Assembly (NCBI GenBank): GCA_944990035.1
Contig: CALYLX010000034.1
Span: forward strand, 124,001-188,000
Source of the DNA: Clitopilus passeckerianus
Lineage: Eukaryota; Basidiomycota; Agaricomycetes; Agaricales; Entolomataceae
Direction: 5' to 3'
Length of the DNA stretch: 64,000 nucleotides
The notes under the pieces: model-generated
What the model was told of the DNA's origin: nothing
Seen by the model: the letters and a program-made list of their open reading frames with translations, nothing else
The model's database searches: none
Translations under genes and position numbers: made by a program
In this document: piece after piece, positions 1 to 64,000 of the stretch
Position numbering within the stretch: position 1 is the stretch's first letter
Layout of the letters: every line of letters begins with the position of its first letter

Positions 1-679
1 CATCGTCCTAGCCAAGACGGATTAAACACAATGCAAGCAGCCAACTATCAACACGTTTCTGGTCATAGCTACACGACTGTTCATAATTGTACGCCCCTCC
101 CCCCCAAAAAAAACCTCACCTTCTGACCTTCGTGGTGTAGATCACACACATTAATGGTATTTAAGCCAATCCTAGCTTTCCGAAGAACCCTGCCATGATT
201 ACCGTCCATAAGGTAAGTATGCCATCTTTTCTGTGCACACTTAATCCTGATGTCTTTATGGCAGGCTGTCGGAAATTCAGGATGGTCACCTCGAGTCTCG
301 ACATGCTTGGGTCGGCTGAGCTAGCAGGAGGTTCGACTTGGCTGCTCATTGGTTTCCAGGTCAATGAGAGTACCCTTACGTTCAATAATCCATTACATAA
401 GCCATTATCTCCACGAACCTAGTCATTTTACTCTTCTTGTCGGTAGTTGTAGGCTTTAGCTGCGTACAGGACTGCTCTTTCCACCTCTAGAGCTAAATAT
501 TAGGAGGACGATTCCAAATTTAGTCGCTGACTGAGACCGGTCCGGGAACCGATCTTATCTCTGATCTCGGTTTATCAAAACACCGCCACGCAATTTTCTT
601 CGATTCTTCCGCCATCGTGCTGCGAGCATTTGTGCCATTGTTGGGAAACAGGACATTCCTTTAAACATACCCTTGTACC
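1..679. other. Intergenic, no supported gene
   Basis: No convincing coding signal. A short ATG reading frame at about 195 is followed at once by a good GT-AG intron pattern (donor about 213, acceptor about 266), but the spliced product would be only about 25 residues and resembles nothing I recognise. The stretch ends in the promoter and 5' UTR of the MTAP gene. Confidence 0.5.
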
Positions 680-1833
680 ATGACTCAAGATAAGGGTGAG
701 TAACAGCAAGATTATATTCTTTCCTGATGTTTAACGTTAAACGTCATGAATTTGTGCAGTTCTGATTGGTGTGATCGGTGGTAGCGGGCTATACCACCTC
801 GACAACCTCACCTTTGTGTACGTTCTCTTCAATCATTACGCTAACGCATCTGACCACGGCCGCAGAAAAGAATCCAATCCAGAAACTGTAAGGCATTTCA
901 CTTCCTCTACGTCGGTCAACCATAACCAAATGACGCAGCCATGGGGATTCCCTTCCGCGCCAATTACCATCTGCTCTCTTCCATCCGGAACCCAAGTTGC
1001 TTTCCTGACTCGACACGGAAAAGGCCACACCATTAACCCCTCAGCAGTACCCGCAAGAGCCAATATCGCTGCCCTCAAATCCCTTGGCGTCTCCGTCATC
1101 GTCGCCTTCTCTGCCGTCGGTTCTCTGCGCGAAGAGATCTCTCCAGGATCCTTCGCCCTTCCCAGCCAAATCATCGACCGCACCAAGGGAATACGACCCG
1201 CAAGTTTCTTCGAAGGCACCAGCATCGTTGCACACGCGGCGTTCGGTGATCCATTCTCAAACGGGCTCGTTCGGTGGTTGGAAGGAAAGGTGAAGACGGT
1301 CTTGGAAGATGAAGGAAGAGGTGTGAAGTTGTTCACGGATAAGACGATCGTATGTATGGAGGGTCCTCAATTCTCAACGCGTGCGGAGAGCCGGATGTAC
1401 AGGCTGTGGGGAGGCGACTTGATCAATATGAGCGTTCTCCCGGAGGCTAAGCTTGCCAGGGAGGCTGAAATCAGGTAAGTCTCGCGATAGCATCTTGGCA
1501 TTCTATGAAGCTGAATACACGTATAGTTACGCCCTCATTGCTACAGCCACCGACTACGATGCTTGGAGGGAGAACTCTGAGTCCGTAACTGCCGCAGAGG
1601 TGTTCAAGACCCTCAAGACCAACGCCGACACCTCTCGTCTCGTCGCTGCTTCAATTCTGGAGGAACTTCATCAAGCTATTAACAACTTCGATGCTGAAGG
1701 AGCTGGCTTGTTGCTCGAGGAGAAAGGTTCGATGAAGTTCAGCATCATGCCAAGGTCGGAGAAGCAGAAGCCGGGAGATAGAGAGAGGTTGGCGTACATT
1801 CTTCCCGAGTATTTCGGGGGAGATGAGGAGTAG
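680..1833 (+). CDS. MEU1: S-methyl-5'-thioadenosine phosphorylase (MTAP), 5 exons
   Basis: Cleaves methylthioadenosine with phosphate to adenine and methylthioribose-1-phosphate, the entry step of methionine salvage and polyamine by-product recycling; cytosolic or nuclear. Exons 680-695, 760-817, 866-887, 939-1474 and 1527-1833 join in frame to 312 aa, close to the family length of about 280-350. Visible family motifs are the N-terminal phosphate loop [14 protein letters not shown], the phosphate-binding [38 protein letters not shown], the substrate-binding [33 protein letters not shown] and the base-binding ATDYDAW (split by the last intron). The start is the ATG just before the first intron. 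The third exon is only 22 nt, with both junctions in good consensus. Purine nucleoside phosphorylase is less likely because the motif set is MTAP-type. Confidence 0.95.
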
Positions 1834-2183
1834 ATTTATAAGTATTATTGTCAGAGTTGTTCGTAGAGGTTTCTATTTAGAATTATCCATCAAATTGGTT
1901 ACTATTCGCTGTAGTACTCAGACTCGAGACTTCACGACACTCGCAGTTGGACAACAGATCGACCCATATGGATTCTATTTGGCTAAAACACCGTTATAAA
2001 TAAACAGAGGGGCCATTCAAAACGCGATTCCATATAATTATGAAAACAGCTATAAGCGCCGTTCCCCCAATATTGCTGTGCTGAGCGCTTGTACCAGCTC
2101 GCCACCCTTTGCCCTGCGACGATAATCTTCAACCTATACCATCACCACTGGCCAGGACCTCAGGCCAGGCCTCTAGGCATACA
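1834..2183. other. Intergenic between MTAP and the NLR gene
   Basis: About 350 bp holding the 3' UTR of MTAP and the promoter of the NACHT-ankyrin gene. An in-frame upstream ATG at 2109 could add 25 residues to that gene, but the paralogue at 13.1 kb aligns only from 2184. Nothing else is seen. Confidence 0.5.
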
Positions 2184-5100
2184 ATGTCAATACCTACAAA
2201 CGAGGCTAGTGATCACGCTATCCTTGAAAAGTATCCCTACTCGGATTACCTCGCCACTCCGAAATCCTTCAGAGGATCCTCGGAAGCTAAAGTGCTTCAC
2301 ACCCTTCTCAGGTCTTCGTTCGAGGGTGCAGATACTTCAGGACCCGACTTTGTGGAAGATTACTTGGAAGAACATGGGCAATTTAGGCAGCGGTTCCTGG
2401 AATCCTGGAAAACTGGCAGGTTTGAATCCATTCGAACTGATGGTACGTGGTCGAGCTGTATCCTGACCGATTTTGCATGCTTATGGGACACAATAGAGAG
2501 TTTCAGAGCCCTGGGTGGAGAACGGCACTCTGGGGTAACAAACGTTATGATAACTGGTAGCAGGTTCACCGAAGTTCACGGCGACCATTGTACGTGTCAT
2601 TTTTGATTGACGCGGTGAACTATATCTAATGTCTGTCATTCGCAGACGACATTACTATCGGTAAGCGCCTATCCAACAAAACAAACTTTATTGGAAAACT
2701 CAAGTACGAATTAGGCGAGGATGATCAGCCCATTATGAACTGGCTGGGGCAAGTCGACTACACCTCCATTCAGAGGGATAATTATCGAAGGAAAGCCGAA
2801 GGTACTGGAGACTGGTTTCTCAATAGCCAAGAATACCATAGTTGGAGGTCTGGGGATGGCCATGCGATCCTCTGGTGCCCTGGAATGCGTGAGTATCCCC
2901 TGAAGTCTGTTCCCAGACTGGACGAGTTCACTCATTCCTCTTTCAGCCGGCTCGGGAAAGACAATTATTGCGTGCGCCCGCTACCACCGAACTCTGTTTA
3001 ACTACTAATCTGACTTGTAGGTCGACCGCCATCAACGACCTCCAAAGGAATGGACATAGGTTAACCCTGTTCGTCTACTTCGATTACAAGCGACAAAGGG
3101 ACCAAACGATTGCCACCGTACTAGGCGCCATTGCTCGACAAATCTACCAGCATAAGCCCCAGGGGAGGTCCACTTTCAAGGAAGCCTACGAGAAGCATAA
3201 GAACGAACATCCCACTCAGAGCCTACTCGCAGGAATCGTCTCCAATGTCCTTCAAATGCTCGGAGATATGGCATTCTATGTCGTGTTGGATGCACTGGAT
3301 GAATTCGTGGAGTCTTTCAATGATGCCAAAATTTTGTCTCTGCTTGACACCATAACTGGGCTCAGCACGGTGGTCAGGTTGATGATTACATCTCGTGTTC
3401 TTGGGGGCATGGAAGGCATATTCAAAGCGCGAGGATCGCACCGCCTTGAAATCACTGGGCAGGAGGTGGATATAGAACGATATGTGAATGGCCGTATCAT
3501 CAGCGAAATGTCGTTTGCACGAAAGATCCGCCTGGATATCGTGAAATCGGTGCTGAAAGCCTCAGACATGCGGTACGCTGGACACAATGAATTTAGGCGA
3601 TGTATAGGCGGACTGAATACATACAGCTTTCTACCCGCTAAACTCCATGTGGATCGATTATCTGCCCTGCTAAACGTCGGAGAGATACGTGATACCCTCA
3701 AGAAACTGTCCACAAACCTCGCAGAGGCTTATCACTATATCCTCGAGCGTGTCGAGGGCCAGGACAGCCATAGAAGGGAACTCGCTCAGAGGGTACTCGC
3801 ATGGGTTGCTAGATCACTACGGCCTTTAACTCTAGTGGAGTTACAAGTGGCTCTTGCCGTTGCACCAGGAAGGTTGGACTTCGACGACTACATCACGCCT
3901 GGAGACTCCATAACTGGAGTGTGTGCCGGCCTTGTTATCATAGACGAAGAAACCCAGATTGTTCGCTTCGTTCGTGAGTCTATTTGCATTGTCTCGCATT
4001 TGAATCTCACTTATCCTTTGAATAATCAGATATGACCGCCTACGAATACTTTCGAGCGTCTGAGTATCTTCGCCATCGCCATAGCTTTCTTGGACGGACT
4101 TGCATGGATTACATCCGTGCAAAGGTTACCACATTCTCGGGGAAATCCAACCCCGAAAAGCTATCTGGCAACCTGCGGGACTACGCTCTTCGAAATTGGG
4201 GCTTCCATTGCGTGGAAGAAGAAGAATCTATGGTCCATGAGATTCTTGAATTTCTATCCGACAAGGAAGTGATTGCGACCATCACCCACGCCCTTTTCCC
4301 TTATCCTATACTCGACCCTTCTTGTGCTCCCGATAGCGGCGGCATTGTTCATGTTGCTTCCGGTTTTTCCCTCTCTCAAACGCTATCCCATGCCTTTAAT
4401 ACAGGAGAATCTGTGAACAGGGCCGCAGGCGGTATCCAGATGACACCTTTGGCATTTGCCGCCATCCTCAATCAAGATTTGGTAGTTTCGATGCTGTTAA
4501 CAATAGACGGTATCGACGTAAACTCTAGGAATATACAGGGCCGAACCCCTCTCTGCCTGGCCGCCATTGAAGGAAACACCAAAATCGTCGATATCCTTCT
4601 ATGCCACGAAGACATCGAGGTCAATGCCGTGGATGAATGGGGGAGGACACCGCTTTCCTGGGCATCGGCTAAAGGTCACACTACAGTTGTCGAAAGCCTT
4701 CTAGACTCCGGAAGGACTGAGCTCAAGACGATACATAGCTCGATAATGGCTGCGACGGAAAATGGCCACGTTTCCACTGTGAACGCTCTACTGAAAGCCG
4801 GGGCAAATCCCCTTCAAGCCGAGCATTGGTTTATGCGCGTCCACTCCCTTCCTGCCTTGAAATTGCTGTGTAAAGCTTTCCCAGATGTTGCCAACTGTGA
4901 GAAGCAGGGCACAACGCTCCTGTTCCATGCTGCGTTTTTTCAGGATCAAATCACTGTCCTGTTCCTAATCGAATATGGACTATGTTCCGTGACTTCCAAA
5001 GATCACCTAGGTGACTCCCTACTCTCCTATGCACTCCGCGGAGACCATCTGGAATTCATAGAAACAATTTTCGATCTCCTACTCGTCGAGAACGCTGGTG

Positions 5101-5777
5101 TCTACCGTGAGTTCAAGGACGGGTCCGGAAGAACAGAGCTAAGCCATGCTGCTGAAGCTTGTCGCCCAACAATCATCGAGCGTATGTTTGAACACGGCGA
5201 TGTTGACGTGAACGCCGTGGATGACATAGGCCGAACACCCATTTCTTACGCGGCGGGAGTCCCGTGGTTATTTGGTGATAGCTTGACCACAATCAAGTGC
5301 TTAGTCAAGCATGGCGCCAACGTTAATGCTGCCGATTCTGCTGGTCGAACTCCTCTCTCTTACTCGGCCCAAGGCAAAAACGATGGTGCACTACTACTCC
5401 TGGATTCCGGAGCGAACGCAAGCCTGGCAGATAACGATGGTCGAACACCGTTATCATACGCAGCTGGAGCGTTAATTCAAGACCTAACAATCATAAAATC
5501 ACTCCTTGACGCGGGCGCGGGGGTGAATGTCAAAGATAAATTGGGACGTACCCCACTTTCGTATGCGGCCAACACAGCTACGATGTTCAGGGATCCGGAC
5601 AAAGGGTCTCAGCTACCAACTATTCGGTTGCTTCTGGATCGAGGCGCAGATCCATTTATGCGGGATGATAATGGGATGGATCCTTGGGCATATGCAATGA
5701 AGGCGGGTTATATCGCGGTTGCCGAAGTTCTGGAAGAGTACATAGGGCCGCAGATGCCATGGGACTGTAACTTGTAG
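2184..5777 (+). CDS. NLR-like protein: NACHT NTPase with C-terminal ankyrin repeats, 6 exons
   Basis: Fungal NLR/STAND protein, a class implicated in non-self recognition and programmed cell death. Exons 2184-2589, 2646-2660, 2715-2888, 2947-2971, 3021-3973 and 4030-5777 join in frame to 1106 aa. Order: N-terminal region with the short motif GSRFTEVHGDHY (residues about 125-136), a linker with W-rich ILWCPGM, Walker A PGSGKTIIA (about 199-207), Walker B FYVVLDALDEF (about 292-302), sensor-type LMITSRVLGGMEG, a helical region with SLRPLTLVELQVALAVAPG and VRFVHMTAYEYF, then ankyrin repeats (about 660-1090) of the form D-x-x-GRTPLSYAA. Exon 2 is 15 nt and exon 4, encoding the P-loop, is 25 nt. 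The start is chosen because the decayed paralogue at 9.5-13.2 kb also begins here. All catalytic motifs are present. The ligand is unknown. Confidence 0.9.
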
Positions 5778-7003
5778 TAGATCTTGTCGTACTAGATATT
5801 CCAACGGTACGTATTCTTTGGGAACCCACCCCGCTCAACGAATTAGTAACTCGGAGAGTGATTTAGAGCAGAACCAGGTGTGTCCTACTAAAGCCCCGCC
5901 AGGGATCGACGGTAACCCAAGAAATTGTTGCCGACCACGATTTGTGCGGACCACTCCTGCCACTACTCTTAAAGGCCACTGACACATCACGTTGTTCGTT
6001 AGAGAGTGAGAATCAATGGGGTGCATGCACCATTTAGATTAGGATAATTGTAGACTCGAAGTGGTCATGAACAACCGCTTTCTTCCGCTACTCGAAGGAA
6101 GACGCTGGTTGATATATCAATCCTGAGAAAGCTGCTGGATGCTGGACCGAGCATGGATGCCTTTCTGATCGGTACCAAGGCGACTTGGTCCCAAAGACGT
6201 TGCGAGAGTTTCGCGCATCGTTGACCTCCTCTGATCGAGGTGCAGACCTATAGATACTTGCAACACAAGTCGTATACAACGATTGCAAGAGTAATAAAAG
6301 GGCGCAAACGACTGCATATACGGTGAACTTCTACCTCTAGACATTCCCGTTCTGAGTTAGCCTCCTCCCCAACGTGGTGAGAATTTGGAGTACGACCGTA
6401 TGACAGTAATATGGTCCGAAGAATATTCCGTATAGCCAAGCGAAGGCGTGCAGATCCATCGTCTCTCAGTTAGCTGTTACCCAAGGAATCTTTGTATACG
6501 GCGCTTTATTTTTGAATGGCTGAGCGCTGAACAATCGTAACTACTTAGCATGAGAATTGATTCGAAATGAAAGCAATTTAGCAAAATGAAAACGGAGTTA
6601 GCTGATTGCCGACTGAATGGCCACATGATATCAACACGAGCAAACACAGTTGATAGGCCAGTTTCCTTGACGACAAGGATCTGACGGTCGGTGGGAAGGC
6701 GGCGACTGGGACTGCAGTGGCCAAGCTCAATCTTTCCAACAACGATCCTCTGGTCCTTTCAACATCAACAACACAAAGGAACTGCTGTTCGCAACAAGCG
6801 GGCCTTGCAGAAACACAAGATCATCTTCAAAGACCTGCTGTCGAGCGTTAACCCAGCTGTACATACGCTGCGGCCCGAAACTTTGCTCAGAAACCCCAAT
6901 CGACTACTTGACTTCATCGTCTAACTCTCTGCGGCATTCCGCAGCCTTTTGAACGTTGAACGTTACAATTTTCTTACACCAAAACCAAGGCCAATCCTCC
7001 GAA
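5778..7003. other. Intergenic, no supported gene
   Basis: About 1.2 kb between two plus-strand genes. Only short overlapping frames on both strands with no recognisable product. The 77-codon frame at 6691-6924 has ordinary composition but no ATG context or splice partner that persuades me. The last part is the 5' UTR and promoter of the SH3 gene, including the small hairpin GCGGCATTCCGC near 6930. Confidence 0.5.
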
Positions 7004-9280
7004 ATGGCATCTGCTGTATATCCTGAGGCTCAACGTACGTGAACTTCCTCATTTAACATGACATCGTGACCAAAATGGGCTGACTCCATAAATATAGCTC
7101 GCCCACTCTCCATCCGTCTAGAATCCTTGCCCTCTTCGTCCCCCTTTCCCTCTCCAGGATCTTCGTTCTTACCACCGCCTACTCCTGGGGCGCACGAGTT
7201 CGCTATGAAACCTCCACCCCACAGTGCTCGTCGGGACAGTCGCAAGTCGAGTCTTGTGCCGCAGACGACATCTGCTTCGTCATCGCCCAGAAATAGCGCA
7301 CTACCTGCGCAGATTGGATCTGCTGCCAAATCACCTGCGGCAGAGGCTTCTGCACCACCTACTGAGCCTGCATCTGCGTCTCCAGTCACCATGAATGGCC
7401 ATGCTGCTAAAAGCCCCAGGTCGAGCGCAAGCCTTCCCTCTGAGAATGCTACCTTGGCACATCTTTCGTCTGATGCGGATGGGACGGACGAAATCACACC
7501 AACTCCATCGACTGTGAACACCAAAGGACGGAGATCCGCGGACCAAGAGCCCACAGCAGGAGATGTGCAAGATCCATCATCGCCTACACCTATTAAACTC
7601 CCATCACCCCCCGAGTTCGAGTCATCTCCTCTTTCCTCTCAACCAACGCAAGTACCGGCACAACCCCAATCTCCACCACCTCCATCTCAAGCTAACTCCA
7701 ATTCACGGCCGACCTCCATGTCCCAACGACCTTCATCCTACTCCTACTTCGACGCCCCAACTCCAAACCCAAACCCTAAACGCGTCTCAACAGCGTCCAA
7801 CCTCCCCTCCACACCGGAACTCACACCTAATCGCCCTGCCCCTCCCTCCCCCGCCCTCTCCCGGCGAGTCTCCCAAGCTCCATCAACGATGTCCACCCGC
7901 TCAACTTCTTCTAAAACCGGTACCCCCGGACCAGGAGCTGGAGCTGGAGGTGCAGACCTCTCCACATCCCTCTCCCGCGCAAACTCAAGCTCCCGCCGGT
8001 CAAGGAAATCCAACAGGTTCTCGAGCCAACTACAAATGACATCTAGGATTGGTGGATCCCCATTGGCTTCGCCGAGTCGGGCTGCGTTCTTCCCGAATGA
8101 GACTGCGCCGAGTATTGCTGAGAGCCCGGTGGTGGTGGAGACGATCACTGGGACGTCTGGACGGGGATCTGGTTTGGTATCCTCACCTGCAGCTGCAACT
8201 GTGTCGGCGTCGGAGCCAGTACCAGCGCCTACACCAGCACCCCTCCCCACGCCCACACCTCGAGCCTTGATCAAAATTCGGGACTTCGCTTTCGACTCTT
8301 CAGACCTCAGATTCTCGGGTCGGGGAGCCCAAGTCCCTCGGGCGAATAAGATTAAAGTCCTCACCAGACGACTGTTAGGGTCCGTCACGAGCCAGACGTT
8401 CAGAGTCGGTGAGGAGGGGGAAGTGAGATTGGGGGATGAGAGTGAGAAGAGGCGGAAGAGGAGGGAGAGGGAGGAGGAGGAGAGGAGGGAGAGGGAGAAG
8501 GAACAGGCGGAGAAGGGCGGGAATGGGAGGAAGTCGTCGACTGGGAGTTGGGGGAAGAAGCGGGGGAAGGGGAGGGGTAAAGGATTGGGCAGCCGCCTGA
8601 GTTGGGGGTGGAGCTCGACGGGTGAGGGGGATGGGTATGAGGATGATGATAGTGATGAGTGGAGCGATAGTGATGATGAAGCAGGCAGAGGGAATGGAGA
8701 AGGGGAGGATGAGTTTGGAGGGATGGATGGGCCTTCGAGTTGGGATATTTTGAAGAGGCTGAGTACGTGGAGAAGCAGCTTTAGTCCTGGGAATGGCAGA
8801 GGTGCTGGGGTGTCGAATGGTGCCGGTGCTGGGATGAATGGATCCGCGAAGGCACCCAGTCAAGGGGATTTGGATAGGAACTTTGCCGCTCAAGCTGGAG
8901 ATGAGGAAGACGATGAGGATGAGGAGGTGGATTATCACGATGCGGTGGAATACGAAGACGAGGAGGAAGAAGAGTATGAAGATGGAGAATATGCGGATGA
9001 AGAGGAACCTCTTTACCCAGGCCTCTACCGTGCTGTATACGCTTTCGAGCCTGAAGGAACGGCGGAGATGGGGCTTGTGGAGGATCAGATTGTGAGGGTT
9101 ATTGGGCGGGGTGGGGGCGTTGGATGGGCGGTTGTCGTTTGTGAGGACGAGGATGCGGAGGGACAAGGAGAGGGAGAGGTGAAGAAGGTTAAGCATGCAC
9201 TCGTACCAGAGAGTTATTTGGAACCTGTGCAGCTTGATCAGGATGTGGAGGCTGGGGAGGAGGTTCAAGGGAGCACGTAG
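7004..9280 (+). CDS. SH3-domain protein, Nbp2/Skb5-like, largely disordered
   Basis: Exons 7004-7034 and 7098-9280 join to 737 aa: MASAVYPEAQ then PRPLSIRLES. Residues about 20-400 are Ser/Pro/Thr-rich and low complexity. A conserved-looking block KIRDFAFDSSDLRFSG lies near residue 390, followed by a Lys/Arg/Glu charged stretch (about 445-500) and long acidic runs (about 510-650). A single C-terminal SH3 domain follows (about 655-720), with AVYAFEPEGTAEMGL, the GGGVGWAVV tryptophan region and the closing ALVPESYLEPV. In yeasts, SH3 proteins of this layout (acidic region then SH3) act as adaptors of PAK kinase and phosphatase signalling; that role here is inference. The first intron sits ten residues in, and the longer frame without it has no ATG. 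Strand asymmetry (C-rich then G-rich) produces long spurious frames on the other strand. Confidence 0.8.
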
Positions 9281-9497
9281 TGGACACCCTTTGCTACTGT
9301 ACGTATACATCTTCGTGCATATCTCCTATCCCTTCGAATTTGTAATGCTCTTCAGTTAATCGTTGACATACTTTCGTCCTTTAGTGTCTTTTATATTTCA
9401 TCTTCCCATATGTTCGTCATCACAACCATACCAACTCTGTAGACAGCATCTTTGTATTTGTACGATAACTCTGTTCTAGAAACTACCTGACCAAGAT

Positions 9498-11093
9498 CTA
9501 CGTTTCATGGGCTTCTGAAGTCTGTCCATTCCTTCCCCTATCCAGCCCTTTCCGGACGGCTTCAATTATCTCGGGGCGATTTGTAGTCTTTGTGTATGTC
9601 AGAGGGTCCCAACCATTTATATCACAAATGGTAGCGTCGGCACCTCGTCCAAGCAGGAATTCTACATCTCTCGCGACACGTTCCCCTCCTCCGAAATTCA
9701 GCCCGAATGTCCCCCGACCTTCTGCGACGTATGAGAGAGGTGTGCGACCGTGACGATCCACCGAGTTGATGTTGGCTCCGCGGTCCAGTAAGAGGTCCAT
9801 AACTTCGTGATATTTTAATCCCGTGACACAGTAAGAGAGAGGAGTGCGTCCTTCGGCATCGGGCATATCAACAGTTGCTTGGTGCCCAAGGAGTAGCTCT
9901 ATGGTCTGCAGTGGGTCGCCTGCTGTCGGCAGTGGCCAATTAGTTAGGCCCACCGCATGCGAGAGAGGATTCCGGCCGTTACAATCAACCGAATTCACAT
10001 CTGCACCATTTTCCAACAGGATTCGAACCATAGTTGCATTACCGGCTGATGCAGCGTAAGAAAGTGGTGTTCGCCCATCCACATCTGCAAGGTCAAACTT
10101 GACTTGGCATTCGAGCAAGCGTTTCACCGTAGCTACGGGATCACCGCAGCTGTACCGGAAACAGCTCGGGGTCCAGCCGCGATTAAACCTGCATTCTGGA
10201 CTCTGCGCGGCGTACGAAATGGGGGACCTTTCATGACTATCCACAGAGTCGACATCGGCACCGAGCCCGATAAGTTTATCAAGGAAGGAAATGAATCCCG
10301 CCCCAGCTGCGTATGAAAGCTCGGATCTTCCATCTGCGCCATTACATTCTGTGTAGTCATGGTTGTTACGGATCATCATCGACTCGAAGATCAGCTCAGC
10401 AATTTCCAATTGCTGTGCTTGAAGTGCATAGGAAAGCGGGGAACGGCCTTGGCGATTGACTTCATTGGCGTCGACAAGTCCTTCATCGAGGAGGAGTTTA
10501 ACAGTGCTATGAAAGGCAGCAGAGAATAACACGCCTTGCCCTGTGATATCCGGCAGCCTAGCTGCATTCGGACGCACAGAGAAGACCCTGGATAGGATGG
10601 CGGTATTATCCTTTTTCAGGTCGAATGGGAGCAGCCCATAGACTTTCCCTTGCAGTGGATCTGCCCCGGCCTTCAGAAGTATATTGACAACTACGTCTTG
10701 GCAATTACGAATGGCAGGGACCAACGCGTCATGGATTGTACCATTTTTGACCCCTGCATCCAGTATGGCCTCAACAATGGAGGTATGGCCATTTGCAGAC
10801 GCAAAATTGAGGGGTGTACGGTCGTATTCATCCCTTAAGTCGACATCGACTCCGTCCTGCTGTAGTAAAAGTTTTACGACTGGAATGCTCCTTACGAGAG
10901 AAGCCAGCGCTAACGGCATTCTTCCTGCCACATTCTTGTGATTGAGATCGACACCATCTGTTGATAGTAGAATTTGAGCCATTGACGCGGTTCCGTGTGC
11001 AGCTACGAAAGCGAGAGGTGTCATCTTGCTCATTGTGGCTTCAACATTGATTAAGCAACAGTGCGTGTAGACGCGTTGTAATGTAGCCAGCAA
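9498..11093 (-). CDS. Open ankyrin-repeat remnant of the decayed NLR
   Basis: A 531-codon uninterrupted frame of about 12 ankyrin-type repeats, with TPLAFVAAHG, GRSPLSYALQ, GRTPLSYAAS and ERSPISYAAQ type units and D-x-x-GR linkers. It corresponds to residues about 645-1100 of the intact NLR. No NTPase is attached. Whether it is translated is unknown: the upstream 250 bp contain no family sequence that I can see and could act only as a fortuitous promoter. That the frame is still open although the rest is broken argues either for recent death of the gene or for retained function of the repeat domain. Confidence 0.6.
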   Translation of the reverse strand: MLATLQRVYTHCCLINVEATMSKMTPLAFVAAHGTASMAQILLSTDGVDLNHKNVAGRMPLALASLVRSIPVVKLLLQQDGVDVDLRDEYDRTPLNFASANGHTSIVEAILDAGVKNGTIHDALVPAIRNCQDVVVNILLKAGADPLQGKVYGLLPFDLKKDNTAILSRVFSVRPNAARLPDITGQGVLFSAAFHSTVKLLLDEGLVDANEVNRQGRSPLSYALQAQQLEIAELIFESMMIRNNHDYTECNGADGRSELSYAAGAGFISFLDKLIGLGADVDSVDSHERSPISYAAQSPECRFNRGWTPSCFRYSCGDPVATVKRLLECQVKFDLADVDGRTPLSYAASAGNATMVRILLENGADVNSVDCNGRNPLSHAVGLTNWPLPTAGDPLQTIELLLGHQATVDMPDAEGRTPLSYCVTGLKYHEVMDLLLDRGANINSVDRHGRTPLSYVAEGRGTFGLNFGGGERVARDVEFLLGRGADATICDINGWDPLTYTKTTNRPEIIEAVRKGLDRGRNGQTSEAHET

Positions 11094-11133
11094 TTAGTGG
11101 AAAAAGGTATTACAATATCTCCAGCGACTTTCG

Positions 11134-11187
11134 GGAATTATAGTGTGTATCCAATGAGTAGCTACATCGAATAAATACTATAATTCC
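11134..11187. repeat. 54-bp palindrome with 11-bp perfect arms
   Basis: GGAATTATAGT at 11134-11144 is exactly repeated in inverted orientation as ACTATAATTCC at 11177-11187. It lies in the AT-rich DNA that replaces the middle of the decayed NLR. It could be a footprint or solo end of an excised element. No coding signal. Confidence 0.7.
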
Positions 11188-11686
11188 TACCCAGATGACT
11201 TAAATGACAATTTTTGCCCGAATGAAATCCTGCTGAGCCCCATTATAATTGCACTTAATCCCTTCGCGGCTGCATTATAATTTGAATACGTAACATCGGG
11301 GGTGGGGGCATTGACTCGGCAATCCGGTCCTACTACCCGAAAACTCAGAATTCACTAATTCTCCTACGCCTTATTACATGCTCCCAGCACGCTACATTTT
11401 GCTCCGAATCCGCGCTATTACTAGTTAACCAGATCCTAAAGTAAGTCCGGATATCCCCAATGATCTTTTGGGCGAACGGGATTTCCTTCAGAATACGACC
11501 TCTCACGTATTGTGTCGGGTCATTCTCTGTACAGCTGATGATCCGATGTAAAGCCTCTCGAGATTTGAACATGGATTCCATCGTACCCAGGACCCGGGAA
11601 GTGACCATGAGCCACGCCGTTCCTCCGAGGTTCATTAACATATCCAGCAAGTGCGCAACAGATGCATCGCGATAGCACTCTAGGTA

Positions 11687-12078
11687 CTGACGCGCATCGC
11701 TGCGCTCTGACCATGTAAATGGTGAGTTTTCCCTTGATCTTCGCGATTCGGATCGCACAGTAAATGTGCGCATCTCGTGTTTTTCATAGTATACATTATT
11801 TTCCGATAGTTTTCGATGCTCAAACGTTCTTACAACGTGTCGGATTTCACTTAGCGATAGGTAATCTACTATGAAACACGTACCTAGAGTATTTCCGACG
11901 AATAAATACCCTTTCCCCCCCAAACTCGAGCATTGCGAGCAGCGGTAGCGGCCAGTGCGGATTTCATCAATTCGCGACTTGCGACTGCGAATCAAGCGGA
12001 ATCCTCTCGATTTACATCGAGACCGACACAGTGGGATCGCGATTTCTTACGCGGTCAGCACGACTCGCATCTCGTCAG
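11687..12078. mobile_element. 392-bp MITE with TA target duplication inside the decayed NLR
   Basis: Both ends are flanked by TA (11685-11686 and 12079-12080). The terminal inverted repeats are imperfect but in register: both ends read CTGACG, then 14 divergent bases, then CTGACC and a further GTAA. There is no transposase gene. Removing the element and one TA joins DALDE to YLECYRDASVAHLL, exactly the sequence expected from the intact paralogue (DALDEFVESFNDAKILSLL), which proves insertion. TA duplication and size point to a Tc1/mariner-type non-autonomous element. Confidence 0.85.
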
Positions 12079-13145
12079 TACTCGTCCAAAGCATCAAGGA
12101 TGACGTATACTCCGTTATCCAGACTTGGCATAACCCCTCGTAGAATCGTCAAGAGCTGACTTTCTGATGGGTGCTCGTGTTTGTGTTTCTTATAAGCATC
12201 TGCGAAGGTGGTTCTGGTATGGCTGCACTGCTGGTAGATTTGCCGAGCGAGAGCTCCCAGAAGTAGCGCAGTGGTCTGGTCCTTCTGACGCTTATAGTTG
12301 GATTTCGGTGCTGTAGATGGTTGATTGCAATCGAACTGAAGTCGCGTGAGCGTTCTGAACGGATGGCATGGGTCAAAAGACTAATGCTATGATTGTTTTC
12401 CCTGCTCCAGCTGCAGGCGAAGTTAGCCGATTGTATAAATAAACTATCATGGACTCACGTATACCAGTGCACCATAGTATGCGACTTCCTTCACCTGAGG
12501 TCCATTCGGCAAATTCGGGGGTATTGATGAACCAGCTACCGGTTTCTTCAGCCCTTCTGCGATAAATGTCCCTCTGAATTGAAATATAGTCGACCTTGCA
12601 AAGCCAATTTATAACTGGCTGGTCATCTCCTCCTAATGGGTTATGAGCATCAGTTAGTCAAGCCTACGGATGCAAACAGACCAATCGTCACTTCATCTGG
12701 CCAAATGGTCATTACCGGTCATTACTTAGGTTAACGAATCGCTAAAAACGGCACTTACAGCTATCGCCATGTATCTCGTTGAATCGACTGCCATGTATGT
12801 TGATTATTAAGGTCTCCTGATTGGCCTTCCAGGAGTCGTGCGTCACATCTTCCTCACAAAATTCAGCATCGTTCAAAGAGTTAAACATCAGGCATTTACT
12901 GAGTGTCCCCACGGTTTCGAAGGTGCCACGTTTAATTGCCAAGAATCAAGAAACACTTCTCGGTAACGGTCGTTCCGATCCAAATACGTTTTGAGATCGC
13001 CTACATTCGTATTCCCGTTGAAGTTGGATGTTTCTTTCAAGACCTTGTAAAGCACAGCTGCCTCGGTCGGGATAGCTAGGTAATCGGAGTATGGACATTC
13101 CGCAATGATTTCTGAGTCGATGGCTTTGGGGTCTTTCTTAGGCAT

Positions 13146-13789
13146 CGAAGTTCTGAAGCTGAGATAAGGAATCTCCTTAAGATGGGAGAAGTACGGTTTA
13201 AACAGCTTCTGTTGTTGATGGAGCGCCCGGCACAGCAATTACCGTGTTTATGGGCAGTTTCCGAGAAAATCCCTATGAGAACGGCTTCAACAAGGAGGAA
13301 ATAGGGGTGCACAAGCCTATCGTGGGTGGGACTTGGCTACCCAGATTTCATCCGGCCTGTGGCGGAGGCAACGGAATCGCCATGCCAGTTTCACGGTGGT
13401 GGGCTGCCCTTCATAAATTCACAATCAGATTAGATTAGATCTGACAACGTCACACTGTGGCTCGTCAGGAAGCTGGCCGTGGCATTGAACCTTGTCGTCT
13501 GACTAGCCCCATTCAAATATTCAAGTATTCACCAGCACTACCCATGCTTCGTACAGGTTTCCCCCTATAGTGTCAGCTTATATCCCACTTGCTGGATTAA
13601 TATGACTATTACTCCCATACCTACGAATTGCACTCAGTCAGTGTGGTGCAAACTCTGCAGGGAACCGAACAAGCTAATTTCATATTCGAATGTCTCCACC
13701 CGTTGACATACGGCATGCTAGCGGCATCGTGCGACATATAAGTGACGTTGATCTGCAGGACGCCCCAAACTTCTTTCTCCTCTCCCACT
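13146..13789. other. Divergent promoter region of the dead NLR and the DUF2235 gene
   Basis: About 640 bp between the start of the decayed NLR (minus strand) and the DUF2235 gene (plus strand). Short open frames overlap the NLR 5' end only. No repeats or RNA genes seen. Confidence 0.45.
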
Positions 13790-15512
13790 ATGACTGAAAA
13801 GAAACCTGTCGAGACTCTACCCCCATCCCATGAACATCGGACTATCGTGCTCTGTTTTGACGGAACGCAAAACAAGATTTCGAACAACGTGAGTACATTC
13901 TTAGAACTAAAGACGTGGAATCATGATTTGAACGAGGCTCCTGTAGTTCTCGAATGTAGCCCAGCTATTTGGCTTGCTCGACCGCTCGGATAGGAACAAA
14001 CAGTTGGTATATTACCAGACTGGTATCGGGACGTATACCTCCTCCAAGTTTCTGGTAGGACCAATATCGTCCCGGATATCGATGGTGGGTTGTTAGCTAC
14101 GTTGAGAGTACACCTATCTAAAATGTGTCCCTTTTACAGACAATTGACTCCATGATTGCTTCCTCTATTGCGGACCACGTAAAAGGTATTCATCGTTTGT
14201 GGGCGTGCAAGCAGCTCCTAACAGGCTAATTCATTAGAGGGTTACCGATATCTCATGGACAACTGTACGTCTGTATGCTAAGTTCCGCGTCATTGCCCGC
14301 TAACATAACCTGGCTGTGTAGACGTCGACGGCGATCGCATTTGCATCTTTGGCTTTTCCCGAGGCGCCCACACCGCCAGGGTTCTGGCAGGTATGATACA
14401 CAAAGTCGGCTTGTTACCAGTGGGAAACCACCGCCATGTAAGTCGAGCAAAAAACATAGCATGACCTTGTTCTGATGTTCGTCTTCTAGATCAAATACGC
14501 ATGGGAAGTGTACTGTCTCGATTCACCGAGTGCATGGAAGAGCGCATTCGAATTCAAGAGCAACTTCGCGATGACAGTTCCAATCGAGTTCGTCGGAATA
14601 TGGTATGTAACTTCTTTTCCACCTTGAACCAAACCGAATCTAACAAATCAACCAGGGATTCCGTCGGATCCGTTGGGCTCACTGGCAGCAGTTGCCGCTT
14701 TTCGCGATTCAACACCACGATCAAAACCTTCCGCCATGCTCTTGCTTTGGACGAACGCCGAGCGAGGTTCCAGGCCAACACGTGGAGGCTCACGGCAGAT
14801 ACAGATGAGAAGACGAAGGTTTCTGCACATGAGCCTCAAACGGACGTAGAGGAGGTTTGGTTTGCAGGATGCCATTCTGGTACGTCCCGCTATTCCTTAT
14901 ACGTATATCAGGATCTAACTTTATTTGCTGTACAGATGTTGGAGGTGGAAACTGCGCCAACGGAGAACGCCATTCCCTCTCCCGAATCTCACTTCGGTGG
15001 ATGATTCGGCAGTGCTTTGCTACGAAAACTGGCATCCTCTTCGTTCCTTCTGCCTTGCAGAGAGTTGGGCTTGATCCCACATCCCTGTATCCGGAAGTTC
15101 GTCCTCGGCCTCCTCCAGTTTTATCAGCGGATTCAACAAACTCTTCTCGGACAATGGAGAATATGACGGAAGAAGAAGAGGATTTGTTCGATTCCAAATG
15201 CGAAATCAACGACGAGCTCGCAAATAAACCCTTCTGGTGGATTCTTGAAACTATACCGATCAAGAAAGGTCGACAGCTGAAGAACGGGACTTGGTCCAAG
15301 TCAAACAGCTTGACGTAGGCGCCTGTTTTATGCACTTTATGTGGCACGGCTGATTGCTTGAAATCAGAATGAATCTTGGTCGTGCTCGTAACATCGCCTG
15401 CCAAAGGGACGGGCTCAAAGTGCACAGAACCGTCAAGATGAAAAGGGAGGACACTCAGTCGGATTACAAACCGAAACCCAAATTTAAAGCCGAACCTGAA
15501 TGGGTTGCGTGA
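13790..15512 (+). CDS. DUF2235 alpha/beta hydrolase (Tle1-like fold), 9 exons
   Basis: Exons 13790-13888, 13947-14084, 14140-14185, 14238-14264, 14322-14437, 14490-14602, 14656-14879, 14936-15314 and 15368-15512 join in frame to 428 aa. Motifs in order: [60 protein letters not shown], the nucleophile elbow [43 protein letters not shown], the Asp/His region [30 protein letters not shown] and FWWILETIP. These are the hallmark blocks of DUF2235, related to bacterial Tle1 phospholipases; fungal members are numerous and their substrates are mostly unknown. The Ser-Asp-His set appears complete. It is transcribed away from a decayed NLR, and fungal NLRs sometimes carry hydrolase effector domains, so a link is possible but unproven. 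Confidence 0.88.
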
Positions 15513-15732
15513 GAAATGAGGTTTTCCTTTCATCTAGTCGTCGGTTGGTTGAGGGTGCAAATACGTCAGCTTCCACTCGAGCATGGTGTCTTCATAGGTC
15601 GGCCAGGGTACACACTCGTACTAAAGCTTCTCTCTTTATGTAGTTCTTCTTGTAGTTCTAGCCTTTCGGCTGAATACCACTGTAACAATGTATTTCTTTG
15701 ATACCGCTCAATCCTCTAATTGTCAACTACAA

Positions 15733-17097
15733 CTACGAAGAGATACCAAGATCTACATGAAAGTCGTCGAGCTCTATGTCTAGTTTGATTAAAGTAATCG
15801 ACGATTTGCCTTGGTCTTGATCGACGCAGGTGGTAGATCCGGAAAGCGTATCCATGGAAGGTTTTACATCCTCTAAGAGAGAAACCTGGCCCTTTAATGG
15901 CGTGACCGGTAAAAAGGGCTGCTCCATAGCTTCGTTTTGAGGTAAAAGCCGTGCGCCTTGTAGCGGTTCGGACGACTGAAATTCGTGATCCAGAGCATTA
16001 GGCGACATGTTTCCGAGAATATCGTCCGAAGACTGCAGATCAACCTCCTCAAAATCATCGTACTCTTCTTCGGGAATGGAATCCAATACGTGATTCAGGA
16101 ATGACTCATCGCCTAGCGTCCACGTGTTGACCAACTCCTCGTAAAACGCGTCGGAGATCTCTGGGGGCGAGTTATAATCGTAGGCGAGGGAGCCCATTGG
16201 GTCGTAGAGGTCCCCCTCGTAGCCACGGAGAAAATGACGGCGGACTGGGGGAGGCGGGGAAAAGGAGATGGGGAAGATCGAGTCATCGTCCTCTTGGAAC
16301 AGTGCGAAATCCGATTCCTCTTCCTCGGCGTCCTCAAATCCTCCGATGATACAGTTTCGCCACTTGGAAGGCACCTCCTTATGGCGAGGAATAGTGTGTC
16401 TCCGACTGGACATCTTGACGCCTACTCGCCCGAGACCGTCGAAGGAACGTGACGTATTGCTGGGGCTACCTTCTGGAGAGAGGCCTGAGATTCCGAGACC
16501 GAGAGGTTTACCAGGAGAAGGCGTAGGCAGAGGAGACGTCGGCCGCGAGAAAGCCGGCGTGCTCGTGTCTGCGGTTAAAGCTATGCCCGAATCGTAGCCA
16601 GAAGGATTCGACTCGTTACTTCCTATCGAGTTGTTCAAGGTAGTCTGGTGTGATTCGAGAACATCGCTCTGATTGGGGGTTTGTTGATTCTGCTCAAGGC
16701 GGGCCCTTGCTTGGCGTTGGGGCGTTTCTGGTGCATGGCCAGCACGTAGCAGCGGCGCAGTGAACAGTTCGTATTCGCCGTCGAGTTTAGATTTGAAAGG
16801 GTTGGGCCCTGGAGGAATCGAGTTCTCGCTATCCCAGCAAAGGCGAGTAGGACCGGCGGTGTAGCAAGAAGTAGGAGATGACGTCCTATCAGACGACTTT
16901 GATGGCTTGGAGTAGCCCTTCTTTGAGCGAGGTATCGTATTTTTTCCCGCAGGTATCTGGTCATTTGGCGAGTTCAGAAGCACATCAGTATCGCCGGTAC
17001 TTGTTGCCAATTCCGAGCTGTACTGGTGACCACCATCGTTGGGCGAGTTGACAAGGTTCGAAATGATGTCCGAAAAGTATTTGGTGAAGTTGGGCAT
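15733..17097 (-). CDS. Hypothetical, mostly disordered acidic/Ser-rich protein
   Basis: A single open frame of 454 codons from ATG at 17097. I do not recognise a family. The N-terminus MPNFTKYFSDIISNLV is the only predicted helix of note. Residues about 100-260 are Ser/Pro/Asn-rich with SRPTSPLPTPSPGKP. A short basic block KMSSRRHTIPRHKEVPSKWRNCI (about 230-250) is followed by acidic clusters (EEEESDFALFQEDDD, EEEYDDFEEVD) and a conserved-looking ISDAFYEELVNTWTLGD. The composition would suit a regulatory protein or a phosphorylation target. It is convergent with the DUF2235 gene, with about 220 bp between the stops. Confidence 0.65.
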   Translation of the reverse strand: MPNFTKYFSDIISNLVNSPNDGGHQYSSELATSTGDTDVLLNSPNDQIPAGKNTIPRSKKGYSKPSKSSDRTSSPTSCYTAGPTRLCWDSENSIPPGPNPFKSKLDGEYELFTAPLLRAGHAPETPQRQARARLEQNQQTPNQSDVLESHQTTLNNSIGSNESNPSGYDSGIALTADTSTPAFSRPTSPLPTPSPGKPLGLGISGLSPEGSPSNTSRSFDGLGRVGVKMSSRRHTIPRHKEVPSKWRNCIIGGFEDAEEEESDFALFQEDDDSIFPISFSPPPPVRRHFLRGYEGDLYDPMGSLAYDYNSPPEISDAFYEELVNTWTLGDESFLNHVLDSIPEEEYDDFEEVDLQSSDDILGNMSPNALDHEFQSSEPLQGARLLPQNEAMEQPFLPVTPLKGQVSLLEDVKPSMDTLSGSTTCVDQDQGKSSITLIKLDIELDDFHVDLGISS

Positions 17098-17282
17098 AGT
17101 AATTGAGTCTGTTGCGGATAGTAGTAGACTGTAGAAACGAGTGCTGTAAGTCCGATGATAGTAGTTGTGGAATAACCTGTAATCAAGTTCTTGGAAGGGA
17201 TTGTATACAAGAATGTCGCGGAGGCTAACAAGATATGACGTAGGTGACGAGACGTGGATTTTTCATGAGTAGAACCTCCAAT

Positions 17283-17356
17283 GGCCGACTAGCTCAGTTG
17301 GTTAGAGCGTCGTGCTAATAACGCGAAGGTCTTGGGTTCGATCCCCACGTTGGCCA
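17283..17356 (+). tRNA. tRNA-Ile (anticodon AAU), no intron
   Basis: A full cloverleaf: acceptor GGCCGAC/GTTGGCC (one G-T pair), D arm GCTC/GAGC, anticodon stem TCGTG/CGCGA with loop CTAATAA (anticodon AAT), variable AGGTC, T loop TTCGATC, discriminator A at 17356. Internal B box GGTTCGATCCC is present. The outer T-stem pair is a T-C mismatch. CCA is not encoded, as in eukaryotes. Decodes AUU, and AUC after A34-to-inosine editing. Confidence 0.93.
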
Positions 17357-17364
17357 TAATTGAC

Positions 17365-17382
17365 TTTTGTAACGCTTTTTTT
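17365..17382 (+). terminator. RNA polymerase III T-run terminators of tRNA-Ile
   Basis: A T4 run at 17365-17368, nine bases after the tRNA, is backed up by a T7 run at 17376-17382. Both are typical eukaryotic Pol III stop signals. Confidence 0.75.
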
Positions 17383-17479
17383 GGCTCAACGCTTCACCGC
17401 CCTTCCTCGTTTCTGACATACGGAAAAACAGGTCTCGATTTTCGGATGCGCATACATATGTAGTCTATTATTACAGAGT

Positions 17480-19901
17480 TTACATCTGAGCACGCCTCAT
17501 CAAGTTCCGTCTCACTCGTCTTTTTTCGCCTCCCAACCCTTCACCCTTTCCCCATTGCAAGTACGGCAGTTTTCTCCCATCCACCCCTGCAACATCGTCT
17601 CCCTCACTCCTATGATCCAACATCCCCCATATCGGAAGTTCTAGTTCGCCTTTCACTATAACCCTACTCTCGCCGAGGTAACGGACGGGTATGGGGGTGA
17701 GCAGCTGAATCTGAGGCGAGGACGCCATCGCAGACCGAACGAGTGCAAGCCCGTGGCAGCGGGACATTGCTGGTGAAGGAACTGAACCGCCTTGGACATA
17801 CGGCAGGGAACTTGGCGCTGACGTAGGGTCCGCTATGCTGTCGTCCACAGCTCCAGGCTCGCAAGAGACCAGCCCAACTATGGCCCCATTGAGCACTCGC
17901 CAGAGCTCAGAGGGGACGACGTCCTCTGAGCCTGCTCCTTTGAGCACGACCCGGTTCAGCGCTGTGGCAGCGTCGACCTCGTATGGAGGACGAGCGCAGA
18001 GTGGTAGGGCCGTATTCCAGCCGGACGCTGTCAGCTGGGCAAGCTCATCCGAACCTGGTTTCGGGAAGACTGCATGCAAGTAGGAAAGCAGCGTGATGGC
18101 ACGATGGTCTGCAGCTGACCAGTTCGTAGCGAGGACTGAGGTGGGAATGGGCTCGAGCTTGAAATTTTTCAAGGGCGGCGAGGAGGCAGGGAAGCCAGGA
18201 TGATCCTGCGCCGGCGAGAAGATCCAGGATGGATCCGCCACTGGGGAGTCAAACTCGTAGACATGAGTGGGTGCCGCCATTTCCTGGATTTTTGACGTGA
18301 GGTCTGCTCCGAGACCTTTGTTCCATCCCATCGTGTTGATGACGAGAGGTATGAATTCGGATATCCGGGTATCATTTTCATCCAGAATGCTGGTGGGAGT
18401 CTGTACATCTAGCTTGTAGAACTCGAGCAACGACTGGATAGAGTCAAGGTAGTGCGAAGGGGATGATCGGGGAGAGGTGTCCCCGATGAAATGCGCACGG
18501 AGAGGCAAAGTTGGATGCGTATATGCGGGTCCTAATAACGGTATGAGCGAAGGGAACCAGAGGGGATAATCAGACATACCGAAAAGCGGATTCTCAATGA
18601 TGTTTAAGGATACCATTCCACCTGGTGTAAATTCCGACTGTCCAAGATCGCAGTCGAGATAAGCAACTCTCTGATAACTGGGACACGTTGAGCGTTTACG
18701 ATCATGATTACGAAGGAACGCTTACCTTGATAACAGGTTGTTGACTAACGTCCGAGAAAAGGTACTTTTCCCCGAGTTCTTGGGACCTTTCACGAAATGT
18801 ATTGATGCCGAATTTTCACGGATCTTTGCTGAAAGTGCCGATTTCCAGGTGAGTGGCAGTTCAAATCCTTGAGTGTCCCTGGTCTGGTGGCTAAGCTGTG
18901 GGTCGAATTAGACGGCATGCAGATTCCGGCAGAAGAGGGTAACATACCATGACCACTCCCGGTAAAGAGATGGCAGAGATGACGGCTGAACTGGTATATC
19001 TTGAAGGGGAAAAGACGCCGTCAAACGTCCGACAGACATGGCCTAAACCTTCCACTCCAGTTCGAAGTTCCTTGACGAGAAGGAGAGTGTTCTGTTCATC
19101 AAGCAGGGGTGCTATATGCCGAGGGAGCTCCTCCGGATTGATGGCACATGAGCTGGAAGCAACTCCTTCAAGTGAGGGGATGGGAGCAGAGCGGGGTGCG
19201 AACACCTTATGTTCGGTTTTGGAAGAGGTGATGGTGACACCAGCGACATTGACTGCCCCATGAAGAACGGTGAAGCGGTACGTGCCAAGAAGGCATATGG
19301 TCTCCGAAGGCGGCAAGGCAAGCAGGACCCCGCCCGAGCTTGATGAGATGCCCAAAGCCTGCAGCTGAGCGGAATCCATGTCGAACATGTTTTCGTCAAA
19401 TCTTGGCTCGAATGTTGACAAGACAGGCGGTTCCTCCGTTGAAGTTGTTGTCGGGGCTGGTTTCCGGGATTGGGGGAGCACTGAAAGAGCTACGTCGGCA
19501 ACCTCTTCACCTTCTTCGTCGGATGAGTCGTTGACTGGTACGCTAGGTGACCAGGCTCTTGGTTCAGCTATCAAGGCAACTGAATCCTCTGCGTCTGAGA
19601 GCAGCTCCTGCTCCTGGTCGGAGTCGACGATGATGACATCTTGTTGTAAGGCCACAGACGCGCCCTCTGAAAAGTACCTGGGCTGCTTTTCCTTTTCCTT
19701 CCGTTTCTTTTTGGCCGGTCGCGGTGTCTGTGAGGATGATTTCCGTTTGGAAGTTGGCCTAGAAGGCAGTGGTGTGCTATCCGCTGACGTCACCGGCGAC
19801 GACGACAACGTAGCTGGCGTTGACTGAGAAGACTCCAAGCCATTTTCTTGGCCTTGACGGGCAGCTTGAGCAGCCTTGCGAGCAGCAATCGCACTCAGCA
19901 T
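17480..19901 (-). CDS. GRC3: Polynucleotide 5'-hydroxyl kinase GRC3/NOL9, 4 exons
   Basis: Kinase of ITS2 pre-rRNA processing (with Las1) in the nucleolus; in yeast also linked to Pol I termination. Exons 19901-18948, 18895-18726, 18677-18580 and 18531-17480 join in frame to 757 aa. The N-terminus is disordered with a basic nuclear-localisation-like RPAKKKRKEKEK (about 70-82) and acidic stretches. The N-terminal sandwich domain carries LLGTYRFTVLHGAVNVAGV. The P-loop is FVKGPKNSGKSTFSR (about 350), followed by RVAYLDCDLGQSEFTPGGMVSL, the Clp1/Grc3 hallmark, then AYTHPTLPLRAHFIGDTSPR and INTMGWNKGLGADL. The lid and C-terminal parts are intact to the stop. The start is the first ATG, 106 bp from the divergent TSR2 start. 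Confidence 0.93.
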
Positions 19902-20007
19902 CGACGACGACGGTGTTGAGAACGAACATTTTTATTGAAGACAAATAAAGACAAATAGCTTAACCCAATGGATCTAATCTAATCGCAACGTTTTTCTTCA
20001 AACCACC
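19902..20007. promoter_or_regulatory. Shared bidirectional promoter of GRC3 and TSR2
   Basis: Only 106 bp separate the two start codons of divergent ribosome-biogenesis genes, so both promoters and 5' UTRs must overlap. The stretch is AT-rich (ATTTTTATTGAAGACAAATA) and contains a tandem AAAGACAAATA-like repeat. No telobox or other factor site that I can name. Confidence 0.7.
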
Positions 20008-20574
20008 ATGAGCGCCAGTTCGTCTCAGGATGCACCTCCACCAGTTGCGGTCCTTTTCGCTCGTGGTGTTCTTGCTCGGCTGAGCGTTTGGCCAGTGCTC
20101 AGAATTGCGGTGCAGGAAGCGTGGGGAGGCCCGGGAGCCGTGCAGAAAAGGACCTGGATAGCATCAGAAATTGTGGATGCCTTCGAGACGCAATCGCAAG
20201 TGCCAGACGACCAATACATCGAGGAGATGCTACTCCAAATTATGTCGGACGAGTTCGAGGCGGAGGTGGAAGACGGAAGTGCGGAGACCGTTGCCGTAGA
20301 CATCGTCAGGATATGGGACGAGCTGAAGGCAGGGAAACACGATCTGGTCGTAAAGTTCGAGGAGATGGCGGATAAAGTGAAGGGTAAAAGGATAGAGGCT
20401 CAAGTCCAAGAGGTTGAAGAGGAAGAATGGGAGGATGATGAAGGAGAAGATTCCGAAGAGGAGGAGGAAGCGCCTCAACTTCAACGTTCTGAACCTCGGC
20501 CACCGCGACCGGAGCCCGAAGTCGACGAAGAGGGTTTCACCATGGTAAAAGGGAAGGGTGGACGCCGCCACTAG
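20008..20574 (+). CDS. TSR2: Pre-rRNA-processing protein TSR2 (Rps26/eS26 chaperone)
   Basis: A single exon of 188 aa. TSR2 escorts ribosomal protein eS26 into the 90S/40S particle and is needed for 20S pre-rRNA processing. Family features: the N-terminal helical domain with FARGVLARLSVWPVLRIAVQEAWGG, KRTWIASEIVDAF, DDQYIEEMLLQIMSDEF and VAVDIVRIWDELKAG, then a strongly acidic region EEEEWEDDEGEDSEEEEE and the conserved C-terminal EEGFTMVKGKGGRRH. Length matches the family (about 180-210). Shares its promoter with GRC3. Confidence 0.95.
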   Translation: MSASSSQDAPPPVAVLFARGVLARLSVWPVLRIAVQEAWGGPGAVQKRTWIASEIVDAFETQSQVPDDQYIEEMLLQIMSDEFEAEVEDGSAETVAVDIVRIWDELKAGKHDLVVKFEEMADKVKGKRIEAQVQEVEEEEWEDDEGEDSEEEEEAPQLQRSEPRPPRPEPEVDEEGFTMVKGKGGRRH

Positions 20575-20716
20575 AGTACGTATGCAGTATGGATGCTATA
20601 GATACTCGGCCCTTATGCGATCTTATAGGTTTCTCGGTAATATAATCTTCTTGAAATTTCAGGATACGCGTGTCTGCATCTATCCTTCGCGGAAGATTGG
20701 AATTGTACATACATAA

Positions 20717-22129
20717 CTAGAATGTTAGGTGTGAATTACTCCATCCTGTATAACATCTACGTTTATACTTTGCGGGATCATACATGCATTCATCCATCAC
20801 GTCCCGCAACACCGTAGTCTGCTCAAAACGAACGTTATCGTCATCACTACTCAAACCCGCATGTATCATTCCGATCTCGTCTGAATGGAGTTCGAGAATG
20901 GGGATTCCACCAAATTGACGAGACCAAATCAGTTCTTGGATGGCGCCTATGTTTGAGGTGGCGGCACCTGCCTCGACACCTAGGACGCGTAGTTGGGGCC
21001 ACCGAACCGGAATAGAAGGCGAGACTAGTAATGCATGAATGACGGGAGAGACTTTGGACCCCGCTAATGTTACTTCCTCGACCCATGGGAAGAGTTCGAA
21101 AAGACCTCGAACCCACTCTTCAGTGGGAGCTGGTAGGCCGCCGTCGACGATAGATAAAGTCAATCTTTGGAACGGGGGGATGGTTCCTATGTCTAAATCG
21201 GAGTGAACACTTCTTGTGAGGTATTTGAGCTGAGTGAAGGTGCTCTCGAAAGCCGATATTAAAGCGACGTGTCGAAGTGAAGGGGCATGAAGTAACCTCA
21301 TAAGCAGCGGTAGCTCGCTTGTTTGGTAACCATACAGAGACTTGAGGTGCGGAAAATGGTATGGATGCTGGTTGATGAAGGCATAATTGTCCCAATTGAA
21401 GTCACCGTATAATGCCAAAGTTTTGAGCACTTTGAATTTGGAGATAATGACGCAGAGTTCATGAATCGGTCTTTTTTCCATTGATAGGTGAAGCGTTGTT
21501 AGTTTGTTGTAGGCTCCAGGCGGCATCTGTAGAAACAGAGTACCCATATCAAGTCGTTTGAGTTCCACCAGCCTACCCGGGAACGTAATAATGCGCCCAG
21601 GATCCAACTCTACAAGACGGTGGTCTCCAGCGCCTAGGATACTGAGTTTAATCAAGAAAGAGAAACCTCCTCGATATTCGGCAACGCGTTTCAGGAACGG
21701 TGTCATGATTTGATCGTAGGGAGCGGTGTCGTGGACAATGGAGCCGCATCGTAGATAGTGGGGGGGTATGACCTGTAGGATCTCGTTCATATGGTTAACT
21801 ACTTTACTTTCAGCTTGCAACCCTCCCATTGACGGGTCGTTGGCAGGCGTTAGGAAAAAGAAAAGCCTTAATAGGGACTGCTCGGATCGTCGCAAACACA
21901 GTTGCAACGCTTCGATCTTGGTCTTTTCGTTCAGAACCAAGACGGTCCACAGAATTGGAGTAGATAGAATTATGGATCGCCACCTTCTACAGACGGCGCC
22001 CAGGGTACGAGGAAGGAGTCCGATTTTGTTCCAGGGGCTAGGTTGCCTCCACTCTCGGTCTCCGATCGAATCGAGGACTGTGAGGAAGAACTCTTGTAGA
22101 AGATCATCCGAAATAACTTCGATTTTCAT
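20717..22129 (-). CDS. F-box-like protein with leucine-rich C-terminus
   Basis: A single exon of 470 aa. The N-terminal 60 residues match an F-box-like fold: DDLLQEFFLTVLDSI, then LLPRTLGAVCRRWRSIILSTPILWTVLVL, where the C-x-x-W-R-x-I-x-x-x-x-P-x-LW pattern is typical of the very large Agaricomycete F-box families. The rest is irregular leucine-rich sequence with repeating L-x-x-L-x-L units (for example KLTTLHLSMEKRPIH, FHPLKSLYGYQ-type blocks), compatible with LRR-like repeats. It presumably recruits a substrate to an SCF ubiquitin ligase through Skp1; the substrate is unknown. The convergent neighbour is TSR2, about 140 bp away. Confidence 0.82.
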   Translation of the reverse strand: MKIEVISDDLLQEFFLTVLDSIGDREWRQPSPWNKIGLLPRTLGAVCRRWRSIILSTPILWTVLVLNEKTKIEALQLCLRRSEQSLLRLFFFLTPANDPSMGGLQAESKVVNHMNEILQVIPPHYLRCGSIVHDTAPYDQIMTPFLKRVAEYRGGFSFLIKLSILGAGDHRLVELDPGRIITFPGRLVELKRLDMGTLFLQMPPGAYNKLTTLHLSMEKRPIHELCVIISKFKVLKTLALYGDFNWDNYAFINQHPYHFPHLKSLYGYQTSELPLLMRLLHAPSLRHVALISAFESTFTQLKYLTRSVHSDLDIGTIPPFQRLTLSIVDGGLPAPTEEWVRGLFELFPWVEEVTLAGSKVSPVIHALLVSPSIPVRWPQLRVLGVEAGAATSNIGAIQELIWSRQFGGIPILELHSDEIGMIHAGLSSDDDNVRFEQTTVLRDVMDECMYDPAKYKRRCYTGWSNSHLTF

Positions 22130-22532
22130 CTTCTTTCAACAATGTTTTAACGAGGTTGGTAGTTGTTGCTACTGCGATTACGCGCTTGAATATGGTTGAG
22201 CGATAGTAATGGCAATCCTCAGAGAATCCTGTGCTTGCTTTAAATGTGGGTTCCAAGGGTAAGGGACATTTTAGGAAGCCTTGGCACCCTGTAAGTGCTC
22301 GGCTATCACCTCATCCATCCCCATCCCCATCCTCACCCCGTCACCTTCTGAGCAGTTGGGGCGTCCCACTGCGATGTCGGCATAGTCCGGTGGAGGCTGT
22401 AGTAAAAGGCCTGAGCTGCCCTTTCTGGTCTTCCACCATCACACAGCTCAGGTGAATTGCTATCACCTCACCAGCTTTTTTTATGTTCACATTCACCACT
22501 GTGACTCGGACATCTCAGATTCGTCTTCTTCA

Positions 22533-23057
22533 TTCCCGCTACCTTTTAAGGTAGTAGGGTCTTGGGGGACGCAATAAAACGACTTTTTGCAGGAGAATCA
22601 CCTCCCATCAATAAAGCTGTGCTCTGAGTTCCAATATCTTCGGGAACTGCCGTCACGCAAGTACTCTAATCTCTGGAGTCTTGAGAACATGTTCAGACGA
22701 TGTTTTGGGTAGGAAAAATAATTTAGGACTGTTCGGCTACTTAACAACAGTACTTATCAGAACGACGAGGAGCCATGTTAGCTCCTTAAGTTTGCCCGTG
22801 CCACTAGAAAGCGTTTATGCCCATGTGAGAAAGAAGGGACGGGCTATCGTGAGGTGAGGGAAACGAGAACAGTTGCTTATGTACTGTGTTCGGGAAACAG
22901 GAAGGGCAACGGTTGGAACGCCAGAAGTTCACTAATTAATTGTCTGCAGTGACTTCAATCTGCAGTAATCACTCACCACCACGTAATCATTCTCAACTCT
23001 TGACCATTTCCATGTAGAGGTAGCGGGCTTTGCCGCTTGTCGGCCTTACTGGTTTAT
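22533..23057 (+). repeat. Non-coding direct repeat, copy 1 (long)
   Basis: From TTCCCGCTACCTTTTAAGG to GGCCTTACTGGTTTA. Nearly identical to copy 2 at 23367-23758, but carries about 100 bp extra in the middle (around 22720-22830). It is not an obvious tRNA, rRNA, snRNA or TIR element. A sub-repeat GTCTGCAGTGACT/ATCTGCAGTAATC is present in both copies. Confidence 0.85.
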
Positions 23058-23366
23058 TTAGTTTTTGTTCACCCACCCTCCCACTCTCCTTATTTCTTTT
23101 TATGATTATTGTATCTCTCTCAACAACTAATGTTCTTGTATTAACATTGAATTGGCAGCATTCATCGTTTTATATCCGTCGCGTAAATTATTCCTCACTG
23201 CCGCTCACAGCGTTCGTAGGAGCTTGCTGCCTTGAAGTGTTTCATCGTGCATCAGGATTCGGCACACCCACCTCAGGAGAGGGGATTGCTGAATTGTAAT
23301 CAATCGTTGCTTCCAAGGTTCCTCCTGCTTCTTTCACCCTGGTCTCAAACTTGAACGAAAACCGTA

Positions 23367-23758
23367 TTCCCACTACTTTTTAAGGTAGTAGGGTCTTGGG
23401 GGACGCAATAAAACGACTTTTTGTAGGAGAATCACCTCCCATCAACAAAGCTGTGCTCTGAGTTCCAATATCTTCGGGAACTGCCGTCACCCAAGTACGC
23501 TAGTCTTGAGAACATGTTCAAAACGACGTTTTGGGTAGGAAAAATAAAAGAAGGGATGGACTATCGTGAGGTAAGGGAAACAAGAACAGTTCGAGAAACA
23601 GGAAAGGCAACGGTTGGAACGCTAGAAGTTCACCAATTAATTGTCTGCAGTGACTCCAATCTGCAGTAATCATTCACCACCACGTAAACATTCTCAACTC
23701 TTGAGCATTTTCATGTAGAGGTAGCGGGCTTTGCCGCTTGTTGGCCTTACTGCTTTAT
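23367..23758 (+). repeat. Non-coding direct repeat, copy 2 (short)
   Basis: From TTCCCACTACTTTTTAAGG to GGCCTTACTGCTTTA. Same order of blocks as copy 1 without the central extra DNA. Divergence is a few percent, with single-base changes spread evenly, so the duplication is not brand new. Confidence 0.85.
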
Positions 23759-24040
23759 CCATCAGCGTATTGACATTCTTCCACCAAATTCACTGACCAA
23801 GTTGGACTCGGCCTTGCTTTCATTTGTTTGGTTTCTTTGGGGTGACATTCACGTGACACCCATGATCGCTGGATGGGTCGCGTCAAAAAGGTTCTGTCTC
23901 TGAACCTTGCGAAGTTGCGCGGCGCCGTTCATTCGTTTCTTGGGGATACTCTCTTCTTAGATATCGACGAGGCCATATACGCACACTTAAAATCGCGACG
24001 CTACCGACTAAATCCTGGCCGCTTTTGACTTCACGATCAG

Positions 24041-26380
24041 ATGACTTCCCTGTACGGACCTGTACCAGGCCATAGTATAGGGTTGAGGGCCAGTGGGCCG
24101 ACCCACATCCCTCAAAACTTGGCATACACACTGCATTCCCTGGATTCTACACCTACATCGGTCTCCTGTAGTAACGGGGGCATTTTGTATCAACGTTTTC
24201 ATGGACAATGTCCTCCCAAGCTCGTAATCGGGCTACCAGGAGATATCTACTTAGACACTTCCCCCAGCTCTCCGGCCTTATATCTTCGGCGTACCGATAG
24301 GTGGGAGCTCATCCAAAGCATAACACCTCTGGGGAACTCATCTATACGTCACCCCACTTGCAATGACTTCATTCTCACCTTTCGCGCATCCCAATGGCCG
24401 TTCTGGATTCGCGACACAGAATCAAAGTCACCCGTATCTGAAAGTACGAGCTCTACGTTGAGCCCTGAAGCTACGAACTCCTCTCAGAGCGCTAAAGCAG
24501 CTTCCGAAAAGAAAATGTCGACGACACCTCCTAAAACAAGTACGTCATCAGATACCTCGATCTCTTTTATGCCAAGCTCAAACGTTAATTTTTCAGAGAA
24601 GAGGAAGCATGCAGGAGACCACTCACAGCCAAGGAAGGTCCCCAAGGCCCACCATACCGCGTCCAAACAGCCCACACCCGACCCCCATACTAAATCGAAG
24701 CTCAAGAAGCCGAAAACGCCGAAGTCAAAGGTCGCGCCATATCCCCTCCCAGTCGTGAAGAATCGCGCGAAATCCCATAAATACTACTGGGACATCGTCC
24801 CACCTGCGGATGACTGTGGCACCCCGGGTGATTTCTTCTTTTTGATGTCGCCCGATGGGAGCCCGCCAAGGGCATACGTTAGGAACGCCTATTGGGATGA
24901 GATACCCGATAACCTCGACAAGCTTCGCACAAAACCGATCTGGAACTCTGAGAAAGCCGAACTTGCCCTGAGTATAACACCTGGAGGCGTAGCATGGCTT
25001 TCTCCTTCGACATGTACCCCGCTCAAGGCGAGCGCGTACACCGTATCCGACTGGCTGATGCAGCTTCTGGGGAAGACGCCAGTCCAACCGAGAGGCGGAA
25101 TCCTCAAATCTTCTCACCCCGAAGTCCATAAACAAGCTGCTGAGCCGGTGGCTATTGGAGCTAAAGTCACCAACGCTACGACAATGGCTAACGCGGAAAG
25201 CTTGGAGAAGTATCGCCGCTTAGAGGCGGAGGTAGCCAACTTGAGACGGGAGCTTCAGCAACTTCGAGCTTGCAACAATCCGGTCAAGACATCAGTTAGC
25301 GTGGGCACGGAGGCTGATTCGTCAAAACCAGCTCTCAAGTGGGACAGAGGCGTGCAGGTTGCTTTGGTCAAGGATGCACCACCAAAGGTATCAGCAAGCG
25401 TGGGTCGGGATATCGAGTATTCCTCTGAAATCACTCAGACCTTCATCCCATCGACGATCTCGACCGGTGTGGGTCCGGTTGTCGGGTATTCATCTCAGAC
25501 AACACAGACAATGTCTGTGCTGACGAGCTCGAAGGGTGTGGGCACCGAGGTGGCGTGCGAGGGGGCCCAGAAGAGAACTCAGGCGATCCAAACGGATGTG
25601 CCTTATCCAGTGCGAGGTGAGTAGCACTTCTCCGATGATAACTGTCCGATTACTAAATAAGTCTTCGGTTATAGAATCAGATGGGGTCTCATGCAAGACC
25701 TGCCGTGCTTGTGGAAACAAACGGAGCGATCAAGTACCAATCAGTAAGCCCAGCCTTCTCTACAGCATTTGTATGGGACGTTCCATGATAAGAATTCGTT
25801 GCGGCTAAAACGTCTCGTAGCGTATAGAAAGAGCCGATTGAGGAACGAGATCACCGAACCTCCCGGACCTTCCAATAGGCGAAACGACGTCAAGAGCTGC
25901 ATCTCAGAGTCGTCGAATCCATCTCTGCCCACGAATGATACTTCACAAATCACTTGTGGAGGTAAGGCAACACACCCGCAAGATGTGCAGGCTCACGGTA
26001 CGCTCTCCTCAGTGCTGCAGCCTCTGAACCACGCTTACTCTCTACAGATTCGAATGTTGGAACGTCGGATGTTCATGATAGCTTGGCAGAGAGAGATCTC
26101 AACATATTCTTCCGACACTTTAGAGAAACTGGGACACGTCGGTGCCGCTTTTGCATGTACGCCACTCGGACACACTCGGCTGTAAACAAACTAACCAAGC
26201 TATAGGCACGTAGTTACTCCTCCGCGCCTCACAGAATTTCCCGCAACTATCACCACTGAGCAGCTCCGAGATCATTGCAAAGAAGCGCACAAGGAATTCT
26301 GGATTGCTTTAGGGAAGATGTCGGAACGAAAGGTGCAGGAAATGCACGAGAAATTTGAAAAGCTGGATTCTCGTCAGTGA
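24041..26380 (+). CDS. Unnamed family member A: double GDIY module, coiled coil, C-x2-C/H-x4-H finger
   Basis: Exons 24041-25616, 25675-25743, 25821-25997, 26048-26156 and 26206-26380 join in frame to 701 aa. I recognise no named domain. Residues about 62-110 hold module 1 (GLPGDIYLDTSPSSPALYLRR, then W and HPTCNDFILTF). Lys/Pro/Ser-rich linker about 130-235. Module 2 about 255-320 (GTPGDFFFLMSPD, AYVRNAYWDEIPDNL, LALSITPGG). Then DWLMQLLG, a coiled coil YRRLEAEVANLRRELQQLRA (about 388-407), and a repetitive tail with four V-G-x-x ... TQT units. An additional C-x2-C-x2-C (CKTCRAC) sits about residue 531. The C-terminus has RCRFCMH ... LRDHCKEAHKEFWIALGKMS, a likely C2H2-type zinc finger. The intron directly after CRFC is phase 2, as in the paralogues. 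Function unknown; the finger suggests nucleic-acid or protein binding. Confidence 0.75.
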
Positions 26381-26916
26381 ACCGTAATTGAGTCAGGGCT
26401 TGGTACTAATTGATCAGCAATATCGGCTTATTTGGGGCTTGCGACTGTTATTAAGCTGTAGTTTATTATGCTATTTATTGAACTAATTTTATTTTTGTTG
26501 TTGTTAGTGAAAATCACGAGCGCCAAACTGATTGACCCGTTCTTGAATGTTGAAACATTGACGCGTCAATTAGTTCGACGCGCCTGGATACGATGGCATT
26601 GTTTGGCAGTAGTTTGCTTCTCCTCTGCACGGCCACATTTTTGCTGACCATTTGCCGCTTACGTTTCGGGCCTGTTATTGCTTCCATGCCCGCCTTTCCA
26701 AGGCTTTCTTGCTCCTTTCGCTCCAAATCAACAGGGCTTGACAATCGTCAAGCATCCAAATATTGAGTATCGATGTCGCGGACCGACCATGGTGGGAGAA
26801 ATTCCCCAGAAGACATGTTGCCAATTCAGTTGGCAAGGATATAAAATGACGAAACCAAGAAAGAACCCACCTTGGAGATTTTGCCCCACACCAAGACCTA
26901 GCTTCAGCCATTCACA
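26381..26916. other. Intergenic between family member A and P450
   Basis: About 540 bp. Contains two ACGCG-type sites (GACGCGTCAATTAG and TTCGACGCGCC, 26561-26584), AT-rich 3' UTR and the P450 promoter. No gene supported. Confidence 0.45.
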
Positions 26917-29063
26917 ATGTCGATCGTACGCACCATAGGGGGCACTGATATCGTGCTCTACTCTGTGGCAGGTTTTCTCTGTTGGAGAATCCTGAGGGCG
27001 ACCCTCAGCAAGGACAGAGGGCCGGTCATGCCCAAACTTCGTGGGCCAGCCAGCAAGAGTTTGCTCTTCGGTCTCAGTCGGTTTATCGCGAATCACCCCG
27101 ACACTGTTGCCCTCCATGAAGAATGGGCAGAGGAGTATGGGCCAGCCTATGCCGTTGCTGGACCCTTCGGGTCGAACAAGATCGTGGTTACGGACCCTAA
27201 GGCTGTTACACATTTCTACGTGAAGGACTATACGTACGTGCAGCCGCCGCTCTCAAGGACATATATTGAGAAGATGGTAAGCCAATCGTTCGCTCAAACT
27301 TCCCTCATGAATGCTCACGAAGTCTTCATTAGTTTGGTAAAGGTATTATATGGGCTCAAGGTGATGCTCACCGAAGGTTTGTCGTCCAACGGCAAGCTCT
27401 CAGGGTTAAGTGTCTCACTAGGATTTTAGGCAGCGCAAGGCCATGTCTCCGGCTTTCAGCAACGCAGCCATCAGGCGGCTCACATCTGTATTCTTCGACT
27501 CATCGTACAAAGTCGGTGTTGCCTATCCTCTCGCTCACATACCCAACACTGACTTCCGTCCTAGTTGAAGATTCACTGGGATAGCATCCTAGAATCCGGA
27601 AAGGATGGCACCTCGATCATCGAGGTCCAGCACTGGATGAACAGCATCTCGTGAGTACATTCTTTCCAGAGATCCAGACCTTAGCCAACAAGCCGTAGTA
27701 TGGACTCCATCGGCATCGCAGGCTTCGGACACGACTTCCAGTCTCTGGACGGCAAGTACTCCGCTGTGGTGGACATGTTCGACTCCATGAACTCCACCCA
27801 AACCGGCGTCTGGTCGTCCATGGTCTTCATTCTTGGACCGTTTATCCCTTTCCTGGCCCATCTTCCGACCAAGGCCAGTAGGTTGTTCACGAAAATGCGA
27901 GTCACGACCAGCGATATCGCGGATGACCTCCTAAAAAGAACGAGGGAGGAGACAGGGAGTACGCAGGAGTCACTGCAGGAGAAGTCAGTCATTGGGCTAT
28001 TGAGTATGTTTTCAGTGCTATTAGAGACAAGGCGGTGTTAACACTCGTTATAGTCAAGTCGGAATCGCAAGATGCACAGTTCCAGATGACGCACGAGGAG
28101 ATTGTTGCGCAGATTGTAAGTATTCTCGCCATTACCCGGGTGTGATGAGGAATAAACATCCGTCGTCTCAGAATGTCATGCTTCTCGCCGGCTATGAAAC
28201 TACTTCAAGTGGGTATCAACTAGTGTTCATCCGGAGCTGACGTTGATCTCGTCCACGTATAGTTTCTCTAACAGTAAGCATGGTCCACCACATTCTCTGA
28301 AAGTCCATTCACCCCATTGTTAGTGGGCCCTCATCGAGCTCTCAAATCACCAAGATAAGCAGCAACGGTTGCGTGAAGAGTTGTTGGAATTCGGCGGAAC
28401 ATCCGATCCCACATACGAAAACCTATCAACATCTCTACCCTACCTGGATGCTGTAATCCACGAAATACTGCGTCTGCATTCTCCAGTGCACGAAACCGTC
28501 CGCTACGTAAACACCTCCCCATTCATTCATTTCCATTCGCTCACCATCGTTAATTTTTCTAGACGAACGAAGACGATGTAATCCCCTTCTCGACTCCGGT
28601 CGTGACGAAGGACGGAGTGCCGATCAACAGCCTCCCCGTCAAGAAGGGCACTTCCGTCCTTGTTCCCATCCGTTCAATCCACAGATCAGAGAGCTTCTGG
28701 GGACCTGATGCGAAGGAATTCAGGCCTGAAAGGTGGCTCGACAGTGTTGACACATCTGCGAAAGAACTTCAGGGACATCGTCATCTGCTTACCTTTGGGG
28801 ACGGTCCGAGGATTTGTTTGGGCCGTGCTTTTGCTTTGACTGAATTCAAGGTATTTCGTCTCTTACGACAGGCATTGAAGGCATGGCTAATAGTTCATCC
28901 TGCGCAGGCTGCTTTGAGCGTGTTGATTAGGAGCCATTCGTTCGAACTGCCGGATGGCCCCAAGACGGTAATTGAGAAGTACCCTTCGCCGATTCTTGCG
29001 AGGCCAAAAGTTGCTGGGCAGGATGGGCCGAAGGTCCCGTTGAGGGCTAAGAGAGTACATTAG
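26917..29063 (+). CDS. Cytochrome P450 monooxygenase (microsomal), many introns
   Basis: Haem-thiolate monooxygenase, anchored in the ER by an N-terminal segment (DIVLYSVAGFLCWRIL, residues about 11-26). After splicing I read, in order: KLRGPASKSLLFG, YVQPPLSRTYIEKMFGKGIIWAQGDAHRRQRKAMSPAFS (C-helix WxxxR region; the exon junctions give WAQGDAHRRQRK), the I-helix oxygen-binding AGYETTS, the K-helix EILR of ExxR, and the haem loop FGDGPRICLGRAFA with its cysteine ligand. The C-terminus is RPKVAGQDGPKVPLRAKRVH. At least eight short GT-AG introns. Length (about 530 aa) and motifs are complete. The P450 at 55-57 kb shares the C-terminal block and is probably the same family. Substrate unknown. 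Confidence 0.9.
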
Positions 29064-29652
29064 TTATCGTGTATTGTTGAATTTGAATCCGAATTGACTC
29101 TGTCTGAACACCATGCTAATCTCCAGCGATGGAGAGATGTCCCACATTCTTCACGGTCACTACTAGGCCCTCAAGCCGTTCTGAACGGTTGGACTTTCGC
29201 TTAATTGCAGTATGGACGCTTGCATTCGACCTGTTAGTATCGCAATCGAAATGAAAACGTCCCTTGATAGCAGAACACCGGCGGAATCTGAACCTATTTT
29301 ATTTATTAAATTCTAGCGTCGGCAGTTTTTATATCCTTCTGCATCATGGGACTCCCACGGGGACGCAATTTTTCTATCTCTGAGCAAAACCTGCATTTCA
29401 TAGACTAGCCTGCGCTATCCGTATCCTGAGCACAAGAGCGAAGTCCCTGTAATGACCACTGTCGCGGTAAGGTGACATTGTCCTCAAACATCCCAAGTCC
29501 TTTGATGGAATTTGAATTAACCTCGTACATTTCGAATGTCAAGCTTAAGACAGGGAGTACCATAGGTTGCTTAAAAGGACCACGGCTGGATTGACCATCC
29601 TCATCCTTCAAGGACCTCAATCACTACAACTTCATACTTCCTTCTTCGCACA
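29064..29652. other. Intergenic, no supported gene
   Basis: About 590 bp between the P450 stop and a small secreted protein gene. No conserved frame or repeat seen. The last 100 bp are the likely promoter and 5' UTR of the next gene. Confidence 0.45.
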
Positions 29653-30026
29653 ATGCTCTTCAAATCATTCCTCTCAACTGTCCTCTTCACAGTTGCAGTC
29701 TCTGCATCCGTAATCTACATACAACGGCGAGACGGTTTTGGCCAATTCTCAACACAGCACATCCCACCATAAACAAGGCGCACTGGACAATTACTGCGGC
29801 ACTTACGGCGACCCATGCGATCGCGACGATCTTTGCTGCCCTGGATTAAGCTGCGACCTGAACGTACGTTTCTTCCTTTTCCATGTGTATAATCGGCGCT
29901 CTGAGGCAGAATCACGCCCGACAGAACTACGAATGTCGTTTCAAAAGCAACAAAATTGCTGCAGCTGCCTACAATGCGCTGAGGAAGCACCATGACCAGG
30001 ATTCGTCGATATTCTACGCCGAATGA
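29653..30026 (+). CDS. Small secreted cysteine-rich protein with knottin-like spacing; frame break after signal peptide
   Basis: The N-terminal frame MLFKSFLSTVLFTVAVSAS is a clean signal peptide. A second frame gives a cysteine-rich domain with the spacing C-x6-C-x5-CC-x4-C-x11-C (starts YCGTYGDPC), joined across a good intron (about 29863-29910) to a C-terminal tail ending at 30026. The pattern with an adjacent CC pair is that of inhibitor cystine knot folds, known in many secreted mini-proteins including antimicrobials and inhibitors; the activity here is unknown. The signal peptide and domain are in different frames: a normal intron cannot join them (only a 22-nt GT-AG interval fits), so either a frameshift has killed the gene, an unusual intron is used, or there is a base error. 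Confidence 0.5.
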
Positions 30027-30567
30027 GGGATGCACCGTAGCCCCAGCAATGATTGCTGTGAGCCTTTTGAATGTGACCACAGCGTGAGTTCTATTCGCAT
30101 TCGATTCCAGAAAACTTTGAATCTGGGCTGGGAGCTGAATCGGGTTTTCTTTGATATGGAGGTATTTGTGATTAAGTAGGTCAACGAAGATCAGGACATA
30201 AGAGATTGGCAAGTAATTGGAGAATTTCCGCTTGTGTTTCTCTGTGTATACATATGATATCAAACAATGTGTTCCTAGACGGGGAAGCAAATGTTGGTGT
30301 CCGAGCCGTTTGGGTGTTTTTTCAAGATTGTACCCAATGCCCGTTGGAGGCCATCACTCATCGGCCACATAGTTTTAGATCGAATACAACTGGATGAGTT
30401 TTTACACTTAGAGGTTGGGCGAGGATGGTAATCGAAAGTATCTTCCGGGACTGAGAAACGGCGCCAAATCTCGAGGCTGGAGTTCACATCGTTGATTACG
30501 TCAGATTTCGGGCCAACAAGCTCGGAGTCATCATGAATCGGCCCGACGTCAACATCTACCATCTCCC
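30027..30567. other. Intergenic, no supported gene
   Basis: About 540 bp between the small secreted protein and RQC1. Open frames on the minus strand at 30275-30577 overlap the RQC1 start and look fortuitous. Nothing else seen. Confidence 0.4.
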
Positions 30568-33511
30568 ATGCCACCACGACTGAACAAACGGCAGCAACGA
30601 GAACTCGAAGAGCTTGAGAGCCTTGGGGCTAGTCAAGCGCTAGAAGCTAGCCAGGAGGAAGCCTCAAGCGATGAAGAGGCTCCTGTTTCAGCGACGAAGG
30701 CTTCCGCATTCTCAAATGTACGCAGCACGGATCCTCCGAGGTCGAATTTCAAACTGATCTTTGCCTGCAACCAGTTTCTAGCCACTCAGGAGATCGATGA
30801 TGAGAACGAAGACAATGGCGACGAGGAGGACGGGTCAGTGAAGCCATCATCTAAGTCTCGCAAGGTCAGCTCGCTAATCTTAGTCCTTTCGCCATTTTAC
30901 AGAGGTTGATCGTTTTACAGAAAAAGAAAAAGAAGAAGGCCACTGCTTCAGCTACTGAACCTGCGACCCCAGCGGTGCCGACTCCTCCACCAGAGCCCGC
31001 TGTAACAAAGGAAGCTCCTGTGACTACATCTACACCCACAGCCTCGAAAGCTGAGAGGAAAGCTGCCAAGAAAGCCCGAGCAAAAGAGAAAAAGACTGGA
31101 GGAGACGAGATCGAACAAGCCCTCGCCGAGCTTTCCGTAAAGTACGTACTTCCTACCTCCTTCCTCCTTCCAAATTCTTACTTACCCTCGCGCTCTCTGT
31201 CAAGGTACCACTCCCTCCAACACTCCTCCACATCCTCATCAACCTCGGCATCCTCAAGTACCCTCGGCTCCCTCCTCTCCGTCTCCACCGCCCACCTCGA
31301 CCCCGAATCCGAAATGCGTAAATTCTTCGGATCCAAAGTCATCGCTGCGTCCAAATCGTCCGGATCTGGTGGGTCCACTTCAGCAGGTGCGGCGAGGAGG
31401 GCAGGTGCTGCTCAACGGTCCAATCTGACTAAACCACAGCCGACGTGGTGGAGCGCGAGTCAGAGGGAGGGATTATCAATACGGAGCTTGACCAGCGAGG
31501 AGGTAGAGGAGAAGCAGAGGAAACATGGGTGGGACGAGGCAGGGCCAGGGGAGAAATGGTGGACGGTGGAGTATAGTCAGGGGTACAAGAGTATGACGAA
31601 GGGGTTCATTGCTGCTGTTATGTCTGGACGTACGTCTCCTCTTCCCTCCTCCCCTCCCTCCTCTCCCTGATCTAATCTGATCTAATCCTCTCCCCATAGA
31701 CCCCGAAGCCCTATGGGAAGTCCAGCGCCGCCTCCCCTGGCACGCGGACAACCTCCTACAACTCGCCGAGATCTACCGCCACCGCGAAGAACACGCACAA
31801 GCCGTCGATTTCGTGGATCGCGCGATATTCACATACGAGCGTGCTTTTATTGGGGCGTTTAATTTTACGAGTGGGGTGAATAGGTTGGATTTTGATAGGG
31901 TGGAGAATAGGCCGTTTTATTTGGCGGTGCATAGGCAAGTTTCGTACGTTCTTTTTTCTTCACGCTATCGGTATCCTTTTTGTTGAATACATTCGCATGT
32001 AGGGACCTCCAACGAAGGGGATGCGTACGCACCGCGTTCGAGTTTGCGAAACTCCTCTATTCCATGGATCCTTGGGTCGATCCGCATGGGGCCGTGCATC
32101 ATCTCGAGATTCTGGCGCTCAAGTCTGGGAACGGTCGGTGGCTGCTTGAGTTGTGGGATTATTTCGCGAAGAGGCCGCAGGAGGATGATATGCTTAATCC
32201 GGCTATTCTGCCTGGGTTCATGTATGCGAGGGCGTTGGGGTTGAAGATATTGGAGGATGCGAAGGGAGATTCGGTCTGTACTTTTTTTTACACCAGATCT
32301 GGAAGAGGCGGGAAGCTGATTGGAAGGGGATGTATAGGATCATGAGAAGAGTACAGCGGCTTTGAAGGATGCTGTTAGATCCTATCCTTCGGTTGTCCCT
32401 CTGCTTGCGGATAAGATTGATGTCACGCTGCCAGCTGTGATAGCTGGACATCCAGACTTTAGGATTGAGACTGATTCGAGGTATGCTCCTCATGACTCTT
32501 TCATGCCTATACCTTCTGATCTTAGTTTTGAAAGGTCACTCTCCGAAAGCGTCGGTGTCCTCCACCTACTCTCACACATGTACGCCCTCCGCTCAGGCGG
32601 CATCTGGAAAGAATCCGATCATTCAAAATGGTTCTCCTCCACAATCCAATCTCTTTCCCTCCCTTCTCCACTCCCAACCACACCTCAAAAACGTGCACTC
32701 CTCTCTCTTCTCGAAAGAAACGAGAACATAAGATCCTCGATATACCGGCACGTCGTCGTCCTCGAATCAACCCACAAACGCCTCTTCTCCTTCATCCCCT
32801 CCCCCATCCTCTCCCAAGCCAAATCCTCCCTCGCCTGCGACCCCCTCCCTCCCCCACCATCAACCTGCATATCCTCATACGACCCGCACTACTTCGCACA
32901 AGTCCCCGACCTACCCACCCTCCAACCCAGGGGGACAAGGGGCCAGAGAAGACAGCAGGCGGCGTTGGACGCGAGGATGTTGGCGCAGATTTTACCAAAT
33001 GCGGACGCGAGGAGGCAGTTGGAGGAGATGATTGAGGGGAATGAGGAGTTGAGGGAACAGTTTCCGGGTGGGTTGAGGGAGGTGTTTGAGAGGTTGGGTG
33101 TGGAGGGGTTGGAGGATGTTATGTTGGCTGGGGCTGCTGGGGTTGGGTTGGGCGGTGTGGCTAGGAGAGGTGGTGGAGGAGGGATGGTGCCGATGGGAGT
33201 ACCGGGTGATGAGATGCCGGGTGGGTTTGAGGGCGATATGAGGGGGGGAGGAGATGCTTTTGATGAGGATAGGGGAGGTGACGGGAATGAAGACGAGGAG
33301 GAGGATGAAGATGAGGAAGAGGTTTCGGTCAGTTATTTGTTGCTCCTCATATCGGGTTACCATTTCACTGATGATTCACATTCAGCTTCTCCCGCGGATT
33401 CTCAGAAACTTTGTTGGAAGGTTATGGGGTGGTCCAGCACCAGTAGACGAGTCCACTGATGAAGACGATGATGACGAGGACAATGTATCTGAGCATGGAG
33501 GTGTTGATTGA
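30568..33511 (+). CDS. RQC1: Ribosome quality control subunit RQC1 / TCF25 homologue
   Basis: RQC1 works with Ltn1 on stalled 60S subunits to ubiquitylate and extract nascent chains; TCF25 is the animal name. Start MPPRLNKRQQRELEELESLG, acidic Ser/Glu region, then basic KKKKKKATA and KAERKAAKKARAKEKK. The conserved core runs from STAHLDPESEMRKFFGSKV through PTWWSASQREGLSI, WWTVEYSQGYKSMTKGFI, WHADNLLQLAEIYRHREEHAQA, AFNFTSGVNRLDFDRVENRPFY, RRGCVRTAFEFAKLLYSMDP and WDYFAKRPQEDDM to HADSRYA-type blocks. The C-terminus LLPRILRNFVGRLWG is spliced across an intron at about 33330-33385 and ends with an acidic tail. About seven introns. Translated extent and motif order match the family; a Gly/acidic insert near residue 660 is fungus-specific. 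Confidence 0.9.
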
Positions 33512-33764
33512 CAAAACGAAAGGAGTGGATAGCAACGACCGATAAATACGGATGTAATTCTAGATCGGTCCGGCGTCTTCACTGGAACAAGGGAAATATT
33601 ACGAATACGAGGATACAACAAATGCCTAATCTACAAAGTTCCAGACTCTTCCGAGGGCGTACAGATGCGTATAGTGTAGGTCGTGCATGAATAAATAAAT
33701 AAAATCTTATGAAAGCAATCGAAAGTAAAGGCGTCCATCATGAAATCCTAGGTCCCGATCACAC

Positions 33765-35362
33765 TCAAAGAGAAGCCATCACAGGCTCGTTGTTAAGACT
33801 CTTGCTCTTACCCTGCCGTCCCGAACTTGAGCGAACCTGTGGTGCAATCGCCACCAAGGCAGGCGTAGACGGCTCAAACATCCCAACGTCCCCCGAATTC
33901 GCATTCGCAGTTCCTTGGTTCTTCCCTCCCCTTCCCTCCACCCTCTTCACAAACTCTCCCCAGCAAGCCCTCTCATCCGTTCCCATCTTCTCAAACTCTT
34001 CTCTCAGTGATCCTTCGGCTTTCCTCCACAGCCCCCGGTGGCGACATACGGTGCTCTTGACGTACCGACTCCCGAAAACGCGCTCGAAGGCCAGTTTTTG
34101 GGTCATGGAGGAGCCGCTACCGGGTGGTGGGCTGCGTACGAGAGCGTCCATCGCGTCGAATCCAGTGGAGATTTCGGAGACGCTGTAGTCGTTTGGCCAG
34201 CGTTTTAGTGGTGGGTGGGGATGATAAGGGATTGGGGCCGGCGTGGTATTGGTTGGGGGCACAGCATTTATACTGGAAGAATTGGGATGTGGGCATGCTT
34301 TCGATCTTGATGGTGCAGGTGTTGTAGACGAGGAGGCAGGCGTAGGTGTCTGTTGTGTGCGTGCAGGTGGGTTTGGAGGTGGCGGTGCGGGGTAATACCG
34401 TTGTGGAGGGATTGATGGGGAGGCAGACGTCAAGGACAAGGAACCGACCGCTGGAGGGGATGACACTATCGCAGGTGGTGGCAAGGTCTGTTGCAACGCT
34501 AATGGGGTGTGCGCCAGCGACGTCGTCGGCGAACCCGAGGATGTTTGGTCTGTACTGTAGAATTCCGTGATATGGACCTTCGTGGGAGGGCCTACAGGTG
34601 AACTGTCCGGAAGAGGCCGCTTGAGCGGTATTCGCGACTCAAACTTCATGGGGGCTTCTAGTTTGACCCCTGCCTGCTTCAGGACCTCCTCGCTCATCCC
34701 TGGGCATTCAGTTTCGTCTAAACCTTCGAGCAGAGACTTGCGGATCCTATATAGCAGCCGCTGCTGCTTGGACACAAGCCTGACGCTCTCAATAGTGTGC
34801 TGTTCCCAAGTGCAGGATTGGAGATCATAGGTGTCGATGTAGGAGTGGCCAAGTCCAAGGTCCTTCACCACAGCTGGGATTTGCGCCAACTGGAAGTATG
34901 GAAATGTAGTGTTGGTATGCTGTATTCGTAGCGGGTCCCTGTGTGCCTATCGAGAGAATATATTAGGATCCCATTTTCAATCCGGTAACTTGACCGGTAT
35001 TCAACGAAGAAGGAATCGTCCATCTGACTTACTTTATACCAGATCACCAGAGTGATTGAACGGTTGTAGTCTTCCAATTGTCGTTGCATTTCCTTGTCAA
35101 GCTCAGTAACCAGCATTCTGGCAGGTCCATCGACAGGTGGTTGAAGCGCCGTTAGATCGTTGTTACAAGCAGCAGTCGTCTGAGCGAAGTTCTGCTGCAG
35201 TTGATCTAACGGTAGCGCCGAAGAGACCGCCTTTATGCTCAATGCTCCTTGGAGGGAGTTAGAGACAGAGGGTATCTGTCGAGGGGACAGAACCGAGGGC
35301 GGGCTCAAATGGTTTACGTAGACCCCTGCAGCTTGTAGCGATGAGGCGCCTGTCCCATGCAT
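33765..35362 (-). CDS. Hypothetical protein, 2 exons, Agaricomycete-type, unrecognised
   Basis: Exons 35362-35033 and 34946-33765 join in frame (WYK then AHRDPLRIQ) to 503 aa. No named domain. The N-terminal 110 residues have a helical stretch ending LDKEMQRQLEDYNRSITLVIWYK. The middle is Pro/Ser/Thr-rich and disordered. The C-terminal third has an ordered block YSVSEISTGFDAMDAL and QKLAFERVFGSRYVKSTVCRHRGLWRKAEGS, with conserved-looking Cys/Trp/His. This block would be the thing to search with. Convergent with RQC1, 250 bp apart. Confidence 0.7.
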
Positions 35363-36358
35363 GGTAGTGATCTAATGTATGACATTGAATTTACTGCAAG
35401 GAACAACGCAGACGACTGCAACCGGTAAAGAAATACCTTGGACGAGCTAGGACCTCAACCTTTTGAAGAATGGAGGTCGTCGTGGACCTGCAAGGACCCT
35501 ACGTCCACGGACGCCAGTGAGCGGGAGAGGACTCGAAATTGCAGGCGGACCTCGGTACAGCCCGAGTCAGGTGCTCCGGCTATTGCCGCACCGGTAAACG
35601 AGCTTGCATGGACCCACGTTTGCGCCTGGCCTCACACGGCCAACATCATCCATAGAAGTTCTGTGGAAATCTATGTCGTGTCAATCCTAGATTAGGATGG
35701 ATTCCCACATGGCCCTGTCAGTTATCACGTTCATAGCCGTATAGATTCACTCACGAACGCCACCAAACACCTGACGGACCATGCGCTAATCGGACCAAGT
35801 ACTGGGGACCGGTCAACGTTCTGAAAAGAAAAGCGCTAATAGCATGCTGTGGGCATCCCGTGTATCCCCTCCTCTCTTCGCTGGAAGCCGTGTAACGAAA
35901 ATAATCCTTCGAAGGCGCCATTTACCTGACGGGCCGCAATTGAAATCGTGACGGATCTACTTCTGATAATCTTCGCGTAGCTTAAATCAGTGGATGCCAT
36001 GCATTCAGCTCATTGCGTCAGACTCCTATCAGGCCTGCCATGCTACCGACAAATACCCCGCAATTATCCTCTCTCGCCCACGATCATATGAGATCTTGCC
36101 TGATGTGCGCTTGACTGTGTGGGGAATGTGGAGCTACTGTCAACCCCGATAGCATGCCAGACCCATGCCGTCTGGCGCTTCACGACCAGCGGACCGCGTA
36201 CTCACCTCCAAAGGCTGGGACGCGATCGTCCAAGAAGCAAAGAAAAATGACGGGCTCCACCTAGTTTTTGCGAGTGGAATATATAAAGCGCAAAATTCGC
36301 TGTATGGCCTAGCAACGCTACTAGTTGCGTCAATTTTGCCCCTTGCCTCGCCTGAATC
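35363..36358. other. Intergenic upstream of the LPMO pair
   Basis: About 1 kb with no conserved frame. Presumably holds the promoters of the hypothetical gene (minus) and the first LPMO (plus). The last 60 bp before the ATG are the 5' UTR with a TATATAAAG box at about 36280. Confidence 0.45.
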
Positions 36359-37460
36359 ATGAAGGCCTCTACATCTCTGCTTCTCTCTGCTTTCGCCGTC
36401 GGTTCCGCTTCGGCCCATACCATCTTCCAGGAACTATACGTCAATGGGGCTTCCCAAGGTCATTTGAACGGTATTCGAGTGCCTGACTATGATGGGGTGA
36501 GCCATTTGTTTCTTCTGGATACTGAGTGCCCGATATTGAGCATCGGCTTGGCTTGGATCTAGCCTATCACCGATGTCACCTCCAACGGTATGTTATACTG
36601 GGCTTCTTCAATTCATTAGTCTATTACTGATTGTCGCCTTCGCAGACGTCATTTGCAACGGAGGCATCAACCCCTACCACCAGCCTGTCTCCCAAAGTAT
36701 TATCTCAGTACCCGCTGGCGCAACCGTCGTTGCCGAGTGGCATCACACCCTCAATGGCGCAGACCCTGGCGACTCTGCGGACCCAATCGATGCCAGCCAC
36801 AAGGGACCCGTTATGGCCTACTTGTATGTGCATTTCTCCGAGTTGTCAGGGAATTCAATACGAACGCGACCTCCCACAGGGCTAAGGTTAACAACGCTAC
36901 TCAGACCGACGTGACTGGCCTCAAGTGGTTCAAGATCTACGAGGATGGATACGATGCATCGAGTAAAACTTGGGGCGTTGACAGGCTCATTTCCAACAAG
37001 GGCAAGGTGACCTTCAAGATTCCCTCCTGCATTGAGGCCGGTCAGTATCTCCTCCGTCATGAGCTTATTGGTGAGTACTGTATCAGTCTGAAATCAACCC
37101 ACACGCCTAACGACTGTGAATCAGCCCTCCACTCTGCCGGTTCGTACCCCGGTGCTCAGCTTTACATGGAGTGCGCACAACTCCAGATTACTGGGGGTGG
37201 AAGTACAGCCCCGTCGCCAACAGTCAGCTTCCCTGGTGCCTACGCAGGTAAGTAAGCTTGGAATGTTTCGACTTTGAACCCCAAGCTAATTAATCTCGGA
37301 ACGTAGGCTCAGACCCCGGCATTACTATCAACATTTACCAGACCCTCTCTGGCTACACTATTCCAGGTACGCCCTACACCGCTTTAAGCAGCGGGTAATC
37401 CTCGCTCCTTCCAGTACTGATTATCTTTTCCTTCTAGGACCCAAGGTTTTCACCTGCTAA
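36359..37460 (+). CDS. AA9 lytic polysaccharide monooxygenase, catalytic domain only, 7 exons
   Basis: Copper enzyme that oxidatively cleaves cellulose or related glucans outside the cell. Signal peptide [19 protein letters not shown] precedes the copper-binding His-1 of [11 protein letters not shown]. The second copper His is in [13 protein letters not shown], and the axial Tyr in [15 protein letters not shown]. Other AA9 blocks: [46 protein letters not shown] and [17 protein letters not shown]. Six short introns. It ends directly after the catalytic domain (Cys-Stop), with no linker or CBM1. The second LPMO lies 570 bp downstream in the same direction. Confidence 0.93.
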
Positions 37461-38032
37461 AAATTCTCAGCATCTACCATAAGATAATCGTATCAGCTCT
37501 ACCGATAAGTATGAAGAGCTATTTTTACGCACACTACGATGTAAAGGGATCACCAGGTCCAGGTTCAAATATAACATTCAATTCAATCCTTTCGCTGCCG
37601 CGTTGAGAAACTTGATAGTACCCCAAGATACCCCAGACTTCCTTTCTCTGTCACCCAAGCCAATTTTCCCTAAGCGGCGGACGGGCATTGGCGGCCTCTG
37701 TCTGTCGCGTCAAAACCAGGCCTAGTTCCAGCCGTCCATGAGGCAATATGCACATGAAGCCTTAACACAGAGCTCCGTCCCCGATGATTTTCCCTATAAT
37801 TCTCCTTCCTCCTTCTACCATGACAATCAATACAATGCTGAATGACTAGCTCATGTGAACCGTCGCGTCAAAACCTGGAAGGCACTAGAATTACCCTCCA
37901 ATCGGCGGCTTTAACGGTATGAAAAAGGTACGCTGCGGTTGAACAGTAAGGCGGCTTGTGCGTATTAACGGGAGGTATAAAAAGTGCATGGTAGCTCGAA
38001 CTGTGTTCTTTGCGCTCAAAAGTCTATTCACG
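37461..38032. other. Intergenic between the two LPMO genes
   Basis: About 570 bp holding the promoter of the second LPMO. Two copies of GTCGCGTCAAAACC lie at about 37709 and 37865; this motif is over-represented in the window. A TATAAAAAG box lies at about 37977, some 55 bp before the start codon. Confidence 0.5.
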
Positions 38033-39231
38033 ATGAAGACAATCCTCTCCTCCGCTGTTCTGGCTGCTCTTGCTAGCTCTGCTTCGGCACATACAATCTT
38101 CCAGCAGATGTATGTCAATGGTGCCGACCAAGGTCACCTCACTGGCATTCGAGTAGTTGACTACGATGGCGTATGTTGGCCTTTCATTGACTGCCTAACT
38201 TAGTATTGACCAACTGTACGCCAGCCTATTCAAGATGTCACCTCGAACGGTAAGTTACAGCGTTTCATAACCAAAGCGATTACTCAACCCGTGTCCAGAT
38301 GTCATCTGTAACGGAGGTATCAACCCCTACCACCAGCCCATCTCAAACGCTATCATCACCGTCCCCGCTGGAGCATCCGTAACTGCCGAATGGCACCATA
38401 CCCTCAATGGTGCTGACCCCGGCGATGCCGCTGACCCAGTCGACGCATCCCACAAAGGACCCGTCATCACCTACCTTGCCAAAGTCAACAACGCCACTCA
38501 ATCAGACGTTACTGGCCTTAAATGGTTCAAGATCTGGGAAGATGGATATGACGCCTCGTCAAAGACCTGGGGTGTTGATAGGATGATCGCGAACAAGGGC
38601 AAGGTTACTTTCCAAATCCCTTCGTGTATTCCAGCTGGCCAGTACTTGATGAGGCATGAGATGATCGCTCTTCATGCTGCCTCCTCGTATCCTGGTGCTC
38701 AACTCTACGTGAGTTCACAGTCGGACATTCTCAGACTATTATTCCGAAACTTACTCTCCTTTCTAGATGGAGTGCGCACAACTCCAAATCACAGGCGGTG
38801 GAAGCGCCAGCCCCGCTACCGTCAACTTCCCAGGTGCCTACTCTGGCTCCGACCCTGGCATCAAGATCAACATCTACCAGACCCTCAGCTCGTACACTAT
38901 TCCAGGACCTCCCGTCTTCTCTTGCGGAGGCGCCACCACTGGACCTACGACCACCCCTAAGCCCACCACCACTACGACCACCACCACGAAGCCTCCTACA
39001 ACGACCCCAACACCGACGACCACCACGACCACCACGCCTCCTCCTACCGGCACTGGCACTCCTGTCGCTCAATACGGTCAGTGCGGTGGCCAAGGCTGGA
39101 CTGGATCCACTGTCTGCGTTTCTGGCTCCACATGTACCAAGCTCAATGACTACGTGAGTCCACTAACTCCTTCGCATCCTCACTTGTGCACTAACGCTTG
39201 TTGCCTCTTACAGTACTCCCAATGCTTGTAA
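38033..39231 (+). CDS. AA9 lytic polysaccharide monooxygenase with C-terminal CBM1, 5 exons
   Basis: Signal peptide [19 protein letters not shown], then His-1 of [38 protein letters not shown] and [11 protein letters not shown] as in the upstream gene. After the catalytic domain (PGPPVFSC) comes a Thr/Pro-rich linker (about 60 residues of PTTT-type repeats, probably O-glycosylated) and a family 1 carbohydrate-binding module: [16 protein letters not shown] ... YYSQCL, which binds crystalline cellulose. Four introns, two of which are at the same positions as in the upstream gene; the last splits the CBM1. A clear tandem duplicate with later gain of CBM1 or loss in the other copy. Confidence 0.94.
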
Positions 39232-39705
39232 AAAGTTGCTTCATGACCAGGAGGATTCACGCATTTAGTCTACCATTCTGTATCCAGATCCAATAATCCA
39301 AATTGCATTCTTTCGGCTTTCATGACATCGTAGTGATCTAACCTGAGATTGGATGTGCGCGATCGACGATCGTGTCGTCTCATTGGCCAGAGGTTCGATT
39401 TAAACAACGTGGCTTGACACAGAAGCCAGATGTCTGTCAATATCGTCAATATCAGAGTCGATCGCGGGGCAGGAAGTTCAACCCGACGAACTACACAATC
39501 GAGTCGAATTGGGCCGTTGGGTACGCAGAAGATCTGGATCTATGACAGATAGGTAAGGCGACGCAAGGCGCTTGTAAGACGCCAGGCTATGAATTGTCCA
39601 AAGAATACACGTAAAAGTGGTGTTACAAGGTGGAGGAAAGCGTTGGAAATATCGATTAACAGCAGGGTATTTTGGATTAACGTAACCGTAGAAACAGGGA
39701 AAGGG
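39232..39705. other. Intergenic, convergent 3' ends
   Basis: About 470 bp between the stops of the second LPMO and the NF-YC gene. Short palindromes (CGATCGACGATCG at about 39360) but no gene or RNA recognised. Confidence 0.45.
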
Positions 39706-40586
39706 TCAACACAGTGATCGTTCGCCGGCGGGGGCACTGTTTAGTAGGCTCTGCAACTGTTGTACGACCAATTAAATCAGGTCTGCGGGTGGCGGAGAAC
39801 GTGGAGACATACCTGAGCCAAGACTTGTTGTTGGCCACTACCGCTTCCTCCTTCGAGGTTTATTCCATCTGCTTGTTGATCACTATTGTCGTTCCCATCT
39901 GAAGGCTCCTTCGAGAAACGCAAGTTGTTAGGTGAGTAGTAGGGGAGAAACGCCGTGAGAAACCGCACCTTTGGCTCACCCGCCGACGAGGTAGCGACCT
40001 TTTTACTCCCACCTGGAGTGAATGGCAAATCGTCCCTTGGTACAATGTCGATCAGAAAGTCGAACTGGTCTGATTTACTCAGGGCCTTCGCAATGTCTGA
40101 GCGAGAGAGGGTACGGCGCTTGTTGGCGTCGGCAACAATGAATGCTCTGGCCGTTATCTCTGCTATGAAAACTGGGGGACAAAAGAAATGAAACGTGTCA
40201 GTTACGAAAACGACGCGTATGGGGAGGCGCGGTGGACGATGGGTAAACTGTACTCACTCTCGCATGCTTTACAGAAGAGTATCGGTGCTAAAACGCGAAT
40301 GTTTGGTCAGTTCATGGCTAATAAGCAGCACGGAAGGATGATACCATCTGCAGCAATCATCTTTCGCCGCGCTCAGAACTTAGCATGAAGAAATGTCGCA
40401 GAAAAGAGGGCTTACCTTCACATCTGGATCGCTTTTCATGACTTTCTTAATCCTTGCCAACGGCAAAGGGGGATGTCGATAATCTGGCGTTTCCTGTTCT
40501 GCCGCGTCGATCTGACGCTGCCAGAACGAGCGGAGGAACTCATTGAGCGGTTCTCCAGGTTGCACATAAGGTTGTTGATTCGACAT
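39706..40586 (-). CDS. HAP5: CCAAT-binding factor subunit NF-YC / HAP5 (histone fold), 6 exons
   Basis: Subunit of the heterotrimeric CCAAT-binding transcription factor. Exon 1 (40586-40416) encodes [16 protein letters not shown] and [19 protein letters not shown]; exon 2 is 16 nt (40360-40345) encoding MIAAD; the next gives [10 protein letters not shown]; then [49 protein letters not shown], the NF-YC histone-fold signature with the [13 protein letters not shown] block. The Gln-rich tail ends with [18 protein letters not shown] in front of the fold favours NF-YC over Dpb3/CHRAC-type relatives. Retained introns would break the fold, so the splice model is well supported. A telomere-like repeat lies 59 bp upstream of the ATG. 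Confidence 0.93.
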
Positions 40587-40644
40587 TTCAGAAACGATGT
40601 GATTAAGAAAAGGAAAAAGGGTCGCAGGTCCAGAAATTGGTTGA

Positions 40645-40656
40645 CCCTAACCCTAA
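40645..40656. promoter_or_regulatory. Telobox-like double TTAGGG repeat in the HAP5 promoter
   Basis: CCCTAACCCTAA on the plus strand, i.e. two TTAGGG units read on the strand of the gene, 59 bp before its start codon. In fungi such sites bind Tbf1/Teb1-type Myb factors. Could also be a chance 12-mer. Confidence 0.5.
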
Positions 40657-40918
40657 GAGCTGCCGGATCAATGGCAGCCCGTCACCGGTCCTTCATTCAG
40701 GAACGCTGCACAGCCGTCATTGCCATATGGACTTGGAACCTTTTTGGTACTCAAAATGCGTCATAAGAAAACTTCGGATTCTGTAGGCCTCGGAACTCAG
40801 TTCGTTCCAGTCGGATGGGTATCTTATTATATTACAATACTACAAAGGTTTGCATGATATTATGATTACAAGAATGGTATCTTTTGTGAGCTTCAGCGTG
40901 ATGGGTTTTGAATTGAAT

Positions 40919-41713
40919 TTAGAGGTTGTGTTGCTGGATGTGCCGCATAATCGTCAACGACGTCAGTATCTCTGGACGATCATTACGCGGTTAGTTCTGG
41001 AACAAATCAGTGGCAAAACAAGCATGCTCACCGAGAGTCAAGTGAGAGTAGTTCTTCATGATGGTCAGGTAGTTGCCAGACACCGTCGGGTCATAGGATC
41101 GAGCACCAGGAGCCTTCACGATGAGGTGGGCGACAAGGATGTTCTCTGGTGATGTGCACTCGAGGGCAACCCCTAATTAGCTTGATGCACACTAGTTTGA
41201 GCCGAAGAGTCAGAGCTCACCGTCCATTCATGCTCCTCAGTCACCTGGTGAGCCCACGTGTATTCCCTCCCATCCGACGCCGTGAATTTCCTGAGAAACG
41301 ATCTACCGTCGAGCAACGCAAGATGAAAGCCCCGCAAAATGCAGATGAGCAGCGTATCCTAGAAACGGCAAAGATGACGTGGACGCTTACGAGCCGAAGA
41401 GTGACGTTTTCCGGAGGTACCGGTTCATGGGCACGACGAAGTTGTGGTTTGGCCGTTGCCGAACATAGGTGAGGTTTCCTAACTTTTCGTCTGGGGTGAA
41501 CTCCATTATGACAGTTGGCTGAGAAGTGAAAGGCTGCGTGTCCCGGCGCCGTGAAGAACGAATGTTCATTGGGTATATCATCGTTGTAGTTTGGTTTTGC
41601 ACTCGTGCCACTCGGAAGAATATGCGGTCATACAACTCGTCCCAGTCAGTGGCCGTATTACTTCCCGTACGATCCTCCAGCACGTAGTCGGGGGTGTTAT
41701 CATATTGTGTCAT
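40919..41713 (-). CDS. DUF6593-like protein, 4 exons
   Basis: Exon 1 from 41713 to 41391 encodes MTQYDNTPDYVLEDRTGSN and a beta-rich region RIFFRVARV, VIMEFTPDEKLGNLTY, VPMNRYLRKTSLFGS. A phase-2 intron leads to KFTASDGREYTWAHQ, then CTSPENILVAHLIVKAPG and, after a last intron, EILTSLTIMRHIQQHNL to the stop at 40919. The F-T-x-x-DGR-x-Y-x-W block followed by a C-terminal LEI(x)2S-L-T-I helix is the pattern I associate with DUF6593, a family expanded in mushroom-forming fungi with unknown function. The third exon's acceptor is chosen by frame (phase 0). No signal peptide or membrane segment. Confidence 0.6.
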
Positions 41714-43234
41714 CGGGAATCTCGAGAAAAACGACGTGGTCTAAAGGGCAGAAAGGACACTCGTAGGGTGACGAACAAATTTGGGCAAGGCTCTGACCGC
41801 CCCGAACGTTGTTCTTAAAAGACTTTATAGGCTCAGGGACCATCGGGCGGAAACAAACAGAAGATGATCGAACTCCACTTCTGATGTAGCCTTTCCAGAA
41901 ATGGTTCCGAGCCGAACTGGCATCGTTGGAGAAAACGCCGTATCAAATAGTGAATTTGGTGGACGCCCTTACGGCACTACAGCCAGGTCCCGTCACTGAG
42001 CTGAGGCCTCGAGCTCTCGAGCATGGACGACGCACCAGGTGTGTGGGCGTTTTAAATACAAGGTTCCATTTAGCGCTGGGGAGCCAGGTGCTTGCCGCTG
42101 CGGTGTTACTTTGACTCGACCTCACTCGATCAAGATGGGCGTAAAGATAAGGGATAAGGAGAACAATGTGGGATTTTTTGACAAGCCCTTCGTTTCGCGA
42201 ATTTAATGACTCACGAGATAAAGAAAGGTTTTCGTCGGAATCCATCAGGAAGCAATAGGCAGAGAAATGTACAATTCACCTCGCACCAATCGCGCCCGCC
42301 TCAAAAGTTTCCCTGAACTTGCGTGATGGCAGCACATAGAACGCAATCATGTGGTGAGGTGGATCCATACCACCTGCCTTCTGCCGACGGTACAGTCAAA
42401 CCTTGAATGGGATCTTGTGATGTACTCTTCTTTCTCAAGTTTTCTGACTATCGCACGCCCAGAACATTCATCTTCGACATGCTCCGCAGATATCTTGATA
42501 ATCCCCTGCCTAAGCCATTATAATCTAGTCGGAGCTGGGAGCCCATCTCTGGACTAATTCAGTGAATCTCGGCTACGGCGGGGCTCGCAGTCGTTAGAGA
42601 ATCTGGTGAGTTTGCGACTGTGCAAGGGAACCCCGACGGTTCCAGTCAGGTGAGGAGCTGTGACACCCTCGCAGCGTGTACACCGCTTCAGTTTGAAGGT
42701 ACCCACACCGTCCAGATGTCGAGTCTTGTTCGACTTGAATCTGGGCCACCATCTTCAATGCAGTGTGTCCAGTCAGATCGTGTCAGATGATAGGCGCCTT
42801 GCACGACATCGTGATGCAATTGACACGTATTGGTGTGCTGCCGTTCAAGAGATTTTGCGTTGCTTCCAATTCAGACGAGAGACGATCGATTGATCGCTAA
42901 TCTGCTGCTAGCTTCGACCAATGCGGATATGCATGGCGGCATCTCAGTTAGAACGCACCACACCATAAGAAGAATGTCCAAAGATCATAACTTTGATTCG
43001 AGATTGGTGTCGCATCTGGCAAAGATGGCGCGATCTCCATTGGAGCAACTCTCTTTCAATTATAGAACATACCCCGTTTCGAAAGCATTTGGTGGCAAAC
43101 CACGTTTGATTGCCAAGTATCGCCGGGGAAACCGGTTTTACACCTAAAGTACAAGACTAAACTATACATGAGTAACGGCAGAAGACGTCGGTGACTAGGG
43201 CTTACCTGAGCCAACTCTAACCATGACGTGCTCA
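41714..43234. other. 1.5-kb intergenic region, no supported gene
   Basis: Between the start of the DUF6593-like gene and the stop of RVB1. Frames of 60-105 codons occur on both strands, none with recognisable motifs or plausible splice partners. May contain a rapidly evolving or non-coding gene that I cannot see. Confidence 0.4.
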
Positions 43235-45000
<1,766 letters not shown>

Positions 45001-45240
45001 CGTGCAGTTGACGAGGGTGAGTGGTCCAACATTTTCCAAATAATTATTTGATGTTTGTAAAATGAAAATAATTATTACAAGCCAGTCCATACATAGCAAT
45101 ATCCTCCCACGACCCTTCGTCCTGTCTGCAACAGATGTGCCCAGGAAGGCTTCAACTCAACGTTCAACGTGAGCTACCTTTAGCCAACTACAGGCAGATG
45201 CGTACGCCGAATAATCAACCATTTCAATTAAATTCTGAAT

Positions 45241-46833
45241 CTAAGTCTTTCCTTCTACAAATCCTCGCTCTATCGCCTCCACTTCCTCGTCAGTCATCGC
45301 CAGCAACCTCTTCCAGAATGCCTTATGTTCTGCCTTCGCATGGAACACCAAAGCGTCCTCAGCCGTGTCTGGGGTAGGATCTCTAGCCATTGCTTAGTGT
45401 GTCTATAAGATTGCTCAGTTTTTCTGTCAACGCCGTGAACCTGAGAGATACTGACATGCAGATACGGCAAATAAATTGACCAGTTCCTCCTACTATGTGA
45501 AAGAATATTTTTGCCACACGATGATTCTCTGAGATTCGGAGTTCTGCAATGGATATAGATGAACTCCTGCGCGCTGTAAAGGATATCATGCTTAAACGGC
45601 TAGGATAACGCAACCACAACGAGTACTTTACTTACGGCTCTGTGTGTGCTGACTTCGTGACTTGCATGCTTCCTGCTCCTCCTCAAAAGCAGTCGTTATC
45701 GGCCGTGAATGTGTCTGAGTATTGATCGTGCCCTCTTCAGGAACAGAATTCTGGCCCATCCGATTTGGTGTCATCGTCCTGGTCTCTGACAACTCCTCCC
45801 TCTCTTTTTCATCTACGTGCATTATCCCTTGGACATCGTCTTCATTTTCGGGGAACGCACTCGAAGTTGATGCTTCCGTGTGCGCTGCTTGAACTCCGAT
45901 TTCAGACGTAGGTCTATCCTCGGTCTGATTGGCCTTTGGGCACGTATGAACTTTTGTTGCAATGGCGACAGACGATTTAGGGGGCGAACGGGAGCATGGG
46001 TTTTGCGGGGGTATTGACGCATCCGTTGCGATTGCTTTTGAGGTGCTTGCTACAGCTGGAGTGCCCACACCGCAAGACGACGTATACACAGGCGTAGTTT
46101 CAATCGCCTTCGACTCCCGAGTAGTGGGACGGGATATCTGCTTCCTCAGCTCCCGTATTTTCAACTCGAGTTCGGTGCATCTTGCGTGTAACTTAACGTT
46201 CTCCGTCGCTGAAAGTTGAGTAAACCATTCCGACGCTGTTGCTATCGGCTGGTAGGGCACCAGGCTATCAGGGGAAGTCCAATTTGTGGGTACCCAGATA
46301 TTGGCTGAACTTGAATGACGAGTGATGTTCAGCATGAAGTCTGGTATTGACGGGTGCAAGATCGGCGAACTACGAATCCTTGTAAGATCAGATGGCAACT
46401 CTGTCCACAAAATTGATTTGAAAAAGGCCTTTGTGATTTCATTCGTGGATGACATGAGAAAGAAGATGTCTCCATTTTTGCCCTGTGTAACCTCTGGGAT
46501 CGTAGAATCCCAGAAAAATGCGGTATCTGTGAGCTGCACCATACTTGCTGCATGACGGCGAGACCGACGTCCATGTCCGACATAGACAGAGGAAGCTGCC
46601 CCTCCGTGGGTCGGATGTGGAAGGAATCTATAGTCTGTCGGTCCAGAAGTTCCCTGGTTCTCCCAGAGGTCCGGGCCTCGGATATAATGCGCTTCAGTGA
46701 CTGCATCAATATCGACGTAGATGTCCCCGGCAGCTCCAAGGTCTGCAGCAGGCTGGCCGCGTCCATAGAATTGCGTATACGGAATGTCGCGGCAGGTACA
46801 TTGAATCTGATTCAAGACGTGCCCAGCGGACAT
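45241..46833 (-). CDS. Unnamed family member B (intact): double GDIY module and C-x2-C/H-x4-H finger
   Basis: Exons 46833-45636, 45573-45456 and 45382-45241 join in frame to 485 aa. Module 1: YTQFYGRG, LGAAGDIYVDIDAVTEAHYIRG, HPTHGG. Module 2: GKNGDIFFLMSSTNE, AFFKSILWTELPSDL, FMLNITRHSS, then SEWFTQL and the coiled coil CTELELKIRELRKQI (about 225-240). The tail is Ser/Thr/Pro-rich with short V-G/I-A-T repeats. The C-terminal exons give VAKIFFHIVGGTGQFICRIC, a phase-2 intron, then ALVFHAKAEHKAFWKRLLAMTDEEVE. The acceptor at 45383 was chosen over a nearer one because it keeps the finger in frame. Compared with A it is shorter between modules. Function unknown. Confidence 0.72.
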
Positions 46834-47145
46834 TCTTACCGATTTACAGGGTATTCGTGATGGAAAATGGGAAGCATCACTTAAACAGATCCAGGCTGAG
46901 GTCCAACACCTTTATACCCGCGCTCGGCAATGGTGAAGTAGGGATTCGAGCCTGGGCCGACTCGGAGGTAAACACAGGGAGCAGAGTGTGATGAGGAAAG
47001 CTCAGTCTAGGATCATCTAAGCTTAGTAATTTATTGAAACGCTCGAATGATGTTTCTCAATCATACCTGGCACTCTGACATGCGAACGTTCTCAGCAAAG
47101 TGGCGAAATATGCAACTTATTGAATGGAATGGCATGTAAGTACTT
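46834..47145. other. Intergenic between family members B and C
   Basis: About 310 bp, promoter of B and the far end of C. No feature seen. Confidence 0.4.
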
Positions 47146-49040
47146 TCAAGTAGTCGGGGCTGCAGTCGTAGCCCGCTGAGCTATTGCGTCTACTTCATCG
47201 TCAGTCATCGCAAAATCCTCTTCCAATATTCCTCGTGCTCCGACTTTGCATGCCCAGACAAAACTACCCTACCCGTTCCCGCAGAAAACGACATGATGCG
47301 TCGGTGAGTGTGTCTATAAACCCGGTCAGTCTGCGGGAAACAGCTTCCAGAATCCAGGTTGAAATACTCGCATGCAATTACGGCATATCAGTTGACCAGT
47401 TTCTTCGTGTTTGTGAATGAAAAACTTTGCCACACGATCTTTGGTCGAATCTTGGGGCCCCGTAGTGGGCAGGCTACTGACAACCACTGAAGGTTTATCT
47501 GTGTTGGGCACTGGTTAAGCAAGATGATGACCTGCGAGGAAGTTGTTGCACGTGTTCCAATGGCTACCGAATAGGTATTGAATGGCAGCGCTGGAGTTTC
47601 CTCGGTTTCAACCCCCGTAGATCTAGTGGCTACATTCCCGATTCCGACGCCAACCAACGACGGTTCAATTGGTTTGGCCTGAACTGCCTTTGTTGAACGG
47701 CTAGTTGAAGAAAGCATTGGCCTTTTCAGATCCTGTATTTCTTGCTCCGATCGAAGACATCGGGATCGTAGCTCAGCATTCTCGGCTTCAAGACTCTTCT
47801 TTGGTGTAGAGGCTATTTCAATGGAATGACCGGGGGAGAAATGGTGCTTAAGCTGAAATGGGGAGGTTTCTCCAGAAGCCGAGCAAACCAATCTGAGGCA
47901 GTCTGAATCGCCGAGATTGTGAGAACTTCTCCAAATGCCTTTGAGTCACCCAAATTGAACACGGGGGTGAATCTTCGGTGATGTTCAACATGAACTTTGG
48001 TTTTTCCGGATGCCAGATTCGATCACCCTTATGAATGAGGGTGAGGTCGGTCGGAAGAGCTGTCCATTCGTCGGCTTTGAAATAGACATTCTGGATTTCA
48101 TTTGCGGAGGAGAGAGGGAAGAAAAATGTCGCCATAGACACCCTGGTATTCTCTGGTATCCAGAAGTCATGATAGTATGCTGATTTACGGCAGATTTCCC
48201 GCATCACTAATGTTGTCTCGTGGAAAGGCACTGTATAAGCCCATGCGAATACCGAGAACATCTAGTCGTCGCTTTTGTCTTGGCCGTAGATGCAGCAGGG
48301 GATTTCCCAGCGGAAGCGTTGGCAGGAGGTGGTGGAGCAGGTGAGGGCTTGGGCCTCTTTCTTGTCACATTTTCGGGCCTTTGATGCCTTCGTTTCGGAG
48401 CCGCTTGGGAGGTTTCTGTCGGTTCCGGGACAGAGTCTAGGTGTAGATGCACGTATTCTGTTAGCGAACTGCCAGACAAAGAGTCTAACATCTGTGTGAG
48501 CTGACAGTCAAAGTAATTAAAACGAGAATTCATCTTACATGTCCCCCCAACGTCCTCAGTGGTCCAGCTCGGCCCACACGTCTTATCGAACGAGAGTATG
48601 AATTTATCATTCACCGGATGCACGATGTTACCCTGAACAGGGTCCGCCTGCTTCTGCCAGTAATACGGAAAGCGGATGTATGGTGCCCGACCAGGTGGTG
48701 TACTTTCGATGTAGATATCACCCGGGGCTCCGAACCCTGCTGTCGGTATGCCGCGTCCATAAAACTGCTCGTATGTGATCTCGTTGCATGCACGCTTTAA
48801 TTGACTATCCACAGTGGCTTCAGTAGCATCGAAGAACGAGGTTGCCCACGTGCGATAAGATGAGGGAATAGAAGGTAAAGCCCCATTGCTCTCAATTCGA
48901 GCAGTCGTGGTACTCATTGGCTGTCCGTGCAGCATTTGCATGAGGCGAAGTTGGTTTAAGATGTGGGCATACAAGGTGCGGAGTCGCGAGGTAGCCAATA
49001 GCTCAAAGCATTCAGATTGGACCTGTGGAGAGCTGGGCAA
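47146..49040 (-). pseudogene. Unnamed family member C, decayed by several frameshifts
   Basis: Starts MPSSPQVQSECFELLATSR at 49040. Module 1 is intact: EQFYGRGIPTAGFGAPGDIYIEST, APYIRFPYYWQKQ, HPVNDKFILSF. The Lys/Pro linker ends at a stop near 48207. Module 2 is split between frames: GVYGDIF in one frame, FFPLSSANEIQNVYFKADEWTALPTDL in another, resolved by losing one T from a T-run near 48118. A third break lies near 47890-47930 (ASDWFARLLEKPP against the following frame). The tail has coiled-coil AELRSRCLRSEQEIQDLK. The finger LICRNC ... GHAKSEHEEYWKR survives, but the last exon ends early (KRILR-stop at 47215) while the frame of the homologous end (DDEVDAIAQ) runs to 47146. The intron after CRNC begins with GC instead of GT. 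Confidence 0.75.
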
Positions 49041-49299
49041 AATGAACAGAAGCTAGCGGGGTTTGGCAAGTCACAAAAACGTATTCAGTGACCGCGACTG
49101 TCACATGTCATTTCTATAATTGGGTATATTATCCCTAAATCCATTCGATTGATGTCAAAAACACTGATTATTATAATATTAGGGATATTAACATAATCCT
49201 ATGCGAGGTTCCATACGACATGAAAGTTGTACAGGAAGGAAATGCAAGTATGGTGTATGTGCATTATGGAGGTCATCGAGGAAATATATCTGGTAGAAT

Positions 49300-49555
49300 A
49301 CTATAGAGAAATTGCATGAATGCTGAACCTGCGAGCCCATCACACGCCCTCTCTCTTCACCATACTCAAACCTGTTTCAGAGTCCTCCTGGATCACCTCC
49401 CTCAGCCTCTTCGTCTTCCTCCGATCCATGGACAGATTCTTCAGCGCGAATTTGGGAAGAACATGGATAGAGCTGATGTGCGTGACCGAAAGACCTGCTT
49501 GGCGGGAGAGCACCGTCTTCTCCATCTTTGGTGTCGACAGCGCATCTTATTGAAG
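49300..49555 (-). pseudogene. Duplicated 3' tail of the SAMHD1-like gene
   Basis: The minus-strand frame KMEKTVLSRQAGLSVTHISS ... KTKRLREVIQEDSETG parallels the C-terminus of the SAMHD1-like protein ([18 protein letters not shown] ... [16 protein letters not shown]). The 3' flank also matches: AACCTGCGAGCCCATCAC occurs in both, and the AT-rich DNA at 49080-49300 parallels 52330-52610. There is no upstream part of the gene here. It is the mark of a tandem duplication whose breakpoint lies in the last SAMHD1 exon. Confidence 0.85.
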
Positions 49556-52130
49556 TAGTGTGGATGTATTTTGAAGTCGTCAAGACTCCAGCCTCGAATT
49601 GCTGAACCATTACCTCTACTTCACCATCAGTCATCGATAAAAGCCTCTCCCAAAATTTCTTGTGCTCTGATTTCGCATGTGCAAACAGAACATCCTCTGG
49701 GGTCTCAATACCAAATGCCACAATGGGTCGTTGGGTATGTCTACGAGATTTCTCAATCAGATTGAAATCGCCAGTGATCTGAGATACCGACATGCAAATG
49801 CGGCAAATGAGCCGACGGGTTTCTTGTTGGTCGTGGAAGAGAAACCTTGCGAGACGATCTCTGCCAGAGCCTGAGTTCTTGGTATCATAGTGGGCGACCT
49901 AATGACAGCTACAAAGGGGTCCACCCGATCGATAGACTGGTCAGGTGTGTGGAGTCGCTTCATTCTCCTATTCTGATGCTCTGGCTCGCCTCGTTCCCGA
50001 GATTGCGAAGTGAGTTCAAGCTCCCGGTCGGGGTCATTTCCAATATGGGATTGGATCTCAGCCTGAACGATTTCCCCTTCGGTTTCTGAATCTGGAGCCA
50101 CTGAAGGAACTATAGTCCCCTTGGGGCGTTTCGCATTTGTTCTCGCGGATGCTGGGTCTGACCTTCTTGCCGGGTTTTCTTCATGTAATGGGGTGTGTGG
50201 CAATACCCCCTCAGCAAAATCTCCATTTAACAGCGTTTCAGGGCTTCCTGGGGCAGCATCGGGAGCCATGTCTGTGCAGTATCTTCGTTAGCCTCTGTCC
50301 GCCGATGGAGGGGAGCCATAAATACTGTTTAACGGAGGGAACGACATGGTTCGCCCGACCTTCCCTGATTCCGACGACTGGTGTGTCTTGTGTGATGGTC
50401 GTTCTGGATTGGTTCGATCCATGACCACGCCTTCTTCGGAGTTCTGGAGTTCTAAAGACTGTTATGAGTACGATGGTACACTTTTATCGAAGCCAAACTT
50501 ACCTTGAAGGTCGTCAGATCCTATCGCTGGCCCCACCACCCGGGTGAGCGCATTGGCTCGAGTCGGTATCAGAAGTGGTTTGGCGACAACAACTTGCACT
50601 CCAAGCTCAGACGTAGATTTTCCAGCGGTCTGTATGAACTTTGAGGAGGTAAGAAGCGCTGTTCTGATGCTCACCGAAGCCATCGGTGTTGAACAATTAG
50701 AGCTGCAAGGTTGAGTTGGTGTTTCTTCTGTGGCCACTCCCGTGGACGTCCGTAGAACGAAGTCGGTCCCTACGGCTGTCGAGGTGGTACTGGGCGATTC
50801 GACTTGAACCTCTTTGGTTGTATGGTTGGTTGGAGGGGGGATTCGCTTTTTCAGCTCCTGTATCTCGCCTTCCAGCTGGAGACACCGTAGTCGTAACTGA
50901 TCGATCTCTGCCGTTGGAATTGTCTGCGAGGTTGCAGGTACTGCGTTAATCCCTACTCCGTTCGTGGACCGGCTGGCAAGTGCATCATCACTATCGGTTG
51001 ATTTGAGGCGGAATGGCGACGTTTTGAGAAGCTGAGCAAACCATCCTGAGGCGGTCGGGATCGGAGGCGAGGGAGGCAGCCCCTCCAAGCGCTTTTCGCT
51101 GACCCAGACAGAAACTGGATTCGAATCAAAGGTGATGTTCAACAGGAAATTGGGCTTATACGGATGGCGAATCCGATCATTGGTTTTGTGGATTGTCGTC
51201 AGATCCGGGGGCAGCTTCGTTCACTTGTCAGTTTTGAAGAAAACACCTTCGACAGTATTCCTCAGCGAGAGATGGAAGAAGAAGTCTCCGTAAAAGCCTT
51301 TCTTGATATCTGGAATCGCGAAATCGTAAAAGAATGCGGGTTTGGGGCAAGCTTCTCCCCGAGGTCGAGAATTAGTTGGTGTGGGACCTTGAGTTGGCAG
51401 TGCATATGGCCCATCTTGAAAGTGCCAATGCCGACTTCCCAACTTGACCGGTACGACCGTTGGGCTATCACTAGGGACAGGAGAGGGAAGGGACGGCGAC
51501 GGTGCCGGAACTGCGGGAGTATACTTCGGCTTTTTTGCTGGTAATGTCTCTGGATTGCCGCACCGTCGTTTTCTCGCAGTAGGGGTGGCTTCTGGTTGAG
51601 AGTACTCTAAATACTTTTTCAAGTAGCGTGATATCGAAGGACACGACATGGAACCTGGATTTTTGTTAGCGAAAAATCTTGGGAATATATTAAAAGACGG
51701 TACTTTGCAGTTCCGATATCTCCCCAGCCCATGTTAGCCACGTTGGACCATTCTTTTCATCGAAGGAGAGTGCAATCTGGCCATGCACCGGGTGAGAGAT
51801 AGGCCCGTCACCTGTCAGTTTCGCATGCAGCAGTTTCTGCCAGCCTTTCCAGAAGCGGACGTATAGAGCTCGATCTGTAGGTGTTTTATCGATATAGATG
51901 TCTCCCAGGGAGCCGGAAGCACCAGTGGGTATACTGTATCCGTAGTACTGCTTGTATGTGATGTTGGCACTTTCACGTTGAATTTGACTCTCGACTGTAG
52001 TTCCAGCCCCGTCCTAGTACTCTGCCTTGAACGTGCTCGCGAGTGCATTGATATCCGAGTCGGGAGCGCATATAGGCGCACGGAACGTGTAGAATAGCCC
52101 TTGGCTTTGCGACGCTGGATTTATGGTCAT
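49377..52130 (-). pseudogene. Unnamed family member D, decayed; 3' end fused to duplicated SAMHD1 tail
   Basis: From ATG at 52130: module 1 YKQYYGYSIPTG, GSLGDIYIDKTPTDRALYVRF, HPVHGQIALSF. One in-frame TAG at 52014-52016. After an intron (about 51712-51663) comes a Lys/Pro linker, module 2 KKGFYGDFFFHLSLRN, GVFFKTDK then TGA at 51221-51223 where A, B and C have Trp, then TKLPPDL, LLNITFDS, SGWFAQLL and the coiled coil QLRLRCLQLEGEIQELKKRI. The tail has V-G-T repeats. The finger reads RLICRIC, phase-2 intron, IHTQRP and FAHAKSEHKKFWERLLSMTDGEVE. The end (after TTSKYIHTTSIR) runs into the duplicated SAMHD1 tail in a foreign frame and stops at 49377. Two nonsense codons make it a probable pseudogene, unless readthrough or an overlooked intron intervenes. 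Confidence 0.7.
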
Positions 52131-52623
52131 TCTTGAGTCATTCGGTCAGACTTGCTTGTTCAGAAAGCGAACAAACAAATGGTCTTGGAACTACCAGGTT
52201 CCTGCGTTTCAGCGCAGGTAATAGTCCTGATAGGTCGTGCGGGCAGGCAGAAAAGGAGGGTGTACAACGCTTCACGAGAACAGGATAGGGTGTTCGATAA
52301 CTTGAAATGAGCGCGTTGCGGACTGACAATTTTCTGTGACCGCGACGATCACCTGACTTGCCATAAATGGATACATCAAACCTAAATCCGGTCCAAATTA
52401 ATGTCAAAAATATAGTGATTATTAAATGGTATATTAATATAATCCTAGGCGATGTTCTATGTGACTTGAAAATTGTACGTGGAAGTCCGAAGAAGGTGCA
52501 TGTAGGTAACGCAGGAAAGAAATACGGCAGAATGGCATAGAGAAGTTCCAATAAATGCTGGGTCCAGAAAAATGTCCATGTGTAAATGCGAGGATAGAAA
52601 CGAAAAAGTAACCTGCGAGCCCA

Positions 52624-54916
52624 TCACGCTCCCTTTGGCCTCTTCCCCGTGCTCGAACCCTCCTCAAGGTCTTCCTGGCTGGCCTCTCTGGGCCGCTTGG
52701 CCTTCCCCCCACCCCTAGACGGACTCCTTGGCGCAAAATCAGGAGGAACGGTTGTGAAGCTATTATTCGTGAACGAGAGGCTCGCTTGACGAGAGAACGC
52801 CCTCTTCTCCATCTTCGGTGTGGATGGCGCGTCTACCTGAGGCGGAGTAGGGACATTCATAGCCGGGGAGTCCTCGTCATCAAAGTCGAGAAGGGCTGCA
52901 CTGGCACCCAGACTGAATGGTATGACTGGTTCGAGCTCCACTTCGTCGATATGGTCCTTCAGCTTTTGGAGGCATGCTCGGTATCCAGCTTGGACGATGC
53001 CGAAGTATTGAGGTTCCTTGGTGAAAACCCGAACGAGGACCTCGGCGTGGTATTGAGGCATCAACGTGGAGTAGTCGCCACGTTCTGCTTTACGACTGAC
53101 TGCAGGTGGAATGAGCGACAGAAAGTATGAGAATGGTGGGATGGCATACTATTTGGCTGTTGCTTCGAATAAAACCTGACGAAGTCCAATGGATTGTGTT
53201 GCTTCATCCCGTAGTGCATCATAGAGAAGTCAACCACAACATGGTCAGTCGTCAAAGAGGCTGCAGCTGCGTAACTTTCGCAGTGTGTCTTTGCTGCCGC
53301 AACGATTTTCTCGGGTGTGATGAACTCCTTCGTCTGTTCTCTGTGCGGCCAGTCAACCGTTTTGTAGTCGACAAGTTTGTAAAGGTTCCGACTTCTGATC
53401 CGGCTGAGGATGGCACGGGCGGGTGCAAGCTCCTGTAAGGAGATGTCAGAAAGCTGCAAGGTCTGAGTCGTATTCTCAAAACAGACCTTAGATGTCGTCT
53501 CCTCAATTGTGGTGAGAATGTTATCCGTCAGGTGCACGTATTGCTCGGGTTTCCTAATACGCTCGGCAATTTTCATGTATGGTTCCGCCGCTATGAGTCC
53601 ATCGATAATCAAGTATTCAATGGCTTTTGCTGCGAGAACCTGTCAGAAGGAGCTGTAACCTGCACCGGGGAGAGTGTCTTACCAGCTTTGTGATTGTACA
53701 CAATCTTATGAAGCTTGAAACGCATAGCACAGATTTCATAGAGGTGGTTAGCATCCTTGATGTCGTAACAAATCTGGTCGCGTAGAACTCGAGCTGACTT
53801 CAGCACGCTAGTGAAGCAGTTCAGTAAAAAGGAACCGGAATAAACACAGACGACCGCTCACCGTGGCAAGTCGACATTCATAGGATCTCCAATCATATGC
53901 GAGTCGCGGAGGATGTAGTCAAACTTATCCACATCGAGGCCGTTGCGCTTGTTCGCCACAATGTCAAACAGGAAGCGTTTTTCGTCAGGCCTGATCCCGG
54001 TTATCAGTAAGGAGGAAATCTTGATTGAAAACGAATACCTACAGGCAAGGCTCGTCGTCTCCGAGGCCTCGAATCAGCGTTTTGATGAACAAACGATCCC
54101 GGTCGGGAAGGTCGGGAATATTCTCGTTTACGAGGTAGTCAAACATCATCTCGGAACCTTCCTCGTGCTCCCATTTCTCGTCGGGTCTGGCAAAAGGTTT
54201 GGTGAGTCTAAAAACAAAAAGCAGCTGGGGAAGTGACATACGAGACTTTGGGGATAAACATTGCGTCCCAGACGTGGCTCCATGGACCATGCCCCAAGTC
54301 GTGGCACAAGCCCGCCAACTCAACGCAGTCAACATCTCGGTTCGTTATTTGAAGTTCAGGTTGGTGTTTCTGAAGATGGGAAGCCATAAGCCTGGCCAAA
54401 TGTGCAACACCTGCAAGGGACCATCAGCAAAATGAGACCGCCGGACATGGGTGAAACGTACCAAGACAATGTTCAAAGCGATTGTGGGATGCTCCCAGCC
54501 ATACGTAGTATGATGTTCCGAGCTGCTTGACGTGTCGCAGACGCTGGAATTGTTTTCTGTGTATGGCACCGTTGAGCACCGAAAGTCCGAAGAAGTAAAA
54601 TGCAACAAAGCCCGTACGTGTCTACAAAACGCCAAGCCCGATTTGAGAGCGTAACTGCGGACATGTCTAAGTGAAAACTCGTCCGCAGAACGAAAAAATA
54701 TTGCTCACTGAGTTTATGAATGGGGTCTTTGACGACTCTGGCGTTGATGAACTCAGTGGGAGAGTCAGGGCTGTCGACTGCGTAGGCATCCTCCATAGCG
54801 TCGTCGAGAGTCATTTTTTCGGCGTACTTGGCCTGTTTCTTGACGCCGTTGACGACAGCCAGCAAGCAGCGTGGCCGAGGTGATGGAGGTCAAAGATAGT
54901 GAAGAACCTTTAGCAT
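52624..54916 (-). CDS. SAMHD1-like HD-domain dNTP triphosphohydrolase
   Basis: Hydrolyses dNTPs to nucleoside and triphosphate; in animals it limits dNTP pools and retroelement replication. Conserved blocks after splicing: [69 protein letters not shown], the HD metal site [46 protein letters not shown] (metal-ligand Asp), [29 protein letters not shown] and [13 protein letters not shown]. The C-terminus is disordered and basic ([18 protein letters not shown]). About nine introns. The 5' end is uncertain: the ATG at 54916 needs a GT-AG intron to reach [11 protein letters not shown]; the internal ATG at 54814 is the fallback. Metal and nucleotide residues all appear present. Confidence 0.9.
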
Positions 54917-55195
54917 GGTTTTGGAGAGACGGCATGGTGTAACGCGTGTTATGTTATGTCACGCTATTTTATCGGCATCATCTAGGCGCCCGTCGTTATT
55001 GCCGCCGAACTTTATAAGAAACCCCTGTCGGAAGCATTGACCAATGGAAAAGTACAAATTTGAAATAGAAAATAGACATTGATATTCGGCGCAACATTAA
55101 TCATTATAACAAATTTATAGCAAATTATATAGTGAGTGGGGGTTGTCATCGCTGAGATACCGGGTATATCGGTGGTAATCGGCGGTGGGCCTGGG
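54917..55195. other. Intergenic between the SAMHD1-like gene and P450
   Basis: About 280 bp, AT-rich. Promoter of the dNTPase and 3' UTR of the P450. Nothing else seen. Confidence 0.4.
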
Positions 55196-57401
55196 TTAAT
55201 CAAGACGGCGAACTCGCATAGGGACGATGGCTCCATCCTGTCCCCGAACCTTAGGGCGATCCAGAATTGATTTATGACGATCAATTATTGTGGCCGGTCC
55301 GTCGGGCAACTCAAAGGTGAAGTTGCGAATGAGGACGAAGAGTACAGCCTGAAATGCAAGACTGGTCGGTAGACTGTCGATGAGGAAATACAGGAGAAAT
55401 AACATACCTTGAACTCGGTGACAGCGAAGAATTTACCAAGGCATTGTCGAGGTCCGTCGATGAAAGACAACAAGTGGTGATAGCCTTGTATCTCCGTCGC
55501 ACGTTCCTTCGAGATGCTGTTGTCGATCCATCGTTCCGGCTTGAACTCATCAGCATCCTGACCCCAGAACTCCTCAAGCTTGTTGACTGTAGCGATGGGC
55601 ACTCGCAGGTATGTGCCTTTCTTCACGAAGATGTGGTCTGTAAGCTTCCCGTTTGCATCCTTGATAGGATGGGTCAGAGGAACGATATCGTCTTCAAGAG
55701 CCTAGTAAATGCTCGTGAGTGAACGGTGTAAACAGTCGAGAGGAAGCATAAGTACCCAACGTATCGTTTCCGGAGCAGCTGGATGCAATCGAAGAATCTC
55801 ATGCATCACGGCGTCGAGGTAAGGTAGACCATGATTTATTTCTTCGTATGATAGTGTCCCATCGTGCGCGAGGGCTTCTTCCCGAAGCTTGTCTTGTAAT
55901 TTGGGTTGCTTTGCTAGTTCAATGAGAGCCCACTGTCCAAGACCAAACGGTCAGATGCTTAAGCATCTTTGAGCCACGGATGGTTGCGTACCGTCAGACT
56001 GACTGGAACGACGTATAAGAATTACGAATTCAGTGGAGTCAAACGAACACTTACTTGCTGTACTTTCGTAGCCGGCCGTGATGAGAAGGTTCTGAGATTG
56101 ACAGAGCTCAATCAGATTCGTAAATTCGACGTTACGGCTCGACTTACCATCTAAAGCAGGCAAGTTAGTGCGACCTCAGATATGACAGAAATGTTAACAA
56201 CGAACCTGTGCACGAACTTCATCCATCGTCATACTGACCCCAGAACTCGCGCTTTCAGACTTCGCTGGGTGATGCAAACAGAGATTAGCTTTCCAAGCCC
56301 TTGGACCAATCCCCAACTGGCACTTACCAAGCGCACCAATGATACTCTTCTGCACACTGTCGCCGTCTTCCTTGGCCTTATTCAGTAGCTCCTCAGCAAT
56401 CTCCGCAATATGACCAGCGAGCTTATCTAGAGCTGCGCCACGTTTACTAGGCATCATGAGAATCCAAGGTGTCATCTGAGAGACGACCAGAAGGATCCCC
56501 AATGTCCAGCCCGGATCTCCTAGAGCGAAGGCATCAAATGCAGCGACCACGGGCGAGTCCCGACCTTTGAGAGCGCCGAAGTCGTGTGAGAAACCGGCCA
56601 TGCCGATGCTGTCAATTCTGAGGATGTCCAGTTGGATGGCATGAGTGAACTGGCAATACTGTAGGCCACGATGAAGACACATACGAGATATGGTTCATCC
56701 ATGTTTCAACGTCGATGACTACGCCGTCGTCCGAGGTTATCAGGGCATCCCAGGCGGTTTTGGCCTGTCCAGATTGTCATTATGGGGGTTCCTTGCGGTA
56801 CAAATTTTGAAGCCACTTACCGCATACGCAGAATCAAAAAATACATGAGACAGATTCTTTATCGCTGAGTTGCTGAAGGCAGACGTGAGGGCCTTGCGTT
56901 GCCTAACCTCGGCGTCAGCGAACGTTGCGTCATTCGACAAGGAAGACTATCTCTACCTTTTGTGAACATCTTCCTCAGCCCATATGAGGTTCTTTCCGAA
57001 CTAAATAGCAGTTCATTGATGAGTGTGAGAGTGAGTAAAGAGGGCATTAGACTTACGAAATATTTGAAGGCAAACCTCGTTGCTGGTGTTTGCTGATACC
57101 CATACGTATCCTTGAGGTAGAAGTGGCTGAATGCCTTAGGATCGCAGAAGACCACCTCTTTTCGTCCAAACACGGTCTGAACAGAGAATACAAGCCCATA
57201 TTTTTGAGTCCATCCCTTGTACAGGTTGCCAAGCTCTTGGTTCTGGAAGAGTTCGATGGCATATCCGAAGGGGCTCCAGGACGAAAGTCCTTTTAGAGAA
57301 GTTGTTTGCCGGCCAAGCCGCTTCGAGATATAACGAGCGAGGCCTAGGCATAGTATTCCGACAGCAACTTTGCCGACGGTAGGAGCAGCGATCTTTTCCA
57401 T
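55196..57401 (-). CDS. Cytochrome P450 monooxygenase, second copy
   Basis: Starts MEKIAAPTVGKVAVGILCLGLARYI (membrane anchor), chosen over the longer frame because upstream codons lack an ATG. Blocks after splicing: SWSPFGYAIELFQ, YGYQQTPATRFAFKYF, RQRKALTSAFSNSAIKN, DSIGMAGFSHDFGALKGRDS, the I-helix ITAGYESTAS, ExxR EILRLHPAAPETIRW, PERW region FKPERWIDNS, and the haem loop FIDGPRQCLGKFFA with the Cys ligand. It ends RPKVRGQDGAIVPMRVRRLD. Very similar in layout and C-terminal block to the P450 at 26.9-29.1 kb, so probably the same CYP family. Many short introns. The metal and acid/alcohol I-helix residues are present, so it looks functional. Substrate unknown. Confidence 0.88.
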
Positions 57402-58251
57402 GAAGGAAGAGTCTAGAGACGGAGGAAGTAGGACAGAATGGGTATCAGTTCCGCGTCTGAACGAGAATATAAGGAAAACGAGGCTAACGACCAAGGGTCC
57501 GATGACCTAGAGAATACAGTAATTTAGGGTTCTGTCACACGAGCTCAAACGCCTGCTGTTGAGATACAAGCCACCTGATTGGATGGTTATGGGGCTGTTT
57601 GGGGGCTGTTGTCCAGGATTGACGGGAGGGTTCTGACTCCTCCCGAAATGACCCGGCATGCAGACAAAAGATCTCCGAATAACTGCCGATCCACATGGAG
57701 CAGTGAATAGAATCTTTCGCCTCTAGATGGTAGTTTTGTACCGTAGGCAGAGCAGGATGACATGGATCTCCTCAAGCTATACATTATGAGCCCTGCCGGG
57801 TACAGTTGAAGGAATCGACATCAACCTTATCAAAAAACACGGGGTCTTCGACACAGCCACGATCAACCCACTCGGCAACCAAGCATGGGACCATTGCCAA
57901 GTGCACAACCGCCTGTAAGTTACTAAGCAGTCTGTCGTAAGATAGGGCTCAAACGCATTGTAGGTAATCACATGATCCGGAAATAAAAAGCGTTACTTTA
58001 GCCTTGAAAAATCAATTCAGCTCAGTACAGTCGTTGGAATATATACTTATGACTATGAAATTCACGAGGGGTATCAAATTGAGTTTATCACAGATACAGA
58101 TATATTACAAGAGTAGTCTTAGAATTTATTTTGAATTATATTTGTTGAATCCTCCTCAAAAAACAACACAGGCAAGATCAATCTCCGCCGTCGCCAATTA
58201 GCCTTGACGCGACCAACGCGCAAAGTGTCGCGTCATTAGGGAACCTCGAAG
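57402..58251. other. Intergenic, end of P450 promoter and left flank of a transposon
   Basis: No gene supported. The last 60 bp carry the inverted pair TGACGCGAC (58204) and GTCGCGTCA (58227) separated by 14 bp, just before the transposase start codon; this may be part of the transposon's left end. Confidence 0.45.
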
Positions 58252-58917
58252 ATGGGTCGAAAACAGAAGAGTCACGTCGAGAATCTTGGGGTATATGCTG
58301 TCAAGAAGTCAAAACATAACATTAATAATGAAAACAAGGAAAATGTAAGCCAAAAACACGAAAAAAACATGAAGTTAGGGGTCTCACCTTGGCTTTCCTG
58401 ACAGGAATCCTCTACTATATTGCCCAGACAGCTGCTATCCCCTAAGATCCTAATGTTTTCTGATGTTTTCGACTCGGAGGGGCTCCCAGAGAAGCATGAC
58501 ACATCTCCTTGGACTGTCTGGCCTCCATTACCAGCTCTGCACATTCCCCGGGCATCACCACCAAGATCACCACTGTCAGGGCATTCAAACCCAGAGTCTA
58601 TGAGCAGGCCTAAGGAAAGAAGCCATCCTGTGGAGATGGTGGTGCCAGGGTGTGTTCAGGATGGTATGGAGGCTGATAGACCAGAGGAAGAAAGAATGAG
58701 TACCATTTCACTGCCTGATGACATTGATCACTCACCTGCAGCTGTGAACCTAGGATCTGTTACTGAACCTAATTCCCTAGTCGTAGAAGAGCCATATAAT
58801 AATCAGATTGATGATAGCGATGACAAAATAGAGCATGGGGAAGATCCTTCACCTCCAAAGAAGGTATTTACATTCCCTCCCACAGTTGAGGAAGCCGAGG
58901 TTGCTTGGAAGGCTTTA

Positions 58918-60890
58918 CATCAGCATTCCGCAATTCTTCTTAAAAGCTCTTAAACAGTCTTAAATGCCTTTAAAACATCTTAAACTCGATTTTAAGGCTT
59001 TTAAGACTTTTAAGACTTTCCAGAGTACTTTTTGTCTTGAAAATCATCTTGGAAACCATTGAAATTTTGTGTCAGTTTCAAGCAGCAGATTTTTCTCAAG
59101 AATGTTCAAGAGGCTCTAGTAAAAATTCAAGAAAGAAGTAATATTCAGCTAACTAAGACAGATTAAGCTGCTAGTCAAGAAACACTAAACTGGACATGTA
59201 AGGCTCAGAAGTATCAGGCAGAAGTAATGGATGGACAATATATGTATTCAGGATAAACAGTACAGTTGTAATCTAAATAATACTACAGTGCACAAATGAA
59301 AACCCCTAATAATGTATGTGGCTGTGCCAAAAGCGGCACATTACATCTAATAATGGTAGCCTACTCTCTGGGTGCCATGGGAGTGTGAATCAGGTAGAAG
59401 AGGTTCAGGGTGTAGACACAGGGGTGTGAGGGTACTAGGTAAAGAATGATAGAGGCTAGAAAAGGTTTCATTAGTCAATGAACATGGCAAAGGGGAAGCC
59501 ACTTACTTGGCCAATCTACCTACCCCAGAAAAGGAGGAGGGCAGTACATGAGAAGGGTGGGACAAGGGAGTGACAGAGAACCTTACATAGCATAAAAGTT
59601 GAGTGAATGCAGATTGAGAATGAAAAAAAGCGGCACAAATACATACCTGAGGGGTTTCCCACCTGCACTGGGTCTCCCTGTCCAGCCCACAACCTTCAGA
59701 ATGCCCCCTGAGATGTCCTTGAGTGTTCTGGATGGAGGAAGAGTGAAAGAAAGTCAGCCGGCACCTGGCATGGTAGCGAAAAGGAGGAAAGAATGAGTGA
59801 GGTGGCAGTCTGATGGGGCGCGTCAGATGAGGCTAGAAGTTCCCGCGCTCAAAAGATAAGGATTTCGGTGCAAATATCAAAGGATCCGACGCTTTCCTGA
59901 GAGATCAGAGCACGGAATTGGATTCGGCGCTATCGAAAACGTATTTTAAGCTTATTTTAGATACTTAATACGATGTTTTGAGTTCCCTGTACAACATAGG
60001 CAGAACTTGACATTTTCGAGCCTCACAGTAGCCGTGGGAACATTCCCGGTTGTTGCCGGCTGTCTCTGTGAGCGCGCCAGCTAATGCCTGTTCAACATCA
60101 TTCAACCACCATGTCTCTGCTGCCGCCTTCTCATCTACTGACATTCCTCCCTCAAGCATAGGCTTCAATTAAGGAATAGCATCCAAAATGTCTATTGGTG
60201 AGTTTCATCTACTTCTCTCTGTTGAAACATTTCTCTTACATGAGGTTTCTGTAGGGCACCTATTCTGAGTTCGTATGGCCTTTTCCTTGGTAAACACTCG
60301 CTTTTTTCAGCTTCTACTGCTTTCTAAAGTTCTGCTTTCTGACTCTAGATTCCTTTCAAGCTGAGTATGGTGTGAGGAGACCCAGTGCAGGTGGGAAATG
60401 TGCAAGGTGTGTTGACTATTCCCTTCATTCTCTTTCTAGAATCTAATGACTTCTTATGCAGTGTTTCCCATCTTCTATCCTATCATCTTCTCCTGGCCAC
60501 TTCCCCTCATTGCTAGCAGATAGCAGGAGGTTCTATAGAGTGGCTGCTTTTTGCACAGCCACAATGCAACCTGTATGGTATCTTTTTTGTTATGCCTAGT
60601 GTAGTTATCTGTATTATATAGCCTGAATACATGATGAATTTGAATTGAAACCTGCCTATTATTGTGAAATCTAATGCTATTAAAATCTATTTTGAATCAC
60701 TCAATATTAATAGGAAACTCAAGGGATTTCAAGGAAGTTCCCAGCAGAATTCCAGCCAATGTACTCTGATATTAAGAGGGACTGTCTTAAATCCAGACAG
60801 CCAGATTTAGCTTGGAATTGCTTGAAAATCTTGAAAAAAGTGTTTTAAGAGCGTTTAAGGCAACCCAAGAAGAATTGCGGAATGCTGATG
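58918..60890. mobile_element. 1973-bp TA-flanked non-autonomous DNA transposon nested in the transposase gene
   Basis: Perfect 24-bp terminal inverted repeats beginning CATCAGCATTCCGCAATTCT at both ends, flanked by TA (58916-58917 and 60891-60892). Subterminal DNA is rich in CTTAAA/TTTAAG. No transposase frame inside. Excision in silico plus one TA restores the host transposase frame (AWKAL then GNILKPARKSG), so this is certain. It contains at least one further inverted-repeat pair (59318-60563). Confidence 0.92.
59318..60563. mobile_element. Possible third-level insertion bounded by GTGGCTGTGC inverted repeats
   Basis: GTGGCTGTGCCAAAAGCGGC at about 59318 and, inverted, GTGGCTGTGCAAAAAGCAGC ending at about 60563 differ at only two positions. 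Flanks AATGTAT and AATGCAA are weakly alike, as an eroded target duplication might be. About 1.25 kb, no gene seen. Confidence 0.4.
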
Positions 60891-63432
60891 TAGGAAATAT
60901 CTTGAAGCCTGCTCGAAAATCAGGAAGAGGGTATAAGAATCATAAACTGGATAAGGTAACTCACAAATGGCTATCGCATATGAAACTATTCTGTTTCAAA
61001 TACATTGAGATGACTAAAACCAGACCTGTAGGACAGCCCAGTGACACGGCTGCCGCTGTATATAACCGATATTTATTGAAATTTTATGATTTTAATGAAT
61101 ACATACGATGTCTATCTACCTACTATGAGTGGTTTGAAAGAGAAAGAATATCATTAAAATGCAGAACAATTCTGACAAAGTCAAAGACCATTGTCGAGAT
61201 TGACGCATTCTGATGAATTCCGAAGTCCGACTGATGGTCATCACGCCATTCGTCCGGCTACGCTTCAGAGATCATTCAACTTCACGGACCGACTGGCAAA
61301 GTCCATCGCGTCTACTTTCAACGCCGGAACTTTGAATGTTTTTCCAAGTTTTCGAGAGCACGTCATTCTGGACCTCTCATAAACTATTCCCGCACCTTTC
61401 CTAACATATAAGGAAGGCCGCTGAAGTTGCCAAATGCCAAGATCCTAAATTTTACATGGTCTGTGCGTAGTTCTTTGTAGTATAAAAGTTGTAGATAGTA
61501 CATTGCGAGGAATGGAAGTATTCGATAGCCCAGATTTGGTATCACAACTGCGGGTGTGTTACTTAGATTTGAGACTGTGCGAAGCCTCCGATCTCGAGAC
61601 TTATATTAGTTTTGTGATCATTTGATTACTGAGGGATTCCAATTGAAATATATTCAATTTTACACACACACATACATTTACATCGCTACCTAAGGGTATT
61701 TCGGTGTCTAAGAGTGCTATTCTACACGAGGCCCACGAATTTGGAGTCGTTAGTAGTGGTTTGGTTGTTAGTGAGGTTGGGTTAGCTCGACTCTCGCTAT
61801 CTTATCTAGCCGCCGCTTACCTCTTCACCAGTCAATGGTCTGCTGCTTTGTTTAAGACAGCAAAAAGTCAAGGTAAAGGTCATAGGTATGCTGACAGTCT
61901 GTGACAGTGGGTGTGTGCCTTTATCGAGGACCAGGACGCCATTCCTGAGCATAATCATGGTGTGTCTCTTGGCCGATCACTGATTGATGATAACGACTTC
62001 ACGCAGGAGCTCAGCATGCATTTAACCTCTCCCAGTGCATACATATCAGCCCAAGATGTGGTGAACTATACGCGCCAACCAGAGGTCCTACGCAAACTAA
62101 AGCGGCACCGCTCTGTCTCGTTAGCAACAGCCAAACAATGGCTTAAAAAGATGGAGTACCGCTGGACAGTAACACCTCGTGGCCAATATTTTGATGGCCA
62201 TGAGCGTCCTGATGTCATGAAATACCAAGATTGGGAATTTCTTCTGGCCATCGCAAAAATTGAGCCTCGAATGCGTAAGTGGGGGAGTGCTGATAAGGAG
62301 GAACCAGAACCTACCTTAGCTCCTGGTGAGCACGTTGTTGTGGTCTGGCATCACAATGAATCTATATTTTATGCCCATGACCATAGAATGTGACAATGGG
62401 TCCACAAAAAGGAGAAGGTGGTTCTGCAGCCGAAAGGAGAAGGCTATTCATCAATGGTGGCTAATTTTGTATCAGCAGATCACGGGTGGTGCGACAATGG
62501 GAAGGGTAACTCAGCTGAGGTGTATTTCCAACTGGGGAAGAATCACCAAGAGTATTTTGATAGCACAAAGATACGTGCCCAACTTGCTCGCGCGATCGAG
62601 ATTGTAAAAAAGGAATGGCCAGATGAGGACCACATTTTTGTCTATGATAATGCCACCACTCACGTTAAATGCCCAGAAGGATCTCTCTCTGCAATGGGTA
62701 TGACTTGTAACCCATCTGCCAATTTCGGCATCAAGGTGAACGTGTTAGGGCCTGATGGCAAGTTAATGAAGCAAAAGATTCGTATGAAGCCCAGTAAGAA
62801 AGCTGATGGTACTGACCAAGATTTATATTTCAAAGACAGGCACCCTGCTTTCCCTGGGTATTTCAAAGGCATGGAGACAATCTTGGAGAAACGAGGCTAT
62901 CCTTGGGAAAAGCTCCAAAACAGGAAGGCGCAATGCAGTACAGTGTTTGGGCACTGCCCCGAAGACTCGGTCAATTGCTGCTTGAGGCAAATGCTCTATA
63001 ACGAGCCAGATTTCTCAAGTGTGGCACCAATCTTGGAAGAAGATGCCCAGGAGCATAGTTACTTGGTTTTGTTCTTGCTGAAGTTCTATTGCGAACACAA
63101 TTTCATCGAACAGATTTGGGGCTATGCGAAGAGGGTGTATAGGATGTACCCGCCATCCTTGAAAGACACTGATTTAGAGAGAAATGTCCGGAATGCATTG
63201 AGTGAGATGACCTTGACAATGATGCAAAGGTATTTTCCCATTCTTCAAACTTTTCACAGCAACACTGACAGATCAGTGATTTAGGTTCGCGATCCAGTCC
63301 CTTCGCTTTATGGACACCTATCGAAAGGGACTGAATGGCTCATAAGCAGCATGGGCAGTCAAGAAGTACCATGGACACCGCTGCATTCTCGACCGAGCCA
63401 CTTCGTTGCGAGTTTCGGTTTGTTAAGTACAT

Positions 63433-63563
63433 GAGTCAGTATGACTCGATGTGAGTCAGAAAGAATCAGATAAGGTATAAGTCTCTTACAATCGTGAGAG
63501 ATTCACCAGGTTGTCAGTACAGCTGCAGCTGCTGACAAATCTCTGTCTTTGTTTATCAAAGAC
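63433..63563. repeat. Cluster of four hairpins
   Basis: GAGTCA-gta-TGACTC (63433-63447); TCTCTTAC-aatc-GTGAGAGA (63482-63501, one G-T); TTGTCAG ... CTGACAA with an inner AGCTGCAGCT (63511-63538); GTCTTTG-tttat-CAAAGAC (63545-63563). All four are in 130 bp, just downstream of the transposase stop. Confidence 0.75.
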
Positions 63564-63568
63564 ATCGA

Positions 63569-63715
63569 GCGTAAACAGTATTACCTAAGTTGTTAGGCTC
63601 TGCCCTAACAGGAGAGAGAGAAGTAGTAGATCGCAAAATTGCTGAATAAAGGGGAGGCTGTAGACTATGTAGGGCGTAAACAGTATTACCTAAGTTGTTA
63701 GGCTCTGCCTTAACA
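63569..63715 (+). repeat. 42-bp direct repeat, two copies 105 bp apart
   Basis: GCGTAAACAGTATTACCTAA ... CTGCCCTAACA at 63569-63610 and the same with one C-to-T change at 63674-63715. A CCTAA-gttg-TTAGG mini-hairpin lies inside each copy. Confidence 0.9.
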
Positions 63716-63827
63716 AAAGGTCAAGCTGTTCAGAAGGCCCGCTCATTGTTAGCGCAGGCCCACCCCACGACAACATAGCAGAAGCGCGCAACAGGCCGAT
63801 TGCCGTTGCGGCTACCACTCAGTCACC

Positions 63828-64000
63828 ATGGTCATACACAGGGCAGACCACCCGCCACGAAATACCACTCTAGTAAAAGGAACCAACAACGTCTACAAGT
63901 TCACCAACGGAAGCTACTGCGGTTTTAATCATGACAATAACCGCTGGTGCTACGCCTCTCTCTCCCTTGGCAAATTCACATTCACCACCGTTGCTGTTGA
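63828..64000 (+). CDS. Partial ORF, open to the window end, unknown
   Basis: From ATG at 63828: MVIHRADHPPRNTTLVKGTN, then VYKFTNGSYCGFNHDNNRWCYAS and LGKFTFTTVAV, open for 57 codons to the last base. No upstream in-frame continuation is checked beyond the ATG. I do not recognise the family; the C-x-F-N-H-D-N-N-R-W-C spacing looks real rather than random. May be truncated only by the window edge. Confidence 0.4.
   Translation, partial: MVIHRADHPPRNTTLVKGTNNVYKFTNGSYCGFNHDNNRWCYASLSLGKFTFTTVAV

Follow-up and report, generated by a model that had tools for sequence, protein, structure and literature searches.

Four loci in the window analysed here, a stretch of 64,000 nucleotides that is part of contig C34 in a 64.8-Mb assembly, raise the question of what kind of protein they encode, as no Pfam model covers either their modules or their finger at the cut-off and the family is, as originally described, unnamed.

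A shared layout at four loci

A layout common to four loci had been noted in the sequence, and it was borne out for member A (24041-26380, plus strand) and for members B, C, and D (45.2-52.1 kb, minus strand). From N to C terminus, every member runs from module 1 through a linker to module 2, followed by a W-[FL]-x2-L segment, a short coiled coil, a tail rich in Ser/Thr, and finally the finger (Table 1); the first ATG is at 24041 in A and at 52130 in D. In the spliced models, whose splice sites were all inferred from sequence, the finger intron has the same position and phase (C uses a GC donor), and its occurrence at one place and in one phase in all four members speaks for a common origin of the layout as a whole.

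Table 1. Features of members A to D, in positions of the window.
Feature	Position	Strand	Basis or remark
Member A, proposed gene	24041..26380	+	689 aa, five exons, splice sites inferred
A introns	near 25617-25674, 25744-25820, 25962-26047, 26157-26205	+	two middle ones uncertain
A module 1	24173..24415	+	alignment, model
A basic linker, bipartite-NLS-like (KRKH...RKVPK, KSKLKKPKTPKSK)	24599..24730	+	sequence, NLS-like pattern
A module 2	24776..25006	+	alignment, model
A W-x2-L segment (SDWLMQLL)	25046..25069	+	sequence
A coiled coil	25190..25267	+	sequence
A tail, LC8-type motifs GVQV, ITQT, TTQT, AIQTD	25292..25597	+	motif counts, shuffles
A finger, two exons, CRFC ... HCKEAH-KEFW	26092..26377	+	spliced model
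Member B from first ATG	45241..46833	-	last-exon frame doubtful in window haplotype
B module 1	46570..46794	-	C-terminal strands unrecognisable
B module 2	46285..46521	-	alignment, model
B coiled coil	46132..46206	-	sequence
B finger, two exons	45244..45532	-	sequence
Member C, pseudogene in window haplotype	47208..48941	-	frame changes, shortened tail
C module 1	48552..48788	-	alignment
C module 2	47941..48183	-	frame differs from module 1; G-D motif lost
C finger pieces	47208..47439	-	sequence
Member D	49377..52130	-	in-frame stop 51221-51223 in window haplotype
D module 1	51726..51971	-	alignment
D module 2, stop inside	51095..51340	-	alignment, sequence
D coiled coil	50840..50911	-	sequence
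D finger, two exons	49596..49850	-	spliced model

Genome-wide searches, for which A, B, C (from the other haplotype), and D's finger ORF served as queries, returned only the A to D loci and their alleles as family members. The same searches also hit a dispersed repeat and the 3' end of D's neighbour gene, and gave chance matches to the tail; those at C34:805883, C35:387905, and C146:405672 were considered as relatives and read as chance (E 0.05-0.28), and the ORFs at C34:805883 and C146:405672 contain no element of the layout. Weak rows for TBCA_PH, Fumerase, DUF2092, DnaJ_C, EndoU, ribosomal S29, and a bZIP coil were dropped as chance or coiled coil. A protein database searched with B and with the 7-row alignment gave no match, and since a control ORF of the window (472 aa, with a weak F-box-like match) equally gave none, this result is uninformative on the family's distribution; the other collections searched hold prokaryotic or viral sequences. 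The family was not found among open-licence PMC papers, searched by title and the start of the abstract.

Twin modules, finger, and tail

Module 1, aligned in 8 rows from both haplotypes, is invariant in 13 columns (among them G-D-I-Y, A-x-Y-x-R, W, and H-P). Module 2 is invariant in 12 columns across 7 rows, from which the window's D was excluded because of its stop; the G-D pair is missing in the window's C. The suggestion that the two modules are copies of one unit was upheld by hhalign, which aligned them over 65 columns (P 1.7e-5, probability 78%). As both modules contain the GD motif, the comparison was repeated with the GD columns fixed and the rest shuffled, giving a real score of 31.05 vs a maximum of 17.4 in 60 shuffles. 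We conclude that this is a family outside Pfam coverage whose two modules are, by these alignments, one duplicated domain, a module of beta type with about 80 residues and a GD-[IF]-[YF] motif, placed twice. In an AF2 model of A, which has a mean pLDDT of 60.6, a linker without order, and modules mostly at 60-85, strand order is similar in the two modules, but a strand of module 1 stands against a short helix in module 2. Module 2 of B, modelled alone, was well predicted for its first 40 residues only (pLDDT about 90), and weak PDB profile matches of A were confined to the coiled coil.

When the structure models were compared in a second look with VIA-align, collagen XV/XVIII trimerization domains were the top rows for both modules, with low scores and in lists from which a family's absence does not exclude that family; structure-model matches to phage-tail proteins and to phage and giant-virus collagen-like proteins were likewise of low score. 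These likenesses suggest that the modules may be small beta modules of the kind by which collagens XV/XVIII trimerize, a kind that recurs in phage-tail and collagen-like proteins. Alternatively, the modules could be monomeric readers of a ligand (phosphopeptide, histone, or glycan), the protein then being a chromatin or signalling adaptor; we consider this possible but unlikely, as collagen entries head the list for either module, albeit with low Z throughout, and as SH2 is missing from the 13 entries given for module 2.

The finger, C-R-x-C ... H-x4-H-x2-[FY]-W, is present in 4/4 members, and C18, C21, H23, H45, and H50 are invariant among five spliced fingers (A1, A2, B2, C2, and D2). It is like C2H2-type fingers (the BED type was considered) in having C-x2-C followed by H-x4-H, a preceding hydrophobic stretch, and L-x2-H, and unlike them in the distance of about 23-25 residues between the pairs and in an extra invariant His two residues past the second Cys; Pfam finger models gave no match to the five fingers at E up to 10. 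Members A, C, and D have in common a basic linker between the modules, of a KRxx ... K-x-x-K type, which we take to resemble a bipartite nuclear localisation signal. The linker of B has only a short basic stretch, GRRSRRH.

TQT/GVQV-type motifs occur in the tails of all four members. They resemble the published LC8 type (PMC3078936), taken here as a [DS]-K-x-[TVI]-Q-[TV]-[DE]-type pattern. A form [AV]-I-Q-T-[DEA] is common to A1, B2, C2, and D2, and the window's B has N-Q-T-E at this place. The shorter pattern [TVI]Q[TV] was found 13 times in 2762 aa of A, B2, C2, and D2 (11 in the tails, 2 outside), compared with two occurrences in 12 ORFs selected by hand from the window (5303 aa). By shuffling, and for a motif that was picked after the sequences had been read, the enrichment in the tail is clear in both alleles of A (0/2000 shuffles, P below 1/2000), weak in B2 (P 0.015) and C2 (P 0.047), and without support in D2 (P 0.13) and B1 (P 0.37). 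A regular 12-residue spacing of the motifs was considered and dropped (spacing-only test, P 0.06-0.75). The genome itself contains an LC8 gene, with one PF01221 match at 100.5 bits.

We tentatively propose that the members are nuclear, oligomer-forming zinc-finger scaffold or regulator proteins. Located in the nucleus, these proteins would associate with one another through the modules, as their likeness to the small-beta trimerization type suggests, while LC8 dimers, bound to the tail motifs, would link one chain to another. The finger may contact DNA or a chromatin partner, and its combination with an oligomer would provide avidity.

Haplotypes, lesions, and constraint

Contig C36 carries the allelic stretch, reversed and about 8% different (8.2%, median of 76 windows of 500 bases). 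A TIP49-type exon that adjoins B occurs exactly twice in the assembly, once on C34 and once on C36, and the assembly was therefore read as two haplotypes; for the LC8 gene a single copy was found. The same four loci are present in the same order in both, and divergence over D, 10-17%, is modestly higher than the local median.

Several observations concern the surroundings of the family. The haplotypes do not align in the window between the F-box-like ORF and A (22177-23676), and over 20717-23676 the window has a single ORF in the place of two in the other haplotype (L023:3011-6279), which are related to each other and 480 and 451 aa long. Positions 2893-5774 hold NLR-like ORFs with NPHP3_N, GPIID_WHD, and ankyrin repeats, a 531-aa ORF at 9498-11093 (minus strand) is ankyrin-like by appearance, and an open frame of 296 aa at 62394-63284 is without a Pfam match. 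The flank downstream of D (49084-49500) resembles the 3' end of the neighbour gene together with the stretch before D (52336-52849) at 71-76% in DNA, with protein matches too, as if a tandem duplication might have carried along the end of the neighbour gene.

Member C is damaged in both haplotypes, by different lesions. The copy in the window has several frame changes and a tail that is short by about 665 bp; its allele has an open main exon of 549 codons (proposed model, 760 aa) and, inserted in its 5' coding region, about 411 bp of a dispersed repeat (C36:204590-205000; L020:590-1000), inside which the model's first ATG lies. Other copies of this repeat are on contigs C35 (two, 99%), C136 (97%), C106 (92%), and C98 (78%), those on C35 being mutually inverted (87107-88189). 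The allele of D as spliced is open throughout (821 aa), and decay was rejected as the reason why D changes frame from module 1 to module 2, where a 49-nt intron fits in the model of the other haplotype. In the window's B, removal of the conserved 53-nt intron shifts the frame ahead of H-x4-H, and a 73-nt intron, whose acceptor lies 20 nt further downstream, would keep H-x4-H in frame; the other allele of B is in frame with the 53-nt intron and has 492 aa from the first ATG. The main exon of A is open in both haplotypes (the 3' exons were modelled for the window copy only). The original count of two intact and two decayed members, with B among the intact, has to be revised accordingly. What looks like decay differs from allele to allele in this single assembly.

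Between haplotypes, dN/dS was below 1 in 19/19 segments (0.14-0.69), with the lowest values in module 2 of B (0.14) and of A (0.15); the D finger segment includes read-through intron sequence and the window's C and D are pseudogenes, so that the ratios for the family mix constraint with decay. Three control segments gave 0.27, 0.18, and 0.03 (six had been chosen, and three were not located). As a separate observation, dS was 0.47-0.49 in the tail of A (25292-25597) and in the linker and module 2 of D (51095-51571), and 0.09-0.31 in the 16 remaining segments. Overall, purifying selection acts on the genes, and the variation observed is loss of function, with null alleles segregating at C and D, and perhaps at B.

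These data bear on the earlier view of the family as conflict-linked genes with rapid birth and death, a view that found no backing, given that the same four loci, and hence no copy-number turnover, were seen between the haplotypes, and that dN/dS stayed below 1, although two haplotypes are a small sample. Conflict or self-recognition genes of rapid turnover would be in keeping with the null alleles at C and D, the tandem copies, the presence of an NLR-like ankyrin-repeat gene in the same window (2.9-5.8 kb), and the raised dS in the tail of A and in the linker and module 2 of D, but they are improbable in view of the ratios in all 19 segments, with module 2 of A and B the most constrained, and of the four loci that both haplotypes share. 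We give similarly little credence to a fading family, in which A (and D or B) would still serve an ordinary role, the others being relics, and the resemblances of tail and modules would mean little: the window's C and D are broken, its B is doubtful, and C is hit in both haplotypes, yet A, B, and D of the other haplotype are open as modelled and the modules are constrained.

Comparison with known systems

In residue order (Y/F ... P ... G-D-[IL]-[aromatic] ... aromatic ... W), the modules resemble the tandem GD-[ILT]-W-[FY]-D modules found in minor tail proteins of phages such as Microbacterium phage Cece (UVG35135.1). The profile of module 1 aligned with phage-tail modules over 43 columns (P 1.1e-4), and its score of 25.0 exceeded the column-shuffle maximum of 15.7 (n = 100) and the reversal at 14.3; with GD anchored, it lay between the 95th percentile and the maximum (26.7) of 60 shuffles. 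Unlike module 1, module 2 had no match to the phage-tail modules (score 12.4), and collagen XVIII gave no match to them either. Each PHROGs search returned one weak row, and a DNA pattern search of IMG/VR found no match. A viral or phage-like source of the module, later joined to a fungal finger protein, is very improbable: it is favoured by structural likeness to collagen-like and tail proteins of phages and giant viruses, and by the first-ranked phage row in tblastn, a minor tail protein with tandem modules (94% coverage), but the E of 3 for this row is not significant, alignment to the viral contigs of IMG/VR confirmed no relative, tblastn of module 2 in phages gave three records with 0 tail proteins, and a viral library that holds viral proteins only cannot show viruses to be nearer than cells.

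With Collagen_trimer (PF20010; PDB 3n3f, 3hon, and 3hsh), the modules share an LYVR-type strand with an aromatic residue after it, [LA]-x-Y-x-R ... [WF]. The fungal modules differ in having about 30 extra residues and two more strands, and the fungal proteins in having two modules per chain and nuclear-type features. At E up to 10, PF20010 was absent from the Pfam matches of all 8 rows of module 1 and all 7 of module 2, the human domain scoring 79 bits; direct reading of the spliced sequences found no Gly-X-Y collagen repeats, and a genome search with Collagen_trimer gave no match, yet the controls likewise were without any match. A bolder form of the scaffold reading, which we hold to be doubtful, is that the family would be a nuclear branch of the collagen XV/XVIII and phage-tail trimerization module, in which twin modules, coiled coil, and LC8 bridges would build a defined higher-order nuclear assembly. 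If true, a collagen/phage-tail module works in the nucleus of a fungus, in one protein with an LC8-type tail and a finger not described before, which would provide a testable way of building multivalent nuclear scaffolds.

The closest analogue by layout is ASCIZ, an LC8-binding zinc-finger transcription factor with 7-11 LC8 sites and, in fly, four predicted N-terminal fingers (PMC5963919). Like ASCIZ/ATMIN as described there, the family seems to combine a zinc finger with a tail that carries several TQT-type motifs. It differs in its single C-terminal finger, in its two to four motifs per tail, and in the addition of twin modules and a coiled coil; no homology was found, and ASCIZ is an analogue in architecture and not a relative.
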